In this document: positions 1 through 58,738 of the stretch, piece by piece
Layout of the letters: each line of letters begins with the position of its first letter
Position numbering within the stretch: the stretch's first letter is position 1
Virus record (IMG/VR): IMGVR_UViG_3300046006_001360
Coordinates: 1-58,738 of that record
Length of the DNA: 58,738 nucleotides
From: a virus
Reading direction: 5' to 3' (one strand)
Notes under the pieces: generated by a model
Databases searched by the model: none
What the model was told of the DNA's origin: nothing
Seen by the model: the letters and a program-made list of their open reading frames with translations, nothing else
Translations under genes and position numbers: made by a program

Positions 1-3000
1 GGACGTTCCATGTAGAATTAATTCCTGACCCTGATGTAGATGTTTGTGCAACATTCGTGTATGAATAAATAGATGAACCACCGTTAGAACCACCAAATGT
101 GAATGTATTAACAGCAGTAGCATCAGTTGTCCAATTAAGATTACCGTTAGGCTGCATATAGTCTCTTACTTTATAAACTCTTCCATAAGCACCTTGCTTT
201 TTAAAGTTTATATCAGAAGCACCATTTAATAAATCAAAAGAATTATCAGTATCTTTAAACGTGATTACATTTCTACGAGTTAACGGAGTTGAACCACTTT
301 TACTTAAAATTAAATATTCGCCAATTCTAAATCCATTAGGATTTGTAACTGCGTCATATATTAGATTTCCATCTACAGCAACTGTTCCACCAATTTCTCT
401 AAGTACTTCCCATGTTTGAGGACTTTGTGTAAATGCTTTTGGAGGGGTAGATGCAAGTTCGATTGAAGTTTGTCCTACTACTGAATAATCAGCAGCTAGA
501 ATATCTAATTGATATGTTACACCATCTCTACGAATGTATATCCAATCGGTTGGATCGTATGTCGGATCCAACTTAGGTTCTAATAATTGACCAGCTACAA
601 CAATAGTTGGATTAACTGTTGGATTAAACGTAGTGCTATCACTATAAGAAACAATTGCGCCCTCTAACACGTCTTCTGCGGATATCTGAAGCACCTGGAT
701 GTCCTTGCATAATGGGAACGATGGCATATTAACATCTGATAAATCAGTCACAACTAGGGTATCCCAGTTAATATCGCAATCATCCCATAAGGTTTGATTA
801 AAGGTTATGTTTATCCATTGACTATTTGCATGATCCCAATCATATTTAATTGGAGACGGTAAATTTAGTGGCGTGTTTGCTTCAATTTGACTTTGAGATA
901 ATAAATCATCTTGCGGCTGTATTTGAGCAAACTCATTCCATGTATCTTTGCAGTCATCTACATTTTTACTAATGAATGCAAAATCAGCTTCAGGCATGTA
1001 AACTTCAACTACGTCTCTTCTTATCTTGTTAGACAAACAGTTATTAGTATCATATACATCAAGTTCAATTGTGTATTTTCCTGTGTAAGGCAAAATCATT
1101 GTATGATTAATAAGTTCATCAATAGTATTTACACCAGATTTGTACTTATAAACTTTTGTAGGATCTGTTGGTTGAGTTAATGTTGCTTTCCATTCCATTT
1201 GATAGAAATCACCTCTACCTAATTCGTTCCAAGTATACATTACAGTTGTGTGACCACCGTTAGGAGAAACCAGCGGATTAGACGTATATCCAGCACCACC
1301 TGAAGTTACACCAACACCTTGATGAATGTAAACTTTATCACCTATGTTAATAGACGTAGTAGTTGGTGTTGTGTTATAACTTTCTAGCCAAATGTCACCA
1401 CTTATAATTTGAGATATGATAGTTCCATCAGGAATACCATTTCCTTTTACAATTCTACCTACCGAGATAGCGTTTAATCCACCAGCAGGTATAGCTGGAC
1501 TTAATGTAAGAATATCGTTTAACCCTGAGCCAGTGTTAATTGAGACTACTGTATATTCTACAATGTTTAACTGTCCATTTTTAATTTGTCCCTGAACAGT
1601 TGCACCAAATCCGCCTCCACCAAAAACTTTAAATGTTGGTGTATAGTTATAGCCAGTTCCTTGACTAATTATTTCTACAGCGGCTAATTCACCAATGTCA
1701 CCAGGCAGTGTTCTTGTCCATGATTTTAGAGTTGCATCATTGCTTCCACTAAAAGTAGACCAAGGATAAATTAATTCATCCCAAGTAACATCAAAAGTAG
1801 TACTAACATTAACCAACGCACCAATACTAATATCTGGTGAATCCGCATATTTTTTAACATATTCATTATCACTATAATAACTTACAGGAGAAGATGTTTT
1901 ACGAGTAGTCTTTAATGTAGCAACCGGGGCAATTCCTGTAGGTGAAGACCATAAGAATTGTATATCAGGGAAAGCACTATAGCTTCTACCTAAATCATAT
2001 AAAGTAACTTCTTCAACTTCAAATGGAATATTAATTGGATCTAGCTGAAAACCAACAGTATCGTTTGGTATTACATATTGATTACCGACTGGTCTTACAA
2101 CAGTTCCTTGTCCAAATATTGAAGGTAAAGCTGTATAATTACTACCTTGCTGCGGACCTGCATTAATGATAAACTCAAGCGGTGAACCACCGCCGTTTAC
2201 AACAGCAACCTCAATTCTTAATGGCACATCATATGTACCACCACTTAATGTAATAATATCTCCCGGTAGAAAGTTTGCACCCGATATTGTAGTACTTATA
2301 ACTTGATATGAACTCATACCACGAACTCTGCATTTACCTTTTGCTTGTTGTAATGCTTGTCCTGGGAATGTAACAGTTGGAATTTCACCAAAGAAATTTC
2401 CACCGTATGAAGTCATGATCACATCATTAATATCATAAGCATCTGCATATAACGATAATGAATCCGTAACTTCCGGAGTTAATAATCCACCGTTTGCATC
2501 ATAAGGTCTAAGATCAATAATTTGAGATCTTTTATCTGATGTAAAGTCTAATCGTTTACCTGCTTGAATTAATTGTCTATCATTTCTATCAGACCATGTA
2601 TTAACTGCGTATCTTTCATAATAAACACCTTCTCCTGTAATATCAACGATTCTTGTATTAAGTGGTAAGAATTTTTGTTTAAGATATCCTTTAAGTGCAA
2701 ATAGCTTAATAAGTACTTCCTCATTAGTATAAGCAAAAGAATCTTCAGTTAATGGGATTCCATATTCATCTACATTAATAGAGTCTTTAACAATATCATA
2801 ATACAGACCAAACAAGTTTGATTTTTTATAATGCTTGCTAGGAACTAAACCTATCTGTTCTTGACTAACAGTTTTATCTTTAAGTTGAAATGCAATAGGA
2901 ACTTGTCGATACTTGTTGTAATAAGCATCTTCCATGTTTACGTTTAACCAATATTCCTTAATACGAATATCGTAATACCCAAACCAATTAATGATATTAA

Positions 3001-4435
3001 CTAATCCTTTATAAGATCCAACGTAAGGCCAGATTTGTTCTCCTTGAAGAAGCATTTCTTTTCTTTTTTGGTTTAATAAAATAAAGTCAGGATTATCTTC
3101 ATTAACATCAGAATCTCGAAGTATAAGTTCTTGGTCGGTTGTAATATCTCGACCAAAGTTTTGTAATAATGAGCCAAGTCTTTCATCTTCGGCAATAACT
3201 TCACCTTCAACATTAATACTAAATATGATATTATCACCCGTTGTAAACGTAGTGTCAGCAATTTCTATAATACCTGCATAAACACCTTCAACATCAGCTT
3301 GCAATGCAAAGTTAAGTTGAAGAGATTTCTTATGTATAAAATCATTTACTTTACGTATAACTTCACCGTTCCCGTTTTGCACAATAGTATCATTAGATAA
3401 TGTACCATCTGTTATTTCAAACGCAATAGCTGTACTTTTTTGTATAGTTGGATAATCTACTCCGTATTCAACAGTATAAACAAAGAACTCAGGATCCGAG
3501 TTTGATTTTAGTCTAAATGAAAACTGTGGGATTACTGTATATGATGTTGGTATAACTATAGTATTAACATCAGTATTAAATGCTAATGTATACGGTGTTA
3601 CTTGGGTAAGAAGATGTTCACCGGCAAGAGGGCCAGAGCTAAGATTAATTTTAGATCCTACTTTTAAGTTATGCGGTGTATAAAATGTATAGCTAATAGT
3701 AGAGCTATCAGAAGTAACAGATTTGCTTAATATCACCTCACCTAGTATAGGATTAACATCAACAACTTTGGTGTTAGAAACAATTCCCGTTCCTGAAACG
3801 GTCATACCAACTGTTACATTAGACAAAACAATAGAATCAAGATTAATTATCTTAGTTCTATTACTTGCATTAACTAGTCCATTACTTGTGTGTTGAGCTA
3901 TTGTTAAAACAGTTGCACTTCCATTAGTTAAGCCTGATTGAATATAAAAAGGACCGTATTCATCAACTCTTGGAAATGTATAAGATACATTATTTTGGCT
4001 GTCTAAAACTTTTTCAATTATAAATAAGTTTTCTGACTCAATAAGACCTGCTGAAACTGGTGGTAAGAAAAATGTGTTACGCGTATTTGTAGAAGCATAC
4101 GGCCAGTCCGTATTTTGTATATCATTAAATGGCAAATTAAATCCAATTAATTCACCGGTTACGCTTTTAATAAGTAAAGATGGGTCTGTGTTCCAAGTTT
4201 TATATATAGCAGGTCTTGGTTGAAATCTTAAGTATGTTTCATTACTATAATTAAACCCTGCATTTATAATCTGAACATATTGAATTACTCCTGTGTAATC
4301 AGTATAAGCACGAACTTCTCCTTGCTTACCTGTACCAAGAGGATCTATAATATCAACAGTAAGCGGTGTAATAACAATAGAATTAATGTTATTTCCGCTT
4401 TTGCTAAAAATTTTAAATTGATTGTTTAATAACAT
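1..4435 (-). CDS. Giant tail/baseplate structural protein, C-terminus beyond window
   Basis: I read an uninterrupted minus-strand frame from the ATG at 4435 (which shares one base with the preceding stop, TAATG) to the left edge, at least 1478 codons; the parts I translated contain no stop. It begins MLLNNQFKIFSKSGNNIN. Around + strand 1000-1300 the protein has a PKD/Ig-like stretch (GKYTIELDVYDTNNC) typical of beta-sandwich domains in extracellular or tail proteins. It is rich in Gly, Thr, Asn and short beta-type segments and has no enzyme motif I recognise. It lies directly downstream of gp25- and gp6-like wedge genes, the place occupied by the large wedge protein gp7 in T4, so a baseplate-wedge or fibre-attachment role is inferred from position only. 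Confidence 0.75.
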   Translation of the reverse strand, partial: MLLNNQFKIFSKSGNNINSIVITPLTVDIIDPLGTGKQGEVRAYTDYTGVIQYVQIINAGFNYSNETYLRFQPRPAIYKTWNTDPSLLIKSVTGELIGFNLPFNDIQNTDWPYASTNTRNTFFLPPVSAGLIESENLFIIEKVLDSQNNVSYTFPRVDEYGPFYIQSGLTNGSATVLTIAQHTSNGLVNASNRTKIINLDSIVLSNVTVGMTVSGTGIVSNTKVVDVNPILGEVILSKSVTSDSSTISYTFYTPHNLKVGSKINLSSGPLAGEHLLTQVTPYTLAFNTDVNTIVIPTSYTVIPQFSFRLKSNSDPEFFVYTVEYGVDYPTIQKSTAIAFEITDGTLSNDTIVQNGNGEVIRKVNDFIHKKSLQLNFALQADVEGVYAGIIEIADTTFTTGDNIIFSINVEGEVIAEDERLGSLLQNFGRDITTDQELILRDSDVNEDNPDFILLNQKRKEMLLQGEQIWPYVGSYKGLVNIINWFGYYDIRIKEYWLNVNMEDAYYNKYRQVPIAFQLKDKTVSQEQIGLVPSKHYKKSNLFGLYYDIVKDSINVDEYGIPLTEDSFAYTNEEVLIKLFALKGYLKQKFLPLNTRIVDITGEGVYYERYAVNTWSDRNDRQLIQAGKRLDFTSDKRSQIIDLRPYDANGGLLTPEVTDSLSLYADAYDINDVIMTSYGGNFFGEIPTVTFPGQALQQAKGKCRVRGMSSYQVISTTISGANFLPGDIITLSGGTYDVPLRIEVAVVNGGGSPLEFIINAGPQQGSNYTALPSIFGQGTVVRPVGNQYVIPNDTVGFQLDPINIPFEVEEVTLYDLGRSYSAFPDIQFLWSSPTGIAPVATLKTTRKTSSPVSYYSDNEYVKKYADSPDISIGALVNVSTTFDVTWDELIYPWSTFSGSNDATLKSWTRTLPGDIGELAAVEIISQGTGYNYTPTFKVFGGGGFGATVQGQIKNGQLNIVEYTVVSINTGSGLNDILTLSPAIPAGGLNAISVGRIVKGNGIPDGTIISQIISGDIWLESYNTTPTTTSINIGDKVYIHQGVGVTSGGAGYTSNPLVSPNGGHTTVMYTWNELGRGDFYQMEWKATLTQPTDPTKVYKYKSGVNTIDELINHTMILPYTGKYTIELDVYDTNNCLSNKIRRDVVEVYMPEADFAFISKNVDDCKDTWNEFAQIQPQDDLLSQSQIEANTPLNLPSPIKYDWDHANSQWINITFNQTLWDDCDINWDTLVVTDLSDVNMPSFPLCKDIQVLQISAEDVLEGAIVSYSDSTTFNPTVNPTIVVAGQLLEPKLDPTYDPTDWIYIRRDGVTYQLDILAADYSVVGQTSIELASTPPKAFTQSPQTWEVLREIGGTVAVDGNLIYDAVTNPNGFRIGEYLILSKSGSTPLTRRNVITFKDTDNSFDLLNGASDINFKKQGAYGRVYKVRDYMQPNGNLNWTTDATAVNTFTFGGSNGGSSIYSYTNVAQTSTSGSGINSTWNV

Positions 4436-4704
4436 TAGTTAAGATACTTGTAGTTTTTATCAACAGTGTAGTTCATGGTTTTTTTAATCATGCTTACACG
4501 GTCTATCATATAAACCATCATTTTTTGAATCTGGCCCATTATATCAGATCTTTTTGAATCTGATAATAAATAAGTTGACAGCGATTTGTTAAATAAGTTT
4601 TTACGCCAATCATATCCAGTGTTCTTAAGATCATCTTGGATATGCGTCATATACTGATAGTAGCTAACTCGTGTTAAATAATTACCTTGTCTTGGTTCTG
4701 CCAT
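4435..4704 (-). CDS. Small baseplate-operon protein, unknown
   Basis: 89 residues, basic and rich in Tyr, Met and Ser, without signal peptide or membrane segment. It starts one base after the stop of the gp6-like gene and its own stop overlaps the ATG of the giant structural gene, so it is translated within the baseplate operon. I do not recognise the family. Its position between a gp6-like wedge protein and the giant protein suggests a small baseplate component or assembly factor (inference). Confidence 0.7.
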   Translation of the reverse strand: MAEPRQGNYLTRVSYYQYMTHIQDDLKNTGYDWRKNLFNKSLSTYLLSDSKRSDIMGQIQKMMVYMIDRVSMIKKTMNYTVDKNYKYLN

Positions 4705-4705
4705 C

Positions 4706-6397
4706 TTATGTATTTTTTATGTTATCTATGTTGATTCTGTGAAGTTCCATGTTAAGATTCATTTCAGAATCAGTTCCAAATACTACATTTATACTACTTG
4801 GTTTAGAAGCATCTGTAGAATCATAATATTCAAATCCAGTACGATCTTTCCAACCACCTCTAACTAAAGCATATTCACCTCTTCCAATTAATACATCACC
4901 GTATTCATCAAGACCTTTAGATGGTAACTGTGCGTTTGCAGGATCTGCTTTAAATACTTCGTTCTCTTCACTCACAAACCAAACGTTAACCGAGTCAACT
5001 CCAGCTACGCTTTCTATGATAGAAACTAAATCAGATTTTGGAATCTTATCACGTCTACGATTCTTTAAGAAGTAATCAGAACATTTTGAAATTACGGTTT
5101 GACGAATAACGTCTTTGCTATATCCTTGAAACGATCTAATACTAATGTTAACTACATACTTTTTAACAATAGGATCAACAATTTTTACAACAGTTGTAAG
5201 TATCTTTTGACCGCTTTCTTCAATTAGATTATAAATCTTAGTCTTTTCTTCTTCAGATAATAAGAATAAATTCAGTGGAATGTTAAAGTAATCAGCGTTA
5301 GATGGTTTTCTTTTATTCACATCAGGAATAAGAAAAAGATAAACTACGTTATCATCAGTAAGATCATTATCATTAAATGAACTGAATGCATCAATAACGC
5401 TAAACATATTAAAGCGCTCTAAAAAGTATACATAATTATCAGCATTTGCTAAAACGTAGGCTCTACTTGTTTTTGGAGCAAGTACACGCGTTAAGAAAAC
5501 TGGTTCACTATCAGCGCCAAAGTTTATAGGTAATCCTATTCGAATTTTTAACGCTTGATTAAGATCAACAGTGTCACCTGCTAAATCATACCCATCATCG
5601 GTAAAAGAAAATTTAGGATTAGCATTATTAAAGATATTACCAGCATTACCAGCATTTGTTAAATATTCAACTCTAATTGTAACACCTAGAGCAGGAATGT
5701 GCCCAAAGTAAGTGTTACCAAAATATACGTCAATTCCACCATTAATACCTGTCTTAACTACAACACCTTTCGCGTCATACGGAATATCATAAATAGAATC
5801 ATATACTCGCCATTTTTCATTATTTATGTAAACATTAATAAAGTTGTTGTCAATCTGATATCCTCTTTTTGCATTAATTGAGTATGATTGCATTGCAAGC
5901 CCAGTTCCAGTTACTTGTTGAGATTCAACTTCACCTTGTACTACTTTAACTTCAACGGATTTTTTTGCAACAAGTTCTAATCGAGTTTCTTCTGAATTTA
6001 AAACAATAAGATATGGTAATCCTGTGCCATCATTAACCATACGTGTATAGTTAGGTATGATAACAGTATTTCCATACATATCAATTTGTTCTCCGCTATA
6101 AGATAATATTGCGGTTCCATTTGCGGAGATAGCACGAGTTGGGTTGTGCCCTGCAATTCTTGCTAAACTTTTTATTGAGACTTCACGAGACGCAGTAAAA
6201 ATATTAAGTTCAGTAATACTATCTTCAATGTAATAAAAGATAAGTTTACCCATATCAAGAACAACAGACAGAATTTGCCCGTATGCACTGGCTGGTGTAA
6301 ACACGTCACCAACTTGCTGATACTTGTTAGTTAAATAAGTTTTTACATCAGCATAGAGTTGTTCAAACGCTATCCTGTTAACTTTAAATATTTCCAT
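4706..6397 (-). CDS. Baseplate wedge protein, gp6 / baseplate J-like
   Basis: 563 residues, near the size of T4 gp6 (660). The N-terminal part (about 1-110) has the baseplate-J/gp6 pattern: a helical start, then a segment on early tail assembly (GQILSVVLDMGKLIFYYIED) and the SREVSIKSLARIAGHNPTRA region that precedes the first beta domain. The middle is beta-rich and the C-terminal third carries the VVKIVDPIVKKYVVNISI segment common in this family. In T4 gp6 forms the wedge dimers that ring the hub. Neighbours fit: the gp25-like gene ends 11 bases upstream and the giant structural gene follows. Confidence 0.85.
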   Translation of the reverse strand: MEIFKVNRIAFEQLYADVKTYLTNKYQQVGDVFTPASAYGQILSVVLDMGKLIFYYIEDSITELNIFTASREVSIKSLARIAGHNPTRAISANGTAILSYSGEQIDMYGNTVIIPNYTRMVNDGTGLPYLIVLNSEETRLELVAKKSVEVKVVQGEVESQQVTGTGLAMQSYSINAKRGYQIDNNFINVYINNEKWRVYDSIYDIPYDAKGVVVKTGINGGIDVYFGNTYFGHIPALGVTIRVEYLTNAGNAGNIFNNANPKFSFTDDGYDLAGDTVDLNQALKIRIGLPINFGADSEPVFLTRVLAPKTSRAYVLANADNYVYFLERFNMFSVIDAFSSFNDNDLTDDNVVYLFLIPDVNKRKPSNADYFNIPLNLFLLSEEEKTKIYNLIEESGQKILTTVVKIVDPIVKKYVVNISIRSFQGYSKDVIRQTVISKCSDYFLKNRRRDKIPKSDLVSIIESVAGVDSVNVWFVSEENEVFKADPANAQLPSKGLDEYGDVLIGRGEYALVRGGWKDRTGFEYYDSTDASKPSSINVVFGTDSEMNLNMELHRINIDNIKNT

Positions 6398-6408
6398 TTA
6401 GACTAAGC

Positions 6409-6771
6409 TTATTTTGCGAGGACACCAATGTATTTGGATCCATCTATGTATATATCAATGTAACAGAAATCCCTAACCTCGCCGGGCTGAAAAGCAACGG
6501 CAATCTCTACGCTAAATAATCCTGCTTCTGGTACAAACGCAGCAAGCTGTCCATAAAATTTATTTTGTAATTGTGAAGTGTTAAGATTAAATTCAAAAAG
6601 ATGTTCTTCAAGACTAAGACCTAAACTAGGTTGTCCAAGAACTTCCCCTTGTGATGTAAAAATGATCATACGAATTTTAGTCAGTAATGCCTCTAAAGCA
6701 TCTGACGTATCTAGCTGATTTGGGTTATAGCTAGGATCATTAACATTTCTACAGTATATTTCTGTTATCAT
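6409..6771 (-). CDS. Baseplate wedge protein, gp25-like
   Basis: 120 residues, matching the usual length of gp25/W-family baseplate proteins (about 110-135). The pattern RMIIFTSQGEVLGQPSLG followed by a leucine-rich EEHLFEF helix is characteristic of the family; the rest is a small alpha/beta domain. gp25 links the wedge to the first sheath ring and nucleates sheath assembly. It lies between the neck-like gene (upstream) and the gp6-like gene (downstream), the same pairing as in T4-type and other contractile systems. Confidence 0.85.
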   Translation of the reverse strand: MITEIYCRNVNDPSYNPNQLDTSDALEALLTKIRMIIFTSQGEVLGQPSLGLSLEEHLFEFNLNTSQLQNKFYGQLAAFVPEAGLFSVEIAVAFQPGEVRDFCYIDIYIDGSKYIGVLAK

Positions 6772-6786
6772 TAAAGTTATCGAATA

Positions 6787-7518
6787 TTAGTGGAATATAA
6801 AGAACCAATCTGGACTGTTCTCGTCATCTATTTTTTGTTTGATTTCTTTAATCTCTTCCTCACCCTCTGATTTGATACCATCACTATCAACTTGAATACC
6901 TCCTGGCAAATTAAACTTGAATGTTCCAAGTATTCTACCTAACGAAATTTTTGACATTGCTGTTACGTAACGTTGAAAGTTCCAATCTTCATATAATTTG
7001 TTTTCTTCAATCTTAGCGTAGGTTTGAATAAAAACATTTTTCTTTGGATCACGGCCTAAGATTTTTAAACGGTGTGTATTTCTGTTATAGTCAAAACTAA
7101 TACGTTCTAAGATAAACGCTTGAGTTAAATCCCAATATGAATATTGAGCTGTTCTAAGAACAAGATCATCAGATTGAAACGGTGATAAAAATAATTCTGC
7201 AGCAAGAAGACGGTTATCAGAGAAATCTTTATCTACTGTACCTAGGCGACCTCCGCCATTCATTTCTTTAACCTCAAACACTGAAACTACACATTCAGGA
7301 AGTAATATACATCGTGTCTTTTTAAATTCAGGATCCGAAAACCATTTCTTTTCAATAACGTAATATTGGGTTTCAACAGCGGGACCGTAGTTTGCATGAA
7401 ACCAAGTTAAAGCTTGGTCAATGATACGATTAGCTTCACGCTCTGGAATAGAATAAGGGAGTGAACCACTTCCTGTGATTTCACCTGTTACCATTTCTAT
7501 AAGTTCTCCTCTTGTCAT
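6787..7518 (-). CDS. Virion structural protein, possibly neck or tail completion
   Basis: 243 residues beginning MTRGELIEMVTGEITGSG. A short helical N-terminus leads to EANRIIDQALTWFHANYGPAVE, then a mixed alpha/beta region and an acidic C-terminal helix (EGEEEIKEIKQKIDDE). This arrangement resembles neck or head-tail connector proteins of large myophages, but I see no diagnostic motif. It is 15 bases upstream of the gp25-like gene and downstream of a head-targeted-type gene. The structural role is inferred from context; the neck assignment is weak. Confidence 0.55.
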   Translation of the reverse strand: MTRGELIEMVTGEITGSGSLPYSIPEREANRIIDQALTWFHANYGPAVETQYYVIEKKWFSDPEFKKTRCILLPECVVSVFEVKEMNGGGRLGTVDKDFSDNRLLAAELFLSPFQSDDLVLRTAQYSYWDLTQAFILERISFDYNRNTHRLKILGRDPKKNVFIQTYAKIEENKLYEDWNFQRYVTAMSKISLGRILGTFKFNLPGGIQVDSDGIKSEGEEEIKEIKQKIDDENSPDWFFIFH

Positions 7519-7533
7519 TATAAATTATCTTTT

Positions 7534-8289
7534 TTAATCCCAAACTTCAGTATACTGTCCACCCACAATCATAACACCTTGTTTCCAGTCAAAATCTAAA
7601 CGATCTTTCTTAAACATGTAGTGGTTCTTAATGATATCTTCAGTTTCCTTTTCGGACTTACCAAGAGCAACATTAAGATCTTTAATTACATAAGCCTTAT
7701 CATAAGATTTTGTAATATGTACCGATGCATGTCTACCAATACCTTGGTCTCTTGTGTTAATTGTTTTATACTCGCTTTTCGTAGCATGCCACATTTGAAA
7801 TAAACGACTAATTAAGTCATCATTAAGTGGTTGACTTTGTGAAAATTTAATCCAATCTTTTACTTCTTTTGCAATATTAGATTTCTTAGGATTTGTTAAA
7901 TCAAACTTTTTGTAATTGTTAATATAATTAAGACCAGAAACTCCAATTCCACCGTAAGGTTCCATAGTAGCGGTTTTATCAGCATTAATAATGTCATGAT
8001 ACGTCACAGATGCTTTGACATACAATGGCTGAATATTGCAATTTTGTAAAATCTTAGCCTTTTTAGGATCTAGCCATGACCAGTCTTTTGCTTCGTATGT
8101 ATTTGTAATTCTTGCATAACCTTTTGACCACTCATAATAAGTATTGTCCTTGCCATTTTGTCCATAAGAAACTTCACGAAAATTAGAAAGCATAGCTTTT
8201 TCAAGGTCTTTTACTAAAGCAACCTCTGCAGGATTAATTCCTTTACTGTCTTCGGAAAGAAATTCATAGTATTCTTTAACGTGCTTCAT
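7534..8289 (-). CDS. Predicted internal head protein with capsid-targeting-like N-terminus
   Basis: I choose the ATG at 8289, giving 251 residues starting MKHVKEYYEFLSEDS; the longer frame back to 8370 runs into the upstream gene, whose stop lies one base before this ATG. The start matches the N-terminal pattern shared by at least nine other proteins here and by the T4 internal-protein targeting sequence MKTYQEFIAE; LSE before Asp is a possible prohead-protease cut. The rest is a soluble alpha/beta domain with EPYGGIGVSGLNYINNY and TRDQGIGRHASVHITKSYD; no family recognised. It is the only such protein inside the baseplate cassette. Confidence 0.7.
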   Translation of the reverse strand: MKHVKEYYEFLSEDSKGINPAEVALVKDLEKAMLSNFREVSYGQNGKDNTYYEWSKGYARITNTYEAKDWSWLDPKKAKILQNCNIQPLYVKASVTYHDIINADKTATMEPYGGIGVSGLNYINNYKKFDLTNPKKSNIAKEVKDWIKFSQSQPLNDDLISRLFQMWHATKSEYKTINTRDQGIGRHASVHITKSYDKAYVIKDLNVALGKSEKETEDIIKNHYMFKKDRLDFDWKQGVMIVGGQYTEVWD

Positions 8290-8290
8290 T

Positions 8291-9697
8291 TTATTTTTTT
8301 GCTTTTTTAATCTCTTCTTTCTTCTTATGATCATCATGTTTAAATCCACCATCAGATTCAGATGGTTCAATTAACTCAACAATCATTGTTTCTTTGGAAA
8401 CTTTTGCAAGTTTACCAATTTCTCCATTACGAATAACTCCTTTATTTACTTCACAGTTAATGACGAAACGCTTGTTTTCAATAAAACAATCATTACAAAC
8501 ATTTGTAACGTGAAGTGGGGTATCAGCAATTTTAGAAAAGTCAAATACATTCTCTTTCATAGCCCAAGAATTGGTAATTCTTGAGTTCTTAACAGTACAG
8601 TTATAAAACCATGAACGGTCAAAAACACCCTGGATCTCACAATTGATAAATTCAATATCTTCAACTTTACAATTGTTTAACTTTGTATCTTGAAGCTGAA
8701 AACGACCTAGGTCAGTATCATAATTAAACTTTCCTTTTTTCATTCCGCCTGTAACTACTAGATCAAATAATTTGTCTCTAAGATTTCCCCATACAGCAGA
8801 TAAAGATTGGTCATCATTAATTAAATCCATTGATAACTCAATCTCAGGATAGTTCTTTTTAAACTCTCCGTACTTAATAAATGATTTGTAAATGATTTCT
8901 TGTTGAGCCATCATATCTTTAAACTTTGCACGGTCAACAGGTGAGTATTGACCGTTAAAGTTTAATGTGTTAAACATATGTAATATGAATCCGTCTACCA
9001 AACCAATTATCTTACGAGTTTTTGTTTGATAATCTTTTCCACCCATGTATCTGTATTCTAAATATCCTTTCTCCAGTTTAGTAAAATTAACTCCAAAATA
9101 CTTTTCATCAGGGATTGCCATTGTTGAACGGCTAAACTCTTCTAATGATGGAGAATAAAACATAATCTTGTTAGGTCTTAAGTTTTTAATACTTCTTGCA
9201 TATACAGATTCCTCTCTCTGTGGAAATACCGCATAAATAGGTTTTTCGTCAAAGTCAAGAATAAACTTAGCCACATTCATTTGTGGAATATTAACTAAGG
9301 TAGGTAATTTGTTTGGGTCTAAGCTAATGTTAGCATGTATAGAACATCTTTCATTAGTATAGCCATTGTCTTTAATCCACTCAAACATTTTAATTAATGT
9401 ATTACGAGCATCTTTATAAGACATTGGCCCAGTAACAAGCTCCATCATATTCTTTCCACCTGAATAATCAGGCTCAAGTTTAAAAATATCTGATGTTGGA
9501 GTAATTGGTGAATGGTATAGCGGTTTTGGTTCTTTAATATTACTAAGAGCCATAGGAATAACTACCCTTTTGCTGATATACTTTGCAATAGATCGCGACG
9601 TCTTTTCAATTGGCAAGTTTGAATAAAATTCAAATTCGTAACCAATCTTTGCGCCATCGAGTATTTCTGCCTCAGTATAAGACTTTTTAATTTTCAT
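8291..9697 (-). CDS. Amidoligase-like protein with C-terminal repeat domain
   Basis: 468 residues. Residues about 15-270 match the pattern of the Amidoligase_2 family (glutamine-synthetase-like COOH-NH2 ligases): GYEFEFY at 19-25, GKNMMELVTGP around 81-91 (family pattern ELVSPP), CSIHANISL around 118-126 and GYLEYRYMGG around 211-220 (family pattern TIEFR). Family members are thought to form amide bonds on peptides or small molecules. Residues about 330-400 look like pentapeptide or beta-helix repeats (KLNNCKVEDIEFINCEI), and the C-terminus is Lys/Glu-rich. It overlaps the zinc-ribbon gene by 11 bases. Whether it modifies virion protein or host peptidoglycan cannot be told from sequence. Confidence 0.6.
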   Translation of the reverse strand: MKIKKSYTEAEILDGAKIGYEFEFYSNLPIEKTSRSIAKYISKRVVIPMALSNIKEPKPLYHSPITPTSDIFKLEPDYSGGKNMMELVTGPMSYKDARNTLIKMFEWIKDNGYTNERCSIHANISLDPNKLPTLVNIPQMNVAKFILDFDEKPIYAVFPQREESVYARSIKNLRPNKIMFYSPSLEEFSRSTMAIPDEKYFGVNFTKLEKGYLEYRYMGGKDYQTKTRKIIGLVDGFILHMFNTLNFNGQYSPVDRAKFKDMMAQQEIIYKSFIKYGEFKKNYPEIELSMDLINDDQSLSAVWGNLRDKLFDLVVTGGMKKGKFNYDTDLGRFQLQDTKLNNCKVEDIEFINCEIQGVFDRSWFYNCTVKNSRITNSWAMKENVFDFSKIADTPLHVTNVCNDCFIENKRFVINCEVNKGVIRNGEIGKLAKVSKETMIVELIEPSESDGGFKHDDHKKKEEIKKAKK

Positions 9698-9824
9698 TTC
9701 GCTTTACCCTTAATTTTATTTCATAATTCTCTATACATTCTTCACATACTTCAGTTCCGTCCGACGCTGACTTAAGTTGACATAAGCAACCTAATTGTGT
9801 TTTACATCTTGGACATTCTGCCAT
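9687..9824 (-). CDS. Small zinc-ribbon protein
   Basis: 45 residues starting MAECPRCKTQLGCLC. It has a CxxC pair at 4-7, CLC near 13-15 and CxxC (VCEECIE) near 27-31, so it should bind one zinc ion. It starts two bases after the stop of the S1-domain gene and overlaps the start of the amidoligase-like gene by 11 bases, implying translational coupling. The conserved Cys pairs and exact packing make it a credible gene despite its length. Function unknown; nucleic acid or protein binding is typical for such ribbons. Confidence 0.65.
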   Translation of the reverse strand: MAECPRCKTQLGCLCQLKSASDGTEVCEECIENYEIKLRVKRNEN

Positions 9825-9825
9825 G

Positions 9826-11031
9826 TTATGCTTCGCTTGGTAATGTTAAGAAAATTTTATCATTGTGAACTCTTTCAATAGTGACCATAACTTCATCACC
9901 TACATTGAAACGTTTCTTTTTCATCTTAATTTCTTTTTGCGAAATAAGACCTACCATATCTTTCTGTAATTTAATCAATGCACCAAACGGTTGAATTGAC
10001 ACAACTTCACCGCTACGAATAATTCCAACGTTTTGGTCTTTAAATTCTTCAAGTTCTCTTCTACGGAAAGAAGGATCTTCATCAGACAAAATAATTTTCT
10101 TATCTGGTGTAATCTCTCTAATCCAGAAGTCAACTGCATCTCCAGGTTTAAATTCAAAATTCTTGAATGATTCCTTAAGAGCTGGCGACATTTTACTGCT
10201 ATGTAATAGACCTGTAAAGATTTCATCAAACTCAACAAAGATACCGTATTTTGCAATACCTGTAACTGTTCCTGAGTATTTTGCATCAAGATCAAGTTCT
10301 TCAATTTTTGTCGGTAAAACATACGCAAGATATTTCTTATAAGAAAATACAAATGTACTACTCTCTACAAGATAATCTTCAACCATCACTGGAACAACTT
10401 TTCCTATCATACTATCAAAGTCCCTAACAACATTAGCTGCTGCAAGTGACCCAGGAAGGAATCCGTTAATACCCTGAACTTCAATAATAAATCCACCTTG
10501 GTTTTTACCCGTGATAGTTCCGTAATAAGCATTCGTTGGTTTTCCAATCTGCCCAAAGAAATCTTGTTTAATATGCGATAACTGGCCTTCATACAATGAT
10601 ACCTTAATGTAAGGTTTAATCATTTCAACTCTTACATGATATTCACGTGAACAGAATTGTTTTTTACCATCTTCTGTTTTCAAACTTTCTACAAGTTCGT
10701 CCTCAGTTGTGTTTAGCATATGAAAGAATTTCTTCTCTTGCTCTAGATTAACTGTTGCATCTATAAACCCAGTCAGTGTTGCGAGTAATTCTCGGTTTGT
10801 ACCGACTCTTACATCTACTAGTTTATAAACTTCCCCTACTTTAGGCTCTTTATTTGCCGTTTCGGTCATTCCTTGATACACTGAAAATAAATCTTCAGCA
10901 TATGATTCATGGCAATAGATTTTATCACCATTTGTACTACTCAGTTTCGTGTTAGGTACTAACTTGCCGTTTGTTGCAAGTACTGCCCAATAGTTGTCAT
11001 CGAAAATTTCGTCTTGTTTTTTTAGTTCCAT
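9826..11031 (-). CDS. Protein with three S1 RNA-binding domains
   Basis: 401 residues. After a divergent N-terminal region come three S1-type OB folds: about 168-233 (GTITGKNQGGFIIEVQGING), 252-317 (GTVTGIAKYGIFVEFDEIF) and 334-399 (GEVVSIQPFGALIKLQKDM). Each has the family G-x-V-x-x-I...G-x-hydrophobic pattern and a VGD or PGD turn. This is the architecture of part of ribosomal protein S1, which brings mRNAs lacking strong Shine-Dalgarno sites to the ribosome; binding phage mRNA or controlling late translation is inferred. It sits unexpectedly in the baseplate operon with its own late-type promoter just upstream. A structural role cannot be excluded. Confidence 0.8.
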   Translation of the reverse strand: MELKKQDEIFDDNYWAVLATNGKLVPNTKLSSTNGDKIYCHESYAEDLFSVYQGMTETANKEPKVGEVYKLVDVRVGTNRELLATLTGFIDATVNLEQEKKFFHMLNTTEDELVESLKTEDGKKQFCSREYHVRVEMIKPYIKVSLYEGQLSHIKQDFFGQIGKPTNAYYGTITGKNQGGFIIEVQGINGFLPGSLAAANVVRDFDSMIGKVVPVMVEDYLVESSTFVFSYKKYLAYVLPTKIEELDLDAKYSGTVTGIAKYGIFVEFDEIFTGLLHSSKMSPALKESFKNFEFKPGDAVDFWIREITPDKKIILSDEDPSFRRRELEEFKDQNVGIIRSGEVVSIQPFGALIKLQKDMVGLISQKEIKMKKKRFNVGDEVMVTIERVHNDKIFLTLPSEA

Positions 11032-11043
11032 ATTTTTGCTTTT

Positions 11044-11054
11044 AGTATATATCC
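11044..11054 (-). promoter_or_regulatory. Late-type promoter candidate for S1 gene
   Basis: On the minus strand the sequence GGATATATACTAAAAGC lies in the 53-base gap between the 920-residue gene and the S1 gene, about 13 bases before the ATG. The same GRATATATA-x-TAAA pattern occurs before many other genes in the window and resembles the T4 late promoter TATAAATA. No experimental support. Confidence 0.4.
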
Positions 11055-11084
11055 GCGAAGTTTGATCATATAATTTTAAGGTTC

Positions 11085-13847
11085 TTAGCTCGTAAAGAAC
11101 CCGTATGTGTTTTTACCTTGCTTGCACCACTTTGCAAGATATAAAAGATACACTACATTTGACATAGTTAATCTTTCAAACGGTGGTAAGTCATCTTGTA
11201 TAAATGGAAGTAATTTAGTTACGATAGGACCAATGTTAATTTTTACATTAGTTTTTACAGTTTGTCCATTCTTAGTGTACTTAAGTGGAACGTTAACCGT
11301 TGGTATAGAACCAGCGCTTACTTCTGATGCAGTTTCACCATCAATTTGTTTAGGTCCACGATTCCCAACTACAAACCAAGATGCACCTGGCGCAACCATT
11401 CCAATAGGAAACGGCCACCCTGGATTCACTACAAAAATAAATGGGCCAGGACATATTCCACATAAAGTTAGTCCTATTACAATCACCGCAAGTGGTGATG
11501 GCACTACAGCAAGTGGTGTCCAGATGATAGGCATAGGAATCTTAATCAAACCACTTGGCGTAGGTATAAGAATACCGATAGGCCAGTATGTTGGAAGTAA
11601 ATTTACAGTAGTTGCTCTCTTACAATACTTTTTCCAATAACTTAAATTTGTAATGGGTGGTGAGTTTGGTTGAGGATTTCCATTATACTTTACATCATCA
11701 GGCGGAAGTCCTGCCGCCGCTGCTTCCGCTGCTGCTTTCTTATCAGCTTCAGGAGCATCTGCTGGTAATGGCAAAGGTTCAGGTTTTACTGGCCACGGTA
11801 TGATACGAATTTTTTCACCATCTAATGTTCCTGCTGATGGCGCTCCACCACCTTGCATTTGACAACCTCCTGATGCTAAATCTCTAATTATTTGAGGAAA
11901 GTCATCAATGTATTTTTCTATAACTGTGATTTTGTCCCGAGTTTCAATGTATTCTTTATAAATCTTATTAAATACATCTTGTTGAGATTTTCTCTTACTA
12001 TCAAGTTCTGTAGTTTTATTTGTACCGTTCTGAATAAAAATAGAACCATCATTTAATAAATAGTATCCAAAGTTTTTGCAATATTCTACTACAGCATTAA
12101 AATTATCAGTTGCAAGTTTTTCAATCGTAAAAGGTAAAGCTCTTTCTTGAGAACTTAAATCCCCGCTTTTCTTTATAACATCATCAGGATCATCAGTAGG
12201 TTTTATACCTTTAGATACTGATGTAGCTGAATTAAAAAAATCAACTCGAGTTTGCCACATGCTCCCTTCCCAGCGCTGTGAACCACCTTTTCTGTTAAAT
12301 GCATAATCAGTAGCTGAACCTTCTACTAAACCTAATCTACTATATTCAAAAGCATTATTTTGATTTATGTCAATGTAAATAGGTTTCTGTAGTGCTGTTA
12401 ATGTAGTGTTAATAGTATCACTCCACCTATCAAAATAACGATCTAATAATAAGATATCGTTAGTGAACGGTTTAATAATAGGAGGTAGACCTTTAAGTAT
12501 GTCAACATACGGAGAAGATAACTTACCACCTGACGTAAATGGAATAAGTGTATATTGCGAACCTTTAACACCACGTGTGTAAGGAACAGATGTAACACTT
12601 GCTTTAACCTCAGCAGACTTATCTAAAGCAAAATAAGTTGGTTGCTCACTCCGTACAGCGTCAAGCTGAGATGTTGCAGTATTAATTGCTGTAATGATTT
12701 CATCTTGTCTTGTAAGTAATTCTTTTATTTGCTTTGTCTTATTTGCGTTATAATTGTTTGGTAAGATCCACTTTTCGGAATTATTCGTTGATGTAGCTGG
12801 TGCAGTTGCAGTTGCTTCTATTTTAGTTGTCCAAGTATATGTATAAAAAAGATCTTCTAATTTCTTTTTATTTGCAATGAACTCATCGTTAAGAGTAGTT
12901 CTTTGAGTAATAAGATCATTAAATTTTTGATAGTACGCAATGTAACCTTGATACTGGCCTTCATAAATACCCCAAATGATTTTCTTTGTCCAAACTTCAG
13001 CTTCCATTTTGCCAAGTTTATCTTTAAGAATAATCATTTCATCAATCTTCTTCTTAAGATTCTCAGATTCATCAAAGATTTTTTTCGTAGTGTCAACTGG
13101 GTTAGGTTCTTCGACTAAAAATAAACGATTATTTTTTGCCGCGTTATTTTTAGTATAGATAACTTTAACTATACCTTCTTTAACTGGGCAGTTAACATTT
13201 TGTCCACCAATTCGCATGATAGTTTCTCCGCACATAACTTTGTCACCCACTTGTTTTAGAATTTCAACTACGGCTGTTTTTGAACCAGCCTTTGCCAATC
13301 CTTTTACAGTGTTTAATGTGACAAGTGTTTTAGCAGGTGGAGCAAGAGGATTTGCTGGTTCTTTTTCAGGAGCAGGTACAAATGGCGTGTCAGGTAAAAA
13401 TTCTGCGGGTGCAGCAGGTTCAGGTATCTTAATATCACATTTAGCATCAATTGCTTCAGACAGCTGAACATTACTTAAAATGTTTGGTGTTGCTTTTCTT
13501 ACTTCACATTCCTCTGACGACTGCTTAACAACTTTTTCAATTTCTTCTTTAGAATAGCCGGGTAAGATATCCGCCGTTGGCGCTGGGCAGTCTGTAATGT
13601 TTACATCTTTGACCACGCTCGGATTTGTAGTAAACCCATTATCATTCAAATCGGAATTAGGATCTGCCGCATTTTCATTCTGTCCTACACTTATCTTACC
13701 TATTTTGCCGTATGAATCATTCATTACTGCTATAAGTTCAGACAAAGATTTTCCCTCATAGCCAGTTGGCATATAAGGAACTCCATCAATTACTTTTGCT
13801 TGTTGTTTACTTGCGTTAATTAACGCTTCTGCTGCTGTATCTGCCAT
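11085..13847 (-). CDS. Large baseplate-associated protein with barrel-sandwich domain and hydrophobic Pro-rich region
   Basis: 920 residues. Residues about 190-245 (VVEILKQVGDKVMCGETI then CPVKEGIVKVIY) look like a biotinyl/lipoyl-type barrel-sandwich hybrid, but there is no modifiable Lys in the hairpin, so it is probably a structural module. Residues about 255-350 and 370-415 are predicted coiled coil. A striking Pro/Gly-rich hydrophobic stretch follows near 745-830 (PLAVVPSPLAVIVIGLTLCG and FIFVVNPGWPFPIGMVAPG). It lies between the S1 gene and the gp5-like spike gene, ten bases from the latter, which suggests a hub, spike-tip or ejection function. I do not recognise the full-length family. 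Confidence 0.7.
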   Translation of the reverse strand: MADTAAEALINASKQQAKVIDGVPYMPTGYEGKSLSELIAVMNDSYGKIGKISVGQNENAADPNSDLNDNGFTTNPSVVKDVNITDCPAPTADILPGYSKEEIEKVVKQSSEECEVRKATPNILSNVQLSEAIDAKCDIKIPEPAAPAEFLPDTPFVPAPEKEPANPLAPPAKTLVTLNTVKGLAKAGSKTAVVEILKQVGDKVMCGETIMRIGGQNVNCPVKEGIVKVIYTKNNAAKNNRLFLVEEPNPVDTTKKIFDESENLKKKIDEMIILKDKLGKMEAEVWTKKIIWGIYEGQYQGYIAYYQKFNDLITQRTTLNDEFIANKKKLEDLFYTYTWTTKIEATATAPATSTNNSEKWILPNNYNANKTKQIKELLTRQDEIITAINTATSQLDAVRSEQPTYFALDKSAEVKASVTSVPYTRGVKGSQYTLIPFTSGGKLSSPYVDILKGLPPIIKPFTNDILLLDRYFDRWSDTINTTLTALQKPIYIDINQNNAFEYSRLGLVEGSATDYAFNRKGGSQRWEGSMWQTRVDFFNSATSVSKGIKPTDDPDDVIKKSGDLSSQERALPFTIEKLATDNFNAVVEYCKNFGYYLLNDGSIFIQNGTNKTTELDSKRKSQQDVFNKIYKEYIETRDKITVIEKYIDDFPQIIRDLASGGCQMQGGGAPSAGTLDGEKIRIIPWPVKPEPLPLPADAPEADKKAAAEAAAAGLPPDDVKYNGNPQPNSPPITNLSYWKKYCKRATTVNLLPTYWPIGILIPTPSGLIKIPMPIIWTPLAVVPSPLAVIVIGLTLCGICPGPFIFVVNPGWPFPIGMVAPGASWFVVGNRGPKQIDGETASEVSAGSIPTVNVPLKYTKNGQTVKTNVKINIGPIVTKLLPFIQDDLPPFERLTMSNVVYLLYLAKWCKQGKNTYGFFTS

Positions 13848-13857
13848 GTTTCATTGA

Positions 13858-14637
13858 TTAAGGTACTGTGACAGTTACGATTTTTGAAGTAGACGCAGTT
13901 TCAGCTGCCGCTGCTGCCGAAGCATTTGCACCAGGTGAAGGAGGCCATTTAAGATCCACTGCTGCGGATAAAGATTTAAGGAATGCCCATAGAGGTTCAG
14001 CACCTACTGCACTAAAATTTCCTGTAGGACCTAGCTGTGTTAGCTTGGTTCCGTTCATAATACAAGTTTCAGCGGTTTCTTCAATTTTAGTTGCTGCTGT
14101 AACATTTATGTTTGCTTGTGTAGTGATATTACAATCTGGTCCTATAAGTTCAATAATACTTTGTGAGTCAGCATGTTCTATTGTTATACTTACATCAGGA
14201 TTAATTGTGATATGTGATTTCTTAAAGTAAATTTCAAATCCTTTAGACGGCGTGTAGAAAACTCTCATCTGCTCATCCTCGTCATACATAATAACGTGTG
14301 AGTTTAAATAAGAATCTGCAATCTCATCTTTAACTGCTTGATTAATGTATGCAATACTATGCCACTCTGGATTATATAATTCGCCCTCAGAAAAACTAAG
14401 TCTTACAATTGCTTTATTTTTTGGTATTGATATATCGCCAAACCCGCCATCTGCTCCGCCTCCAAATGTCTTGGAAGCACCCACAGATGCCCATGGAATA
14501 TCAGCGTCTGGAATATCATCAAAGATTCCAAATACTTTAATTTTACAACGTCCTTCTTGAAGCGGATCATTATTATCCACAACTTCACCGTAGAATATCT
14601 TACCTATTAAATCTTGTTTACTGAGTCCTTTTACCAT
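13858..14637 (-). CDS. Baseplate central spike, gp5-like OB-fold protein
   Basis: 259 residues. The N-terminal 13-75 (GKIFYGEVVDNNDPLQEGRC then KVFGIFDD and ADIPWASV) is the gp5/VgrG-type OB fold with the typical DPLxxGR turn and LPWA-like motif. A beta-rich region (DPDVSITIEHADSQSIIEL onwards) should form the trimeric beta-helix spike; the C-terminus is Ala/Ser-rich. Unlike T4 gp5 there is no lysozyme domain, so peptidoglycan digestion must come from elsewhere. It begins at the last base of the 661-residue tube-cap gene and sits between that and the 920-residue gene, as expected for a hub operon. Confidence 0.85.
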   Translation of the reverse strand: MVKGLSKQDLIGKIFYGEVVDNNDPLQEGRCKIKVFGIFDDIPDADIPWASVGASKTFGGGADGGFGDISIPKNKAIVRLSFSEGELYNPEWHSIAYINQAVKDEIADSYLNSHVIMYDEDEQMRVFYTPSKGFEIYFKKSHITINPDVSITIEHADSQSIIELIGPDCNITTQANINVTAATKIEETAETCIMNGTKLTQLGPTGNFSAVGAEPLWAFLKSLSAAVDLKWPPSPGANASAAAAAETASTSKIVTVTVP

Positions 14638-16622
14638 TATAATTTAACTTTTCCTAATTGGCCAGGTGGCACATTTGGTGCTGTCATATCAGCTTTTCCT
14701 AATTTAATGTTTTCTGATGGCGGTGCTGTCATATCAGCTTCTCCTAAATCACCACCGGTAATTGTTGCACCTTCAAAACTTACGTTTTGATTTGTAGCTC
14801 GTTTTTTGTTTGGTGCTTTTAAATTTGCTTTTGAGTTACCACTAGCCGCCGCAGCAAATGAAGTTAACGTTGTTGATTGTTTTTGTGGTACAGCTGCTTC
14901 TACGCCATTTAAGTCTGCTTTGCCTTCAATTACTGTGCTTATGTTTGGTGCGTCAAAAGTAGTTTTACCTGGATTACCTTGGTCACTTGGAACAGCGGAT
15001 AAAATTGTTTTACCCGGTGGAGTGTTTGATAGTTCAGGTGAAGTTAATTCTTCATTACCTAAAATCCCTGCAGGCGTGTTTGCCGCAACAAGTTCTACGT
15101 TTGTATCAGAAAACTTACCAGCAACAGGCACACCACTTAAACCAGCACTTCCTATAAGTCCTTGCACCAAATTCATTTCTTTACCTGTCAGTGCAACTTT
15201 ATTTGATAATAGCCTACCAATGTTTGGTGTACTATGTTTTTTCAATATGTTTTCTATAGCACCTGCAGGATTATTAAGAATGTCTTGAGCGGATCCTAAT
15301 AAACCCAAAGGAGAAGTACCATATACATTCCCTAGTAAAAATCCGTTTATCTTATTATTAATTGCGTCTTTAACAAAACTAGTTACACCAGCTAGAGCTT
15401 TAGCACCAATCTGACCCAATAAACTTTTTCTAGGTTTTCCATATAATGAATTAAATGCTTCTTGATTATTAAATCTTTGTGAATCATTTGTTAAAGAATT
15501 AGGATTAAAGATAGATTCACTTGATGCGGTAGTTATAAAACCTGGAACATTTGTTGCATTTGTTGCAGCATCTTTTCCATAATCTTGCCACACTGCAGTA
15601 TCATCAAGAATTGCTCCTAATAGACCGTATACATTAGTTTCTTTAATTACATTAGTTTTAATTACAATCTTATTTGTTGCCATTGTGTCACCAATAATTC
15701 CTACGGATTCTAAGAAAGCAGGAGCTTCAGAAAATACGTCAAGTTCACATTGTGCAAATTCAAATTTTATAAATGTAGCCGCAGTCCAAGGTGAACCGCT
15801 ATCAGGTAATCCATATTCTCTGTCTTTATCACTTATCCTTGGGTAAAGGCCAGGAATATCTAATCCTGCACTACCAGCTAAATTTCTTGCTGCTCCCATA
15901 GCTTTTTCTTGTGCAGCGGCACCAACCTTTTTTGCTAATGCTTTAAGTTTTGAATCTTGTGTTGGGTTTGCATTGTCTTGCCCTGGATTAACTGCAGCAG
16001 CCGCGGCACCCTTTCCAATTTTCATTGGTCGCACTTCACTAACTATAATTGCCATTTTAAAATAACGCATATGATCAGGGACAGCCCATCTCATCCAATT
16101 AGCGTCCCATACAGCTTTTCGATAACAGTCTAAAAGAAATGTTATTTTCATATCTATAGATTCTAATGTTTCTATAGTTATTTTTTTATCTTTTCCTCTA
16201 AAGTTATTTCCTGGGTCCATTTTCCATGAATCCGCAAGTCCAGAAACTTTTACAAAATACCAAGGACATTCTTTAACTAAAGCCTCAAAACCTTGTTCAA
16301 ATAAACGTATGTACTCAGCTCTTTTGTATTCGCCACGATTAATTAGATAATTGTACGCAGAATATTTATTGCTATGCTTCCATCCTTCAGTGGTATTAGG
16401 TGTTTGCCCTTCCTTTGGAGCTGGTGGAGATATGTATTGCCCGCAGAAAATACCATGTGGTAAATCATCTAAATCAGTATCACCGTTTGCGCTTTGCACT
16501 AATCTAAATTGAAACCCCATGTAAGTAGGATCTTGCCATGTAGACATAAGACTCCCTACTACCGTGGCATTAGGCACACCGTATGATAAAAAAGATTTTG
16601 TTACACTATCTGCGTATTGCAT
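14637..16622 (-). CDS. Baseplate/tail-tube protein, gp48/gp54-like, with C-terminal repeats
   Basis: 661 residues. The N-terminal 200 has the pattern of tube-initiator proteins in large myophages: STWQDPTYMGFQFRL, KECPWYFVKVSGLADSW, then KKITIETLESIDMKITFLLD and CYRKAVWDANWMRWAVPDHM. These cap the hub and start tube polymerisation. The middle is Ala/Gly-rich and the C-terminal 150 residues are low in complexity with short repeats (GEADMTAPP, GKADMTAPN and related GKADLNG). The stop overlaps the start of the gp5-like gene by one base. Assignment as a tail-tube/baseplate component is good; gp48 versus gp54 cannot be decided. Confidence 0.6.
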   Translation of the reverse strand: MQYADSVTKSFLSYGVPNATVVGSLMSTWQDPTYMGFQFRLVQSANGDTDLDDLPHGIFCGQYISPPAPKEGQTPNTTEGWKHSNKYSAYNYLINRGEYKRAEYIRLFEQGFEALVKECPWYFVKVSGLADSWKMDPGNNFRGKDKKITIETLESIDMKITFLLDCYRKAVWDANWMRWAVPDHMRYFKMAIIVSEVRPMKIGKGAAAAAVNPGQDNANPTQDSKLKALAKKVGAAAQEKAMGAARNLAGSAGLDIPGLYPRISDKDREYGLPDSGSPWTAATFIKFEFAQCELDVFSEAPAFLESVGIIGDTMATNKIVIKTNVIKETNVYGLLGAILDDTAVWQDYGKDAATNATNVPGFITTASSESIFNPNSLTNDSQRFNNQEAFNSLYGKPRKSLLGQIGAKALAGVTSFVKDAINNKINGFLLGNVYGTSPLGLLGSAQDILNNPAGAIENILKKHSTPNIGRLLSNKVALTGKEMNLVQGLIGSAGLSGVPVAGKFSDTNVELVAANTPAGILGNEELTSPELSNTPPGKTILSAVPSDQGNPGKTTFDAPNISTVIEGKADLNGVEAAVPQKQSTTLTSFAAAASGNSKANLKAPNKKRATNQNVSFEGATITGGDLGEADMTAPPSENIKLGKADMTAPNVPPGQLGKVKL

Positions 16623-16637
16623 AATTAATAAGTATTT

Positions 16638-18191
16638 TTATCCGAGCGGTGTTGGCCATTCTCGTCTTGTCATTACAAAAGTTTGGAAGAACGCCGGTCC
16701 ATCATAATCACCTTCACTAGGTCCTCCAGTTTTTCTAGGTCCGTCTTGATTATAAGTAAACATAATTCCATTTACCATATAAAACCCACTATAAAATTGA
16801 TCCATTGACGGCTGTGAGCCAGCACCTTGTGGCGTAGCATTGGCAACTGCATCTTTATTTGAAGCATCTGCTGCAGCTTTAACTGGGTCAGCTTGCGAAA
16901 TTAGCAATAACGGTATTCTCTCGCTATTGTATATATTTGGGTTCCATCTTTCAACATTTACTTCAAGATATAACTTTTTTAATTCAAGAAGGTTTCTTTC
17001 ATTATGTGCAATAGCAAATGTATACTTATCGTGAACATTAGTACTCTGTATTCCTTTCCAAACAAACTTGTTTTGTGTTTTCCAATATTCACTTGCTGAT
17101 GGTGATCTTCCTTGTGCGTCCTTTTCATCATCTTTCTTTGGAAAAGTTCTACCTTTTAAGATAATCTTTTTCTGTTCAGCGCCGTCTGAAGTTTTTGGGT
17201 CTACAAAGATATTCCAATACTTTAAACTTTTAAGATCAAAAAACTGAACATTATATTTGTAACCGTATTGTTCATTTATCTTGGAACTTTCATTCTTGGT
17301 TTTATACCCGCGAATAAACATGTTAGTCCCTGACATATTTCCCATGTTAGTTAAAAACTTACCTACAGGTTTTTCAGCAGCGGCAACATCACCAACTTTA
17401 TTGTTAAAGAAGTCTTTAGCTATTGTCACGTCAAGAATACCAGCAGCCATTGTGCCATCACCTTCTATTTGGTTATTTACGTTAATAAAGTTAAGATGAT
17501 AGTAAACATCAATATAGCACTTATAGAAACTATTTTCATCTTTCCAAGCAGCTTCTACAATATGATTAATGTATTCTTCCCATGTACTACCAGCGCATAA
17601 CCAAGCTTGAGAATCTATAGTAGAAGTTTCATTTGTAGCAAAACCCATTTCTAATTCTTGCGCAATCTTATTTAGAACATCAAAAGAAGTACCTGTGTAT
17701 GACTTAATAAGTTCATCTTTAATATGAGGAATAAACAATTCTCCGGTTATAGTTGTAGTTCCTCCAGCATTTTCATTACCTCCTGGCCCTGAAGATACAT
17801 TCTTAATAATATAGTCATTACGAATTGGCTTAAACGCATTATTCTTTGCTCTAATAAAAACATTAAGTATATCGCCATCTTTTGGATATCCTTGAGATTT
17901 GAATGCGTCTGACTTAGTTAAAGTAAACATAAATGTTACTTGTGGTAAAAACTCAGTAGCATCTATTTTAAACAGCTTAATTTCATCAGCATCAAATACG
18001 TAATTGTTAATAGACAAAAACGGATAATCAACACCTAATTCATTTTGTACTTGATGACCAGTTGCAGTATCTTTCTTATTATCAGGTAACTTAGGGCTAG
18101 TCCCAACAAAAGCATCTTCAACTTCAAGTCTATCAATTTTTATTTTGGGGTCAAGTAATGATCTAATAATTGTCTTTTCGTCTTGTGCCAT
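16638..18191 (-). CDS. Baseplate hub protein, gp27 / gpD-like
   Basis: 517 residues. The region about 165-235 is characteristic of hub proteins of the gp27/late-control-D family: SFDVLNKIAQELEMGFATNE, then a Trp-containing TWEEYINHIVEAAWKDENSF and a CYIDVYYHLNFINV strand. gp27 trimers form the torus that holds the gp5 spike. The next genes, gp54-like and gp5-like, fit. The stop overlaps nothing; the start overlaps the end of the gp53-like gene by one base. Longer than T4 gp27 (391), with extra Gly/Ala-rich linkers near the C-terminus. Confidence 0.75.
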   Translation of the reverse strand: MAQDEKTIIRSLLDPKIKIDRLEVEDAFVGTSPKLPDNKKDTATGHQVQNELGVDYPFLSINNYVFDADEIKLFKIDATEFLPQVTFMFTLTKSDAFKSQGYPKDGDILNVFIRAKNNAFKPIRNDYIIKNVSSGPGGNENAGGTTTITGELFIPHIKDELIKSYTGTSFDVLNKIAQELEMGFATNETSTIDSQAWLCAGSTWEEYINHIVEAAWKDENSFYKCYIDVYYHLNFINVNNQIEGDGTMAAGILDVTIAKDFFNNKVGDVAAAEKPVGKFLTNMGNMSGTNMFIRGYKTKNESSKINEQYGYKYNVQFFDLKSLKYWNIFVDPKTSDGAEQKKIILKGRTFPKKDDEKDAQGRSPSASEYWKTQNKFVWKGIQSTNVHDKYTFAIAHNERNLLELKKLYLEVNVERWNPNIYNSERIPLLLISQADPVKAAADASNKDAVANATPQGAGSQPSMDQFYSGFYMVNGIMFTYNQDGPRKTGGPSEGDYDGPAFFQTFVMTRREWPTPLG

Positions 18192-18811
18192 TATTTATTG
18201 TTTAGTCTGTTCTTAATTAAGCGTGATATAAACTCGCTTTTTGAAAGTGGTTTATCACAGTCAGCGTCTTGTTTTGTAACATTAGGTCCAAAAACAATTT
18301 TTCCATTTCTTACTTGTAATTCTGTATCACCAAATGCAGCATAATTTGGAGGTAATGCAGGATTATTACCTTTAGCTGGATTTGCTTTTCTTGGTGTGTC
18401 TCGTTTATCAAAAGCACGTAAAGCAGGATCGACTGTAGATTTTTTCTCAGGTGTAAGGTATTGATCACGTATATCAGTTCTTGCTGAAAGTGCCGCACCA
18501 TTTCGTAAATTTGCATTCATACTTGGTACATCAAATGTATATAGTACATCACCTTCATCAAGACAGAAAGGATTACTTATCCCATTAAACTTTAACATAC
18601 CTTCTAATCCTTTTAAGTAACCGTACATTTTTTGTGTAACTAAATCTGCTCGCATTACGTCTTCAGCTGTAATTAAATAGAAATCAATAACAGTTGGCTT
18701 ATAACCTAACTGTCCGCCAATTAAATCTTGTTCTATAAAGTTTACTATTTCATTACCTTTACCGTCCTTTACAAGTGGTTTAGTATCTTGTGTCTTTGGA
18801 AATTCTAACAT
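18191..18811 (-). CDS. Baseplate protein with LysM-like / gp53-like segment
   Basis: 206 residues. The part around 40-95 (YLITAEDVMRADLVTQKMYG and GISNPFCLDEGDVLYTFDVP) has the pattern found in gp53-type wedge proteins and in LysM tail proteins: an RADL/RPDL start, a Tyr-Gly, then NPF and GDVL before a Pro. The C-terminal half is Pro/Lys-rich and probably flexible. It lies directly upstream of the hub gene, overlapping it by one base. The family match is partial, so the exact T4 counterpart is uncertain. Confidence 0.6.
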   Translation of the reverse strand: MLEFPKTQDTKPLVKDGKGNEIVNFIEQDLIGGQLGYKPTVIDFYLITAEDVMRADLVTQKMYGYLKGLEGMLKFNGISNPFCLDEGDVLYTFDVPSMNANLRNGAALSARTDIRDQYLTPEKKSTVDPALRAFDKRDTPRKANPAKGNNPALPPNYAAFGDTELQVRNGKIVFGPNVTKQDADCDKPLSKSEFISRLIKNRLNNK

Positions 18812-18821
18812 TACTTATTAA

Positions 18822-20897
18822 TTATTTTTTAAACGCTGCTTCATAACCATATCCTTGTGCATACATTGTACCAAATACTGTACTTACAACTGGATCTTTA
18901 CTAAGTGTTGCTGCATTTGTGTCAGCATCTTTTTGCTTATCTGGTGTTTTACCGTTTGTAGTATTTGCATCCGCAGACGAATCGTTTCTAGCATAATGAT
19001 ACTTTGGTTTAATAGAAGTATCAATAGGTGATTGTGAGCTTGACGCAAAACTTTTTTCATAACCTTTAGGTAAAGCATAAATTCTTCCTCGGCCTTTATT
19101 AAACATAGATTCAATTGCATCTTTATCTCGAGGCATTCCATGTTCAAGTGTAATTGTTATTTTTATCTCAGCTGGAAAATCATCAGGTCCTAGTTCATCG
19201 CTAAACTCCAATTTAGAACCAGTACAAATCATATTACCCATCATCATCATCGGATTCTGTGGCGGTCCAACACAAACATGCCATTCACCAACAGGTGCTC
19301 CTGTTAATAAAGAGTGAATACCTGTAGTAACCATGCTTGATTTTGTTGTACTATTTTTCATAAATAATGCAGCACCACCAGCAGCAAGATCTGATAAAGC
19401 CTCTGTAGGTGACCCACTTAACATCTTATTAAAAATTGCGTCTAAGTTTTTTCCAATGTCAAGAAATTGATTCTTTAATGAAGTCATAAATCCAGCAGGA
19501 TCTCCACGAAGCCAAGCAGCAAGACCATCAGCTCCACCTAAAAATGGGTCAGTTTGCCCAAAGCCTGCATTAGGAACGTGTCTATTTGCGCCGCCCCAGA
19601 AAGATGCAGATGCAGAAGACATTAACATAGCATTACCTATGATATCTAATCCAGCTGCTTTTGTATTAATTCCACCAATCCCTCTTAAACTATACTCAAA
19701 CACAAGATTCATTGAGTGTTTAAACATTAATCCACGTTTTCTACCTTTTGTTGTGTCAATTACGTTAACCGGCCCAATAATCTTATTGATGTAAGGACCA
19801 TTAGTATAAGGATCAACGGGTTGTACTCTTTCACCAGTTCTTGCATCACCAGTTTGTAAGAAACCTAACATTTTAGCCATGTTAGGTGCAGGATTATTTG
19901 CAGAAGCAGCTTCACCACTTGTTGACACTGTCCAAACGTCAGCTGTAAAATCTTCCCAGTTTAACCCTGTTTCAATAGGACCAAGAATAGAAGATATTTT
20001 ATTTCCAGGGTCTTCACCTAAAAACGTAATCATAGTAGCAACAGGTTTAAGATTTTCTTTTTTCTCAACTGTCTTACGCGCTTCAGCGCCACTTGTGACC
20101 GCATCATTTACAGGATATGGATAACGTCTTAGCGTTATCATATAGTTATTTGGTATTTTATTCCACCACTTGCAAAAAGCAAAGTCTGTAAACTTATAAG
20201 GAAACTTGTATTCGTTATCTTCTGTTAATGACCATCGTATAATTTCACTAACTGTTGGCGCAGTTGAAGATTCTACACCTGATCCGCCACCACTATTAGG
20301 CTCGGACATGTTGTACCAACGTATACCGTTTTCACGGTCTATAAGATATTTGTTATTTACCTTTCCGCCAGCACCTTGTAAATTAATATAAGAGTTAGGG
20401 TTAATTAATGCAGGTACACCAAAGAAGTCTTTAGCCATTACGTCAAGTTCACCTTCTTTAAAATCTCTAGCAGGTTTTTTCTTACCATCTCCTTTTTCAC
20501 CTTCGCCAAACACCATACCATCAGTTAATGGATGTTCATTACCCGCACCAAAAGAATAAACTATTTGCTTATCTCGGCCAACTGCAAAAACTAATCTAGG
20601 ATCTGTTGGATTAAGATCTTCGGTAGGTTTTTCTTTTTTAGTCCCTTCGTCTGCGGCAACTGTATTAGTAGTAGGTTTAGTAGTAGGTTTGCCTGGCGCT
20701 TGTGTCATACCTTCAACTCCAGGATTAAGTGCAAGCAATGTACGTATTGCTTCCTCTCGCATGTAATCTACTGTTACATCTTCATCTTCTTCCAGATCGT
20801 AACGCTCAACATATATTTCCGCATCATCTTTATAAACACGAAAACGCTGATTCGTGCCGCTTTGAATAATGTCGTATGTGTATTTAATTTCCGCCAT
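18822..20897 (-). CDS. Large baseplate or tail structural protein
   Basis: 691 residues, first gene of the hub operon. N-terminal 60 residues are an acidic alpha/beta unit, followed by a Thr/Lys/Pro linker and a large domain. The C-terminal half contains GEWHVCVGPPQNPMMMMGNM and DELGPDDFPAEIKITITLEH, a combination I associate with virion proteins of large myophages, but I cannot name the T4 homologue. Ends in a low-complexity Asp/Asn/Thr/Ala tail. Its gene precedes the gp53-like gene by ten bases. Confidence 0.6.
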   Translation of the reverse strand: MAEIKYTYDIIQSGTNQRFRVYKDDAEIYVERYDLEEDEDVTVDYMREEAIRTLLALNPGVEGMTQAPGKPTTKPTTNTVAADEGTKKEKPTEDLNPTDPRLVFAVGRDKQIVYSFGAGNEHPLTDGMVFGEGEKGDGKKKPARDFKEGELDVMAKDFFGVPALINPNSYINLQGAGGKVNNKYLIDRENGIRWYNMSEPNSGGGSGVESSTAPTVSEIIRWSLTEDNEYKFPYKFTDFAFCKWWNKIPNNYMITLRRYPYPVNDAVTSGAEARKTVEKKENLKPVATMITFLGEDPGNKISSILGPIETGLNWEDFTADVWTVSTSGEAASANNPAPNMAKMLGFLQTGDARTGERVQPVDPYTNGPYINKIIGPVNVIDTTKGRKRGLMFKHSMNLVFEYSLRGIGGINTKAAGLDIIGNAMLMSSASASFWGGANRHVPNAGFGQTDPFLGGADGLAAWLRGDPAGFMTSLKNQFLDIGKNLDAIFNKMLSGSPTEALSDLAAGGAALFMKNSTTKSSMVTTGIHSLLTGAPVGEWHVCVGPPQNPMMMMGNMICTGSKLEFSDELGPDDFPAEIKITITLEHGMPRDKDAIESMFNKGRGRIYALPKGYEKSFASSSQSPIDTSIKPKYHYARNDSSADANTTNGKTPDKQKDADTNAATLSKDPVVSTVFGTMYAQGYGYEAAFKK

Positions 20898-20937
20898 TTA
20901 AAAATAAATGATTTTTCTTAGACTTTTAGTCTATTTT

Positions 20938-20950
20938 AAGTATATATCAC
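20938..20950 (-). promoter_or_regulatory. Late-type promoter candidate for baseplate hub operon
   Basis: Minus-strand GTGATATATACTTAAAATAG sits in the 82-base gap before the 691-residue gene, about 40 bases from its ATG. It matches the recurrent GRATATATA pattern. Between it and the ATG lies a short inverted repeat (AGACTAAAAGTCT) that could form a weak leader hairpin. Confidence 0.35.
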
Positions 20951-20979
20951 ACAATGAAATTCTAAGAAATTAGAAAAGA

Positions 20980-21411
20980 CTATTCAGTTTCTTCTAACCA
21001 ATCAACAGGAACAGATACACATTCTATGATATGCACTTTTTTAATTGTAGGGAAAAATAAGATTTCTTCAAAGAGCTCGTAGAAATCTTCGTTGCTACCT
21101 TTTTCTGTAAGGAGGATTACTTGGTTAACAACTGTTTGCTCTTGGCAAAAGTGGATTAGTCCACGAATAATCTCATCGTTGAGTTTATCGTTGACATATA
21201 TAATTGACTGCATCTTTTTACCTGATGCAGTCGAAGCTATTATTTTCTTAATCTTTTGATTAACAATAAAAGACGCATAATCATCCACCTTTCCCACTTC
21301 ATACCCAAGTTCAACAACAACATCATCAACTGTGATAATCTGTTGTTTTCTTAAGTTAAGAAAAGCTTTCTTAAGTTTATTTTTGTCTTCTACTGTTATG
21401 TAAAGATTCAT
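20980..21411 (-). CDS. Hypothetical protein, alpha/beta
   Basis: 143 residues, soluble, with alternating strands and helices (KIKKIIASTASGKKMQSIIY, then VVNQVILLTEKGSNEDF). STASGKK is faintly reminiscent of a phosphate-binding loop but lacks the GKT/S signature. Last gene of a four-gene operon (22810 to 20980); its start overlaps the stop of the 105-residue gene. Family not recognised. Confidence 0.65.
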   Translation of the reverse strand: MNLYITVEDKNKLKKAFLNLRKQQIITVDDVVVELGYEVGKVDDYASFIVNQKIKKIIASTASGKKMQSIIYVNDKLNDEIIRGLIHFCQEQTVVNQVILLTEKGSNEDFYELFEEILFFPTIKKVHIIECVSVPVDWLEETE

Positions 21412-21728
21412 TATTCTTTTCTTAGTTTTTTCAGATGTTTCTTTTCTGCTTTATCTTGTTCTTGTTTAAGAATAGCGTCTGCAGCTTTTGTGGCATCTTC
21501 GTCAGACATACCTTCATCTTGGAATCTTACAAGTATTCGTTGGTAACGTAATACTTCTTGTTCCATTTCGTATTGTTCGCGAGCTTGCTGATTTTGCAAA
21601 TGTATTTCTCTACCAGCAGCAGCACGTCTTTTACGCAATTCAGCTTTGTCTTTTTCAGACATATTCTGGTAAGTTTTAATTAGACCTACTTTTTTCTCTA
21701 ACTCTCTTCGTTGTTTTCTATTGTACAT
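21411..21728 (-). CDS. Small highly charged helical protein
   Basis: 105 residues, about half Lys, Arg, Glu and Gln (KKVGLIKTYQNMSEKDKAEL; QNQQAREQYEMEQEVLRYQR), predicted to be nearly all helix or coiled coil. It overlaps the end of the Nudix gene by 11 bases, implying coupled translation. No motif; nucleic-acid binding or a scaffold role would be possible but is not shown. Confidence 0.65.
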   Translation of the reverse strand: MYNRKQRRELEKKVGLIKTYQNMSEKDKAELRKRRAAAGREIHLQNQQAREQYEMEQEVLRYQRILVRFQDEGMSDEDATKAADAILKQEQDKAEKKHLKKLRKE

Positions 21729-22263
21729 TTCCTGTTGCTTTAAGGTAAAAGTAATTAAATAATCTAAGGAATGCTGCCAATGCTAATGTTTCTTCAGTAA
21801 CCATAATTTCATTAGATGGCATCATTTCTAATTTTGAAAGCATTTCCTTTTTACTGCCATCAGTTTCAGGAGTCTTTGCCGATAATCCTGTTACATCAAC
21901 CGCAAATGTTGGAACTTGTCTGTCACTGTCTTTATAAGGATAAAAGTTACCTAAATAAATCCATCTTGCATTTTCATCATCAGGTGTTGTGTAACCACCT
22001 TCTTCAGTTAGTTCACGTTTAGCAGTAGACAGTAAATCAGCGTCTTTATCATCAACAGTTCCTGTAATTATTGTATGACAAAAATCACCTTCACGCATTG
22101 TGTTGTATTCTTTAAGTAATCCAACTTTGCTAATCATTTTCATGTCATCTACAGTAAATGGCAAAACACCAACTGACATGGATTTCATTTTTATCTTTTC
22201 GTGACCTTCAATTTTAATAACATCAAAATGTTTAAAACTTTTAAGTACTTTATACTCTTTCAT
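21718..22263 (-). CDS. Nudix hydrolase
   Basis: 181 residues. Around 69-92 a Nudix box is visible: a Gly, acidic residues, then KRELTEEGGY, matching the core REUxEExGU; the usual first Glu is replaced or displaced by about one residue, so the box is slightly irregular. Nudix enzymes cleave nucleoside diphosphates linked to another group; in T4 such enzymes act on NDP compounds or RNA caps. The substrate cannot be inferred. It starts inside the last 14 bases of the upstream gene. Confidence 0.75.
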   Translation of the reverse strand: MKEYKVLKSFKHFDVIKIEGHEKIKMKSMSVGVLPFTVDDMKMISKVGLLKEYNTMREGDFCHTIITGTVDDKDADLLSTAKRELTEEGGYTTPDDENARWIYLGNFYPYKDSDRQVPTFAVDVTGLSAKTPETDGSKKEMLSKLEMMPSNEIMVTEETLALAAFLRLFNYFYLKATGNVQ

Positions 22264-22810
22264 ATTTTTCTAAATTTTCTGTTAGTTCTTGAGTAGAAGC
22301 TGGTATGTCAAAAATATCAGATGTAAGTTCAAGAGCTATTTGTTGTTTTAAACTTTCAACCATTTCTGGTGTAATACTATCTTGTAAGTATTTTAAAACT
22401 TGTTCTTGGCCATCTTCAAAAGAAGAAGCTAAAACTTTAATTAAGTCAAACGGAGGTACATCTATTTGAATAGTAATAGCAACTTTTTGAATAGATTTCT
22501 TTGAAGATAAAAGCAATGCTTCTAAAGGACTGGTAGTTTTAACAGGTTCTTCTTTAACTACTTGACTCACTGCAGCTACAGGTTCAACTCGCTGTAGTGG
22601 TTGTGGCGCCATATCGTTTAGCATGATAAGACTATCAGGGCTATCATCTGCTATTTCTAAAATGTAATCACCAAGTAAGCTTGCATTACATCGGCTGCCA
22701 TCAATGAAATTTAAGAATTGCATTCCACCTTCTTCAACGATTTCACTGTCTGATTTTACAACGTCTCCGGCTTTTTCACCTTTGATCCATTGATAAGTTT
22801 TAAGACTCAT
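22250..22810 (-). CDS. Hypothetical protein of Nudix operon
   Basis: 186 residues from the ATG at 22810 (MSLKTYQWIKGEKAGDVV). I prefer this start because the longer frame to 22984 overlaps another gene completely and because a late-type promoter lies just before 22810. N-terminal region looks beta-rich, then a Pro/Val/Glu linker and a helical C-terminus (QEQVLKYLQDSITPEMVESL). The first residues resemble the capsid-targeting pattern, but I see no clear protease site, so I do not include it in that set. Function unknown. Confidence 0.6.
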   Translation of the reverse strand: MSLKTYQWIKGEKAGDVVKSDSEIVEEGGMQFLNFIDGSRCNASLLGDYILEIADDSPDSLIMLNDMAPQPLQRVEPVAAVSQVVKEEPVKTTSPLEALLLSSKKSIQKVAITIQIDVPPFDLIKVLASSFEDGQEQVLKYLQDSITPEMVESLKQQIALELTSDIFDIPASTQELTENLEKYERV

Positions 22811-22820
22811 ATTATTTGTT

Positions 22821-22834
22821 TTAGTATATATTTC
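22821..22834 (-). promoter_or_regulatory. Late-type promoter candidate
   Basis: Minus-strand GAAATATATACTAAAAC fills the short gap between the TAG stop at 22836 and the ATG at 22810. It is almost identical to the promoter candidate before the S1 gene. It supports 22810 as the true start of the downstream gene. Confidence 0.45.
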
Positions 22835-22835
22835 A

Positions 22836-23162
22836 CTAGATTTCAAGGAAGTTTCTGTACTCTCTGTGGTACTCGACCATCCATTCTTCTGTGAATCCGC
22901 TTGCGGCCCACGAGAGGTACTCTTGCCTAAAATTTTCCAAAGCGTATTCGATATGATTCCCATAGTCTCCGTGTGAAAGTTCATTTAAAGATTGATAAGA
23001 AATTCTAAAGGTATGCTGTGTTCCTTTAACACGCCAGTAGAAATTCTTTTGATTAGATATGTTCCCGTAGCCATACTCGACAACGAGCGGAGTCCAGCCA
23101 TTAGGTCTAACGCTAATTTCCCCTTTTCCGTATAAATCGTCAAAATCTTGATGAAATGGCAT
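22836..23162 (-). CDS. Hypothetical protein
   Basis: 108 residues, aromatic-rich and acidic, with WRVKGTQHTFRISYQSLNEL and a C-terminal helix (EEWMVEYHREYRNFLEI). No signal or membrane segment. It follows the 78-residue gene by three bases and ends with TAG, an uncommon stop here. Family not recognised. Confidence 0.65.
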   Translation of the reverse strand: MPFHQDFDDLYGKGEISVRPNGWTPLVVEYGYGNISNQKNFYWRVKGTQHTFRISYQSLNELSHGDYGNHIEYALENFRQEYLSWAASGFTEEWMVEYHREYRNFLEI

Positions 23163-23165
23163 GTG

Positions 23166-23402
23166 TTATTCTTTTTCTGGAAGTTCTGGACCAAAGTTTT
23201 CTTTAGGAGTAGTTTCAATAGCAAGTAAACACATATCTAAGATGTTACCTCTGCTTTCTCCATGTAATTCCATAAGAGCATCAATATCTTGCTTCATCAT
23301 TCGGATTGCTCCAGTTCCTTCTTCGCCATTACTTATTTGTATAATGACACTGTCCCATTCATTTACTACTTCTGGGTTTACGTATTCAGTTTCTTCTGAC
23401 AT
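23166..23402 (-). CDS. Small acidic protein
   Basis: 78 residues, strongly acidic (MSEETEYVNPEVVNEWDS...), with a helical middle and a negatively charged tail. It is preceded by an exact TATAAATA element at 23421-23428 on the minus strand and a strong terminator further upstream, so it starts a transcription unit. Function unknown. Confidence 0.6.
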   Translation of the reverse strand: MSEETEYVNPEVVNEWDSVIIQISNGEEGTGAIRMMKQDIDALMELHGESRGNILDMCLLAIETTPKENFGPELPEKE

Positions 23403-23418
23403 AATAGTATATTTTTGT

Positions 23419-23431
23419 TTTATTTATATTC
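23419..23431 (-). promoter_or_regulatory. Promoter with exact T4 late consensus TATAAATA
   Basis: Minus-strand GAATATAAATAAAAC contains TATAAATA (23421-23428), the T4 late promoter -10 sequence. A start site about six bases downstream would give a leader of roughly a dozen bases for the 78-residue gene. It supports reading the related GRATATATA elements as late promoters of this phage. Confidence 0.55.
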
Positions 23432-23458
23432 ACTAAGTATAAGATAGTTTTTCGTCAT

Positions 23459-23488
23459 AAAAAAAGTTGGACAAACTGTCCAACTTTC
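23459..23488 (-). terminator. Intrinsic terminator
   Basis: Perfect 11-bp stem (AAAGTTGGACA / TGTCCAACTTT) with a 3-base loop, followed on the minus strand by a run of eight T. It ends the transcript of the head-protein cluster just after the gene at 23508. Confidence 0.9.
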
Positions 23489-23507
23489 TATCCAAGATTA
23501 TGTTAAA

Positions 23508-23840
23508 TTATAATTCCCAAGTTTTATGTTCACCAGTTTCTTTAATTTGTTTAGCATCAGGAAACTTCTTTTTAACAAAAGTTTTTATTGCTTCAAAGTT
23601 ATCTCTAATTTCGCTGTACACTGCCATTAGAGTGCCATGTCCTACTCCGCTATAAAACAATATATTAAAAGATTTTGTTTCTGTGTTAAAATTACAGCTT
23701 TTAATTATATTAGCCTTAGCAATTCTTTCCCAAAACAAGTTTTTAAATTCATCAAGTTCTGCTTTACTTAAATCTTTAAAAGTTTGTCCTTCAAATATTT
23801 CGTCATTAACAAATGACTCAAATGTTTGTATATGTTTCAT
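23508..23840 (-). CDS. Predicted internal head protein, targeting-like N-terminus
   Basis: 110 residues starting MKHIQTFESFVNDEIFEG. The start closely matches its neighbour (MKHFKTFESFVNE), and IFE before Gly is a good prohead-protease-type site that would leave a mature protein of about 93 residues. The remaining domain is small alpha/beta (FNILFYSGVGHGTLMAVYSE, ending in a Lys-rich helix). No enzymatic family recognised. It is last in its operon, followed by a strong terminator. Confidence 0.7.
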   Translation of the reverse strand: MKHIQTFESFVNDEIFEGQTFKDLSKAELDEFKNLFWERIAKANIIKSCNFNTETKSFNILFYSGVGHGTLMAVYSEIRDNFEAIKTFVKKKFPDAKQIKETGEHKTWEL

Positions 23841-23842
23841 TA

Positions 23843-24301
23843 TTACAATTCTCCAAGCATGAACACTTTACCGTTCTCACCTTTCATAGTGTAAAAGATT
23901 GTGTCAATTTTATCATCTTCATCATAATCAGAATCAATCCATTGGCAAGGTTTTCTATCAATGATTAAACAATCTTCGCCAGGCTCATCACCTGTTCTGC
24001 TATAGTTGTGTCCAATACTCATCATGCTTGGCTTTATTTTGGCTTTGCCAACATCACCTGGTTTACAAGTATAAAGATCAACTCCATCAGCTTCTGATTT
24101 GAATGTATCCCCTTTCTTAGCGTTTTTCCAAAACTTGTTCCATTCAGAAGAATCGTCTCCAATACGGTCATCAATAGTTTCACCTGGAAACCAAGCAGTT
24201 CCTTCATTAAGTTCTTCTTCGGTTAGAGTGATATCTGCAATTTCATTTGTATATTCGCTCTTTTCGTTTACAAAAGATTCAAAAGTTTTAAAATGTTTCA
24301 T
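23843..24301 (-). CDS. Predicted internal head protein, targeting-like N-terminus
   Basis: 152 residues starting MKHFKTFESFVNEKSEY, almost the same first 13 residues as the next gene although the rest is unrelated. LNE before Gly at about 32 is a good protease-type site. The mature part is acidic, with DCLIIDRKPCQWIDSDYDED and a C-terminal IFYTMKGENGKVFML strand pair. No family recognised. A late-type promoter overlaps the end of the upstream gene just before this start. Confidence 0.7.
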   Translation of the reverse strand: MKHFKTFESFVNEKSEYTNEIADITLTEEELNEGTAWFPGETIDDRIGDDSSEWNKFWKNAKKGDTFKSEADGVDLYTCKPGDVGKAKIKPSMMSIGHNYSRTGDEPGEDCLIIDRKPCQWIDSDYDEDDKIDTIFYTMKGENGKVFMLGEL

Positions 24302-24321
24302 ACTTTATAGTTTATTTTATA

Positions 24322-24335
24322 GACTATATATCTTT
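24322..24335 (-). promoter_or_regulatory. Late-type promoter candidate
   Basis: Minus-strand AAAGATATATAGTCTATAAAAT overlaps the stop of the 484-residue gene and lies about 20 bases before the ATG at 24301. It matches the recurrent GATATATA pattern. Confidence 0.35.
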
Positions 24336-25778
24336 AGATAGTTTAGCCTTTTTAAGTAAATTTCTTCTGCGTGATGCCTCGCGTTGTTTTTCTTTATGTG
24401 CTTCCCACTTAACAGGATCCGCCATTAGCCTTGCTTTAGAAGCGGCAGATTGTTCTCGTTGTTTTTTAAGGTACTCCGCAAGTAAAACAGGATCCGCGTA
24501 AATTTTAGCTTTAAGAGCCGCAGATTGTTCTCGTTGTTTTTGACGATGTGCCTCAAGACGAATAGGATCTGCTTTAATCTTTTCCATAAGTAAGCGTGAT
24601 GCCTCACGATTCTTTTCTTTTGCTAACTCAACAGATTTTTCCAATTCATCAGAATAGTCAAGCATCTCTGGAAATTCTTTGATGTATTCTTCACGTTCAG
24701 ATTTTGTCATCCTACCATATTTACTAATTTCGATTTGTAACCAATCAGATTTACGAATACTTACACCTATTGATAACTCTTGACCTACACCCCAACCAGA
24801 GTAAGATATGATTTTACCATATTCCATGATTTCATCAAGTGAAGCTCCGTTAATCTTAAAGAGTTTACATTTTGGATTTTCATCTTTACCATCACCAAAG
24901 ATTAGTAAATCATCAAACCCGGAATAATCATAGTAGTTTAATATCTGAACTGCAAGAAAAATATTTGAAAGTTCTTCTTTGTTTCTTAAACCGTTATGAA
25001 CTCGCGTAATAAGTTCATTCTTATATGTAAGGAATGTTTCAGGATGTTGCGATAATGTCATGATAAACGTCTCAGCATCAACATATGATATACCATCTTT
25101 AAGTAGTGGGTATACATAGGCTTTAAGATACGAAGATGATAAAGTACGGAACTCAACATCAATGTTAAACATCTTATTAAGTTTATCCAAAGCATCTAAT
25201 CCATTGGAGACTTTGCCAATACCACACAAGCGACCCATTTTACCCTTTACTTCAATTCCTCTTTCAGTAGCTGGATCCCAAAGATCTCCTTTAGTTCCTT
25301 TTTGGAAAGTAGTAAAACATGAGAACATTAATTCGCTTGGACCCATATCACCAGGCTGTTCTTTAAATAATTCCTCAAAGAACTCTGGTGTAAAAAAGTT
25401 GTAATGATTGGTTAAAACTGATATGATATCTACAGGTTCGTCAGATAAAGATTCTGCTGTAATGTACGCTGGATTTTTAATCATATCCGTTAAGATGTCA
25501 AGATTTTCAGTACCGCCATTATAGAATGCTTTAATTAAGCGTCCTATGATTTTGGTACCGGTGGTTCTTGCAGACGGTGGAAGACGGTCAAATATAATGT
25601 CAAGAATTTCTGCAAAGCGGTCTTCACAAAGAACGTTCTTAATTGCATTTAGTTTCTCGATGTATCTTTCATCATCAACGTTTAAAACACCGAGTAATAC
25701 TTTTTTATTGCTATTTGGTTTCTTAAGGTAAATGTTAGAGCCTTCTGCAGTAATCTCATGATATGTATTAATACTCAT
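24324..25778 (-). CDS. PD-(D/E)XK-like protein with C-terminal 25-residue repeats
   Basis: 484 residues. Around 149-180 the pattern E149...KGTKGDLWD (D165)...GIEVKGKMGR (E176, K178) fits the restriction-endonuclease-like catalytic layout. The C-terminus (about 388-470) has three and a half tandem repeats of 25 residues with the core KQREQSAA...ADPV; two are nearly identical at the DNA level 75 bases apart. Similar charged repeats occur in DNA-binding and endonuclease proteins of phages. It sits inside the head-targeted block but has no clear targeting site itself. Nuclease activity is inference; stop is TAG. Confidence 0.6.
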   Translation of the reverse strand: MSINTYHEITAEGSNIYLKKPNSNKKVLLGVLNVDDERYIEKLNAIKNVLCEDRFAEILDIIFDRLPPSARTTGTKIIGRLIKAFYNGGTENLDILTDMIKNPAYITAESLSDEPVDIISVLTNHYNFFTPEFFEELFKEQPGDMGPSELMFSCFTTFQKGTKGDLWDPATERGIEVKGKMGRLCGIGKVSNGLDALDKLNKMFNIDVEFRTLSSSYLKAYVYPLLKDGISYVDAETFIMTLSQHPETFLTYKNELITRVHNGLRNKEELSNIFLAVQILNYYDYSGFDDLLIFGDGKDENPKCKLFKINGASLDEIMEYGKIISYSGWGVGQELSIGVSIRKSDWLQIEISKYGRMTKSEREEYIKEFPEMLDYSDELEKSVELAKEKNREASRLLMEKIKADPIRLEAHRQKQREQSAALKAKIYADPVLLAEYLKKQREQSAASKARLMADPVKWEAHKEKQREASRRRNLLKKAKLSKDI

Positions 25779-25830
25779 AGGTATATAATTTAATGGATAA
25801 TAAAAGTGTCTTTAATGTCATTAAAATTGC

Positions 25831-26151
25831 TTATTGTTTAACTTGTAAGTACTTGTTAAACAGATTTTTGGCATGTTTCCAATCTCTTGGTTTAACATCC
25901 ATAACCCAGTTAGGAATATAAACTCGGCCTTCAGATTCAGAATTAAAACGAATAATCCAACCTGTGTATTTTGAATTAGCAACCTCAGAGATATCATTTA
26001 TGTTATGATCTGCCCATTGATAAACTCCTTCAACAAATCCACCGCAGATACCAGCGTATGAAGAATCCCCGATAGTAGAGAAACGATTGTAAATAGCAAT
26101 GTTAAATCCAATGTTTCCGTCCTGCTCTAAGTAATCTTGCATTGATTTCAT
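25831..26151 (-). CDS. Small protein, possible internal head protein
   Basis: 106 residues from the ATG at 26151 (MKSMQDYLEQDGN). The longer frame to 26202 only translates the duplicated promoter/terminator cassette, so I reject it. The start weakly resembles the targeting pattern and YLE could be a protease site. The rest has FNIAIYNRFSTIGDSSYAG and GWIIRFNSESEGRVYIPNWV, beta-rich, with a Lys-rich C-terminus. Family not recognised. Confidence 0.6.
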   Translation of the reverse strand: MKSMQDYLEQDGNIGFNIAIYNRFSTIGDSSYAGICGGFVEGVYQWADHNINDISEVANSKYTGWIIRFNSESEGRVYIPNWVMDVKPRDWKHAKNLFNKYLQVKQ

Positions 26152-26154
26152 ATT

Positions 26155-26238
26155 GTGTATAGTTTTATATTGATAGTTAAAATTAATACAAAAAACCCAC
26201 AAATAAAAATTTGTGGGACTAAAGTTATTAACAATTTT
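26155..26238. repeat. 84-bp duplicated intergenic cassette, copy 1
   Basis: Identical to 36157-36240 except for one base (A at 26218, T at 36220). It holds, on the minus strand, the box TTGTTAATAACTTTAG, an intrinsic terminator and the promoter-like end TATTAATTTTAACTATCAATA. It separates two genes with unrelated products, as does copy 2. Confidence 0.95.
26190..26217 (-). terminator. Intrinsic terminator in duplicated cassette
   Basis: 9-bp stem CCCACAAAT / ATTTGTGGG with a 4-base loop, followed on the minus strand by six T. It ends the transcript of the 280-residue gene. Confidence 0.85.
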
Positions 26239-26241
26239 CTG

Positions 26242-27084
26242 TTATTTAATACGGTACTCAGTAGCAATATTACGTAAATCTTTGGTGGGTAAATTTTCAA
26301 TTGCTTTAAGAATAATCTTTCTTTCACCTGCAAGTTTTTGAATATCGCTTCCACTAATACCTTTAATTGTATAAGTTTCAGTAGGTTTAAACCCTAAGAT
26401 ATTTTGTAGTGCATCTCCAGCACCAAGTCTTCCTTTATTATCACCGTGCAATTTATCTACATTATTAATGAAAGAAGTTAATAAGTCTTTACCTGACACA
26501 GCGGTAGTCTTTTCAACCACAAAGTCATTCCCACTTTTATAACAAGCAGCAATAGAATAAGTTCCAGACGGTTCAACCTTTGGGCGAATACCTGCCGCAA
26601 GATCTATAAAGTATTGATCTTTTTCTTTATCACTTACCGGAGATAACCCTCCGCTGTATATGATACTAAAGATTTGATTAACTTTGATTCTTGAACTCCC
26701 AAGAACTTTCATAAATCCAACTTGCTTTGATGATTTCACTGAAACTTTTTCACCGTTTGGCATTGTAACATCAGAAAAGATTGTATCAGCTTCACCGTAA
26801 TTATTTGAGTTGCTTCCTTTAAGTAAAATAGCAACAAGATCTTCAGTGTATTTTGAAACTTCTCGAGCATCTTTATCAAGAACATCTAATAAATGTTCAA
26901 AGAAATTTATTTCATTAAGTACCGCACCTTCATTCAAAGCATTAGCTTTATCATTTAAGATGTCACTATAATTTACTACTTTAGTGTTACCTCCTGAATT
27001 AACATATGCCTCTAAATACTGAAATGATTTAGCAGAAGTTGATTCGTTAAGTTCCATCCAACTATTATAATTCTTAAGACTCAT
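26242..27084 (-). CDS. Predicted internal head protein, possible nuclease fold
   Basis: 280 residues starting MSLKNYNSWMELNESTS, with LNE before Ser at 14 and a second LNE before Gly at 52 as protease-type sites. Around 98-120 (GEADTIFSDVTMPNGEKVSV then KSSKQVGF) there is an Asp followed by S-V-K, a layout seen in some PD-(D/E)XK restriction enzymes. The remainder is soluble alpha/beta. The nuclease reading is weak, the head-targeting reading moderate. It is followed by the duplicated terminator cassette. Confidence 0.65.
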   Translation of the reverse strand: MSLKNYNSWMELNESTSAKSFQYLEAYVNSGGNTKVVNYSDILNDKANALNEGAVLNEINFFEHLLDVLDKDAREVSKYTEDLVAILLKGSNSNNYGEADTIFSDVTMPNGEKVSVKSSKQVGFMKVLGSSRIKVNQIFSIIYSGGLSPVSDKEKDQYFIDLAAGIRPKVEPSGTYSIAACYKSGNDFVVEKTTAVSGKDLLTSFINNVDKLHGDNKGRLGAGDALQNILGFKPTETYTIKGISGSDIQKLAGERKIILKAIENLPTKDLRNIATEYRIK

Positions 27085-27098
27085 TGTTTTACTGTTTT

Positions 27099-27554
27099 TT
27101 AAAATTTCATCTGCTTTACTATACGCAGATTTTTTTGTGGGTTAAAGACTAATAAAGATTCCCCATCACCCCAATCTCTAGGATCGTAGTCCCAATGAAA
27201 GAAACCATCACACTTTCCAATAAAGGGTTTAATTAACTTATTACGTTCTCTTACATCAGGCTGCGCTGTAAGATCAGCAACCAATTCTTCAAAATCTATT
27301 CCTAGCACTTCTGATAACTTTTTAGCATCATCTTGTGAAAGCATGTTACCAGATACTCTTACTTCATATGTATATGCTTCTTCAAGTCCATCATCAATAG
27401 AATTACTATGATATGCTTTAGCAAACACAGGGTTTGCGGTTACCCAAACTGGTGCAGGTTTAAAAGAAGAAATCTTAGTACCTGACGTATGATAAGCTAC
27501 GTTATTAAAACTGCTTTCATATAAGAAATTTTCAAATGTACTAATATGTTTCAT
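27099..27554 (-). CDS. Predicted internal head ADP-ribosyltransferase-like protein
   Basis: 151 residues starting MKHISTFENFLYESSF; LYE before Ser at 13 is a protease-type site, leaving about 138 residues. The mature part looks like the small ART fold of phage polyvalent proteins: YHTSGTKISSFKP (21-33, first motif), VWVTANPVFAKAYHS (36-50, strand then helix), then KCDGFFHW (114-121) and GESLLVFNP (131-139, third motif region). T4 packages the ART Alt and injects it to modify host RNA polymerase; this could be a much smaller counterpart. Catalysis is inferred from pattern only. Confidence 0.55.
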   Translation of the reverse strand: MKHISTFENFLYESSFNNVAYHTSGTKISSFKPAPVWVTANPVFAKAYHSNSIDDGLEEAYTYEVRVSGNMLSQDDAKKLSEVLGIDFEELVADLTAQPDVRERNKLIKPFIGKCDGFFHWDYDPRDWGDGESLLVFNPQKNLRIVKQMKF

Positions 27555-27575
27555 TACTTTTCGTTAAATCCTATG

Positions 27576-27905
27576 TTAGTTCATATCTTGAGTGTTACCT
27601 TGACGCATGTCTCCGTCTGGTGCGTCTGGTGTATTCATTAAACCTTCACACGTAGATTTCATTCCTTCCATGAATAAATCCATCCAAGCTTCAGCTTCTT
27701 TTAGATAACCATCAGCTTTATGTTCAGTGTTATCATCATTATGATATTCGTTACATTCAGTCATTGCCATTTCCATACATTCTTTTAGTTTATTACATAA
27801 ACTTTCAGACATAGCTGGATTTGTTGATACACCCATTCCTGACGGCGTTGCTTCTGATGTTTCAGTTTCTTTAACGAAATCACTAAAACTTTTAATTACT
27901 CCCAT
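27576..27905 (-). CDS. Predicted internal head protein, targeting-like N-terminus
   Basis: 109 residues starting MGVIKSFSDFVKETETSEA; TSE before Ala at 18 is a possible site. The rest is acidic and Met-rich with three Cys and a helical stretch (LCNKLKECMEMAMTECNEYH), ending in a Pro/Asp/Asn tail. No enzyme motif. It lies within the run of targeting-type genes, 16 bases from its upstream neighbour. Confidence 0.6.
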   Translation of the reverse strand: MGVIKSFSDFVKETETSEATPSGMGVSTNPAMSESLCNKLKECMEMAMTECNEYHNDDNTEHKADGYLKEAEAWMDLFMEGMKSTCEGLMNTPDAPDGDMRQGNTQDMN

Positions 27906-27920
27906 TTTGTGTTATTTATT

Positions 27921-28109
27921 TTATGCGCCCATTGCGTCCTCTGAGTCATCATAGTCTGTTTCACCGGCACCGCTATCTTCTGCACTACCGTCGCCATCAA
28001 CGTAAACTTTATCTCCGTCTTTAGCAGCTTGAGCTAAGGCTTGATCTTTTTCTTTATCAGTAGTTTCGTCTCCGATAAATTCTTCGTATGTTTTAATTAT
28101 GTTTTTCAT
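27921..28109 (-). CDS. Small acidic predicted internal head protein
   Basis: 62 residues: a targeting-like start (MKNIIKTYEEFIGDETT; compare T4 MKTYQEFIAE) followed by an extremely acidic, Gly/Asp/Ser-rich tail that is probably disordered. The start overlaps the stop of the 384-residue gene by one base. Such an acidic peptide might act as head core or DNA mimic; neither is shown. Confidence 0.6.
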   Translation of the reverse strand: MKNIIKTYEEFIGDETTDKEKDQALAQAAKDGDKVYVDGDGSAEDSGAGETDYDDSEDAMGA

Positions 28110-29263
28110 TATTCTTTAGGTTTTTCTTCGTTAGGAGTTTCTTCCTTAGGTTCTTCCTTTTTTTCGTCACCGCCTACAAGTTCATTAATTACTCCATAGA
28201 CTGCTAATGCAAGACCACCGTATTTCATAAACTTGATAGCCATACCAAATCCTGGGATAGCAAAGCCAAGTCCTTTTTCTGCTAGACCTTGTAAATCCAT
28301 AACACCTTTCTTAAAAGTAGACTCTGCAAGATATCCCGCAGCAATTCCAACAAGCCCTGCAACAACTGGGAATTTAAAAGGCCCAGGTGCACTTGCAATT
28401 TTGGTTGCAAGAATAGACATTCTTTCCAATCCTGTCTCAGCAGCAGAAGCAACTTTAGCTTCTATTTTATGAAACACTGAAAATGGAGGCATGTGTGCAA
28501 GTTTACTCATGATAGATGAAATGAATGGTATTTGTAAACCACCTTTTGCTTCCGCATGGTCACTTTCAAATAATTCGCATTCACTAAGAATATCATCTAT
28601 TGAATAATTTTCTTTAAGCGTTTCAGCTACCGCATAGTAAAATGAGGATTCAAATGCTTGTATATATGATTCTTCAGTAGTTGCTGCTTTTTCTCCACCT
28701 TTTACCAATTCTCCAACGAAATCTCCAGTTGCCCATTTAGCAACCGCTCCACCCATTGCAGCAAGGTTTTTACCTTCCTCTGTAATTTTCTTGCGTTTAT
28801 CAGAATCTTTAAGATATGGCTGAATTTTTGCTTTAATCTTTTCTTTAGCCTTTTCAACAGAAGCACGAGCAGTATCTTTTGCTAAGTTCCATGCTTTTAA
28901 CAATACTTCTTTAACCTTACCTAAAACAGATTTAAGTGGCGCCATAAGTTTACCGCCAAACTTTAAAGCAGCTTGTGATTTTGCACCAAGTTTATCTGCA
29001 TAGTCTTTTCCCTTTTCTTTTATCTTTTCTTGTGCAGCAGCGGCAAGTGCCTTAAACTTATCAGCAAAACTTTCTTCATTAATACTTAAACAGGTTTCGA
29101 ATAAAGTATCTATAAGACCTTCGTTAATAAAGAACTGTAATGACTCGCTTTCTTCTAAAGAAGCACCACCTTTTTCAGCACAAGCTAAAAGAAATACTTC
29201 TTTAGATTTTGCCGTATGTCTAACGTCATAGGTTTCAATTATAAACTCTGTGTAATTCAGCAT
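28109..29263 (-). CDS. Predicted internal head protein, helical, membrane-active-looking
   Basis: 384 residues starting MLNYTEFIIETYD, the closest match to the T4 sequence MKTYQEFIAE (Y-x-E-F-I-x-E). Further protease-type sites follow (FINE before Gly at 48; SINE at 63). Residues 65-160 are amphipathic Lys/Ala helix, and the C-terminal part has hydrophobic Gly/Ala-rich stretches (about 298-314 and 331-364) before a Lys/Glu/Pro tail. It could be a pilot protein that helps DNA cross the membrane, or a core protein. It is first gene of its unit, with a late-type promoter. Confidence 0.65.
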   Translation of the reverse strand: MLNYTEFIIETYDVRHTAKSKEVFLLACAEKGGASLEESESLQFFINEGLIDTLFETCLSINEESFADKFKALAAAAQEKIKEKGKDYADKLGAKSQAALKFGGKLMAPLKSVLGKVKEVLLKAWNLAKDTARASVEKAKEKIKAKIQPYLKDSDKRKKITEEGKNLAAMGGAVAKWATGDFVGELVKGGEKAATTEESYIQAFESSFYYAVAETLKENYSIDDILSECELFESDHAEAKGGLQIPFISSIMSKLAHMPPFSVFHKIEAKVASAAETGLERMSILATKIASAPGPFKFPVVAGLVGIAAGYLAESTFKKGVMDLQGLAEKGLGFAIPGFGMAIKFMKYGGLALAVYGVINELVGGDEKKEEPKEETPNEEKPKE

Positions 29264-29278
29264 TAAGGTTTAGTATTT

Positions 29279-29292
29279 TCTTTATATATTCA
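29279..29292 (-). promoter_or_regulatory. Late-type promoter candidate for head-protein cluster
   Basis: Minus-strand ATGAATATATAAAGAAAATAC, about 20 bases before the ATG at 29263 and after a strong terminator, so it probably drives the run of targeting-type genes. Confidence 0.5.
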
Positions 29293-29304
29293 TAATAGAA
29301 ATGT

Positions 29305-29336
29305 ATAAAAAAAGGACTATCCGAAGACAGTCCTTT
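29305..29336 (-). terminator. Intrinsic terminator with UUCG loop
   Basis: Minus-strand stem AAAGGACTGTC / GATAGTCCTTT (11 pairs including one G-U) closed by a TTCG tetraloop and followed by seven T. It ends the DUF932-like transcript. Confidence 0.9.
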
Positions 29337-29357
29337 GTAGATATAATATGTGTATGA

Positions 29358-30497
29358 TTAGTTCATGATAATCAAACGTGGGTAATCAATTTTTACACCA
29401 GTTGCAATATCTTCAAGATCCAATTCTTTCTTGAATAAAAGATTAGATGCTTCAATCTGCAATGCTGCTCTATGATCACCAATTAATTTGATTTCGTCTG
29501 GGTGACTAGCGATATACGTTAAAGCATTAAAGTAATCATATGCATTAATTCCTGAGTCAGCAGTACCTTTCCATTTACGAGATTTAGATGCAATATCCAT
29601 ACCGTACCCTTTGAAGAATGGTTTATCATCAAAGTAATCTAAAAGTAATCTATCATAAACTCCTTCTTCATTTCTGCTTGAGAAAAATTCACGGAATTGA
29701 TAGAACTCTTTAATTGAGATGTTATTACCTTTTAAATGTTGAACAGCTTGTTCTAAAGTAGCAGGCATTGTTTCAGAGTGAAACTTGATGGATTTTTCAA
29801 TAACTGATTGGATTTTCTTGTTATTGAAAGTGTTTTTAGAAATGTCAGCACCAAATCCAAATTGGTTAGCGGTATTTCCATTAGTACACACTAGTCTCTC
29901 AAAGAACGGAGCATAGTTAAATTGTAATCCAGTGAAAGCAAAACGATCACCCATTTTCCATAGGTCAGCGTCATTTCCAAATACATCCACAGATTCAGAT
30001 TGGTTTAAAAGAATAAGTTCAACCTTATCTTTAGCAACATCAAAGTTCATAGCCTTTAATGAGTATTCCTTTTCAGATTCTTCTAAAGATTCAGTTATCC
30101 AATCAAAATATTGACGGTGCGAAGCATCATCATCATTTTTCTTTCCATCTCTGTGAGGTAATACATCAACGATTTGTTGATTTCCTTTTTCGTCTTTAAC
30201 AATTGAGCCGTACATTTTTACGTTACCCTCAGCTGTTTTAAGTTTGTCAGAAACAGATCTCCAATCTTCTTCTGTCATTTTTGTTGCAAAGTCAGAAAAG
30301 TTTTTCTTAACTCTTAACATACCAAAGATTTTTGACAAAGCATTATCTCTAACCGGGATTCCGTTATGAGAGATACCATTTGCATCAATGTCTAGATCTT
30401 GGATTTTTAGTTCACTGGTAGACCTGTCCGCAAGTCTTTCCAAAAACTCAGCAGATCCTTTTTGGATTTGCTCAATTACTTCTTGGTTTGGATTCAT
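29358..30497 (-). CDS. DUF932-like protein
   Basis: 379 residues. The middle has the pattern of the phage/plasmid DUF932 family: a beta-rich region, GLQFNYAPFFERLVCTNGNT (about 205-224; family pattern RxVCxN), then a helical C-terminal part. These proteins are common on plasmids and phages; their role is unknown, though DNA-related functions have been suggested. It forms a single-gene unit between a late-type promoter (30506-30520) and a strong terminator, which suggests abundant expression. Confidence 0.55.
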   Translation of the reverse strand: MNPNQEVIEQIQKGSAEFLERLADRSTSELKIQDLDIDANGISHNGIPVRDNALSKIFGMLRVKKNFSDFATKMTEEDWRSVSDKLKTAEGNVKMYGSIVKDEKGNQQIVDVLPHRDGKKNDDDASHRQYFDWITESLEESEKEYSLKAMNFDVAKDKVELILLNQSESVDVFGNDADLWKMGDRFAFTGLQFNYAPFFERLVCTNGNTANQFGFGADISKNTFNNKKIQSVIEKSIKFHSETMPATLEQAVQHLKGNNISIKEFYQFREFFSSRNEEGVYDRLLLDYFDDKPFFKGYGMDIASKSRKWKGTADSGINAYDYFNALTYIASHPDEIKLIGDHRAALQIEASNLLFKKELDLEDIATGVKIDYPRLIIMN

Positions 30498-30505
30498 ATT
30501 GTTGA

Positions 30506-30520
30506 TTTTAGTTTATATTC
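30506..30520 (-). promoter_or_regulatory. Late-type promoter candidate
   Basis: Minus-strand GAATATAAACTAAAATC, about ten bases before the ATG at 30497; a GRATATAxA-type element. Confidence 0.45.
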
Positions 30521-30539
30521 TTGTTCTTAACATTAGTTC

Positions 30540-30800
30540 TTATGCTTTGTAAAAAGTTAATTCATAAGAACCTGATGCCATTCTGTAAAGAATGATATGT
30601 AGATATTTCTTAGCAGGGTTTCCAGTTCTCTTAACTTTTAACTCTAGATTGTAAAAAACTTGATGACCGTAGGCTACGTGTTCAGTCCAGATATTTTCTG
30701 GGAAAACGATTTCATATCGATTTTCTCGAGCAATTTCAGCGTACACAGCCTCTAAGGCTTGGTTTTGTGTTGCGTAATAAGTTGAGACGTATGATTTCAT
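30540..30800 (-). CDS. Small conserved-looking phage protein
   Basis: 86 residues (MKSYVSTYYATQNQALEAVY...ASGSYELTFYKA), beta-rich C-terminal half with NPAKKYLHIILYRM. I have the impression of a small family shared by large phages but cannot name a function. No signal or membrane segment. It follows a promoter region of the early-looking type (30801-30859). Confidence 0.65.
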   Translation of the reverse strand: MKSYVSTYYATQNQALEAVYAEIARENRYEIVFPENIWTEHVAYGHQVFYNLELKVKRTGNPAKKYLHIILYRMASGSYELTFYKA

Positions 30801-30882
30801 ATATAGGTTGTTTTTAATTATAGAGCAAAATTAACCAATAATTTCATACCATGCAAATTTTATTTCACAAAGTTATTAACAT
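30801..30882 (-). promoter_or_regulatory. Promoter region with GTTAATAAC box and half palindrome
   Basis: Minus strand: GTTAATAAC (30872-30880, inside the 3' end of the upstream gene), then AAAATTTGC, then TTGGTTAATTTTGC (a half copy of the GTTAA-TTAAC palindrome). The same order of elements is found before several small genes here. The first two could serve as the -33 TTG and -7 TAnnTTTG-like signals of Bacteroidota promoters. Confidence 0.4.
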
Positions 30883-31327
30883 ATTTTTGGAATATCTCTA
30901 GTGGGTTACGATGACCCATATCTTCTACGTGAATAAGATCAGGATTAGCGCCCCAAGATTTAAAGTAATCCAAAGATTTAACTGGACTTATTACAGTATC
31001 ATGTGCACCTAATACAATTGTATGTTCTGCGCGTTCAACACCCATGTGGGAAACAGGATCAAAACTACGGTCAACGACAGCAGGATTAAAAAGTAGAACA
31101 GGAATACCTGTAAGTGTAGATAATCTATGAGCAAAGAAACCACCCATTGATGAACCAATTATAAGATCTATTTTGTGTTCTTTTACACCTTGCAGTACCG
31201 TACCAAATAAACCAAGATCTCTGTAGTTCATTGGAGGATCATAGACGAACTCAAATGTTTCAGACAGATATTCATTTTTAACTGTTTTATGCGGCGCCTC
31301 AAGGCCATGTAGATATGCGACTCTCAT
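30860..31327 (-). CDS. Alpha/beta hydrolase, YqiA-like esterase
   Basis: 155 residues with a full catalytic layout: MRVAYLHGLE at the N-terminus (oxyanion region), IIGSSMGGFFAHRL (about 56-69, nucleophile Ser in GxSxGG), VLGAHDTVISP (Asp) and DMGHRNP (His). Length and LLFNPAVV agree with the small YqiA/UPF0227 esterases. The substrate is unknown; deacylation of surface polymer or a small ester is possible. Start and stop overlap neighbours by one base. Confidence 0.8.
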   Translation of the reverse strand: MRVAYLHGLEAPHKTVKNEYLSETFEFVYDPPMNYRDLGLFGTVLQGVKEHKIDLIIGSSMGGFFAHRLSTLTGIPVLLFNPAVVDRSFDPVSHMGVERAEHTIVLGAHDTVISPVKSLDYFKSWGANPDLIHVEDMGHRNPLEIFQKYVNNFVK

Positions 31328-31569
31328 TAACTCTGGTATTTTTGTTGAACGTATTCTTCAATCTCTCTCATAGTAGGGATTGCTTCATGATTTGATTGCT
31401 GTGAAACTTTAATAGCTTCATCAGTATCATCAGTAAATAGGATTTCTTTGTAAGCTAATCCACCGTCATTTACATGCGTATTGTTTTCTGTGTTTGTGGT
31501 CCAGAAACGGAAACCTCTGTCCGGCATTCTTAAATGCTCAAGGACAACGAATTTTTTAGTTCCACTCAT
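31327..31569 (-). CDS. Small hypothetical protein
   Basis: 80 residues, soluble, with MPDRGFRFWTTNTENNTHV and a helical C-terminus. It overlaps the ATG of the hydrolase by one base and starts two bases after the 130-residue gene. Family not recognised. Confidence 0.6.
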   Translation of the reverse strand: MSGTKKFVVLEHLRMPDRGFRFWTTNTENNTHVNDGGLAYKEILFTDDTDEAIKVSQQSNHEAIPTMREIEEYVQQKYQS

Positions 31570-31571
31570 GA

Positions 31572-31964
31572 TTAATAGATTTGAGCAAAAACGCTTTGGT
31601 TAACGAATTCACTATCTTCATTTAGTGCCTCAATTTGTTCGTCAGTCATTGGTTCACCATCGTAATCTGCAGACGTGATAGAGGCATCGCAAAAATCACC
31701 GTAGTCTTCCATGTCAATTCCTTCCACCATTACATTAGATATCTTTGAGTAATCAAACTCAATAGGAGTTTTCTCAGAAAAGATAAACGGTTTTAATTCA
31801 GAAGCTAAACACTGGAACCTTAATCCGCCGTGTGTATAGATAGTCTCAACGAGAGCAGTTATCCCAGATACAGATTTTTCTAAGGTTTTTACGTGAGCAC
31901 CTGTAGTAATACTTTTTCCGTCGATTGTTAAAGATTGGCCGGTGTAAATAAAATGATTTGTCAT
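31572..31964 (-). CDS. Small protein with acidic C-terminal motif
   Basis: 130 residues. N-terminal beta-rich part, then VEGIDMEDYGDFCDASITSA and MTDEQIEALNEDSEFVNQSV, a pattern I have seen in uncharacterised proteins of other phages. No function known. Preceded by a palindrome-bearing promoter region. Confidence 0.65.
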   Translation of the reverse strand: MTNHFIYTGQSLTIDGKSITTGAHVKTLEKSVSGITALVETIYTHGGLRFQCLASELKPFIFSEKTPIEFDYSKISNVMVEGIDMEDYGDFCDASITSADYDGEPMTDEQIEALNEDSEFVNQSVFAQIY

Positions 31965-32053
31965 ATTGTATATTGTTTTTTAATTATAGTTAAATTTAAC
32001 CAATCTAAAGAAGCAAAGCAAACTTTAAGTGTTAAAGTTTTGTTAAAATTTAC
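31965..32053 (-). promoter_or_regulatory. Promoter region with perfect palindrome GTTAAATTTAAC
   Basis: The 12-bp palindrome is at 31989-32000. Upstream on the minus strand are TTAACAAAACTTTAACAC and AAAGTTTGCTTTGCTTC. Almost the same layout precedes the genes starting at 32862, 34464 and 34955, so this is probably a common promoter/operator of a regulated gene class. Confidence 0.5.
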
Positions 32054-32350
32054 TTATGCAATTTCGTCAAAGTAGATACAGATTGCTCGGTTATCTCCAG
32101 AAACAATGTTTGCGTAAGATCCTTCATATTCTGCAAAGGCACCTTCTCTAACAAGTTTGTGTGCTTTGTTTAATCTGCGTTGAGCTAACGAATCGTTTAC
32201 ATCGCTCCTTGCGTCTTTCATGAATGAAGTTGAAACATAAGTTCCTCCACATCCACATCGGCAACAATGATCTTTACCAACGTAAATTTGGGATACTTGA
32301 TTAAGAGTTACATTTAAGAAATCTGATTGGTTGTTGATTTGATTTTTCAT
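32054..32350 (-). CDS. Small Cys/Gly-motif protein
   Basis: 98 residues with GKDHCCRCGCGGTYVS around 26-41, suggesting a metal site, and RRLNKAHKLVREGAFAEYEG. Family not recognised by name. 12 bases from the upstream gene. Confidence 0.65.
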   Translation of the reverse strand: MKNQINNQSDFLNVTLNQVSQIYVGKDHCCRCGCGGTYVSTSFMKDARSDVNDSLAQRRLNKAHKLVREGAFAEYEGSYANIVSGDNRAICIYFDEIA

Positions 32351-32362
32351 AATGATTAAGTT

Positions 32363-32599
32363 TTAGATAGTTTCAGCAAAAGATTTGAATGTGTTAGCAA
32401 TATAATCGAATGTATCGAATGTAGTAAGATCTAAATGAAGGTCAGTAGAAATTTCGGTGTCAACCCATTCCCCAGGAAGTATCTCAAGCATTGGGGAAGA
32501 TGTAGGAGAAATGATTAATGTATTACCTGAGTATACATAAGGTTGCTCAAGTTTTTTCAGAAGCTGTAAAAGAATTGCAATGTTAGCAGAATTTTCCAT
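32363..32599 (-). CDS. Small hypothetical protein
   Basis: 78 residues, acidic, beta-rich (YVYSGNTLIISPTSSPMLEI), with a helical C-terminus. It forms a three-gene run with 32617-32862 and 32054-32350. Family not recognised. Confidence 0.6.
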   Translation of the reverse strand: MENSANIAILLQLLKKLEQPYVYSGNTLIISPTSSPMLEILPGEWVDTEISTDLHLDLTTFDTFDYIANTFKSFAETI

Positions 32600-32616
32600 A
32601 ATGATTAAGTTTTAGA

Positions 32617-32862
32617 TTATTTAGAAATGTATGGTACTCCGTAGCTGATACAGATATGTTGAATATGTTCTCTGTTATAATATGAGGGTGTTCCTTTACC
32701 TTCAGGACCAGGGCACCACGCAAAAAGATTATCATCTTCTTTAACAAAGAAACCTTTTTGACCGCACCAAGTATAACAAGTATTGTTGTAAATCTCGATA
32801 GTACCAAGAAGCGCAGTGATTTCCATTAATTTAGTTGGCATTTTGTAATTGGCTGAATACAT
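32617..32862 (-). CDS. Small Cys/Trp-rich protein
   Basis: 81 residues (MYSANYKMPTKLMEITALLG...), with CYTWCGQKGFFV and WCPGPEGKGTPSYY in the middle; Cys and Trp content suggests a compact or metal-binding fold. First gene after the promoter region at 32863-32952. Family not recognised. Confidence 0.6.
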   Translation of the reverse strand: MYSANYKMPTKLMEITALLGTIEIYNNTCYTWCGQKGFFVKEDDNLFAWCPGPEGKGTPSYYNREHIQHICISYGVPYISK

Positions 32863-32952
32863 AAGTAATATGTGTTTGATTAATATTGATAGTTAAAATT
32901 AACCAAAATAAAGAAGCAAAGCAAATTCTAAATGTTAAATTTTTGTTAAACT
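32863..32952 (-). promoter_or_regulatory. Promoter region with GTTAAAATTAAC palindrome
   Basis: Inverted repeat GTTAA-AA-TTAAC at 32892-32903, with upstream (minus strand) TTTAACAAAAATTTAACA and GAATTTGCTTTGCTTC. Nearly identical to the region 34465-34547. Confidence 0.5.
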
Positions 32953-33195
32953 TTACTTCTTTGGTATTTCTATTGTATCAGTAACAGAACTATCACAAAT
33001 AGTATGAGTGTAAGTTCCGTTATGCCATTCATACTTACCTTTCATTATGTTGTAACCGTAGTGTGGTCCAAACCTGCTTTCGCTATGAGACTTAACACAA
33101 CGCGTGTTAATCCAATAACCTTTACCGTTTTTGACAAAGTCGGGTGCTCTTTCACACCCGACTGCTAAAAGTAATATAAGTAGTACTTTTTTCAT
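32953..33195 (-). CDS. Small putative lipoprotein
   Basis: 80 residues. MKKVLLILLLAVGCERAP is a short lipoprotein signal with a lipobox ending in Cys14; the mature part has four more Cys or His-rich positions (RCVKSHSESRFGPHYGYN). It follows the transglycosylase gene by one base, so it may be a lysis accessory (spanin-like) or act in surface exclusion. The role is inferred from context. Confidence 0.7.
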   Translation of the reverse strand: MKKVLLILLLAVGCERAPDFVKNGKGYWINTRCVKSHSESRFGPHYGYNIMKGKYEWHNGTYTHTICDSSVTDTIEIPKK

Positions 33196-33196
33196 A

Positions 33197-33712
33197 TTAG
33201 AATTTTAGATTGTAATTGTAAACATTAAGTGCATATTGGTTAACCATAGGTCTTCCAGTATTATAAGCACCAAAGACAAGTTTCCAATTTCCATACCTAT
33301 CGTGTAAGTGCCTAAGTAATTTCATACTTGTCTCAACATTAAATTGTATGTTATCTTTTAAATCTGCCTTTGTGAATTTCTTTTTCGGCCACATCATTCG
33401 TGCAGTAGGTACCATAACTTGCATGGGTCCAACTGCTCCAGCAAATGAAGTTTGCTTATGGTCATAATTCCACTGAAACGGATTAACATAACGAGTTTCA
33501 CAATACGCAATCCCATAAGCATATTTTCTTGGGATGTTGTATTTTTCTGCGTACTTATCTATCAGATAGTACATTTGCAGACACGGTGGGGACGTTTGGT
33601 CTATCACAGGCGCATCTGGCAATTTGAAGGTTGTTTCGTTCTTCATATAAAGCCAGAAGGCAGCCAATCCCACGATCATAAAAATGATCAGTGATTTTAA
33701 CATATCCTTCAT
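33197..33712 (-). CDS. Membrane-anchored lytic transglycosylase (probable endolysin)
   Basis: 171 residues. An N-terminal membrane segment (about 5-22, SLIIFMIVGLAAFWLYM) is followed by an SLT/goose-lysozyme-type domain: YGIAYCETRYVNPFQW with the catalytic Glu in CET, GAVGPMQVMVPTARMMW, then LLRHLHDRYGNW and VFGAYNTGRPMV. Such enzymes cleave peptidoglycan glycan strands with anhydro-MurNAc formation. The uncleaved-type anchor suggests a signal-anchor endolysin or a secreted lysis enzyme. Flanked by a lipoprotein and a one-TM protein, a plausible lysis cassette. Confidence 0.85.
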   Translation of the reverse strand: MKDMLKSLIIFMIVGLAAFWLYMKNETTFKLPDAPVIDQTSPPCLQMYYLIDKYAEKYNIPRKYAYGIAYCETRYVNPFQWNYDHKQTSFAGAVGPMQVMVPTARMMWPKKKFTKADLKDNIQFNVETSMKLLRHLHDRYGNWKLVFGAYNTGRPMVNQYALNVYNYNLKF

Positions 33713-33720
33713 AGGCTCTA

Positions 33721-34050
33721 TTATTTTTTCTGATAGATACGGTTTGCGTAGATGTTGAAGATAGATTGTCCTAATCCGTTTTCATACAAAGTGTATGCTC
33801 CGGTTTTTCTGTCGATAATCATAAGTTCGCCGCGTTCATTAACTGCAACGGATGTTTCGTCAGATTTGTGAGCATTTTGCATGCTCGAGATTTTAGTGTG
33901 GTTTTTGTAGTTGTTATAGATATCACCTGAGATGAAACCTATTGCTACTGCAAGAATAATAACAGTTGCTTTTCCAATTTTGTTAAGAGCTGTAAAAATA
34001 GCTTCTGTGTTAATTTTGAACTTCGACTTCGTGTTAATTGTGTTTTGCAT
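33721..34050 (-). CDS. Single-pass membrane protein of lysis region
   Basis: 109 residues with one transmembrane segment (about 29-46, VIILAVAIGFISGDIY) after a basic N-terminus, then a soluble beta-type domain (ELMIIDRKTGAYTLYENGLG). Could be a holin, antiholin or inner-membrane spanin; topology alone does not decide. Nine bases upstream of the transglycosylase gene. Confidence 0.65.
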   Translation of the reverse strand: MQNTINTKSKFKINTEAIFTALNKIGKATVIILAVAIGFISGDIYNNYKNHTKISSMQNAHKSDETSVAVNERGELMIIDRKTGAYTLYENGLGQSIFNIYANRIYQKK

Positions 34051-34070
34051 AATTTGGGTTTTGGTTAAAC

Positions 34071-34346
34071 TTATTTTCGTTCTTTTATGATTACTTGACC
34101 GTCTCCAGTCAAGTCAAACATTGCTCCTTTTTCTTGACGGAACGTATATGTTTCAGCAGAATCTTTTTCTGTCATTTTACGGGTCAAGTACCAGATGTCA
34201 GCTTCACCTTTCCAGGTTACGGTTACAAGTTTTTCACCAGCTGGTAATTCCACAGTTGCAGACCCACCAAAATCTTTTGCCATTTGTTGGTCAGTACAAG
34301 AAGCAAGTGTTAAAGCCAATACGGCTAGGATTAAGAATCTTTTCAT
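34071..34346 (-). CDS. Small putative lipoprotein
   Basis: 91 residues. MKRFLILAVLALTLASC is a typical lipoprotein signal peptide (lipobox LASC, Cys17). The mature part is beta-rich (KLVTVTWKGEADIWYLTRKM). Could be an outer-membrane lysis protein or a superinfection-exclusion factor; neither is shown. Part of the run 34464 to 32953. Confidence 0.75.
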   Translation of the reverse strand: MKRFLILAVLALTLASCTDQQMAKDFGGSATVELPAGEKLVTVTWKGEADIWYLTRKMTEKDSAETYTFRQEKGAMFDLTGDGQVIIKERK

Positions 34347-34347
34347 A

Positions 34348-34464
34348 TTATTTGTTTTTAGAGTTTTTGTGTTTATCTTTACGGTCGTATTTTTTCTTAT
34401 TCTTTTGGACTGTTGTTTTCGAGGCTGCCCAGATCTCTTGCATTGTAAAAGTAACGGTTTTCAT
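34348..34464 (-). CDS. Very small basic protein
   Basis: 38 residues starting MKTVTFTMQEIWAASK, then an extremely Lys-rich tail (KKKYDRKDKHKN). It begins immediately after a palindrome-bearing promoter region and ends a few bases before the lipoprotein gene. The promoter position and exact packing favour a real gene; the function is unknown, perhaps nucleic-acid binding. Confidence 0.5.
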   Translation of the reverse strand: MKTVTFTMQEIWAASKTTVQKNKKKYDRKDKHKNSKNK

Positions 34465-34547
34465 TTTGTGTATTTTTAATTTGATAGTTAAAATTAACCA
34501 AAATACCAATGTAAAGCAAATTTAGAATGTTAAATTTTTGTTAAACT
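34465..34547 (-). promoter_or_regulatory. Promoter region with GTTAAAATTAAC palindrome
   Basis: Palindrome at 34487-34498 on a background very similar to 32863-32952, including TTTAACAAAAATTTAACA upstream and TTTTGGTTAATTTTAACTAT around it. Probably drives the 38-residue gene and the lysis run. Confidence 0.5.
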
Positions 34548-34955
34548 TTACGCATCAGCTGAAACCCTGGCAAGTTGTATAGGAAACTCTACAGGTATAC
34601 GTTTAGTTAATTTTTCATTAATGGCAACTAACAAGTTACCTTCGTTCTTAAAGATTTCACCTTTACGCAGTTTTCTCCTACGCATAGTTTCTTTTTTAAC
34701 TGTGTGTTTAAAGTAGTCAAGAACTTTAGAAGAGTAAGACTTAATCACAATAAAGCCGTGATTACTAAATTGAACTCCGTTACCGTCTAGCAGCATGTAA
34801 TATTGTTCTTTTTCTAATGATAGCATGTAACTCATATCATCAGGATCTATCTCAATGATGCAGTCTGGTGCTTTGACCATAGTTTCAACGACAGAGAACA
34901 TTTTTTCTTCTAGTTCTGCCATCTTCGGTCTTTTGTCAGGATTTGTAAAAAACAT
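34548..34955 (-). CDS. Hypothetical protein
   Basis: 135 residues, with DPDDMSYMLSLEKEQYYMLL in the middle, a basic patch (TMRRRKLRKGEIF) and a beta-type C-terminus. The basic patch hints at nucleic-acid binding. Single gene between two palindrome-bearing promoter regions. Family not recognised. Confidence 0.6.
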   Translation of the reverse strand: MFFTNPDKRPKMAELEEKMFSVVETMVKAPDCIIEIDPDDMSYMLSLEKEQYYMLLDGNGVQFSNHGFIVIKSYSSKVLDYFKHTVKKETMRRRKLRKGEIFKNEGNLLVAINEKLTKRIPVEFPIQLARVSADA

Positions 34956-35048
34956 AGCGATTAATTTTGATTAATTTAATTGATTAGTTAAATTTAACTA
35001 TTATAGTTGATAGTAGCAAACTTTGGGGCTTAAAGTTATTAACAAATT
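34956..35048 (-). promoter_or_regulatory. Promoter region with GTTAAATTTAAC palindrome and GTTAATAAC box
   Basis: Perfect palindrome at 34986-34997; GTTAATAAC at 35034-35042. On the minus strand TTTGTTAATAACTTTAAG, then CCCCAAAGTTTGC: TTTG and AAAGTTTG are 18 bases apart and fit the Bacteroidota -33 TTTG / -7 TAnnTTTG promoter with one mismatch. Confidence 0.5.
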
Positions 35049-35429
35049 TTAAGTGTTCTTAATTTCTTGTATTTGTCTTTCCAAGATTCGAATTTTTTCA
35101 ATCTTTTCCAGCTCGGTTAATTTTTTATTTTCTATTGCTTCAAGTTCTTGTGCGTTTAACTGTTCAAAAGAATACCCTGATAATTCGTATTCATCATGGT
35201 CACGATTATAATCTACGGCAACATGGGTTGAACCTCTTTGTTCTAATTCATCAATCATTTCTTTTAGATGTGAAATAGCAATAGGTTCGTTATCAGCTCT
35301 GCCATTACCAATATGAATGATTTCTATATCATAGGGCACTTCTTCATTATATCCAATGTGGTCATAAAACTCAGTTAGCAAGTAATTGCTAATAAGATCA
35401 CCTCTGTGAATTTGCTTAACGTATTTCAT
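35049..35429 (-). CDS. Hypothetical protein
   Basis: 126 residues from the ATG at 35429 (MKYVKQIHRGDLIS); the longer frame to 35486 overlaps the upstream gene. Acidic with IGYNEEVPYDIEIIHIGNGR, and a C-terminal coiled coil (ELEAIENKKLTELEKIEKIR). Family not recognised. Confidence 0.6.
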   Translation of the reverse strand: MKYVKQIHRGDLISNYLLTEFYDHIGYNEEVPYDIEIIHIGNGRADNEPIAISHLKEMIDELEQRGSTHVAVDYNRDHDEYELSGYSFEQLNAQELEAIENKKLTELEKIEKIRILERQIQEIKNT

Positions 35430-35443
35430 TTTTACTATATTAA

Positions 35444-35932
35444 TTATATAATGTGGTGGCAATATGGTTTTTTCCACTCTAACCAAGGCTCTATTGTAGG
35501 ATCCAAAGCTTTAAAGATTTTCCAATAATGAAAAAGTTTGTTTTCAGAATTTTCTTTGTATTTTTTTATTAAAGCATCTTCACTGTCCATAATACCTTTT
35601 TGATATGCAATCTTATCTCGTAGTTCTTTAGCCTGCGGAACTGTTTCTCTAAGTATGCGAGCTGGTTCATCGGTGTTTAAACCATGAACAGCCATATCTA
35701 TAATAATTTCTTTTAACGACTCACCTCTTTGGATTATAGCATTAATCTCCGGTACCATTGCGTTATGTCTTTCTTTAGCACCTTCACGAGTTCTTATGAA
35801 GTTCTCGTATCGCTCTTGAAGTTCTTTATCATTAAAATCTTCCATGAATAAGTCATGTACTTTTTCAAATGCAGTTTTCTCCGGTTGCGGTTCTGCTTTC
35901 TTTCTCGTAGTCTTTGGTTTAGTTTCTCCCAT
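35444..35932 (-). CDS. Hypothetical helical protein
   Basis: 162 residues from the ATG at 35932 (MGETKPKTTRKKAEPQPEKT); I prefer this start because the upstream gene stops at 35935. Basic Pro-rich N-terminus, then a long helical region (NFIRTREGAKERHNAMVPEI). No family recognised. Confidence 0.6.
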   Translation of the reverse strand: MGETKPKTTRKKAEPQPEKTAFEKVHDLFMEDFNDKELQERYENFIRTREGAKERHNAMVPEINAIIQRGESLKEIIIDMAVHGLNTDEPARILRETVPQAKELRDKIAYQKGIMDSEDALIKKYKENSENKLFHYWKIFKALDPTIEPWLEWKKPYCHHII

Positions 35933-35934
35933 GT

Positions 35935-36153
35935 TTAGTAATTTGCTAAATGTTTTTCTCCAGTTGTTATGTCTACCCACACTTGTGGTTTTGTGTGCTC
36001 TTCTCTAAGTTTTCCTAATCTTTTTAATTCTTTAAGACCAGCCTCATGTGCAGATTCATCAGTAGCTCCGGCATGATTTTTCATATGAAAGTTAAATGCT
36101 GATTTGTACATTACCTTTTCGACTCCTTTTAGATTTTCACAGAATGCGTTCAT
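35935..36153 (-). CDS. Small hypothetical protein
   Basis: 72 residues from the ATG at 36153 (MNAFCENLKGVEKVMYK). The apparent longer N-terminus to 36204 is translated promoter-cassette DNA that is duplicated at 26155, so I reject it. Contains HMKNHAGATDESAHEAGLKE. Family not recognised. Confidence 0.6.
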   Translation of the reverse strand: MNAFCENLKGVEKVMYKSAFNFHMKNHAGATDESAHEAGLKELKRLGKLREEHTKPQVWVDITTGEKHLANY

Positions 36154-36156
36154 ATA

Positions 36157-36240
36157 GTGTATAGTTTTATATTGATAGTTAAAATTAATACAAAAAACCC
36201 ACAAATAAAAATTTGTGGGTCTAAAGTTATTAACAATTTT
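36157..36240. repeat. 84-bp duplicated intergenic cassette, copy 2
   Basis: One mismatch to 26155-26238 over 84 bp. Contains GTTAATAAC box, terminator and promoter-like end. Lies between a glycosyltransferase-like gene and the 72-residue gene. Confidence 0.95.
36192..36219 (-). terminator. Intrinsic terminator in duplicated cassette
   Basis: 9-bp stem CCCACAAAT / ATTTGTGGG, 4-base loop and six T on the minus strand; ends the glycosyltransferase operon 39584 to 36239. Confidence 0.85.
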
Positions 36241-36982
36241 ACCATTGTTTTCCTATATCATCTAATGTTCTAACAACCCTAACGGGTATTGGAACTTGTC
36301 TTAATTTGCTATCATCAAAATTATTTAATACTGATAGACGTTTAATACTTTCAGCATTACCAAAATGTAACTTGGAATTTACGTCAGAATTTTCATTGGT
36401 AAGATATGAATATACCTTTAAGCCTTTTATGTATTCTGCACCCATGATATAACACAAATCAGCAAAATGATTAGCTGAAAATAATGATGAAAAGTAAAAA
36501 TAGTTATTATCTAATTCTTTTAAAATAGGAAAATCCCAAACACAAATATCAGTTCTTAATACAATTACCAAGTCATATTTAACATTAGTTTCTTCAACGT
36601 AAGTTTCATATAGTTTTATACATTCTTCTAACGAATATAACTGTGATAAGCAATTGTTAAAATTGCGTAAACGGTCATCTCCGCCAGGCAGCCTATCATG
36701 TAATTTTTTAAACAGATTGTCATTGCTTATTACATAAGAAGGCTCAGACAGTATTCTAATAGGTTTCCATTTTTCAACAAATGTTTTAACATCAGTTATA
36801 TCAGACGGGCATTCATTCATACCGCTCCAAGTAGAAAAACCATACCCTTCATTTGTGTTTTCCCACAGGTGAGCAAAAACATCTACTTCACCTTGACTAA
36901 AAATTTTATTAGACTGTGTAGAAAAACACTTTTCATTATTTACAAACCGAGGTTGACCAAAATAAAGTACCGCAATTTTCAT
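36239..36982 (-). CDS. Glycosyltransferase-like protein
   Basis: 247 residues. It starts MKIAVLYFGQPRFVNNEKCF, continues VDVFAHLWENTNEG and has VLRTDICVW (about 141-149) at the place of a nucleotide-sugar metal site, a pattern of uncharacterised GT-A-like proteins of phages and viruses. It probably transfers a sugar to a phage or host acceptor; the acceptor is unknown. The start overlaps the stop of the GT-FkbM fusion by one base, so the three genes form an operon. Confidence 0.6.
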   Translation of the reverse strand: MKIAVLYFGQPRFVNNEKCFSTQSNKIFSQGEVDVFAHLWENTNEGYGFSTWSGMNECPSDITDVKTFVEKWKPIRILSEPSYVISNDNLFKKLHDRLPGGDDRLRNFNNCLSQLYSLEECIKLYETYVEETNVKYDLVIVLRTDICVWDFPILKELDNNYFYFSSLFSANHFADLCYIMGAEYIKGLKVYSYLTNENSDVNSKLHFGNAESIKRLSVLNNFDDSKLRQVPIPVRVVRTLDDIGKQW

Positions 36983-38436
36983 TACTTCTTAATGGCAATT
37001 TTATTATAGCTTGGATCTTTTACACATAAATTAACTACATATCCTTTAGACTTTAAAAATTCATCAATTCCTAGTTTATCTTGAATGTGAAAATATTCAA
37101 AACGTATACAAGAAATATCACAAGTATCATAATCTATGCTTTTAAGAATTGTGTCTTCGTAACCTTCGCAATCTAACATTAAGAAATCTACTTTAGCTAA
37201 ATCATGTATTGCGGTAAATGATTTCCATGAAACTCCTGATACTAAAATGTTTCCGCCGTCTGTTATTTTTGACATTCCGCCTTGGTCAACCATCATAAAA
37301 TTGCCATCTGCTTCTGTAATAGCACAGTTTGAAAATACTATGTTAGATTCCCATTTAGCATAAACATCTTTTAATTTGTCAAAATATTTAGGTAACGGTT
37401 CAATTAAGAATAATTTAAATGATTTTAATCTGTCTAATGTTTCTTTTAATCCATATTCTTCACCTTCTATACCATCATGAGATCCAATTTGAACTATTGT
37501 AGCATCTTCGGTAATAACATCTTGGTAATTAACTAATTCCATTTCTACTATACCGTAATTACTATGTATTTCTTTTTTCCACGGTTGGTATCTATCATAC
37601 TGATGAACTATTACATACGGCTGTTTCTTTTCATTTACAACTTTGCCATTTTCCATAGTAGGAATAGCACAAGATAAAGCTTCGTTAAAAGTTTTAACTT
37701 TACGGATTCTTTCAAATGAATTATGTTGAGATCTTGATCCCATTGACCAATCTTGTGAACTTTCAGGAATTGCTTTAATTGTTCCTAAGTTTGCGCACCA
37801 GTTATCACTAGCAGGAACTATTTTTGTTCTTTCAGCAAATACTTCGTATATTGCGGCAGCGTAAAAGATTTGGTCAACAAAAGCACCTGGGTCAGCTGAA
37901 AAGAATGCTAATTCATAAACTGTTTGAAACAATTTAATTAACATTTCCTTTTTGCCTGCAATGATTCCAGAACATAAAGTTTCTTTGTCTGCAAGTTTTA
38001 GGAACAAGTTCTTACCTAAATGTAATTCTAAGTTATCCCCATTCCAATCTTCGTGTCTAAATGTAACACCTTCTGATGTTGCAACTAAATCATAATCTTG
38101 AATGTTATTTTTTAACCAAACACCTGGGTCTGACTGAAAGATTACATCACGTATGTCTGTTGCGATAAATGCATCAACATCACTTGTGTATTCAGATTTT
38201 AAGATTTCTGAATATTCCAAAAATCTTTGAGTAGCCATGTTGGTATCACCGTTTAATTCACTAGTAAAAGTAAAGATTCCGTTTTCTTTTAGGTAATCTA
38301 ATAAAATAGAATCTTGTGGGTTGTAAACTACCACAAAAACTTTACCACCAAATTTTGTTGCTTTTAAACTTTCAACCCAAGGTTTAATCTGTTCAGGACC
38401 ATATCCATAGACAGATGCGAGTATTCCTATGTTCAT
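36982..38436 (-). CDS. Glycosyltransferase-like / FkbM methyltransferase fusion
   Basis: 484 residues, two parts. Residues 1-290 look like a GT-A-type domain (MNIGILASVYGYG; DVDAFIATDIRDVIFQSDPG around 85-104, with an acidic D-x-R-D in place of DxD). Residues about 310-484 match FkbM-family SAM methyltransferases: IVQIGSHDGIEGEEYGL, LFLIEPLPKYFDKL, ADGNFMMVDQGG, DFLMLDCEGYEDTILKSID and IRFEYFH. The fusion would add a sugar and methylate it (O-methyl cap) or act on two steps of one glycan. It overlaps both neighbours by 1-4 bases. Confidence 0.75.
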   Translation of the reverse strand: MNIGILASVYGYGPEQIKPWVESLKATKFGGKVFVVVYNPQDSILLDYLKENGIFTFTSELNGDTNMATQRFLEYSEILKSEYTSDVDAFIATDIRDVIFQSDPGVWLKNNIQDYDLVATSEGVTFRHEDWNGDNLELHLGKNLFLKLADKETLCSGIIAGKKEMLIKLFQTVYELAFFSADPGAFVDQIFYAAAIYEVFAERTKIVPASDNWCANLGTIKAIPESSQDWSMGSRSQHNSFERIRKVKTFNEALSCAIPTMENGKVVNEKKQPYVIVHQYDRYQPWKKEIHSNYGIVEMELVNYQDVITEDATIVQIGSHDGIEGEEYGLKETLDRLKSFKLFLIEPLPKYFDKLKDVYAKWESNIVFSNCAITEADGNFMMVDQGGMSKITDGGNILVSGVSWKSFTAIHDLAKVDFLMLDCEGYEDTILKSIDYDTCDISCIRFEYFHIQDKLGIDEFLKSKGYVVNLCVKDPSYNKIAIKK

Positions 38437-39584
38437 ATTGTTTTTCGTTTTTCTTCGAAGTAATTATTTAAAGATTCTTCGTTGTATACACCTAAGTTTT
38501 TTCGTGAGAACCAAAGATTTTTCTTAATTCTTGGTATTTGATGTTTATCAAGTTCTGGGTTATTTAGCAATGAAAGATTGGCTTGTTCTGCTTCAGCATA
38601 CTGGCCAGCCCAAAATGCAGCAACTGCAAATTCATCAACACTAAACGGTCCATAAATAGATTTTACTATAAATAGAACATCATTAGCAGGCCAAGGTGTA
38701 GTAGCACATATTTTTGATAATTGATACGCGTGTTGCCACATTCCTAATTTTTTAGCATGCGCTGCTAACACTGAAATTGGTTCAGATCTCCAAGGTCTCA
38801 TCATCCAAGCTTTCATTGTCACTGGATATACTTCATCAAATGGTAAGTCTTTTTGTATCATGCACCAACCTATCATATACTGCGCAAACCATTGCTCTTC
38901 TTCCCATCCACCAAACTCAACACGTTTTGTGTACCATTCAATAGCTTTGTCAAGATTGCCAAAATCTCGGTAGGATTGAGCAAGATAAAACATATAACGG
39001 CCATTCTCAGGTTCGTCAATAAGTCCTTGCTCTAGTAAAGCAATATCACGAGGAAACTTATCACCTTTAGATCCGCCGTCAGATACATCATCAAAAAACA
39101 ATGTATCAAGAACCGCTCTTGATTGAACACCTTCAACACAGTCATAATATTCATGTGTTACGCCAATACATCTCCAAGTCTTTTTATTATTAAGAACTCG
39201 CATGTTATGATAATATGTTCCTAAGTTATCTTGAGCAATATCATAAACATCGATGTTAATATCAAGTTTGTCTTTCTTAAATCCTTTATCAACTAATACC
39301 ATGTCAGCATCAGTTAATAAAGTAAAATCACCCCATGATCTTGCGAGTGCTAATGCTTCATTACGGTTGTGGCCAAAGTTAACCCAAGGTTTTTCATGAA
39401 GTATTCCAGGTTTATCTTTTAAGATTTCTTTTATGATATCTTGTGTGCCATCAGTAGAACCTGTGTCAACAATACACCATGTATCTATAAAAGGTAGTAC
39501 AGATTCCAAACATCTTTTCATGATTCGAGATTCATTCTTGACGATCATGTTAAGACATATAGTAGGAGATTTGTCTTTTTTCAT
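38433..39584 (-). CDS. Family 2 glycosyltransferase with TPR-type C-terminus
   Basis: 383 residues. Residues 8-115 are a clear GT2 domain (SPTICLNMIVKNESRIMKRC; IVDTGSTDGTQDIIKEI; FTLLTDADMVLV with the DxD-like DAD). The C-terminal half has helical repeats of TPR type (RYMFYLAQSYRDFGNLDKAI; FWAGQYAEAEQANLSLLN), as in other phage and bacterial proteins of this architecture. Transfers a sugar from a nucleotide donor. First gene of the operon, with its own AT-rich leader. Confidence 0.8.
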   Translation of the reverse strand: MKKDKSPTICLNMIVKNESRIMKRCLESVLPFIDTWCIVDTGSTDGTQDIIKEILKDKPGILHEKPWVNFGHNRNEALALARSWGDFTLLTDADMVLVDKGFKKDKLDINIDVYDIAQDNLGTYYHNMRVLNNKKTWRCIGVTHEYYDCVEGVQSRAVLDTLFFDDVSDGGSKGDKFPRDIALLEQGLIDEPENGRYMFYLAQSYRDFGNLDKAIEWYTKRVEFGGWEEEQWFAQYMIGWCMIQKDLPFDEVYPVTMKAWMMRPWRSEPISVLAAHAKKLGMWQHAYQLSKICATTPWPANDVLFIVKSIYGPFSVDEFAVAAFWAGQYAEAEQANLSLLNNPELDKHQIPRIKKNLWFSRKNLGVYNEESLNNYFEEKRKTI

Positions 39585-39615
39585 ATAATATATTTACAAT
39601 TGATTTCTTACATTG

Positions 39616-39641
39616 AAAAGAGCCGGATTAAAGGCTCTTTT
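39616..39641 (-). terminator. Terminator hairpin
   Basis: 9-bp stem AAAAGAGCC / GGCTCTTTT around an 8-base loop that includes the stop codon of the basic protein gene; the T-run on the minus strand is short, so termination may be partial. Confidence 0.6.
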
Positions 39642-39954
39642 CTGTAGGTTTAGCTGAGCCATCGTCAGTTTTCTTTTTACGCGGTTTGTAGTATCTGCGT
39701 TTCTTTTTTACTGGAGCATCAGCAGAGTCAGTAACAACTTCTTCTTTAGCAACAGCTGGTTTTGGTTTTCTCGGTTTACGAGCTTTTTTCACTTCAGCAG
39801 GAGCTAAAGTTTCCGCTAATGCAGTAACTGGGAAGTGAACGTCTTTTAAAGGTTTTACTGTTTTAGCTTCAGTAACTTCTATTGTGTTTATTTCAACGGC
39901 AATAGTAGGGACCTCTTTTCTTCCAAAGAAGAAGTTCCAAATTCTTTTTAACAT
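39628..39954 (-). CDS. Small basic Lys/Pro/Ala-rich protein
   Basis: 108 residues. A hydrophobic start (MLKRIWNFFFGRKE) is followed by a Lys/Pro/Ala-rich region with KKARKPRKPKPAVAKE and KKKRRYYKPRKKK, resembling histone H1-like or AT-hook DNA-binding tails. Nucleoid or capsid DNA binding is plausible. It is a single-gene unit with a late-type promoter and a terminator hairpin. Confidence 0.6.
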   Translation of the reverse strand: MLKRIWNFFFGRKEVPTIAVEINTIEVTEAKTVKPLKDVHFPVTALAETLAPAEVKKARKPRKPKPAVAKEEVVTDSADAPVKKKRRYYKPRKKKTDDGSAKPTEKSL

Positions 39955-39991
39955 AAATGTAGTTTTGCGTGATTAAAGATCACATGGTTAT

Positions 39992-40006
39992 AGATTATAT
40001 ATTCAC
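39992..40006 (-). promoter_or_regulatory. Late-type promoter candidate
   Basis: Minus-strand GTGAATATATAATCTATAAC, about 40 bases before the ATG at 39954. A short inverted repeat (GTGAT / ATCAC, 39969-39983) lies in the leader and may fold near the ribosome site. Confidence 0.45.
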
Positions 40007-40023
40007 AAGTAATACAATAGTTC

Positions 40024-41079
40024 TTATTTTAAGATAGAGGCAACTTCATCCTCTGAATCTTTAGAAACTTTAAATATCTTATCTCGTGTGGCTATTGCCA
40101 TTGGGTCAGCGGCTTTGTTAAATTTAGAATCTCCACGTAATTCAGCCATCTTAGCAGAGTAATTTTGTGCAACGGCTCTTTTCATATCTGCTGCATTTTT
40201 AAACTGAACAGTTTTTCCATCAAGAATACCGTTTCTTTCAAGAACATCTGCAAGTGAAGAGATTCCTTTAGCAATTCCTGCTAATGTAAGATTCTTAGAA
40301 TCAATACCTGCAATATCTGACTGCTGAAATTCTGGTGATGTAGTGTTATCTTTTAAAGACATGAAGAAACTGACAATGTCTGTGAAAAGCGTTTTGAAAT
40401 TCATAGAGATTGCAAGTTCTTCAACATCTTTTCTCATACGAAACGGAACAAGTGCTCCTGCTTGAAGTTTTGCTCGTGCACCTCTATCTCCCATAGAAAT
40501 AGAAAGTGCATCAGCAAGTGAAGAGTAAAGGTTTCCTGAGACGAATCCTTTAATATTGTGAATAGGTGTAAAACGGTCAAGCGCCCATTCTACATATTTT
40601 GCGTGTGTAGAGACAAAATCTACTTGAATGTATACATTGGGTTGTACTTCAGCAATAAGAACTGCTCCGGTACCGTCTGCACCTCGAGAATCTTTTAAAT
40701 CTACACCTTTGTATTTTGTTTCATTGAAGAATTGAAACATTGCTTTATTGTAAAAACGAATAGCGTCAGTTTCAGTTTTACGAGGATCTGAAGAATCACC
40801 ATAGACAGGATATTCTACAAGATAATCTATATCTCCGTATATTTTCTCCGGTTCATTCTTTAAATCTTCTTCGTAATAGATTCCTGAGCCTACAGGACGG
40901 ATTCCTTTTAAAGGTAATGTATCAGGATAAGTCTTAGACATCCATTTCTCAAAGTCAGCAAATAATTGCTTAACATAATCATCAGCAACTTTTAGTATTG
41001 CTGGTGTGATTTTTATTCCTTGAGTTTTAATAGAAGACCATCCTCCTTCATTTAATATCCATTCTGTATATGATAGCAT
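40024..41079 (-). CDS. Predicted internal head nucleotidyltransferase-fold protein
   Basis: 351 residues starting MLSYTEWILNEGGWSS: the start matches MLNYTEFIIE of the 384-residue protein and the T4 targeting sequence, and LNE before Gly at 11 is an ideal prohead-protease site. Behind it is a Pol-beta-type nucleotidyltransferase layout: PVGSG (63-66), YGDIDYLVEYP (81-91, the DxD pair) and YIQVDF (150-155, third Asp). The C-terminal half is helical. This superfamily transfers nucleotides to proteins, RNA or small molecules. It could be an injected enzyme; the target is unknown. Confidence 0.65.
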   Translation of the reverse strand: MLSYTEWILNEGGWSSIKTQGIKITPAILKVADDYVKQLFADFEKWMSKTYPDTLPLKGIRPVGSGIYYEEDLKNEPEKIYGDIDYLVEYPVYGDSSDPRKTETDAIRFYNKAMFQFFNETKYKGVDLKDSRGADGTGAVLIAEVQPNVYIQVDFVSTHAKYVEWALDRFTPIHNIKGFVSGNLYSSLADALSISMGDRGARAKLQAGALVPFRMRKDVEELAISMNFKTLFTDIVSFFMSLKDNTTSPEFQQSDIAGIDSKNLTLAGIAKGISSLADVLERNGILDGKTVQFKNAADMKRAVAQNYSAKMAELRGDSKFNKAADPMAIATRDKIFKVSKDSEDEVASILK

Positions 41080-41099
41080 CGTAACTAGATTTTTAGTAT

Positions 41100-41798
41100 T
41101 TATCTTGCTCCCATATTAGTTTTCCTTGCGGAATCTTCATTATGTGCATCAGTAGCAGTAAAGGTTTTCTTTGCCATAATATCATGTAATTCAGACATGC
41201 TATACGGACGGAATTGCGGGTGTGTATCAAGTCCAACATCAAGAGATCTACCGTTAGGACAGTAGCCTTCAACATCTTCATTATTAGCAAGAGCCCATAG
41301 AACATCCATTTCTTTTTCTTCAAGTAAACGTTTAAGTAAACTTGCAGGAATTTGGTGTTGAAGTTTACCGTGACAGTGTCCGTGTAACATCCAACTTCCG
41401 TGGTGCCATTTATTCCAAGTTCTTAGCGGATAATGACAAAGAATAATCTTTTGTCCGTTAATGTTAATCTCACGATAGAAATCAACAGTAGTGAATAATT
41501 CTTGTAGTTCTTTTAATGTATGAATATCCACATCATGATTACCCAAGATTAAATGAACAGTCTTACATTTTATTCTAGCTCTAAATTCTTTTACTTTGTC
41601 AGGACCTTGAAAAGCAACATCACCTAAATGAAACAGTGTATCGTCAGTTTTGACAACTTTGTTTATGTTAGCAATAATTGCCTCGTCCATTTCTTCTTTT
41701 GTTGCGAAATCACGACATCCGCTTTTGTCTTCCCAACGGGTAACACCACTTACAATATTCTTGTGGTTATAATGGGAATCTGATGTAAAGTATATCAT
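41100..41798 (-). CDS. Metallophosphoesterase
   Basis: 232 residues with the calcineurin-like motifs in order: FTSDSHYNHKN (D-x-H), FHLGDVAFQ (GD), LILGNHDVD (GNHD), ILCHYPLR and LHGHCHGKL (GHxH). The C-terminal 60 residues continue past the usual domain. The family hydrolyses phosphomono- or diesters; substrate unknown. One of three such proteins in the window. Confidence 0.85.
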   Translation of the reverse strand: MIYFTSDSHYNHKNIVSGVTRWEDKSGCRDFATKEEMDEAIIANINKVVKTDDTLFHLGDVAFQGPDKVKEFRARIKCKTVHLILGNHDVDIHTLKELQELFTTVDFYREININGQKIILCHYPLRTWNKWHHGSWMLHGHCHGKLQHQIPASLLKRLLEEKEMDVLWALANNEDVEGYCPNGRSLDVGLDTHPQFRPYSMSELHDIMAKKTFTATDAHNEDSARKTNMGAR

Positions 41799-41804
41799 AG
41801 TTAA

Positions 41805-42071
41805 TTATTTTGGTACGGCTAGTTCATCAATCCAGCCTTGTGATAAATCATGGTTTAGCCAAGTACATAAATGTGTATCAACAATCATTGAAGAATTTGT
41901 CCATACATTACCTACACGTCTTTTGATGATAACGTGAATAAGTTCGTGGTCTTTAGGATCTTGTATGTATTCACGTATAAGTGGACTTCTTGGTCTAGTC
42001 ATACGGTGTAGAACTTTTGCATCTTCAAGATACATTTTTTCTTCTTCTTCATCATATTTATTCCAGCTCAT
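41805..42071 (-). CDS. Small hypothetical protein
   Basis: 88 residues, acidic N-terminus (SWNKYDEEEEKMYLEDAKVL), His-rich and with HELIHVIIKRRVGNVW. Overlaps the cyclic-phosphate receiver gene by 14 bases. Family not recognised. Confidence 0.6.
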   Translation of the reverse strand: MSWNKYDEEEEKMYLEDAKVLHRMTRPRSPLIREYIQDPKDHELIHVIIKRRVGNVWTNSSMIVDTHLCTWLNHDLSQGWIDELAVPK

Positions 42072-42501
42072 TGACTTGTCTTAAGAATTTTTTGTATTGT
42101 GTTAATAATGACTCAATGTTTTTACCACCTACAGGATTTGCGCTATGAATATAAAAATCGGGTAACGGCATTCCTTTGGTCTCACAAAAATCAACTAACC
42201 AATTTGCGCAGTCTTTTCCTGTCTTTTCAGTAAAAGTAGCATCGTCTGGATTAGGTGGGTTTTCTCGCCCACCATTATCAAAAAAGTATTTTGTATGTTC
42301 TGGGCCAAGATCATGGTCAAAAGATATAATACTTGGTGCTTCTTTTGTAGTTTCCCAACTATTTTTAATTTGACTTGTAAATTCATCGTAACTTCTAACT
42401 ATAATCCAAGTCGGATCATTGTATAGTTCAGCCAAGTAAGGAAATTTCTTTGCACTTACATGTGGCATTCGGATATCGTCAAGGTATAATTTGTAACTCA
42501 T
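42058..42501 (-). CDS. Cyclic-phosphate processing receiver-domain (cREC) protein
   Basis: 147 residues. LYLDDIRMP at 5-13, SIISFDHDLGPE around 57-68 and FYIHSANPVGGKNIESL near 117-132 match the receiver-like domain found in RNA-repair and cyclic-phosphate-processing gene sets. It lacks a kinase partner, so it is not a classical response regulator. Function probably in RNA end processing or binding of 2',3'-cyclic phosphate; inferred from family. Next to a metallophosphoesterase gene two genes downstream. Confidence 0.7.
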   Translation of the reverse strand: MSYKLYLDDIRMPHVSAKKFPYLAELYNDPTWIIVRSYDEFTSQIKNSWETTKEAPSIISFDHDLGPEHTKYFFDNGGRENPPNPDDATFTEKTGKDCANWLVDFCETKGMPLPDFYIHSANPVGGKNIESLLTQYKKFLRQVNELE

Positions 42502-42503
42502 GA

Positions 42504-42866
42504 TTAAAAGTATTTTTCTTCAATTATATCAGCAACTATGGTAATGATGTCTTCAACACTTTGTGCAGCGGGTGAAAATCTATTTCTAGGAGAATCACCC
42601 ATTCTTGTTAAGTATTCTACTAACACAGCTTCTCTATTAATAGGTTTCTTTATATTTTCAGGGTCATCGAGAAAATCTTGCAGTCTAGTAAATTCTTCAT
42701 GTCCTATCATCATAGAGACAAAGCCTGATTTTCTAGCCTCTACGTCAAAAGCAACATCAGATTTGTTTAACCTAAGTAATTTTGAATGAGGACCAAATTG
42801 ATGTCTAAACCAAGAAGAAAGGCTTTCCACCTTTTCACCTCTTACATAGATTAAGTATTGTGTCAT
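42504..42866 (-). CDS. Hypothetical protein
   Basis: 120 residues, soluble, with MTQYLIYVRGEKVESLSSWF at the start and a C-terminal helix. Two bases from the downstream gene. Family not recognised. Confidence 0.6.
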   Translation of the reverse strand: MTQYLIYVRGEKVESLSSWFRHQFGPHSKLLRLNKSDVAFDVEARKSGFVSMMIGHEEFTRLQDFLDDPENIKKPINREAVLVEYLTRMGDSPRNRFSPAAQSVEDIITIVADIIEEKYF

Positions 42867-42940
42867 AGTTTTATTATTTGTATAAATTTAATCTAAATAA
42901 TCTGAATAAGCAATAGTTTTACCTTAAAGTTTTTAACAAC
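42867..42940 (-). promoter_or_regulatory. Promoter-like region
   Basis: Minus strand: TTGTTAAAAACTTTAAGG, a near copy of the TTGTTAATAACTTTA element, then AAACTATTGC and an AT-rich leader. It lacks the GTTAA-TTAAC palindrome. Probably drives the run 42866 to 41100. Confidence 0.35.
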
Positions 42941-43375
42941 TTATTTAGCAGTTTCAAATTCTGACATATAAGAAACTACGTGTTTTGTGTTTCCTAATTT
43001 ACTAATAACAGATTCTATCATATGCTTATATTCAGTAGGAACTTCATACTCAGCAATTAAAGATGATTTGCGGTACACCGGAACTATTGTTGCCGTGTTT
43101 TCCATTGATGAAATTTCAGTAACTTTAAATACTGATAAAGCAACTCCGTGTTTATCTTCAAATGCTTTTGCTATGTAGTCATTTTGTTGAATAGGCACTA
43201 AGGCTTGCTTTTCTTTATCAGCGTTTAAAAATACAGCTGCTTTTGATTTTCCATTTTTATCAAGAATTGCAGTAGCTCTTCTTAAGTCAGCAAATTTCAT
43301 TGTGCTTTCCCAAAGACATGGTACACCAGTTCTTGTTCTTGCTATTTTAATTCTCTTGTCGATAATTTCTTCCAT
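42941..43375 (-). CDS. Hypothetical protein
   Basis: 144 residues, alpha/beta, with KFADLRRATAILDKNGKSKA and SMENTATIVPVYRKSSLIAE. Precedes the promoter-like region at 42867 and follows the thymidylate-synthase-family gene by 12 bases. Family not recognised. Confidence 0.6.
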   Translation of the reverse strand: MEEIIDKRIKIARTRTGVPCLWESTMKFADLRRATAILDKNGKSKAAVFLNADKEKQALVPIQQNDYIAKAFEDKHGVALSVFKVTEISSMENTATIVPVYRKSSLIAEYEVPTEYKHMIESVISKLGNTKHVVSYMSEFETAK

Positions 43376-43387
43376 GATTGATTGTGT

Positions 43388-44236
43388 TTATTGAATGTAA
43401 AAATAATTGTTTAGAACAGCTTTAGATTGTTCTTGTGTTATAGGTTTGTTTTGAATTAGTTCTTCAACTTCATTTAAGAACTTAATACCTGCTACAGTTA
43501 ATACCATAATGTTATCTTTCATAACAAATAACGGAGTTTTAAGTAAAAAGAAGTTTGGATTTTTAATTGGTTCTTTTATGATTTCTTGAGCAAGCTCAAA
43601 GTGTCTTTCATAAAAGTGAATGTTATCTGCACAATGATAATAAGTACCTAATGTTAAGTCAGGATACGATTCTAATAACCACTGATGCATTGTTTGTTGC
43701 ACAAACGCAAAGAATGGTGCATCAAAAGTTAATCCGTAAAAGATATCATTTGAGCGCATCTGAACTTTCATATTTAACTTATTGTTTCTTACCCAAAAGT
43801 TAAGATAAATTGTGCAAACAAAATCTTTATTACCAGGATATTGCACGCCTGGGTTACTGATAAAAGCAATTCCTTGTCTTGTGTTAATGTCTTTCTTTAA
43901 TGAGTCAAGTGCCCATTGAATTTGTTTTCCAAAAAGTAAATGCCCGTAGTTTGAATGTATGTTGCCTTCTTCATCAGCAATGTTTTTCCAAAAAGATGAA
44001 AAGTTATTAATGTAATCAACATTTCTATCTTGTTTTAAATACCAAGCCATCTCACCCATGAAATACTTCCAGTTAAAAGGACGAGCATCAAAATCAGCTA
44101 AAGGCATGGTTGGGTTAATCGTTAACCTTTCCATTTCTAATTCTTTAACTTTTAATCCTCTAGGCTGTGATAAGAAACCTTGATTTTCTATCTTGTTAAT
44201 TAGTTTGTGAAATTCTGAATTTAAAGAATGCTGCAT
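43388..44236 (-). CDS. Thymidylate-synthase-family enzyme, predicted dCMP hydroxymethylase
   Basis: 282 residues with the family pattern: GEMAWYL near 61-67, the active Cys141 in FVCTIYLNFW, RSND at 161-164, G168 and HFY at 207-209. In ThyA the position after GLPF is Asn (N177 in E. coli), which selects dUMP; here the sequence is GLTFD, with Asp172. The same Asn-to-Asp change occurs in T4 dCMP hydroxymethylase (gp42). I therefore predict a dCMP-specific enzyme that makes hydroxymethyl-dCMP. A deoxynucleotide kinase gene starts two bases upstream, and DNA-modifying candidates follow. Confidence 0.75.
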   Translation of the reverse strand: MQHSLNSEFHKLINKIENQGFLSQPRGLKVKELEMERLTINPTMPLADFDARPFNWKYFMGEMAWYLKQDRNVDYINNFSSFWKNIADEEGNIHSNYGHLLFGKQIQWALDSLKKDINTRQGIAFISNPGVQYPGNKDFVCTIYLNFWVRNNKLNMKVQMRSNDIFYGLTFDAPFFAFVQQTMHQWLLESYPDLTLGTYYHCADNIHFYERHFELAQEIIKEPIKNPNFFLLKTPLFVMKDNIMVLTVAGIKFLNEVEELIQNKPITQEQSKAVLNNYFYIQ

Positions 44237-44238
44237 GT

Positions 44239-44808
44239 TTAGTCGTTAATAAATGTAAATACTGAGTTAAGGATATCTTGTTGACTTTTATATTCTCCGT
44301 TTTCATTTACTTTTACAAAAAGTTTTTTACGGATAGTAGATCGGTTACAAGCACTATTGAATTTTGATAGTTCAGTCTGTTTATCTTTAAGATTTGCTGA
44401 ATATGATTTGCCATCATCTTGTTTTACAACAAACTCTGGATCTGCGTGTAAATAAACCAAGTAAATGTTATCAGCTTGATCAAAACAGTATTTTCTTTCA
44501 AGATCCATTACCCACGTTTCAGGCTGGCTATCTCTGTAAATAGTTCCGTAAACCAATTCTCCAATGTGAGAACGATTCCAAATTATGATGGAGTTTTTAT
44601 CAACTTCATTACTTGCAGTTTGTAAGATGTTGTGCAACTTAAATTCCCAGTTAAAAGAATCTTTTTGATACGCTGTTTTATCTTCATTGGTTTCACCTAA
44701 AGGATAGCCCCAATGACGTTTGATGACATGCTTATATTCGCGAGCTATAGATTCTATAAGAGTATCTTTGCCACAACGATCTGTGCCTTCTATGATTAAT
44801 AGTTTCAT
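44239..44808 (-). CDS. Deoxynucleoside monophosphate kinase / thymidylate kinase-like
   Basis: 189 residues. P-loop IEGTDRCGKDT (6-16), WNRSHIGELVYGTIYRD (about 78-94, DR-like motif) and a C-terminal lid region. It resembles the thymidylate kinase fold and T4 dNMP kinase gp1. Together with the neighbouring dCMP-type synthase it could phosphorylate modified dCMP (inference). Two bases upstream of that gene. Confidence 0.75.
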   Translation of the reverse strand: MKLLIIEGTDRCGKDTLIESIAREYKHVIKRHWGYPLGETNEDKTAYQKDSFNWEFKLHNILQTASNEVDKNSIIIWNRSHIGELVYGTIYRDSQPETWVMDLERKYCFDQADNIYLVYLHADPEFVVKQDDGKSYSANLKDKQTELSKFNSACNRSTIRKKLFVKVNENGEYKSQQDILNSVFTFIND

Positions 44809-44824
44809 ATAATAAGTTAGTTAA

Positions 44825-44838
44825 ATTTTATATACATC
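44825..44838 (-). promoter_or_regulatory. Promoter candidate
   Basis: Minus-strand GGATGTATATAAAATTTAAC, about 17 bases before the ATG at 44808; related to the GRATATATA series. Confidence 0.35.
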
Positions 44839-44847
44839 CAAGAACTA

Positions 44848-45459
44848 TTAATTCTCGGTTTCTGGTGATAATGTTAACAGATCCCACACAAAAGATTCTT
44901 TACGAGCTATGATCCAGCTTGGTGATTTTCTTGGTCTTTCTCCTGTGATTGCTACTAAATGCCAATCTAGGTTATCTTGTAAAAATTGTGTTACTGATTT
45001 GATTACCTCAATCCAAGCGTATGAATCTGTGTAATCATGGCCATACATAAATCCACCTTTAGCAACTTTAGTTTTCCAAGCTTCCATATCTCTCAAGCAA
45101 CCTTCATATGAATGGTCGCCATCAATATAAACTACGTCGTAGTGTTCATCAGCAACAGTCTGAGCATGAACATCACCAAATTCTCTGACAATTTCTACTT
45201 CAGGATTATCGGCAAACGCTTTAATTACTTTATTCCAAATACGGATATGACCGCGGTTTGATAAATTACATGCATCAAGTGTGCTGTAAACTCCATCGTC
45301 TTCAATATGACGCCAGATATCAATTAATGTTAATTGTGATGGGTTAGATTTTATTAGTTCTTTTGAATGAACTCCTTTAAACACACCAATCTCTGCTACT
45401 TTAAGTCCTTTAGGCCAGAGCGTAATAAATTCTTCTCGTGTAATGTTTAATTTTCTCAT
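44848..45459 (-). CDS. SAM-dependent methyltransferase (class I)
   Basis: 203 residues from the ATG at 45459 (MRKLNITREEF); I choose this start because the upstream gene stops at 45461. Motif I is KVAEIGVFKGVHSKEL, then QLTLIDIW and DVVYIDGDHSYEGCLRDMEA, as in the Methyltransf_24 / glycan-associated O-methyltransferase group. A sugar or small-molecule acceptor is plausible from the surrounding glycosyltransferases. Confidence 0.7.
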   Translation of the reverse strand: MRKLNITREEFITLWPKGLKVAEIGVFKGVHSKELIKSNPSQLTLIDIWRHIEDDGVYSTLDACNLSNRGHIRIWNKVIKAFADNPEVEIVREFGDVHAQTVADEHYDVVYIDGDHSYEGCLRDMEAWKTKVAKGGFMYGHDYTDSYAWIEVIKSVTQFLQDNLDWHLVAITGERPRKSPSWIIARKESFVWDLLTLSPETEN

Positions 45460-45460
45460 G

Positions 45461-46168
45461 TTAAATTTTGTATTTGTATTCTTCAAGACCTTTAAGTAAT
45501 TTCTTTTTGTAACCTGTTCCTAATACTTCAACAATATGTCTGCCTCGGTCAGCAGCAGCAATCTTAGAGTATTCCTTTTTAGAACCATATTCTGCTTTTG
45601 CATTTTCAGCAATATGATGTTTAAATTCTACGTCATCAATAACAAGTAAATCCCAGCCTAATTCTCTTAATTGAAATGATGAGATTACATCAACGCCCCA
45701 ACCCATTTTAATACCTGGATATAAGAAATATCCTTTAGAATTAAAAAGTGATAGCAGTGCTTCTTTACGGTATAAAGGTGAAGTTTGTTCCATGAAAGGC
45801 ACAGGACGAATTCCCTTTTCCTGACATCTTAATGGTTGATGATGAGAATTATAAGAAGCAACCACACAAGCTGCTTTAGGTTCACTCCATAGCACTTCTC
45901 TCATTCTCTCAACAGTCGAAGTCTCAATTGTGATATCGTTATTTGTCATCCAAATAAACTTTTTGTCTGAATGTTCAAAATCTTCAAAGATAAGATTCCA
46001 ATTACCAGTGAAACCTTCATTAGGAATTTTTACAATCTTACCAGGACCTCTATAAATGTTTTTTACAGAGGCATCATATATTATCAAATCAGGAAACTGT
46101 TCTACAAGTAGAGGCAAGTACTCGTGATTCTCGTATGCAATAGTGGCTAAAAAACAATCTCCAAGCAT
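45461..46168 (-). CDS. Glycosyltransferase-like protein
   Basis: 235 residues. GNWNLIFEDF, KFIWMTNNDITIE (acidic metal site) and GWGVDVISSFQLRELGWDLL with DDVEFKHH match the layout of GT2-type glycosyltransferases. It overlaps the ATG of the C5 methyltransferase gene by one base. Substrate unknown. Confidence 0.65.
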   Translation of the reverse strand: MLGDCFLATIAYENHEYLPLLVEQFPDLIIYDASVKNIYRGPGKIVKIPNEGFTGNWNLIFEDFEHSDKKFIWMTNNDITIETSTVERMREVLWSEPKAACVVASYNSHHQPLRCQEKGIRPVPFMEQTSPLYRKEALLSLFNSKGYFLYPGIKMGWGVDVISSFQLRELGWDLLVIDDVEFKHHIAENAKAEYGSKKEYSKIAAADRGRHIVEVLGTGYKKKLLKGLEEYKYKI

Positions 46169-47382
46169 TAGAATAATTTTTTTGAGGTCATAGTTTTAGC
46201 AGCATAGTCAATTCTTTGGTTAATGTTATTCTGTTTTACAAAATCACCACCAAATTCTGTTATCTCTCCTTTAATGAATCTTACGATTTCATTTGTCCAA
46301 TCGGTTGCAGTTGTTACAGGAACATTCTGACAGATATGATTAAAAGAACCACCTACCAATTCAAAATCATGAGGAAGACCCATTAACCACATTGCTTCAC
46401 GAATTGTAATACCTCTTTCATGCCCAGGTCGTATAATTGCTGAGTTCTTTGCAATGATAGCATTGGTTGCTTCATTAAAGATAAGTGGAGTTCCGTCCCA
46501 CCAACCTTTATTATCTGCGAGTTTCTTTTGCGTGTGTGCAATAAACTTTTTCATTTGTAGATTTTCATTAGCTTCTGCCCAATCAAGTGCTTCCTGAACT
46601 AAACCTTCACCAGAAACAAAGTGGAACATAGTTTTATAATGACTCTCTAGTAATTTTTGCGTATCCCATCCTTGAGTTTTTGCAAACAAGAACCATCCAT
46701 TTTCAGAAATATCACCAAGTCCAAACGGTCTGTCCATTTCTGTAACACCTTCAGGAATCATATCAAGGTAATCTTTTAACATTGGAGCCTCACGTTTTGT
46801 GTAACCTAAGATTGGTGCTTCACTGTCTTTCCAGAAAAAGTAAAACGATCTCATTCTGTGTTGAGGAATACCATGTAAGAATGTATCAGTTTTAACAAGT
46901 GAGAAAGAATAACCAAATTCTTTACCAATTACTTTTAAATTCTCAACAACCTTTTCACCCATAGCACTGTATAGTCCTGGCGCGTTTTCGCCCCAGAATA
47001 CTTTTGGTTTAACAGTACCAAGAACAAGACGAGCACTTTTGTACATCCAGTCATTTTGAGCGGCGTCTCCACCTCTTGCTTTTGCTGAACCTGTTGTACT
47101 TGAGTTAAGCATTGATAAACCTGCACAAGGACAAACGGCAGATACAAAATCTACATCATCAAAAAGTGCACTTTCATAATCTCCTAACTCATTAGTTTCT
47201 TCATCTGCTAGCAAATATGGCACGTCTTTAAATCTGTTCACACAGTGGGCATCGTTACCAGCAAACGCAGGAAAAGACACAATGAAACTTGGATCTTCCC
47301 CAGTAGAATTTTTATTGGCAACGGCCATTCCACCAATTAATGGAACTGCGACACCGTACTTTATTTTTCCGTCTTTTGTCAT
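46168..47382 (-). CDS. C5 cytosine DNA methyltransferase
   Basis: 404 residues. Motif IV VCPCAGLS (the catalytic Cys), motif VI GENAPGL, motif VIII GIPQHRMRSF, motif IX-like REAMWLMGLPHDFEL and motif X-like CQNVPVTTA are all visible. The N-terminal SAM motif (AVPLIGGMAVA) is less typical. It would methylate cytosine in phage DNA, protecting it from host restriction. Its sequence specificity cannot be told. No restriction partner is seen, so this is an orphan. Confidence 0.85.
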   Translation of the reverse strand: MTKDGKIKYGVAVPLIGGMAVANKNSTGEDPSFIVSFPAFAGNDAHCVNRFKDVPYLLADEETNELGDYESALFDDVDFVSAVCPCAGLSMLNSSTTGSAKARGGDAAQNDWMYKSARLVLGTVKPKVFWGENAPGLYSAMGEKVVENLKVIGKEFGYSFSLVKTDTFLHGIPQHRMRSFYFFWKDSEAPILGYTKREAPMLKDYLDMIPEGVTEMDRPFGLGDISENGWFLFAKTQGWDTQKLLESHYKTMFHFVSGEGLVQEALDWAEANENLQMKKFIAHTQKKLADNKGWWDGTPLIFNEATNAIIAKNSAIIRPGHERGITIREAMWLMGLPHDFELVGGSFNHICQNVPVTTATDWTNEIVRFIKGEITEFGGDFVKQNNINQRIDYAAKTMTSKKLF

Positions 47383-47391
47383 AATTAATTT

Positions 47392-48129
47392 TTATAAGTA
47401 TTGTTTTATTGATTTGGCTCTTTTCTCAAAAGATTCCCATTTTTTCGGATTCTTTAATCCTTGATGTTTGCAGTCAGATAGCATAGAGCTCCAAGTTCTT
47501 TTCCAACCTGCGATATCTGATGTGCTTGTAATAGTTGTTATAATTGAAGGAACCGCTTGAAAAGTTTTATTTAGCGGTTGTAATCTTTCTGCAAGGAATA
47601 CATCAACACTCATACGACATTTACCGTCATCTTGAGTATCAATGATTTCTATTACTTTTTCCATACCTCTTTTAGAAAATAGAAGTGCATGCGTAAGTAA
47701 TGTAAATTGTGATAATGCTAAATTTTCTGTTAAAGAAACATTTGGATATTTGTCAGCACATCCTAAATAGATAAGATCATAATTCTTTAAGTAATATTCA
47801 TTTGTGTTAAACATATTATCCACTTGTTCATATAAGTCAAGAGGAAGATCAGCGTCGTCTTCAAGAACAAGTATGTTATCATATCCTTTAGATAGTGCAT
47901 CACGATAAATTCCATAATGTGATAAAGCGCAAGCAACACATGAAGTCTTTTTCACTCGGATTCCAACTCGGTCCTTTTCTAAATTAACATCAGTTGCTTT
48001 AACAGCATTCCAGCGTTCTATAGGTAATCCTATGACCGCTGCTTTTGCCTGTATGCTTTCCCAGCGGTCTTGTCTAAAATCAAGATTGATTACGTAGACC
48101 GCATCCCAAAATTTTGAATAATCTTTCAT
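47392..48129 (-). CDS. Family 25 glycosyltransferase
   Basis: 245 residues. YVINLDFRQDRWESI (12-26), then VACALSHYGIYRDAL and ILVLEDDADL (the EDD metal site), as in GT25 LPS galactosyltransferases. Nucleotide-sugar-dependent transfer to a glycan or protein; acceptor unknown. Two bases separate it from the GT-B gene. Confidence 0.8.
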   Translation of the reverse strand: MKDYSKFWDAVYVINLDFRQDRWESIQAKAAVIGLPIERWNAVKATDVNLEKDRVGIRVKKTSCVACALSHYGIYRDALSKGYDNILVLEDDADLPLDLYEQVDNMFNTNEYYLKNYDLIYLGCADKYPNVSLTENLALSQFTLLTHALLFSKRGMEKVIEIIDTQDDGKCRMSVDVFLAERLQPLNKTFQAVPSIITTITSTSDIAGWKRTWSSMLSDCKHQGLKNPKKWESFEKRAKSIKQYL

Positions 48130-48130
48130 A

Positions 48131-49525
48131 CTAAAATAATGCTGCAGAATTAATCACCGGTGCTTTAGTTGGTTTATTATAATCTGACATTTGTGGTGTA
48201 CGAAGTAATTCATCAGAATAGCCTTTACCTACAACGACAGGAACACCTGCACGCTCTAAGAAAGGATTAACCACATCAGCAATAAACGAACCTTGACGAA
48301 CACCCCGTAAGAACATTAATTGTAATTGTTTAACCAAAGCAATTCGTTTCTCTGGATTTGCTTCAAGATCTTCAATCTTATCAAACATTTCTTTAGGAGT
48401 TTTTACTCTAAGATAATGATCTTTAGGAATAGTTGAAAATTGTGTATCGTAATCAGGGTGATAAAAAGGAAGTACACCTACGCGAAGCATTTCTGCATAT
48501 TTACTTGTAACCCAGTCAGGACGAATAGGTATGATAAGTGTGTATCGAGTTCTTTTAAAGATTTCATCAATTTCCTCGGGAGCCTTATAACCTTTAAACT
48601 GTGGGTATTGTTTAATGAAGCGCTCGTCCCATTTACCAAAGATTTCACAATCTTTAGAATTAGGTTGAGTTAAGATCCATTTCTTTAATGCTTCTAAACG
48701 ATAATCTACAGTTGTAGTTTTACCATAAGCAGATTGCATTGCAACGATTGAGAATTTAACATCACGCTCAGTATCAGGTGGTACAACAGTTTCACCAATA
48801 AGATTCATTTTCTCAATACCGGAGTATGTAAGAATAAGTTTCTCAGTGATTTCGTTTCCACTTGTTAAATCAGGGTAAGTGTCAAAGTGAGTAAAGTTAA
48901 TGTCAGAATTGTATTGTGCAATACATTCTCTAGGACCGTTAACCATATCACGCCATTTTTGGTTTTTCTTGATGTAACGAGGATCCGTCATAATCATAAA
49001 CCAAGGGATGTTTGACATATTTAAGTAGTGTACAAGTGGAGCTCCATAAATAAGAGTCATATCCAATGCACCTGTCATTCTTGAAGGATCTTTAATACTT
49101 GGCACTATTCCAGGAATATTTACCATAGTTAATCCTTGTGAAGCAAATCCAAACCCAAAGTCAGGTTGTGGAAGATCTTTTACTTTGTTCCAAAGATCCA
49201 TGTATTTTTCTTGTTCTTCTTTTGTATGAGGAATAAGATTTCCATCAGGACCTTGACGTCTACCAGGTGGTAGTTCAACGGCAAATTCTGAATGAATATC
49301 ACGCAGAACACCTCTTGGGTCAATTTCTGCCTTTTCTTCAAAAGATAAACGTTTCCAATCACTACGCTGAACTAACCAAACTGAACTAATGGATTCGTTA
49401 CGAACAAGCGCCCAGATTAATTTAAAATACTCAGATGATCCATCAGATCTTTTAAGTTTTTCCTTACTGAACTTCATTGAAGATCCAATAGGATAAACTG
49501 CAACTGTTAAATTTTCTGTTTTCAT
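48131..49525 (-). CDS. GT-B-type glycosyltransferase, possibly DNA-directed
   Basis: 464 residues. The layout recalls T4 beta-glucosyltransferase: a TDPRYI motif (T4 has TDIRL) in the linker region, GKTTTVDYRLEAL, a KDCEIFGKWDERF segment and DWVTSKYAEMLRVGVLPFYH in the second Rossmann domain, followed by a DxYD-like turn. Family membership is by pattern, not by alignment. If correct it could glucosylate hydroxymethylcytosine DNA made with the dCMP enzyme encoded nearby. Other glycan acceptors remain possible. Confidence 0.5.
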   Translation of the reverse strand: MKTENLTVAVYPIGSSMKFSKEKLKRSDGSSEYFKLIWALVRNESISSVWLVQRSDWKRLSFEEKAEIDPRGVLRDIHSEFAVELPPGRRQGPDGNLIPHTKEEQEKYMDLWNKVKDLPQPDFGFGFASQGLTMVNIPGIVPSIKDPSRMTGALDMTLIYGAPLVHYLNMSNIPWFMIMTDPRYIKKNQKWRDMVNGPRECIAQYNSDINFTHFDTYPDLTSGNEITEKLILTYSGIEKMNLIGETVVPPDTERDVKFSIVAMQSAYGKTTTVDYRLEALKKWILTQPNSKDCEIFGKWDERFIKQYPQFKGYKAPEEIDEIFKRTRYTLIIPIRPDWVTSKYAEMLRVGVLPFYHPDYDTQFSTIPKDHYLRVKTPKEMFDKIEDLEANPEKRIALVKQLQLMFLRGVRQGSFIADVVNPFLERAGVPVVVGKGYSDELLRTPQMSDYNKPTKAPVINSAALF

Positions 49526-49528
49526 TAA

Positions 49529-50944
49529 TTATATGTATTGAGATAAGATGGTTTTCCATTCCTTGTTGAATGTTTTAACCTTAAATTTATATTCAAGTTT
49601 ACTTAATAGTTCTTGTCTGTGTGCAGGATTTGCATTAAAATATGCAACTTTTTTCTCAATATCCGCAGCATCTTGAACAACCAAGTGCTCTTGTATGTCT
49701 AGTGGAATTTGTAATCCAAGCGGATCATATTGAGGATCTATGAAAGGAAGTATTCCTAATCTTGCATATAGTATAGGTCTGAAGTTTAAAGAATCATAAT
49801 AAGATACACAACGTAATAACATTCCGTACTTGTAGTGCTTAACAGTATCTTCATATTCAGCAGGAACAATATGATTAGCATACATAGGATGAGCTAAAAC
49901 ATTTGCATGCAGTTCAGCAAACTTATCTGTAAGTTTATTTACAAATCTGTCATTGTTATCTTTAGAGTAAACAATACCGTTTGCTCTTTGTGGAATAAAC
50001 AGATCCGAGTTAGGAAGTCTTAAATCTTTTAAGTATCTTTCATATAGCTCAACTCGGCCACCTTTTTCTTGAAAGATAGTTCCAGCAAAAAAGAAATCTT
50101 TATCTTGTTTCACTGGTTCATCAAAAGAAAGAAGATCTTTTACTTTTTTGCGGCTGTCCCATACTATATGTTGAAGTTCGCCAATTGGAAATTCATGGAA
50201 ATCACGAGTACCTCGATTATCATCAGCAAAGTAAAGTGCTTTAAACGGAATACCCCAAAGCTCAAAGATAGGATAGTAAAAAGCAGGATCATTAATAAAT
50301 CCATAAGCACACTCAAAATTACTTGCTTGTTTAACACTCCAGTCAATTAATGACATACTGATGTTTTTGTTGTGACTACCAAAAGCTAAGACCGAAGCAC
50401 GAGAATAATACTTTTCAGCAGTCTTTTTATTATAGTCAGTAATTGTAGCAAGTTCATGAAGATCTGCGTTTACCGTATCATGAAATTCATTTTTTCTTTC
50501 ACAAAGAAGTTCACTAGATTTCTTAGGAACGTATGAAGTTTGTGGTAAGATAAAATCAATAGGATCTATCATAAAGATTTTGGTAAGATCTTGAAAGAAT
50601 TCTTTACCAAATGATAGTTCAAGTTCAGCTGTGACAATGTCTCGGTTGTATTCCCAGTTTGTGTCATCGCCTTCCATTTCATCAGCGCGTTTCATTGAGA
50701 ACTCTTTCAGCTTTAAAAGATGTGCAATTGAGAAACCCCAAACTTGTCCGTACTTTTTAAAGTGTGTAGTGTCACTGTTAGAACCCGTGATTATGATTGG
50801 ATCGTAGTGTTCGCTTAGGTATTCTAAAACAGGAATACCGAATCCCATAATGTATTCCATTTTCTCGAAGTCACGAGGAAAGAATAACATTGCTTTAGGT
50901 TTTCCTGTTAAAGGACGATCATGCGTTTTTATAAATAGCGCCAT
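49529..50944 (-). CDS. GT-B-type glycosyltransferase, related layout
   Basis: 471 residues. It shares the overall layout of the previous gene: an N-terminal sensing domain (PKAMLFFPRDFEK), DKDFFFAGTIFQEKGGRVEL at the inter-domain position, and a C-terminal Rossmann part (CVSYYDSLNFRPILYARLGI then LPFIDPQYDPLG). Again the T4 glucosyltransferase comparison is by pattern. The pair may be ancient paralogues. Position three bases from its neighbour. Confidence 0.5.
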   Translation of the reverse strand: MALFIKTHDRPLTGKPKAMLFFPRDFEKMEYIMGFGIPVLEYLSEHYDPIIITGSNSDTTHFKKYGQVWGFSIAHLLKLKEFSMKRADEMEGDDTNWEYNRDIVTAELELSFGKEFFQDLTKIFMIDPIDFILPQTSYVPKKSSELLCERKNEFHDTVNADLHELATITDYNKKTAEKYYSRASVLAFGSHNKNISMSLIDWSVKQASNFECAYGFINDPAFYYPIFELWGIPFKALYFADDNRGTRDFHEFPIGELQHIVWDSRKKVKDLLSFDEPVKQDKDFFFAGTIFQEKGGRVELYERYLKDLRLPNSDLFIPQRANGIVYSKDNNDRFVNKLTDKFAELHANVLAHPMYANHIVPAEYEDTVKHYKYGMLLRCVSYYDSLNFRPILYARLGILPFIDPQYDPLGLQIPLDIQEHLVVQDAADIEKKVAYFNANPAHRQELLSKLEYKFKVKTFNKEWKTILSQYI

Positions 50945-50958
50945 TTGTTTTGTATAGA

Positions 50959-52551
50959 TTATTTATCTCCGTCTTTTATAGCCTCGATTAGTTCAATACC
51001 TCTTAACCAAAATGCTTCTTGTCGATTTTTATCATCAGTATGAAAAGGAATTGCTGTGATTAATAAAACAATTGCCAATCGTTTAAGTAAGTTTACATCG
51101 TAAAAGTTTTCTACAAGTTGCTCTTCAAGCATAGCTGATAAGTTTTCCGTTCCAGGAACCCAGTCAATAGAACAAGTTTCTCCAAATAAGATATAACGAT
51201 CTGCCATAATCATACTGTACCCGCAGTAAAAATCTTGCATTAATTTTGCCATATCATATCGCATGTCGCCTTCAGTACCTTTAAGATTACCAAATGAACC
51301 TCGAGGATCAACAAATTTAATAGAACCTGAGTGTGGATCATAAATAAGATTTCCTAAATGAGAATCACCATGCATGATTTGTGACCAGTATGGATGAGGA
51401 TCTGAACATAACATGTAGCCAGTTTGCTCAACGAAATCTCTAACCATCTGAAACTTATCTTGAGAAGTAATAATAGTATCCTTCATGCCGTCAAGACGGT
51501 TTACATTTTTTAGAACATAAGCACGGAAGCATTCTTCTTTCATGCGATCTTCTGATATTTTAGAAGGTCTTTTAAAGACACCATGATGAATGTTTACAAT
51601 CTTACGTATAATATCATGCCAAATATCTGTTCTTAAATTATCATACACAATAATTTCGTTTAAAGCAATACCCGGTTCCAATGACATTGATAACTCACCA
51701 ACCTCAGACGGAAGTATTCTTGGAATGAATTGTGATGCCCAAGGATCTAGAGCTAAGAACCATTCTTTTTCATCTTGTATCTTTCTTTGCTTTTCCGGAG
51801 AATCACTAGATTTAGAAATGATATTATAGAATGTATCTACCTTGATCTTGTTAAATGATCTGGCAGTTCTTTGAAGCAATTTTGCTTTAGATTCGTAATA
51901 AGTATTAAGTTCGCCACAATCATACCATTCATTAGTACCTACAAGTTGCATTTTATAGCTTAAGATATAGTTTTCTAATAGAGCAGCAATTTGGTACTCA
52001 CCTTTATGTGTTGGTTTTTTCATGCCTACTTTCATAGAAGTATCAAATGCTTTACGATTAGCAAAGTTATACACACCAATTAATGCTAAATCTGTAGGAA
52101 CTGCAGTATCAGGTTTATCATACAGTTTACCGTCTTGGTCTACAAGACACCAACGATGAGGATCTTCAACAGATTGAACTGCTAAGAAATCTTTATGAAA
52201 GGGAAATTCATCAAGACAGATAGTATCACCTAACCAAACTGTTACACCAGATTCTTTATTCTCCAAGGCATTATGACCTAAAGATATTGCATGCAGCGGT
52301 CCAAGTTTTTCCTCTTGAACAACAGTTTTAATATTGGAAGTATTATAGACTCGGTTAACAAATTCTTTAATATCGCCAAGTTCATTCTCAACGATTACGA
52401 TTTCTCTAGTTGGATAATCTTTAAGTAGGGTTTCAATGATATATGAAATTAACGGACGACCGTTAACTGGGATCATTGCTTTACTTACACCTCGTGAAAG
52501 AGGTTTCATTCTACTGGCTAAACCAGCGGCTGGAATAATTACTGATGTCAT
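50959..52551 (-). CDS. Nucleotidyltransferase / kinase fusion (LicC-LicA-like)
   Basis: 530 residues, two domains. Residues 1-240 are a sugar- or choline-phosphate nucleotidyltransferase (TSVIIPAAGLASRMKPLSRG, then VSKAMIPVNGRPLISYI, WLGDTICL). The C-terminal part has the aminoglycoside/choline-kinase signature MHGDSHLGNLIYD and FVDPRGS. This is the activity pair of a LicC-type cytidylyltransferase with a LicA-type kinase, which activate phosphocholine-like groups. Next genes (HAD, then LicD-like) support an activated-group pathway. The actual small molecule (choline, sugar alcohol or other) is inferred. Confidence 0.65.
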   Translation of the reverse strand: MTSVIIPAAGLASRMKPLSRGVSKAMIPVNGRPLISYIIETLLKDYPTREIVIVENELGDIKEFVNRVYNTSNIKTVVQEEKLGPLHAISLGHNALENKESGVTVWLGDTICLDEFPFHKDFLAVQSVEDPHRWCLVDQDGKLYDKPDTAVPTDLALIGVYNFANRKAFDTSMKVGMKKPTHKGEYQIAALLENYILSYKMQLVGTNEWYDCGELNTYYESKAKLLQRTARSFNKIKVDTFYNIISKSSDSPEKQRKIQDEKEWFLALDPWASQFIPRILPSEVGELSMSLEPGIALNEIIVYDNLRTDIWHDIIRKIVNIHHGVFKRPSKISEDRMKEECFRAYVLKNVNRLDGMKDTIITSQDKFQMVRDFVEQTGYMLCSDPHPYWSQIMHGDSHLGNLIYDPHSGSIKFVDPRGSFGNLKGTEGDMRYDMAKLMQDFYCGYSMIMADRYILFGETCSIDWVPGTENLSAMLEEQLVENFYDVNLLKRLAIVLLITAIPFHTDDKNRQEAFWLRGIELIEAIKDGDK

Positions 52552-52940
52552 AGTTTATTTTCGACTAGGATGATTGGTTCAAAAAATTCTGGAGCACTTG
52601 TAGCAAATGCATGTAAAGATAAATTACGATTATCTACGTAAACAGGATTAGGACCCCAAGGTTTACCAAAGATAATAGAATCGTAAGGACAGTCATTGAC
52701 TTTAAGCCAATTAAGTAAACGATCTTCATGTTCTTTCTTAATCTTTTTAACATCTCCGGCAAATGTTTTCATACCGCGAGCTGTAAACAATATGATGCTA
52801 TGACCATCCTTTTTAAGACTACGAATCCTCTCAATGGTTAGTGGAATAGGCTGAGAATTATCATAATCATACTTTCCATCTTCTTTGAGAGGCGTGGTTA
52901 AAATGGTATCGTCAACATCAATAATAAATGTATGTATCAT
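52548..52940 (-). CDS. HAD-family phosphatase
   Basis: 130 residues. DVDDTIL at 8-14 (nucleophile), LFTARGM (motif II), a Lys near 99 and VYVDNRNLS (motif IV) are in place. Small HAD phosphatases of this type accompany capsule and phosphorylated-sugar pathways. Overlaps the fusion gene by four bases (ATGA), so they are co-translated. Predicted to dephosphorylate a pathway intermediate. Confidence 0.75.
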   Translation of the reverse strand: MIHTFIIDVDDTILTTPLKEDGKYDYDNSQPIPLTIERIRSLKKDGHSIILFTARGMKTFAGDVKKIKKEHEDRLLNWLKVNDCPYDSIIFGKPWGPNPVYVDNRNLSLHAFATSAPEFFEPIILVENKL

Positions 52941-52957
52941 AAATAAGTTTTATTGAA

Positions 52958-52968
52958 ATTATATACTT
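52958..52968 (-). promoter_or_regulatory. Late-type promoter candidate
   Basis: Minus-strand AAAGTATATAATTTCAATAAA, about 18 bases before the ATG at 52940. Confidence 0.35.
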
Positions 52969-52999
52969 TAAATAGTTAATAGTTTTCTGGGCAAAACAA

Positions 53000-53022
53000 T
53001 GGAGGACCTATAAAGACCTCCA
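53000..53022 (-). terminator. Possible terminator hairpin
   Basis: Six-pair stem TGGAGG / CCTCCA with an 11-base loop after the LicD-like gene; the following minus-strand T content (TTGTTTTG) is modest. Confidence 0.5.
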
Positions 53023-53067
53023 ATGTGTGAAAAAAAAATTATTGATATTATCTATATCAACATTATA

Positions 53068-53835
53068 TTACTTCTTGTACTTACCTTCTTTATGGGAATA
53101 GCAGTATGCTTTACCTTTTGCTCTGGATATAAATTCGCAATCATCGTTTAGACCTGAATTTGACTTTGGTGTTTTCCAATCTTTACCATAAAGATATTCT
53201 AAATAGACTTCAGGATCTCCAGGAATTGGAAAATCATACCCATCATGTTTTAAAGTTCCAAGTTTATCAAAATGCTTTGCATCAGTTAATTGAACTTCCC
53301 ATCCTGGATATCTTGTAATACGTTTCCCATCACCGTATGGATAATAGAAAAAGAAATCTCCAGGAACGCCAATTTTCTTTTTAGACATTGCGGTAACCTG
53401 AATTTCTTTACCATCTTTACCTTTAAGCGCAAGACCTACGTAAGGAATCTGGTGATAATCATCAGCATTTTCATCACTTACAAATAACTTATTAATTAAA
53501 GCACTCATTTTTGTTGGACGTTGTAAAACAAATTCTTTCTCTACATCTTCAAGAAATTCTTTTGTTACTGTTTCACCAAAGATAGCAACATCAGTATCGT
53601 TATCGTGCTTGATAAGTTTTTTGTCTCGGTATAAACCTAATAGTGAACCATAATCTATAAAGCACTTAACTTTATGTTTTTTACACAAGTCAATTTGTTT
53701 CTTTAAAGATTCGATTTTTAATTTGTTGTACTCTTCTTGTACTTCGTCAGATAGTCTTTTATCTACTCTATTGGTTCCTTCAAATACTTCGTTCTCTGTT
53801 AAGAACTCTTGAAAGCTAAACACAAAATTTGGCAT
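53068..53835 (-). CDS. LicD-like transferase with capsid-targeting-like N-terminus
   Basis: 255 residues starting MPNFVFSFQEFLTENEVFEG; the SFQEFLTE motif and VFE before Gly at 19 resemble the targeting and protease patterns of the head set. The body is a LicD-type fold: FIDYGSLLGLYRDKKLI (60-75), KHDNDTDVAIFG (76-87, the D-x-D-x-D metal site) and FPIPGDPEVYLEYLYG near the C-terminus. LicD transfers phosphocholine from CDP-choline to surface polymers. Adjacent to the kinase-nucleotidyltransferase fusion; either it uses their product or, if packaged, acts in the new host. Confidence 0.6.
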   Translation of the reverse strand: MPNFVFSFQEFLTENEVFEGTNRVDKRLSDEVQEEYNKLKIESLKKQIDLCKKHKVKCFIDYGSLLGLYRDKKLIKHDNDTDVAIFGETVTKEFLEDVEKEFVLQRPTKMSALINKLFVSDENADDYHQIPYVGLALKGKDGKEIQVTAMSKKKIGVPGDFFFYYPYGDGKRITRYPGWEVQLTDAKHFDKLGTLKHDGYDFPIPGDPEVYLEYLYGKDWKTPKSNSGLNDDCEFISRAKGKAYCYSHKEGKYKK

Positions 53836-54340
53836 GATCTATACATTTTTTAAGAAACACCTGAACTTCTACAGGTTTGTATTCCCAATCCACAATACAG
53901 TAAGTAAAGTTACGATTAAAATCAAAGAAACCTTTGTACCTGCGTACAAGACTGTCTTTCATATTCTGGGGGTACTTATGGAAGTGTCCAAAGATGTTAT
54001 ATTTACAATTATATATCTCTGCATCTACTGGGTAGTGAGAATAAACTACATCATTCTCTGTGTCAACATATGTTGAATAGACTTCATCAAATGCTTCAAG
54101 ATACTTTTCATCTTTAGCACCGTCATGATTTCCTCGGACAAGGATTTTCTTTCCAGGCATTGAAGCAATTTGTTCAGATACCTTATTCCAAGAACCCGAG
54201 CAAACATCACCGCCATGAATGATAGTATCATCTGGACCAACGATAGTAGACCAATAGTTAAAAATAGTTTGTGTGTAGTTGGGATTGCTGTAAACATTCC
54301 CATTAAAGTGTGTATCAGTAATGATATACGTTTTGCTCAT
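53816..54340 (-). CDS. Metallophosphoesterase
   Basis: 174 residues. YIITDTHFNGN (D-x-H), IHGGDVCSG, LVRGNHDGAKD (GNHD), YSHYPVDAE and FGHFHKYP (GHxH) in order. It overlaps the start of the LicD-like gene by 20 bases. Single-domain calcineurin-like enzyme; substrate unknown. Confidence 0.85.
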   Translation of the reverse strand: MSKTYIITDTHFNGNVYSNPNYTQTIFNYWSTIVGPDDTIIHGGDVCSGSWNKVSEQIASMPGKKILVRGNHDGAKDEKYLEAFDEVYSTYVDTENDVVYSHYPVDAEIYNCKYNIFGHFHKYPQNMKDSLVRRYKGFFDFNRNFTYCIVDWEYKPVEVQVFLKKCIDHAKFCV

Positions 54341-54358
54341 GTATCGTTAGTTTATTAA

Positions 54359-54371
54359 ACTTATATACATG
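54359..54371 (-). promoter_or_regulatory. Late-type promoter candidate
   Basis: Minus-strand CATGTATATAAGTTTAATAAAC, about 20 bases before the ATG at 54340. Confidence 0.35.
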
Positions 54372-54387
54372 AGCAACCCGAAAGTTC

Positions 54388-55203
54388 TTATACTACTACA
54401 TCAAGTGCATAGCAATCACCAGAATCACCACCGTGCTCTAAGCAGTCAATGTAAACTACGTTTTCACATTCCCAAATAGCCGCTTGTGGTGTATGACCTA
54501 CAATTTGCTTGATACCGCCCATAGCATTTTTATTTAAAACATGAGGTCTAACCCAAAGAGGCCCTGCCCACATTTGAAACCCGCCAGAGATATGATCTAC
54601 GTTATAAATGCTTTCGAGTTTCATATCCCATCCAAGATTAAGTAAGTCCGCAAAGTTTGCACCCATGTTATCTCTAGCAACGTCAATGAATCTATTCTTT
54701 GGATCATACATCTCTTTTTCAAATTCTTTCCACCAACCAACAGTTACACCTGCATGTGTCCAAAGAACATTACCAATCTGATGAGCAAGTTTAAAAAGAT
54801 TAGCGTTTTTAGTAAAGATGTCAGCTAAATCCCATTTCATAGTAGATCTAAACCCAGAACATTCTTGATTAGGCACAATGTAAGATATGTCATGATTTCC
54901 TAAAAGAAGAACTACTTTGTCAGGACAAGTCTTCTTAAAGAAAATGATATCCTCAAGATTCTTTTTAATCTCCAAGTTAGAGACAGTAAAAGAATCTACA
55001 TAATCACCAACGAATATGATCTTGTCATACATTGTATAGTTATGCCAGTCAGGTTGGTCAAAGTCAGCATATCCATCTGGCCCGCCGCTAGCTTCTACGT
55101 GAGTTCTCCAGGTTTCAAAATCTACAGGAGATCCGTGTGTAAAGTACATCCAATCGTTTCTACCGTGGATATCACCAATGCTGTATGTTTTTATTGTTTT
55201 CAT
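54388..55203 (-). CDS. Serine/threonine phosphatase-type metallophosphoesterase
   Basis: 271 residues with the PPP-type signature set: YSIGDIHGRNDW (GDIHG), IIFVGDYVDSF (GDxxD), LLLGNHDISY (GNHD), LWTHAGVTVG and QIVGHTPQA (GHTP). This set is close to lambda phosphatase and PPP enzymes, which can remove phosphate from proteins or cleave dinucleotides. Third phosphoesterase of the window. Confidence 0.8.
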   Translation of the reverse strand: MKTIKTYSIGDIHGRNDWMYFTHGSPVDFETWRTHVEASGGPDGYADFDQPDWHNYTMYDKIIFVGDYVDSFTVSNLEIKKNLEDIIFFKKTCPDKVVLLLGNHDISYIVPNQECSGFRSTMKWDLADIFTKNANLFKLAHQIGNVLWTHAGVTVGWWKEFEKEMYDPKNRFIDVARDNMGANFADLLNLGWDMKLESIYNVDHISGGFQMWAGPLWVRPHVLNKNAMGGIKQIVGHTPQAAIWECENVVYIDCLEHGGDSGDCYALDVVV

Positions 55204-55226
55204 AGTATATAAAATTAAACAAAAAA

Positions 55227-55250
55227 ACCTACAAATAAAAATTTGCAGGT
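55227..55250 (-). terminator. Terminator related to duplicated cassette
   Basis: Minus-strand stem CCTGCAAAT / ATTTGTAGG (one G-U pair) with a 4-base loop and seven T; a diverged relative of the two copies in the 84-bp cassette. It also has the GTTAATAAC box next to it (55256-55264). It would terminate the tRNA-like transcript. Confidence 0.8.
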
Positions 55251-55270
55251 CTTAAGTTATTAACAATTTA

Positions 55271-55388
55271 AGAGAGAGGCCGGACTTGCATCGGCGGCAC
55301 GATCGGGTTTGTTGCGTATAGACTAATCTCGAGAACTTATCTAATGTTGCACTACTAGGATTTGCTCTACTACCTGAGCTACTCTCTC
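55271..55388 (-). other. tRNA-like element, 118 nt, aberrant middle
   Basis: Clear tRNA ends on the minus strand: 7-bp acceptor GAGAGAG / CTCTCTC, T8-A9, a perfect D arm (GCTC AGGTAGTA GAGC) and a T arm (GCCGA TGCAAGT CCGGC) with one A-C pair and a T55G change. Between D and T arms there are 67 bases instead of about 22-35, and I find no sound anticodon stem (AATC/GATT and CTAGT/ATTAG are the best pairings). No CCA is encoded. A late-type promoter and a terminator flank it. It may be an interrupted, decayed or repurposed tRNA. Confidence 0.5.
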
Positions 55389-55391
55389 TTA

Positions 55392-55406
55392 AATTATATA
55401 TCCAAG
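55392..55406 (-). promoter_or_regulatory. Late-type promoter candidate before tRNA-like element
   Basis: Minus-strand CTTGGATATATAATTTAAG ends a few bases before the acceptor stem at 55388. Confidence 0.45.
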
Positions 55407-55409
55407 AAA

Positions 55410-55580
55410 TTACTTACCTTGTAGTATTTCAATTTCTTTCTTAATTCTTTTGATGTCATGTTCGGTTAAGGGAACTTTCACATCAGTGGTTTTCTTTTCA
55501 GTTTTTACACCGCTTTTGAGTTGCTTCTCTAAGACTTCTAAAACCCTTGCCTGTCTCGATCTTTTAGCTGCTGTCGCCAT
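55410..55580 (-). CDS. Small basic coiled-coil-like ORF between tRNA elements
   Basis: 56 residues starting MATAAKRSRQARVLEVLEKQ, Lys/Glu/Arg-rich, with a C-terminal helix (HDIKRIKKEIEILQGK). Stop TAA at 55410-55412. It lies between the initiator tRNA and the tRNA-like element on the same strand. I regard it as a probable small gene; function unknown. Confidence 0.5.
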   Translation of the reverse strand: MATAAKRSRQARVLEVLEKQLKSGVKTEKKTTDVKVPLTEHDIKRIKKEIEILQGK

Positions 55581-55599
55581 TTTTAATAATTTAAGTTAG

Positions 55600-55672
55600 T
55601 AGCGGGGGCAGGACTCGAACCTGCGACCTTTGGGTTATGAGCCCACTGAGCTACCAACTGCTCTACCCCGCA
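55600..55672 (-). tRNA. Initiator tRNA-Met (CAT)
   Basis: Minus-strand tRNA with acceptor TGCGGGG / CCCCGCT, D arm GAGC..GCTC, anticodon arm GTGGG CTCATAA CCCAA and T arm GCAGG TTCGAGT CCTGC. The anticodon is CAT. Two initiator hallmarks are present: an unpaired 1-72 position (T1-T72, compare C1-A72 in E. coli) and three consecutive G-C pairs next to the anticodon loop (GGG/CCC). The CTCATAACCC and AGGTC parts match E. coli fMet closely. CCA is not encoded. An elongator or lysidine-Ile role is unlikely given these marks. Confidence 0.88.
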
Positions 55673-55679
55673 ATATATT

Positions 55680-56027
55680 TTATAGAAGATTCAATTTAAA
55701 ATCTGGACCTGCGAAAACAAATTCGCTTATTCCATCATATACTTTAAATGCTGGATATCCTTTAATTTTGCCTTTAGTTACAAAACAATCATTTAATCCA
55801 ATTAATCCGTAAATGTCTGAACCTTTTATAGTTTCTGTCTCAGTTTCAGATATGAATTCACCTTCATTGATGTCATCTTCCATTATACCAATAAAAAATA
55901 CTTCAGATGCATTTTTTGCACCAATATGTTCAAGCTCTTCAGCAAAAACTATTTCTTCATTTTCTACTACATCAAATTCTTCAGCAATATCAGCAAGTGT
56001 AAGTATAACTCTTTCTTCTTGTATCAT
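55680..56027 (-). CDS. Small acidic hypothetical protein
   Basis: 115 residues, strongly acidic (ADIAEEFDVVENEEIVFAEE), with GIMEDDINEGEFISETETET and a beta-type C-terminus. It ends eight bases before the initiator tRNA, so the two may share a transcript. Family not recognised. Confidence 0.6.
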   Translation of the reverse strand: MIQEERVILTLADIAEEFDVVENEEIVFAEELEHIGAKNASEVFFIGIMEDDINEGEFISETETETIKGSDIYGLIGLNDCFVTKGKIKGYPAFKVYDGISEFVFAGPDFKLNLL

Positions 56028-56290
56028 GGTATGTATATGTTAAAAAAGAAATTCCCAATAGTCTCATATCCCTTTACTCTTGACTATTTCCAGCATCATG
56101 TTGCTGTGATGAGTAAACACAAATTTAAACAGGGAAAGGACTGGCAGTATTGCAAGAACTTGCACATTAGCGATTTCCGATATGTTTATTTAAGTTTAAC
56201 GATTAAGTCCGTCAGGGTTTAGCAACGGAGTAACCTCTCAAAAGAATTTCTGTGGTATTATTTTTATTTGATAGTTATATTCAATACAAA
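56028..56290. other. 263-bp region without a minus-strand gene
   Basis: Between the 115-residue gene and the FISUMP gene. No minus-strand ORF of note. On the plus strand a 63-residue frame (56031-56222) can be read. The last part, 56262-56290, has the AT-rich TTTGTATTGAATATAACTATCAAA on the minus strand, related to the end of the small-gene promoters. No terminator hairpin found. Confidence 0.6.
56031..56222 (+). CDS. Possible plus-strand small ORF
   Basis: 63 residues starting MYMLKKKFPIVSYPFTLDYF, basic, with KHKFKQGKDWQYCKNLHISD. It is the only plus-strand frame in a region left free by minus-strand genes. No recognisable family, no clear promoter or ribosome site. It could be a real gene, or the region could hold an RNA or be a relic. 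Confidence 0.25.
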   Translation: MYMLKKKFPIVSYPFTLDYFQHHVAVMSKHKFKQGKDWQYCKNLHISDFRYVYLSLTIKSVRV

Positions 56291-57034
56291 TTAAATAGTT
56301 TTCAATCTAATAGAATATCCTTTACTTTTAGTATCTGGACCGTGATAAACAGCAGTACTATTATAATTTAAGTTCATAACCATTGCTATGGTTTCAGAAA
56401 CTTCAGTAGTTGTCCAAAAACTTCCTCGAGATTTCAGATTCCCAGCAACTCCGCCATCTGACATATATCCGCTAGGTATACCGGAGAATCCAACTTCATC
56501 AGTTGCTCCTGAATTTGGAGGTAACCATAATCCAGTATCGTCAGAAGTTCCTGTTGTTTTTAATTTACCACCAGCAATTTCATTACCTCCTAAACAATTC
56601 TCTAAGATAGTCCAATCCTCTTCTGACGGAACAGCATACCCAGCAGGCCCAATTCCTCTTATTAATGATTCTTCAACAACATAGTAATTATAAAGTTTTC
56701 CGTAAGTTGGACCTGTATTAGAATCGAAATTATAGTAACACCATACTGGAATAAGGCTGTTATTAGCGTCTGTCCATTCTAAAGCATCTAATGCTTGTAA
56801 TATTGGATAGCCGTCTCTAAAAGCAATTACATCTAGATTTGTAGTCATCCAGCCATCAATACAAGAAGGTACTGGTGGTTCAGTATCACTAATACCGCCG
56901 CCGCCAAAAGCAGTTGCAGGAGCACTCATGTTATTAAACATTTCTTGCTCATTAAAAACTCGCCATTTTCTGTCAAGTTCTTGTTGAGGTATTTGCTGGA
57001 ATTTATGTTTGTTAAAGAATTGATTCTTATTCAT
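56291..57034 (-). CDS. FISUMP-domain tail or adhesin protein
   Basis: 247 residues. From about 57 on it matches the FISUMP domain (Fibrobacter succinogenes major paralogous domain): CIDGWMTTNLDVIAFRDG, VWCYYNFDSNTGPTYGKLYN, GYAVPSEEDWTILENCLGG, GSFWTTTEVSETIAMVMNLN and GYSIRLKTI. Such domains are common on the surface of Bacteroidota and have a C-type-lectin-like fold. The N-terminal 55 residues are a short attachment region. A receptor-binding or tail-tip adhesin role is inferred. It has its own late-type promoter. Confidence 0.75.
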   Translation of the reverse strand: MNKNQFFNKHKFQQIPQQELDRKWRVFNEQEMFNNMSAPATAFGGGGISDTEPPVPSCIDGWMTTNLDVIAFRDGYPILQALDALEWTDANNSLIPVWCYYNFDSNTGPTYGKLYNYYVVEESLIRGIGPAGYAVPSEEDWTILENCLGGNEIAGGKLKTTGTSDDTGLWLPPNSGATDEVGFSGIPSGYMSDGGVAGNLKSRGSFWTTTEVSETIAMVMNLNYNSTAVYHGPDTKSKGYSIRLKTI

Positions 57035-57050
57035 CTTTTACATTATATTT

Positions 57051-57066
57051 TTGGTATATATTCTTA
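57051..57066 (-). promoter_or_regulatory. Late-type promoter candidate for FISUMP gene
   Basis: Minus-strand AGAATATATACCAAAAATATAA, about 17 bases before the ATG at 57034. Confidence 0.45.
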
Positions 57067-57106
57067 GACTTTTAAGATAAAAAATTAAGGGAGCCAACCC
57101 AGTTTT

Positions 57107-57868
57107 TTACATTTTAGTTCCGCAAGATGGACAGAATTTCCATGATGCTTTTTTCGCTCTTGTTCCGCAGTTAGTGCAGTAGTTACGAAGTTCACTTACT
57201 TCAACAGGTTTAGCTGAAATAGGCATGATTTTCATTTTCTTAGTCTCAAACACCCAAGAATTAAATGAATCATTTGATGTTCCAAATTTTTGTCCTGTTT
57301 TCTTACCGCCATCAATTCTTCCAGTTTCTACAGGTTCTGATAATGTGTTTGAAGCATTAAAAGAAAAACTATCCTGTGTTACACTTGAAATCCCTGCTGT
57401 GTTAGAGATATTTGATGAACAATAAAAAGTGTTGTTAAGGTCAGTTGTAGTTTTACCGTTAAAGTAAGTGTAAGTTTGTCCTGTGTTCCAATTACCTAAA
57501 CTCAAATTGCTTGGTATGTATTGAGCATAGTACTCTACTTCAACATCACCATTGTAAGCAATTGCCGCTTTAGATTCAGGAGTGCCATCAACATCATAAG
57601 TTGAGAAGATAAAACTTTCATCTTTGTCAATGAATCTTTCCAAGAATACTCGTTGGCCTGGGTTAAGGACTAACCCACTTGTAGAAATGTAATAGCCATT
57701 AAGTTTAATTTTTGCTAATACTTTGTAAGTGTGAGGGTTGTGTAATTCAATTTCGAACTTTTGTCCGTCTCTTAAATACACATTAGAACCGTATTCTTTC
57801 ACACGGTTTCTGTTGGTTGTGATGCTAAGACCACATGTGCCACTAGTGGCAGTAGTTGTTATTGTCAT
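57107..57868 (-). CDS. Virion structural protein with C-terminal zinc ribbon
   Basis: 253 residues. The N-terminal half (GSNVYLRDGQKFEIELHNPH; GLVLNPGQRVFLERFIDKDE; AIAYNGDVEVEYYAQYIP) is a beta-sandwich pattern seen in structural proteins of large phages. The C-terminus is a four-Cys zinc ribbon (YCTNCGTRAKK...FCPSCGTKM). I cannot name the T4 counterpart. The leader is long and structured, and its promoter is a late-type element, so expression should be high. Confidence 0.65.
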   Translation of the reverse strand: MTITTTATSGTCGLSITTNRNRVKEYGSNVYLRDGQKFEIELHNPHTYKVLAKIKLNGYYISTSGLVLNPGQRVFLERFIDKDESFIFSTYDVDGTPESKAAIAYNGDVEVEYYAQYIPSNLSLGNWNTGQTYTYFNGKTTTDLNNTFYCSSNISNTAGISSVTQDSFSFNASNTLSEPVETGRIDGGKKTGQKFGTSNDSFNSWVFETKKMKIMPISAKPVEVSELRNYCTNCGTRAKKASWKFCPSCGTKM

Positions 57869-57974
57869 AATAGTTGTCTGGTTGTTTTTGATTACTCTTA
57901 CTTCTTTATATCCACGTATGAATATTCCAAGGCTGTGACACCCGAAGCAAGCCTAAGTTTGGCTCCCCAGAATT
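57869..57974 (-). promoter_or_regulatory. Structured 5' leader of zinc-ribbon structural gene
   Basis: About 105 bases lie between the late-type promoter (57975-57991) and the ATG. The minus-strand leader begins near GGGGAGCCAAAC and includes an inverted repeat (CCAA...TTGG with AGGCT...AGCCT inside, 57927-57963). A 9-base stretch GGGAGCCAA is perfectly complementary to TTGGCTCCC just after the stop codon. Confidence 0.4.
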
Positions 57975-57991
57975 TAATTATATATACATGC
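57975..57991 (-). promoter_or_regulatory. Late-type promoter candidate
   Basis: Minus-strand GCATGTATATATAATTAAATT, followed by a structured leader of roughly 105 bases before the ATG at 57868. Confidence 0.45.
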
Positions 57992-58017
57992 TTAAGAATA
58001 AAGTTTCATGGTAAGCT

Positions 58018-58045
58018 AAAAAAAGAGCCCGAAGGCTCTTTTTTT
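58018..58045 (-). terminator. Intrinsic terminator with UUCG loop
   Basis: AAAAGAGCC / GGCTCTTTT stem closed by TTCG on the minus strand, with T-runs on both strands, so it can work in either direction. It contains the stop of the 75-residue gene. Confidence 0.9.
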
Positions 58046-58271
58046 AATCATTTGTATCTGTAATGTCTTCCCAATTAGCTTCTTGCACTGTTTCACAAAA
58101 CAAAAAGTGGGATTGATTCTTAAGAACCTTATCAGATCCTAAGTAATCTTTGAGAGCATTAAAGGCGTCACCTCTAATCTGACCAGCTTTATCCAACAAG
58201 CGAGATATTTCTACCTCGCGTAGGATAAGATATAAGTCCTCCCCATTTCTGTAGAGTTGCTGTCTAATCAT
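58044..58271 (-). CDS. Small hypothetical protein after TROVE-type gene
   Basis: 75 residues, acidic, with LYLILREVEISRLLDKAGQI and a helical middle. Its ATG overlaps the stop of the TROVE-type gene by one base and its stop lies in a strong terminator, so it is the last gene of that operon. Possibly a partner of the upstream protein. Confidence 0.65.
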   Translation of the reverse strand: MIRQQLYRNGEDLYLILREVEISRLLDKAGQIRGDAFNALKDYLGSDKVLKNQSHFLFCETVQEANWEDITDTND

Positions 58272-58738
58272 TATTGTTTGTTTTCAATAGAGTCCCAAGC
58301 ATCGATAATAGCTTTAGCATACACTGGTTCTTTACCTGTCCAACCCGCTAAGATTGCACCACGGTATAAGTTTTCAGGAAGTACTGTATTATCGTACCCA
58401 GCAACTTGTACTGAGAAAACGTTAACTTTTGGATTAACAGTTTTTCTATATTTTTCCACTAATGCAAGTACATCAATGTATCGGTTAGAACGTTTGTGCG
58501 CAAACTCTGCATAGTCTCTTTCGTTTGTGCCGTAAAGGTTTCCGTGACCTGCTTGCATATCAGAATAGATAAACACGGTGTCCCAGTGTTGTTTATCCTT
58601 GATTGCTTTATCCCAGAATAACCAAATTCCGTTTTCAGTTCCTCCACCAATTCCTCTTCCTTCAGTGTTTGATTCATTTAACTGAGTTAAAAGACCATTT
58701 CTTTTAGAGATAGAACGAGTTTTAAGTCTGTCACCAAA
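58271..58738 (-). CDS. TROVE/Ro60-type vWA protein, C-terminal part
   Basis: 155 residues are visible; the frame stays open to the right edge, so the start is outside (a GTG at 58576 is merely internal). The part shown matches the C-terminal von Willebrand A-like half of Ro60/TROVE proteins: GIGGGTENGIWLFWDKAIKD, TVFIYSDMQAGHGNLYGTNE, NVFSVQVAGYDNTVLPENLY and GAILAGWTGKEPVYAKAIID. Ro proteins bind Y-RNA-like and misfolded RNAs. I see no Y-RNA in the window, though the gene is cut. Confidence 0.6.
   Translation of the reverse strand, partial: FGDRLKTRSISKRNGLLTQLNESNTEGRGIGGGTENGIWLFWDKAIKDKQHWDTVFIYSDMQAGHGNLYGTNERDYAEFAHKRSNRYIDVLALVEKYRKTVNPKVNVFSVQVAGYDNTVLPENLYRGAILAGWTGKEPVYAKAIIDAWDSIENKQ

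Follow-up and report, generated by a model that had tools for sequence, protein, structure and literature searches.

The window analysed here, the whole 58,738-nucleotide stretch of viral record IMGVR_UViG_3300046006_001360, carries a set of genes whose products share a short N-terminus of the form M-x-x-(Y/F)-x-x-(F/W)-hydrophobic-x-E (Table 1). The ten main genes listed in the first-pass annotation are all open reading frames on the minus strand, each beginning with the N-terminus and at the position it described; the start at 8289 is an internal ATG of a TTG ORF (7534-8370). The strict core of this tag, [YF]xx[FW][VILMF]x[ED], lies near the N-terminus in eight of the 72 window proteins, all eight within the main ten; its frequency at internal positions (3 among 15,328) predicts 0.14 such proteins, and 1000 shuffles gave 0.19, never more than 3. 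A relaxed form of the core matches 12 of the 72 proteins against about 1.0-1.2 expected and includes all ten main genes; the two extra proteins, at 42058-42501 (cREC) and 42504-42866, were judged from their sequence not to be tagged.

Table 1. Tagged genes of the window and one untagged control; a slash marks a presumed cleavage site.
Feature	Position	Strand	Length (aa)	N-terminus or tag	Other
Tagged gene	7534..8289	-	251	MKHVKEYYEFLSE/DS	
Tagged gene	23508..23840	-	110	N-terminus MKHIQTFESFVND; tag MKHIQTFESFVNDEIFE/G	
Tagged gene	23843..24301	-	152	MKHFKTFESFVNE/K	second site EELNE/G at residue 33
Divergent tag	24324..25778	-	484	N-terminus MSINTYHEITAEG; tag MSINTYHEITAE/G	
Tagged gene	26242..27084	-	280	MSLKNYNSWMELNE/S	second site ALNE/G at residue 52
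Tagged gene	27099..27554	-	151	MKHISTFENFLYE/S	
Tagged gene	27576..27905	-	109	MGVIKSFSDFVKE/T	
Tagged gene	27921..28109	-	62	MKNIIKTYEEFIGDE/T	acidic
Tagged gene	28109..29263	-	384	MLNYTEFIIE/T	second site FFINE/G at residue 48
Tagged gene	40024..41079	-	351	MLSYTEWILNE/GGW	
Untagged cREC (cyclic-phosphate processing receiver) protein	42058..42501	-			control; family tagged at L161:6591-7043 elsewhere
Tagged gene	53068..53835	-	255	MPNFVFSFQEFLTE/NEVFE/G	LicD domain from residue 51

Three weaker cases had also been proposed, and only the start at 25778 gained support: its G007 orthologue is fully tagged (MKTHFLSYQDFLVE), and close relatives, whose starts diverge in the same or a similar way, back it only by half. 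The gene is conserved (87-88% in G009, G002 and G010), and we infer that its product may be a stable component of the head or core. The other two were rejected, as the second aromatic residue is absent at 26151 (MKSMQDYLEQDG) and the spacing is wrong at 22810 (MSLKTYQWIKGE; G007 counterpart MTKEQIYQWTKGD). No orthologue of 7534..8289 was found in the five relatives searched, three of which have other tagged genes at its place, and the sole match to 23508..23840 (35%) is in G002 only. The orthologue of 27099..27554, L239 (72-73%), has the tag MKHIKLYEEFLNE followed by G, orthologues of 27576..27905 in G009, G010, G005 and G007 also have tag-like starts, and the G007 homologue of 53068..53835 carries a different tag, MNIKNYTDWLNE.

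Raw strict counts exceeded the shuffle mean in relatives as in the window: 23 of 316 proteins against 1.0 in G007 (two false), 11 of 88 against 0.30 in G009, 24 of 662 against 2.5 in LR756500 (one or two false) and 8 of 74 against 0.24 in the window (one cREC false positive, two real tags missed). Two relatives, of 238 and 462 kb, have about 21-23 tags each, 3-24 strict tags were counted per genome or fragment scanned, and an extra contig has two tags that appear true among its three pattern hits. A pattern search with the strictest form of the tag returned 88 matches in viral contigs, which reduce to 69 distinct proteins; in the genome_contigs collection, with genomes from 84,980 species of bacteria and archaea, it had no match. 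Given this absence, the enrichment in the window and its relatives and the turnover described below, a chance origin of the shared N-terminus was rejected. The enrichment counts, the 88 matches and the clusters given below include regex false positives recognised by reading, namely the cREC proteins at 42058 of the window, L031:1021 and L123:14141, the protein at 42504, an SNase (L161:2971), a TPP enzyme (L014:15511), L024:13866 and L030:5313. No clear strict-tag enrichment was seen in the capsid-protein relatives PTm1 (2/309), PAU (1/290) and Lak-C1 (5/610), nor in S-N03 and SPO1. The T4 count, 4/260, does no more than match the maximum reached in 200 shuffles (mean 0.75); the four matches include ipII and ipIII, and ipI and alt were not seen among them. 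ipII and ipIII do begin MKTYQEFIAE, as the first-pass annotation stated for the internal head proteins. The first 50 kb of RaK2 contain no strict tags, and RaK2 was set aside as a precedent, the shared N-terminal motif described in its paper belonging to tail spikes.

Beyond the tag, the proteins are unrelated, as had been proposed: those with different bodies have only the tag in common, the consensus of 150 tagged proteins is MKHIxTFExFLNE with almost nothing common after the Glu, and 269 tagged proteins fall into 173 body clusters. Judged by domain boundaries in the sequences, the tag is an add-on to the protein body, since in three untagged proteins the cREC domain begins at residue 3-5, and in a tagged one at residue 22. 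The CTP_transf_like domain of a tagged protein starts at residue 21, which aligns with residue 4 in a protein of solved structure. Furthermore, tagged genes behave as exchangeable cassettes, an observation new here: only 2 of 8 have orthologues in G009, compared with 35 of 40 other genes (P=0.0008), or 3 of 9 compared with 34 of 39 if 25778 is counted as tagged (P=0.002).

The tag ends in hydrophobic-Asn-Glu, usually followed by Ser, Gly or Ala (74 of the 88 exact matches, 55 of the 69 distinct proteins). A longer contig, 99.3-100% identical over the overlaps and belonging to the same phage, encodes a prohead protease of the S77 (T4 gp21) type. The protease is a fusion with a scaffold-like tail and adjoins a gp23-like capsid protein (phrog_138, E=1e-31). 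The lack of a prohead protease gene, which would have told against the first-pass annotation, is thus excluded, because this near-identical contig carries one. T4 gp21 residues H85, S140 and D168, which we take to be catalytic, are conserved in this protease and in 10 of 10 proteases compared, all ten of which also have hydrophobic-x-E after the protease domain. S77 matches occur in 16 of 20 tag-bearing contigs (in one of these, G025, the sole hit is a 132-aa frame) and were not found in the other four (93-126 kb). Among the records of the first ten relatives only three have a match; the seven without one measure 8-88 kb, and G009 with its 11 tags is among them. The presumed end of the capsid propeptide reads L(N/Y)E in all 17 capsid proteins that could be read, representing 12 distinct sequences; most have LYE before D or N at this site rather than LNE before G, A or S. 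The tag end (hNE before S, G or A), the capsid site and the protease junction (hxE) agree in motif, the latter two sites being themselves inferred.

It had further been claimed that hydrophobic-x-E followed by Gly, Ser or Ala lies within residues 10-50 of most tagged proteins. This holds for 8 of the 10, but beyond the tag, at residues 20-60 of tagged proteins, this general motif is no commoner than chance predicts (34 occurrences vs 35.2 in shuffles). The narrower hydrophobic-N-E-[GAS] is enriched there (10 vs 1.8). Untagged proteins of the tag-bearing contigs likewise have an excess of this narrower motif (27 vs 6.6) and of ES..hNE sites. At internal domain borders, hxE lies within one residue of 12 of 14 junctions (9 of 11 when homologous borders are counted once), compared with 7.8% of control positions, and some tagged cargo is apparently polyprotein, as far as sequence alone can indicate, which is likewise a new observation. 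We see an even balance of chances that each virion carries, under one tag, dozens of injected effectors from an open and rapidly exchanging repertoire, part of it polyprotein separated inside the head by the prohead protease at ES..hNE linkers before A. To our knowledge, such a delivery scheme is found in no described phage.

Several tagged cargoes match enzyme families (cREC, PNK3P, PAP2, CTP_transf_like and LicD); for LicD and for cargo with DUF285 repeats, a function early in infection is not evident. The 25 Pfam families listed, of 35, for 150 tagged proteins include neither MuF nor portal families. One cargo we label NMNAT-like on our own assumption; the PDB match behind the label bears the title hypothetical protein MJ0541 and is followed by five phosphopantetheine adenylyltransferases. 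The names ligase-like (alignment A2) and nucleotidyltransferase-like (A3, a second such cargo) rest on reading of motifs only, neither having a PDB sequence match. A predicted model of 40024..41079 has a weak likeness to DNA polymerase beta/lambda nucleotidyltransferases, its residues 1-19 being of low confidence. The idea that 27099-27554 is an ADP-ribosyltransferase was dropped: Pfam, PHROGs and PDB searches were uninformative and the fold model is poor (pLDDT 44.9), so we claim no identity for it. Three other proteins suspected of this activity gave no such match.

With a protease present, unrelated bodies, an add-on tag and a recurring hydrophobic-x-Glu end, the proposal of a modular capsid-targeting-like tag is supported, and we think it probable that the N-terminus is a propeptide of the T4 internal-protein kind whose cargo is loaded, cut and injected, although virion location, cleavage and injection are inferred. 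The tag would attach to the prohead core through its front half (MKHIxTF or a similar sequence) and be cleaved at its end (xFhNE) by the S77 protease that the phage itself encodes, which is fused to a scaffold-like part. As the head matures, the tag would be removed after the Glu, and some cargo would also be cleaved where the site recurs internally; the freed proteins would remain with the DNA, be injected and act in the first minutes of infection, in RNA repair, signal-nucleotide removal, nucleotide chemistry or other counter-defence.

Targeting and cleavage could be real and the tagged proteins nevertheless structural or core parts, kept or degraded in the head. Some tagged genes are indeed conserved or low-complexity (24324-25778, 28109-29263, 27921-28109), the 610-790 aa protein encoded after the capsid gene is tag-like, and T4 core proteins are likewise cut by gp21 according to PMC5694885; the enzyme-family matches and the fast turnover of tagged genes, unlike that of structural parts, nonetheless make this unlikely. 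We give very little weight to another signal (membrane, tail, phage compartment or degradation) merely resembling a capsid-targeting sequence: the spacing of the aromatic residues would be compatible with a generic amphipathic helix (residues 4-8 in the low-confidence model of 40024..41079), but the tag ends in the hydrophobic-x-Glu found at the presumed capsid propeptide and protease domain ends and also at internal domain borders. Tag codons are identical more often than codon usage predicts (0.737 vs 0.552), so part of the sharing reflects DNA copying, and in L177 two unrelated genes have tag DNA and upstream bases in common. That the N-terminus is mainly a translation-initiation or recombination element spread by copying is still barely credible, as one genome uses different codons for the same residues, the consensus ends at the Glu, and homologues in the family with GGW after the Glu retain the h-x-E junction while the tag text varies.

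Taken as a capsid-targeting propeptide, the tag would belong to a greatly expanded variant of the T4 system, with location in the virion, cleavage and injection again inferred. Earlier papers describe the T4 capsid-targeting sequence (CTS), cleavage of Alt after ITE and LTE, an IPI that acts against a restriction system and an IPIII needed on one host (PMC3012670, PMC5694885, PMC9391042). Both systems place a short N-terminal tag, removed by a protease in T4 and probably removable here, on unrelated bodies (IPI-IPIII and Alt, with gp21, in T4). Only a few T4 proteins are tagged, whereas the present system is far larger and more modular, with the consensus MKHIxTFExFhNE, enzymatic and apparently polyprotein cargo with ES..hNE linkers, and a protease fused to a scaffold-like part. 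In phiKZ and SPN3US, many head proteins have propeptides cut after Glu and a number are injected (PMC5694885, PMC13282480), the propeptides being mostly long (about 80-125+ residues) with A/S/G-x-E sites (PMC5694885). The tags here, of 10-15 residues with hydrophobic-x-E (hydrophobic-N-E) sites, differ from those of such ejection (inner body) proteins and do not fit the phiKZ/SPN3US pattern; phiKZ itself gave no Pfam S77 hit. Polyvalent and MuF-type proteins, which have diverse enzymatic domains and are thought to be injected (PMC9503650), are large fusions or attached to MuF/portal domains, in contrast to the separate, mostly small genes with a common, probably removable tag described here. 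Searches of the open-licence literature listed no paper on this tag in these phages.

A passage of a 2026 review gives only Tad1 as a described early-infection or counter-defence factor in jumbo phages (PMC13282480). The tagged cREC, polynucleotide 3'-phosphatase-like and CTP_transf_like cargoes suggest, by inference, that signal-nucleotide removal, RNA repair and nucleotide/NAD chemistry are delivered with the DNA. The tag and protease might also provide a second head-loading tool beside that of T4. In a family of large uncultured phages, dozens of unrelated proteins bear the same short, probably removable tag, which most likely serves for head loading and injection. The tag yields a list of candidate early-infection proteins, and with a sequence rule naming candidate injected proteins many unknown giant-phage genes would become testable as early-infection or counter-defence factors.

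The genes of this single virus record (58,738 bases) lie mostly on the minus strand, and all ten N-termini that the first-pass annotation had read as one shared capsid-targeting-like tag were found in place. The strict tag core ([YF]xx[FW][VILMF]x[ED]) occurred at 8 of 72 N-termini, all eight genuine, against an expectation of 0.14 from its internal frequency and 0.19 from shuffles. Our own gene caller with a slightly wider core gave 8/74 vs 0.24, a count that includes the cREC (cyclic-phosphate processing receiver) protein at 42058 and leaves out 8289, 27084 and 41079. Of three weaker cases also proposed, 25778 gained support from a tagged orthologue in a relative, and 26151 and 22810 did not hold.

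Other phage contigs carried the strict tag above the shuffle mean: 23 of 316 proteins in G007 (238 kb; mean 1.0; two false by eye), 11/88 in G009 (0.30), 3/56 in an extra contig (0.12; one false by eye) and 24/662 in LR756500 (2.5; one or two false by eye). There was no clear enrichment of the strict tag in PTm1 (2/309), PAU (1/290), Lak-C1 (5/610, translated with table 15), S-N03 (0/226) or SPO1 (0/199). The T4 count was 4/260 (shuffle mean 0.75, maximum 4), the matches being ipII, ipIII, gp61.1 and a fourth, unidentified protein; from its N-terminus, gp61.1 is a candidate unrecognised internal protein. A degenerate pattern for MKHIxTFExFhNE (h, hydrophobic) had 88 matches to 69 distinct proteins in 63 stretches of viral contigs, whereas no match came from the 84,980 species of the genome_contigs collection. 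Only one match opens a mere 26-aa frame, the others spanning at least 40 codons or running off the end, and the residue after NE is Ser, Gly or Ala in 74/88 matches (55/69 distinct). Strictly tagged genes made up 205 of 768 on these loci (180 distinct; at most 11 per locus), the loci having been selected by the tag pattern itself. A Shine-Dalgarno-like sequence was absent before 86 of the 88 tag start codons, as in Bacteroidota hosts.

Behind the tag the proteins differ widely: the 269 distinct ones, some regex false positives among them, form 173 body clusters, of which 129 have a single member. We aligned 150 proteins, made up of 147 of the 156 cluster representatives and three more. In this alignment, whose consensus is MKHIxTFExFLNE, only the Met, the second aromatic residue and the Glu were at least 90% conserved, with almost no conservation beyond. 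Pfam matched 35 families, and each of the 25 families listed occurs in a single member; these include cREC_REC, PNK3P, LRR, DUF285, DUF2201 metallopeptidase, LicD, PAP2, AAA and CTP_transf_like. Judged from sequence, the tag is an add-on: three untagged proteins have the start of the cREC domain at residue 3-5, the tagged one at residue 22, and a CTP_transf_like domain starts at residue 21 and aligns to residue 4 of the solved MJ0541. In the E/GGW family (the slash marks the presumed cleavage point), a hydrophobic-x-E directly precedes (M)GGW at 22/22 loci while the tag text varies; one locus is the window's own phage, some were located via the junction itself, and two have only a short N-terminus. 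The model of the window's E/GGW protein (pLDDT 85) is confident outside residues 1-19 and weakly matches DNA polymerase lambda/beta (E 2.5e-4, TM 0.36).

Coordinates of features in the window, in further phage contigs (G), in loci or pieces (L), in the 462-kb relative LR756500 and in T4
Feature	Location	Length	Remark
S77 protease (T4 gp21 type) fused to scaffold-like tail	head block, same-phage contig	621 aa	
gp23-like capsid protein	head block, same-phage contig		phrog_138, E=1e-31
Core-like protein	head block, same-phage contig	790 aa	
Two further tagged genes	head block, same-phage contig		
ORFs of protease-scaffold fusion	L015:235-2100; loci L219-L232	~577-673 aa	common in clade
S77-like open frame	G011, G012, G014, G025 (L234-L237)	132 aa	second copy beside full fusion in G011, G012, G014; sole S77 match in G025
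Gene with uncertain start	window 22250-22984		start may be ATG 22810, not 22984; G007 counterpart has Met at about the same position
Near-identical stretch (TTTGTGGGTTTTTTGTATTAATTTTAACTATCAATATAAAAC...)	window ~26157-26217 and 36159-36217 (-)	~60 bases	just upstream of two genes, promoter-like by position; partial, shorter copies at ~32900 and 34495
E/GGW protein	window 40024-41079		
Five tagged paralogues of WDVSNVTNM-type repeats	L028:3543-10949 (G007)		one with a DUF285 match
Large protein with similar repeats	L014:10972-13773, window's own phage		
Second shared motif, C-terminal, N-A-D-D-F-G-F-F-D-N or similar	LR756500 pieces L122, L128, L131, L137, L138		8/20 tagged vs 5/642 other proteins; two of those five start tag-like
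T4 hypothetical protein gp61.1	NC_000866 18966-19130		starts MKTFKEFIKED, resembling T4 capsid-targeting sequence

Tagged genes turn over like cassettes. Where the window and G009 overlap (window 4435-39954), orthologues were found for 2/8 tagged genes vs 35/40 others (P=0.0008), or 3/9 vs 34/39 with 25778 counted as tagged (P=0.002), and in G009, G010 and G002 different tagged genes occupy the interval between the conserved gene that ends at 7518 and the one that starts at 8291. Because codon identity within the tag is 0.737 vs 0.552 expected (491 codon pairs), part of the sharing is, on this evidence, DNA copying, and we infer that through such copying the tag would serve naturally as a joint for recombination.

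The first-pass annotation had proposed a search for a prohead protease, and an S77 protease is indeed present on a contig of the same phage, which is 99.3-100% identical over its overlaps, reaches past the window's right end and carries a head block (table). Residues H85, S140 and D168 of T4 gp21, which we take to be catalytic, are conserved in 10/10 compared proteases. Each of the ten also has a hydrophobic-x-E after its protease domain, which reads ITE in T4 and either INE or VNE in the clade. In 17/17 readable capsid proteins (12 distinct) the last residues of the presumed propeptide are L(N/Y)E, mostly as LYE followed by D or N; left out were PTm1, where INE aligns at the site, and Lak-C1, whose capsid start had probably been called wrongly with the standard code. 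Among named records, those closest by capsid protein are LR756500 (462 kb; 43%), Lak phages (~38-39%) and Tenacibaculum PTm1 (33%), and the protease-scaffold fusion of PTm1 carries the annotation 'prohead core scaffolding protein and protease'. Among the records of the first 10 relatives, S77 was found in 3, while the seven without a match are only 8-88 kb long. It was also found in 16 of 20 tag contigs examined (in one only as a 132-aa frame) but not in the other four, of 93-126 kb.

Some tagged cargo is apparently polyprotein, as suggested by aligning cargo sequence from right after the tag to the interior of other tagged proteins. At the 14 internal junctions so defined, Glu stood exactly at 11, hydrophobic-x-E exactly at 10 and within one residue at 12 (9/11 with homologous junctions counted once), against 8.2%, 2.6% and 7.8% of control positions. 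The linkers (ESVINE/K, ESVVNE/A, ESELVE/A, ESFMNE/A, NRLNE/A, ESIDE/G) look much like the tag's second half; one DUF285-repeat junction is a clear miss and another has Thr instead of the hydrophobic residue. ES..hNE sites numbered 13 in tagged bodies vs 0.7 in shuffles, and were also enriched in untagged proteins of the same loci (28 vs 1.6); some of these untagged proteins are in fact tagged genes that were called wrongly, or are the protease-scaffold protein.

With the published features as reference, those features of T4 capsid targeting that can be tested by sequence are met or in agreement, and in our analysis the tag system is, by its mode of working, that of the T4 capsid-targeting sequence, with virion presence, processing and injection being inferred. 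The clade differs from T4 in its larger scale and different tag consensus, in a protease fused to the scaffold, and in a cargo that is enzymatic and includes apparent polyproteins.

Follow-up and report, generated by a model that had tools for sequence, protein, structure and literature searches.

The data indicate that the huge phages studied here retain an intact, divergent Amidoligase_2-type ligase among the core genes of their tail module. While the Amidoligase_2 family is known in phages, the new element is a tail-operon variant, which has an added linker and beta-helix and lacks the usual partner genes. The analyzed DNA, referred to below as the window, comprises positions 1–58,738 of IMG/VR record IMGVR_UViG_3300046006_001360; this 58,738-base window is the entire virus record, yet it is probably a fragment of a genome. 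The gene is located on the minus strand at 8291–9697 and encodes a protein of 468 aa, with an ATG start codon and a TAA stop codon, in exact agreement with the open reading frame reported in an initial annotation of this DNA. The comparison with three relatives gave dN/dS values of 0.04–0.11, which are similar to those of the wedge genes. We therefore regard this open reading frame as a real and intact gene that is maintained by purifying selection. As to function, our tentative proposal, which we place slightly below an even chance, is that a competent amidoligase is made together with the tail and would ligate amides on a tail, baseplate, or neck protein in the cytoplasm.

Domain architecture and predicted fold

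The N-terminal part of the protein, aa 16–245 (8963–9652; this and the following parts are on the minus strand), is a glutamine-synthetase-like amidoligase domain, which was assigned from an AlphaFold model with pLDDT mostly >90, from PDB matches, and from Pfam family PF12224. It is followed by a helical linker domain at aa 246–318 (8744–8962), defined by the secondary structure of the model, and by a pentapeptide-like beta-helix at aa 322–424 (8426–8734), supported by both the model and profile matches, with N325, R423, and G425 invariant. The charged C-terminal tail at aa 441–468 (8294–8377), which has 8 basic and 8 acidic among its 28 residues, was modeled with low confidence (pLDDT about 40–65). 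The complete model had a pLDDT of 87.8 and a pTM of 0.83. The 50 best PDB fold matches were almost all glutamine synthetases, with a best E-value of 5.5e-5 and probability up to 1.00, and the rest were pentapeptide proteins. The whole-length TM-scores were low (about 0.2–0.26), as can be expected of a multi-domain protein whose beta-helix is absent from the targets, and local E-values were relied on instead. Among the viral models in BFVD the best full-length match was a phage protein without characterization, and most matches, including one of Agrobacterium phage Atu_ph07, were phage "amidoligase enzymes."

At the level of sequence families, the window protein matched Pfam Amidoligase_2 (PF12224) with an E-value of 0.0017 and 18.7 bits, which is below the curated cut-off of 22, while its relative L049 scored 22.9 bits, above the cut-off. 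Of 50 relatives in the family, 26 matched PF12224 at E ≤ 0.01, the best of them at 3.8e-10, and 15 matched a Pfam pentapeptide family. A single-protein sequence search of the PDB gave no meaningful match, the NCBIfam and PADLOC searches with the protein returned nothing, and the PHROGs search returned families of unknown function only. The predicted glutamine synthetase fold is nevertheless settled by the combination of the relatives, the profile comparison, and the AlphaFold model. Hence, the Amidoligase_2-type domain proposed in the initial annotation is upheld by the matches of relatives to PF12224, the fold, and the retained motifs, and the pentapeptide- or beta-helix-like region proposed to follow it is seen both in the AlphaFold model and in profile matches to MfpA. 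The family profile matched this pentapeptide-repeat protein at 5.8e-5 over the C-terminal part. The two share the beta-helix repeat profile, but here the beta-helix is a C-terminal domain and is near neutral, with 17 basic and 16 acidic residues in aa 321–440. This charge does not point to DNA mimicry, and such a role was not considered further for that reason.

Conservation of the active-site motifs

The motifs quoted in the initial annotation are all present, which are GYEFEF (aa 19–24), ELVTGP (aa 86–91), CSIHANI (aa 118–124), and LEYRYMGG (aa 213–220). In 78 distinct sequences of the family, the invariant residues were G19, E21, and E23 of the GxExE motif, a predicted metal/ATP-site strand (9626–9643; all motifs are on the minus strand), D77, S79, G80, and G81 of EPDYSGG (9455–9475), E86 and T89 of ELVTGP (9425–9442), K199, Y200, G202, and N204 of KYFGVNF (9083–9103), and E214, R216, and G219 of LEYRYMGG (9038–9061), which contains the ExR motif of glutamine-synthetase-like ligases. 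Residues K144 and R161 were likewise invariant. The RCSIHAN motif (9329–9349), with the predicted metal ligand H121/N123, had H/N in 71 of the 78 sequences and Q/S in the remaining 7 (L010, L064, L069, L073, L075, L080, and L081), in which the rest of the active site is intact. According to the tree, the change from HxN to QxS occurred twice independently, and both positions were altered each time. Because H121 and N123 vary only as a pair, while the other positions are invariant, this looks like retuning rather than decay.

The same residues were compared with those shared by six canonical phage amidoligases, which are E34, E36, D54, S56, E62, H99, H101, Y176, N180, E191, and R193. By order, E21/E23 correspond to E34/E36, D77 and S79 to D54 and S56 (D54-G-S56), E86 to E62, H121/N123 to H99/H101, Y200 and N204 to Y176 and N180, and E214 and R216 to E191 and R193. 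The pairing of E86, H121, Y200, N204, E214, and R216 was made by hhalign, which covers E86 onward, while that of GxExE and D-x-S was read by eye from two alignments. Ten of the 11 equivalent positions are conserved in the family, the exception being the HxH pair, in which the first histidine is kept in 71 of 78 sequences and the second position is N. The amidoligases of Atu_ph07 and of locus L012, which the family matched with 98% probability in hhalign, pass the Pfam cut-off yet carry HxN, and therefore HxH does not define the whole Amidoligase_2 family. The Amidoligase_2 family (PF12224; Iyer et al. 2009, as cited in later papers) has the same glutamine synthetase fold, with the GxExE, D-x-S, E, H, N, and ExR motifs in the order seen here; the differences are HxN or QxS in place of HxH, the score of the window protein below the cut-off, the added linker and beta-helix, and the lack of a linked amidotransferase. 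The loss of catalytic residues, which the initial annotation had set as the test against its proposal, was not seen in the alignment with phage amidoligases. The best reading of these sequences is that the protein is catalytically competent.

Position of the gene in the tail operon

The initial annotation had placed the gene next to hub and wedge genes, which agrees with the PHROGs matches on the minus strand of the window. Upstream is a gp5/gpV-like baseplate hub spike protein (13858–14637; PHROG 430, 2.7e-13), while downstream are a neck/head–tail adaptor Ad2-like protein (6787–7518; PHROG 211, 7.8e-13) and the gp25-like (6409–6771; PHROG 261, 5.5e-5) and gp6-like (4706–6397; PHROG 219, 1.3e-22) baseplate wedge proteins. 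The constant upstream neighbor is a 401-aa S1-domain protein (9826–11031, minus strand; Pfam S1 5e-25 in 3 stretches). The zinc ribbon and the tagged protein, between which the gene had also been placed, do flank it, but both are clade-specific, and the conserved part is the order hub–S1–amidoligase–neck–gp25–gp6. The zinc-ribbon-like protein of 45 aa with four Cys (9687–9824, minus strand) overlaps the amidoligase start codon and is found in close relatives only; the pattern used to search for it matched in 5 of 94 loci. The protein on the other side, of 251 aa (7534–8289, minus strand), starts with MKHVKEYYEFLSED at 8289, one base past the amidoligase stop codon, in the slot between the amidoligase and neck genes, and had no family match in profile searches, Pfam and PHROGs among them. 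This interval is variable, and the small genes in it differ between phages. The 920-aa protein after the spike (11085–13847) gives way to different proteins in the majority of relatives; by eye, its region of about aa 180–250 resembles a biotinyl/lipoyl-type barrel.

The order hub–spike–S1–amidoligase–neck–gp25–gp6 was nearly fixed in 94 loci. Because these loci had been picked by the amidoligase, the sampling was repeated through gp6, where a locus was counted as evaluable when it contained the neck gene and 2.5 kb or more of sequence upstream of that gene. The amidoligase was present in 65 of 65 evaluable loci, a count that describes the clade rather than all phages with such a wedge, since the best 80 gp6 loci are weighted toward near relatives and share members with the first sample. 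The pairwise distances of the amidoligase tracked those of gp6 (r = 0.95), S1 (0.949), gp25 (0.91), and the neck protein (0.90). The median gap between the amidoligase and the next gene is 4 bases, and the amidoligase is probably translationally coupled to the neck and wedge genes. In rearranged, more distant loci the gene was still near the hub or gp25/neck genes in 4 of 5 (L010, L015, L017, and L018), while in the 735-kb phage (L016) it is far from the wedge genes. The constant gene order may be a legacy of ancestry and not the sign of a common task.

Within the tail operon, the S1-domain protein and the amidoligase are equally constant, and the former is not an obvious tail protein. Previous discussion of S1 proteins in huge phages has concerned the hijacking of translation and not a place in the tail operon.

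Distribution and relatives

A single-sequence search of IMG/VR found 12 homologous loci, and an alignment search found at least 509, the 80 best of which were retained. Six uncultured huge-phage records of 462–735 kb carry the gene. The matches in bacterial genomes were limited to two short MAG contigs, which are probably phage sequence, and therefore a host was not inferred from them. The largest genomes described in PMC7162821 are in the Mahaphage clade, which has predicted Bacteroidetes hosts. The gene is absent from Lak, PAU, PTm5, pT24, MA9V-1, and MaF61 despite shared gp6 and gp25, and therefore the amidoligase is not indispensable for building such tails; the last five of these are cultured jumbo or large phages, mostly of Bacteroidota. 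PAU gp14, PTm5 ORF-171, and pT24_245, which are located beside gp25 and have similar length, were suspected to be remote homologues and were rejected. A second, weak amidoligase-like match was seen in a 642-kb phage (LR756502.1, 208759–209004; L111).

The closest cultured relative, and the only one found, was the 500-aa amidoligase AUZ94978.1 of Agrobacterium phage Atu_ph07 (7.2e-17), which was detected by an unfiltered family HMM and a genome search and missed under default filters. Searches started from the Atu_ph07 and UFV-P2 proteins each found only the starting protein itself. AUZ94978.1 also has the HxN motif and is located among structural genes, at a distance of two genes from the portal. 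Many products of this cluster are virion proteins detected by mass spectrometry. It differs in that no beta-helix was aligned, it has a long N-terminal insert, and it lies outside any wedge operon.

Partner genes and capsid-targeting sequences

The known phage amidoligases are found in a cassette with a glutamine amidotransferase, a COOH.NH2 ligase, an ATP-grasp protein, and often a cyclotransferase, and these cassettes have been proposed to alter cell-wall peptides against superinfection. The amidoligases of the early peptidoglycan-modification cassettes (UFV-P2/LUZ24, phiEco32-like, RIO-1/HP1, and phi14:2) have the same catalytic-domain family and motif positions as the window enzyme. However, they are located near replication genes together with their partners, whereas the window enzyme has no such partners beside it and is flanked by hub, S1, and neck/wedge genes. 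None of the four partners was found in the amidoligase operon, where the neighbors in 94 loci are tail genes. GATase_6 was absent from five whole huge-phage genomes, and the cyclotransferase GGACT was present in some huge-phage genomes, far from the amidoligase.

The N-terminal capsid-targeting sequence by which a protein is packaged and injected, as T4 Alt, was matched by 0 of 94 amidoligase N-termini, using a pattern of our own, which is approximate and finds 5 other proteins in the window. In the window regions 23843–29263 and 53068–53835 several unrelated proteins share the N-terminal F-x-x-F-[VIL]-x-E, which resembles the T4 capsid-targeting sequence, and these tagged proteins are probably packaged.

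Possible function of the amidoligase

By analogy with the superfamily, the N-terminal domain would use ATP and metal to phosphorylate a carboxylate, and the attack of an amine on the phosphorylated carboxylate would then give an amide or isopeptide bond. Docking would be the task of the C-terminal beta-helix, and the late tail operon would provide tail proteins as substrates in the cytoplasm, where a glutamine-synthetase-like ligase would act because it needs ATP. A mechanistic precedent is the Pup ligase PafA, an enzyme with a glutamine-synthetase-like fold that forms isopeptide bonds between proteins; PafA did not turn up in the 50 listed PDB fold matches. While the fold, the motifs, and the constancy of the operon were observed, we infer the activity, the substrate, the timing, and any presence in the virion. 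A tail, baseplate, or neck protein is the likeliest substrate, given the tight packing and probable coupling with the neck and wedge genes, the missing capsid-injection tag and cell-wall-type partner genes, and the need for cytoplasmic ATP. The modification of host cell-wall peptides, which the initial annotation had also considered, is less favored, because the cassette partners are missing and a virion-borne ligase would lack ATP outside the cytoplasm.

An enzyme directed at the host, which would act late on peptidoglycan precursors or host proteins in superinfection exclusion or takeover and merely reside in the tail operon, seems unlikely to us. The proposals found for phage amidoligases, such as those of the phiEco32/LUZ24 type, with which the protein shares motifs, are of this kind, and GGACT is encoded elsewhere in some of the huge-phage genomes. 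However, GATase, COOH.NH2 ligase, ATP-grasp, and GGACT do not adjoin the gene, GATase_6 is missing in five whole genomes, and the phi14:2 early-cassette genes are away from structural genes, while the amidoligase is tied to the tail module. The constant place among structural genes, together with a beta-helix that is plausible as a docking module, could instead be explained by a pseudo-enzyme, in which a glutamine-synthetase-like fold took on the role of a baseplate or neck component and catalysis was lost. The two independent replacements of H121/N123 by Q/S fit this explanation, but the remaining active-site positions are invariant across the family and the variable two change together, and we consider it somewhat less probable still than a host-directed enzyme.

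The amidoligase could also be a partner of the S1-domain protein, modifying S1 or the ribosome for late translation as RimK acts on S6. S1 is its constant neighbor, their distances track each other essentially as well as those of the amidoligase and gp6, and S1 has been suggested as a means by which huge phages redirect translation (PMC7162821). On the other hand, all operon genes show similar tracking, and in the 634–735 kb phages no such S1 gene was seen within about 12 kb of the amidoligase; we consider this partnership quite improbable.

If the proposed ligation of tail, baseplate, or neck proteins is true, an amide-bond-making enzyme matures the tails of the largest phages, amidoligases gain a role outside cell-wall modification, and mass shifts are predicted on tail proteins. 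The initial annotation knew of no described tail role for amidoligases, and none was found in the literature searched. To our knowledge, an amide-bond-forming maturation enzyme has not been described for contractile tails. The known covalent cross-linking of virions, as in HK97, is autocatalytic and takes place in the capsid. It is more doubtful that a dedicated ligase covalently cross-links or modifies tail proteins at assembly universally in a large clade of huge phages, as the first virion-maturation enzyme with a glutamine synthetase fold. Even if the proposed role is false, a catalytic-looking enzyme in every evaluable copy of the tail operon calls for explanation. Elsewhere in the window, at 36239–52551, glycosyltransferase-, methyltransferase-, and nucleotidyltransferase-like genes, recognized by eye, form a run, perhaps for surface glycans.
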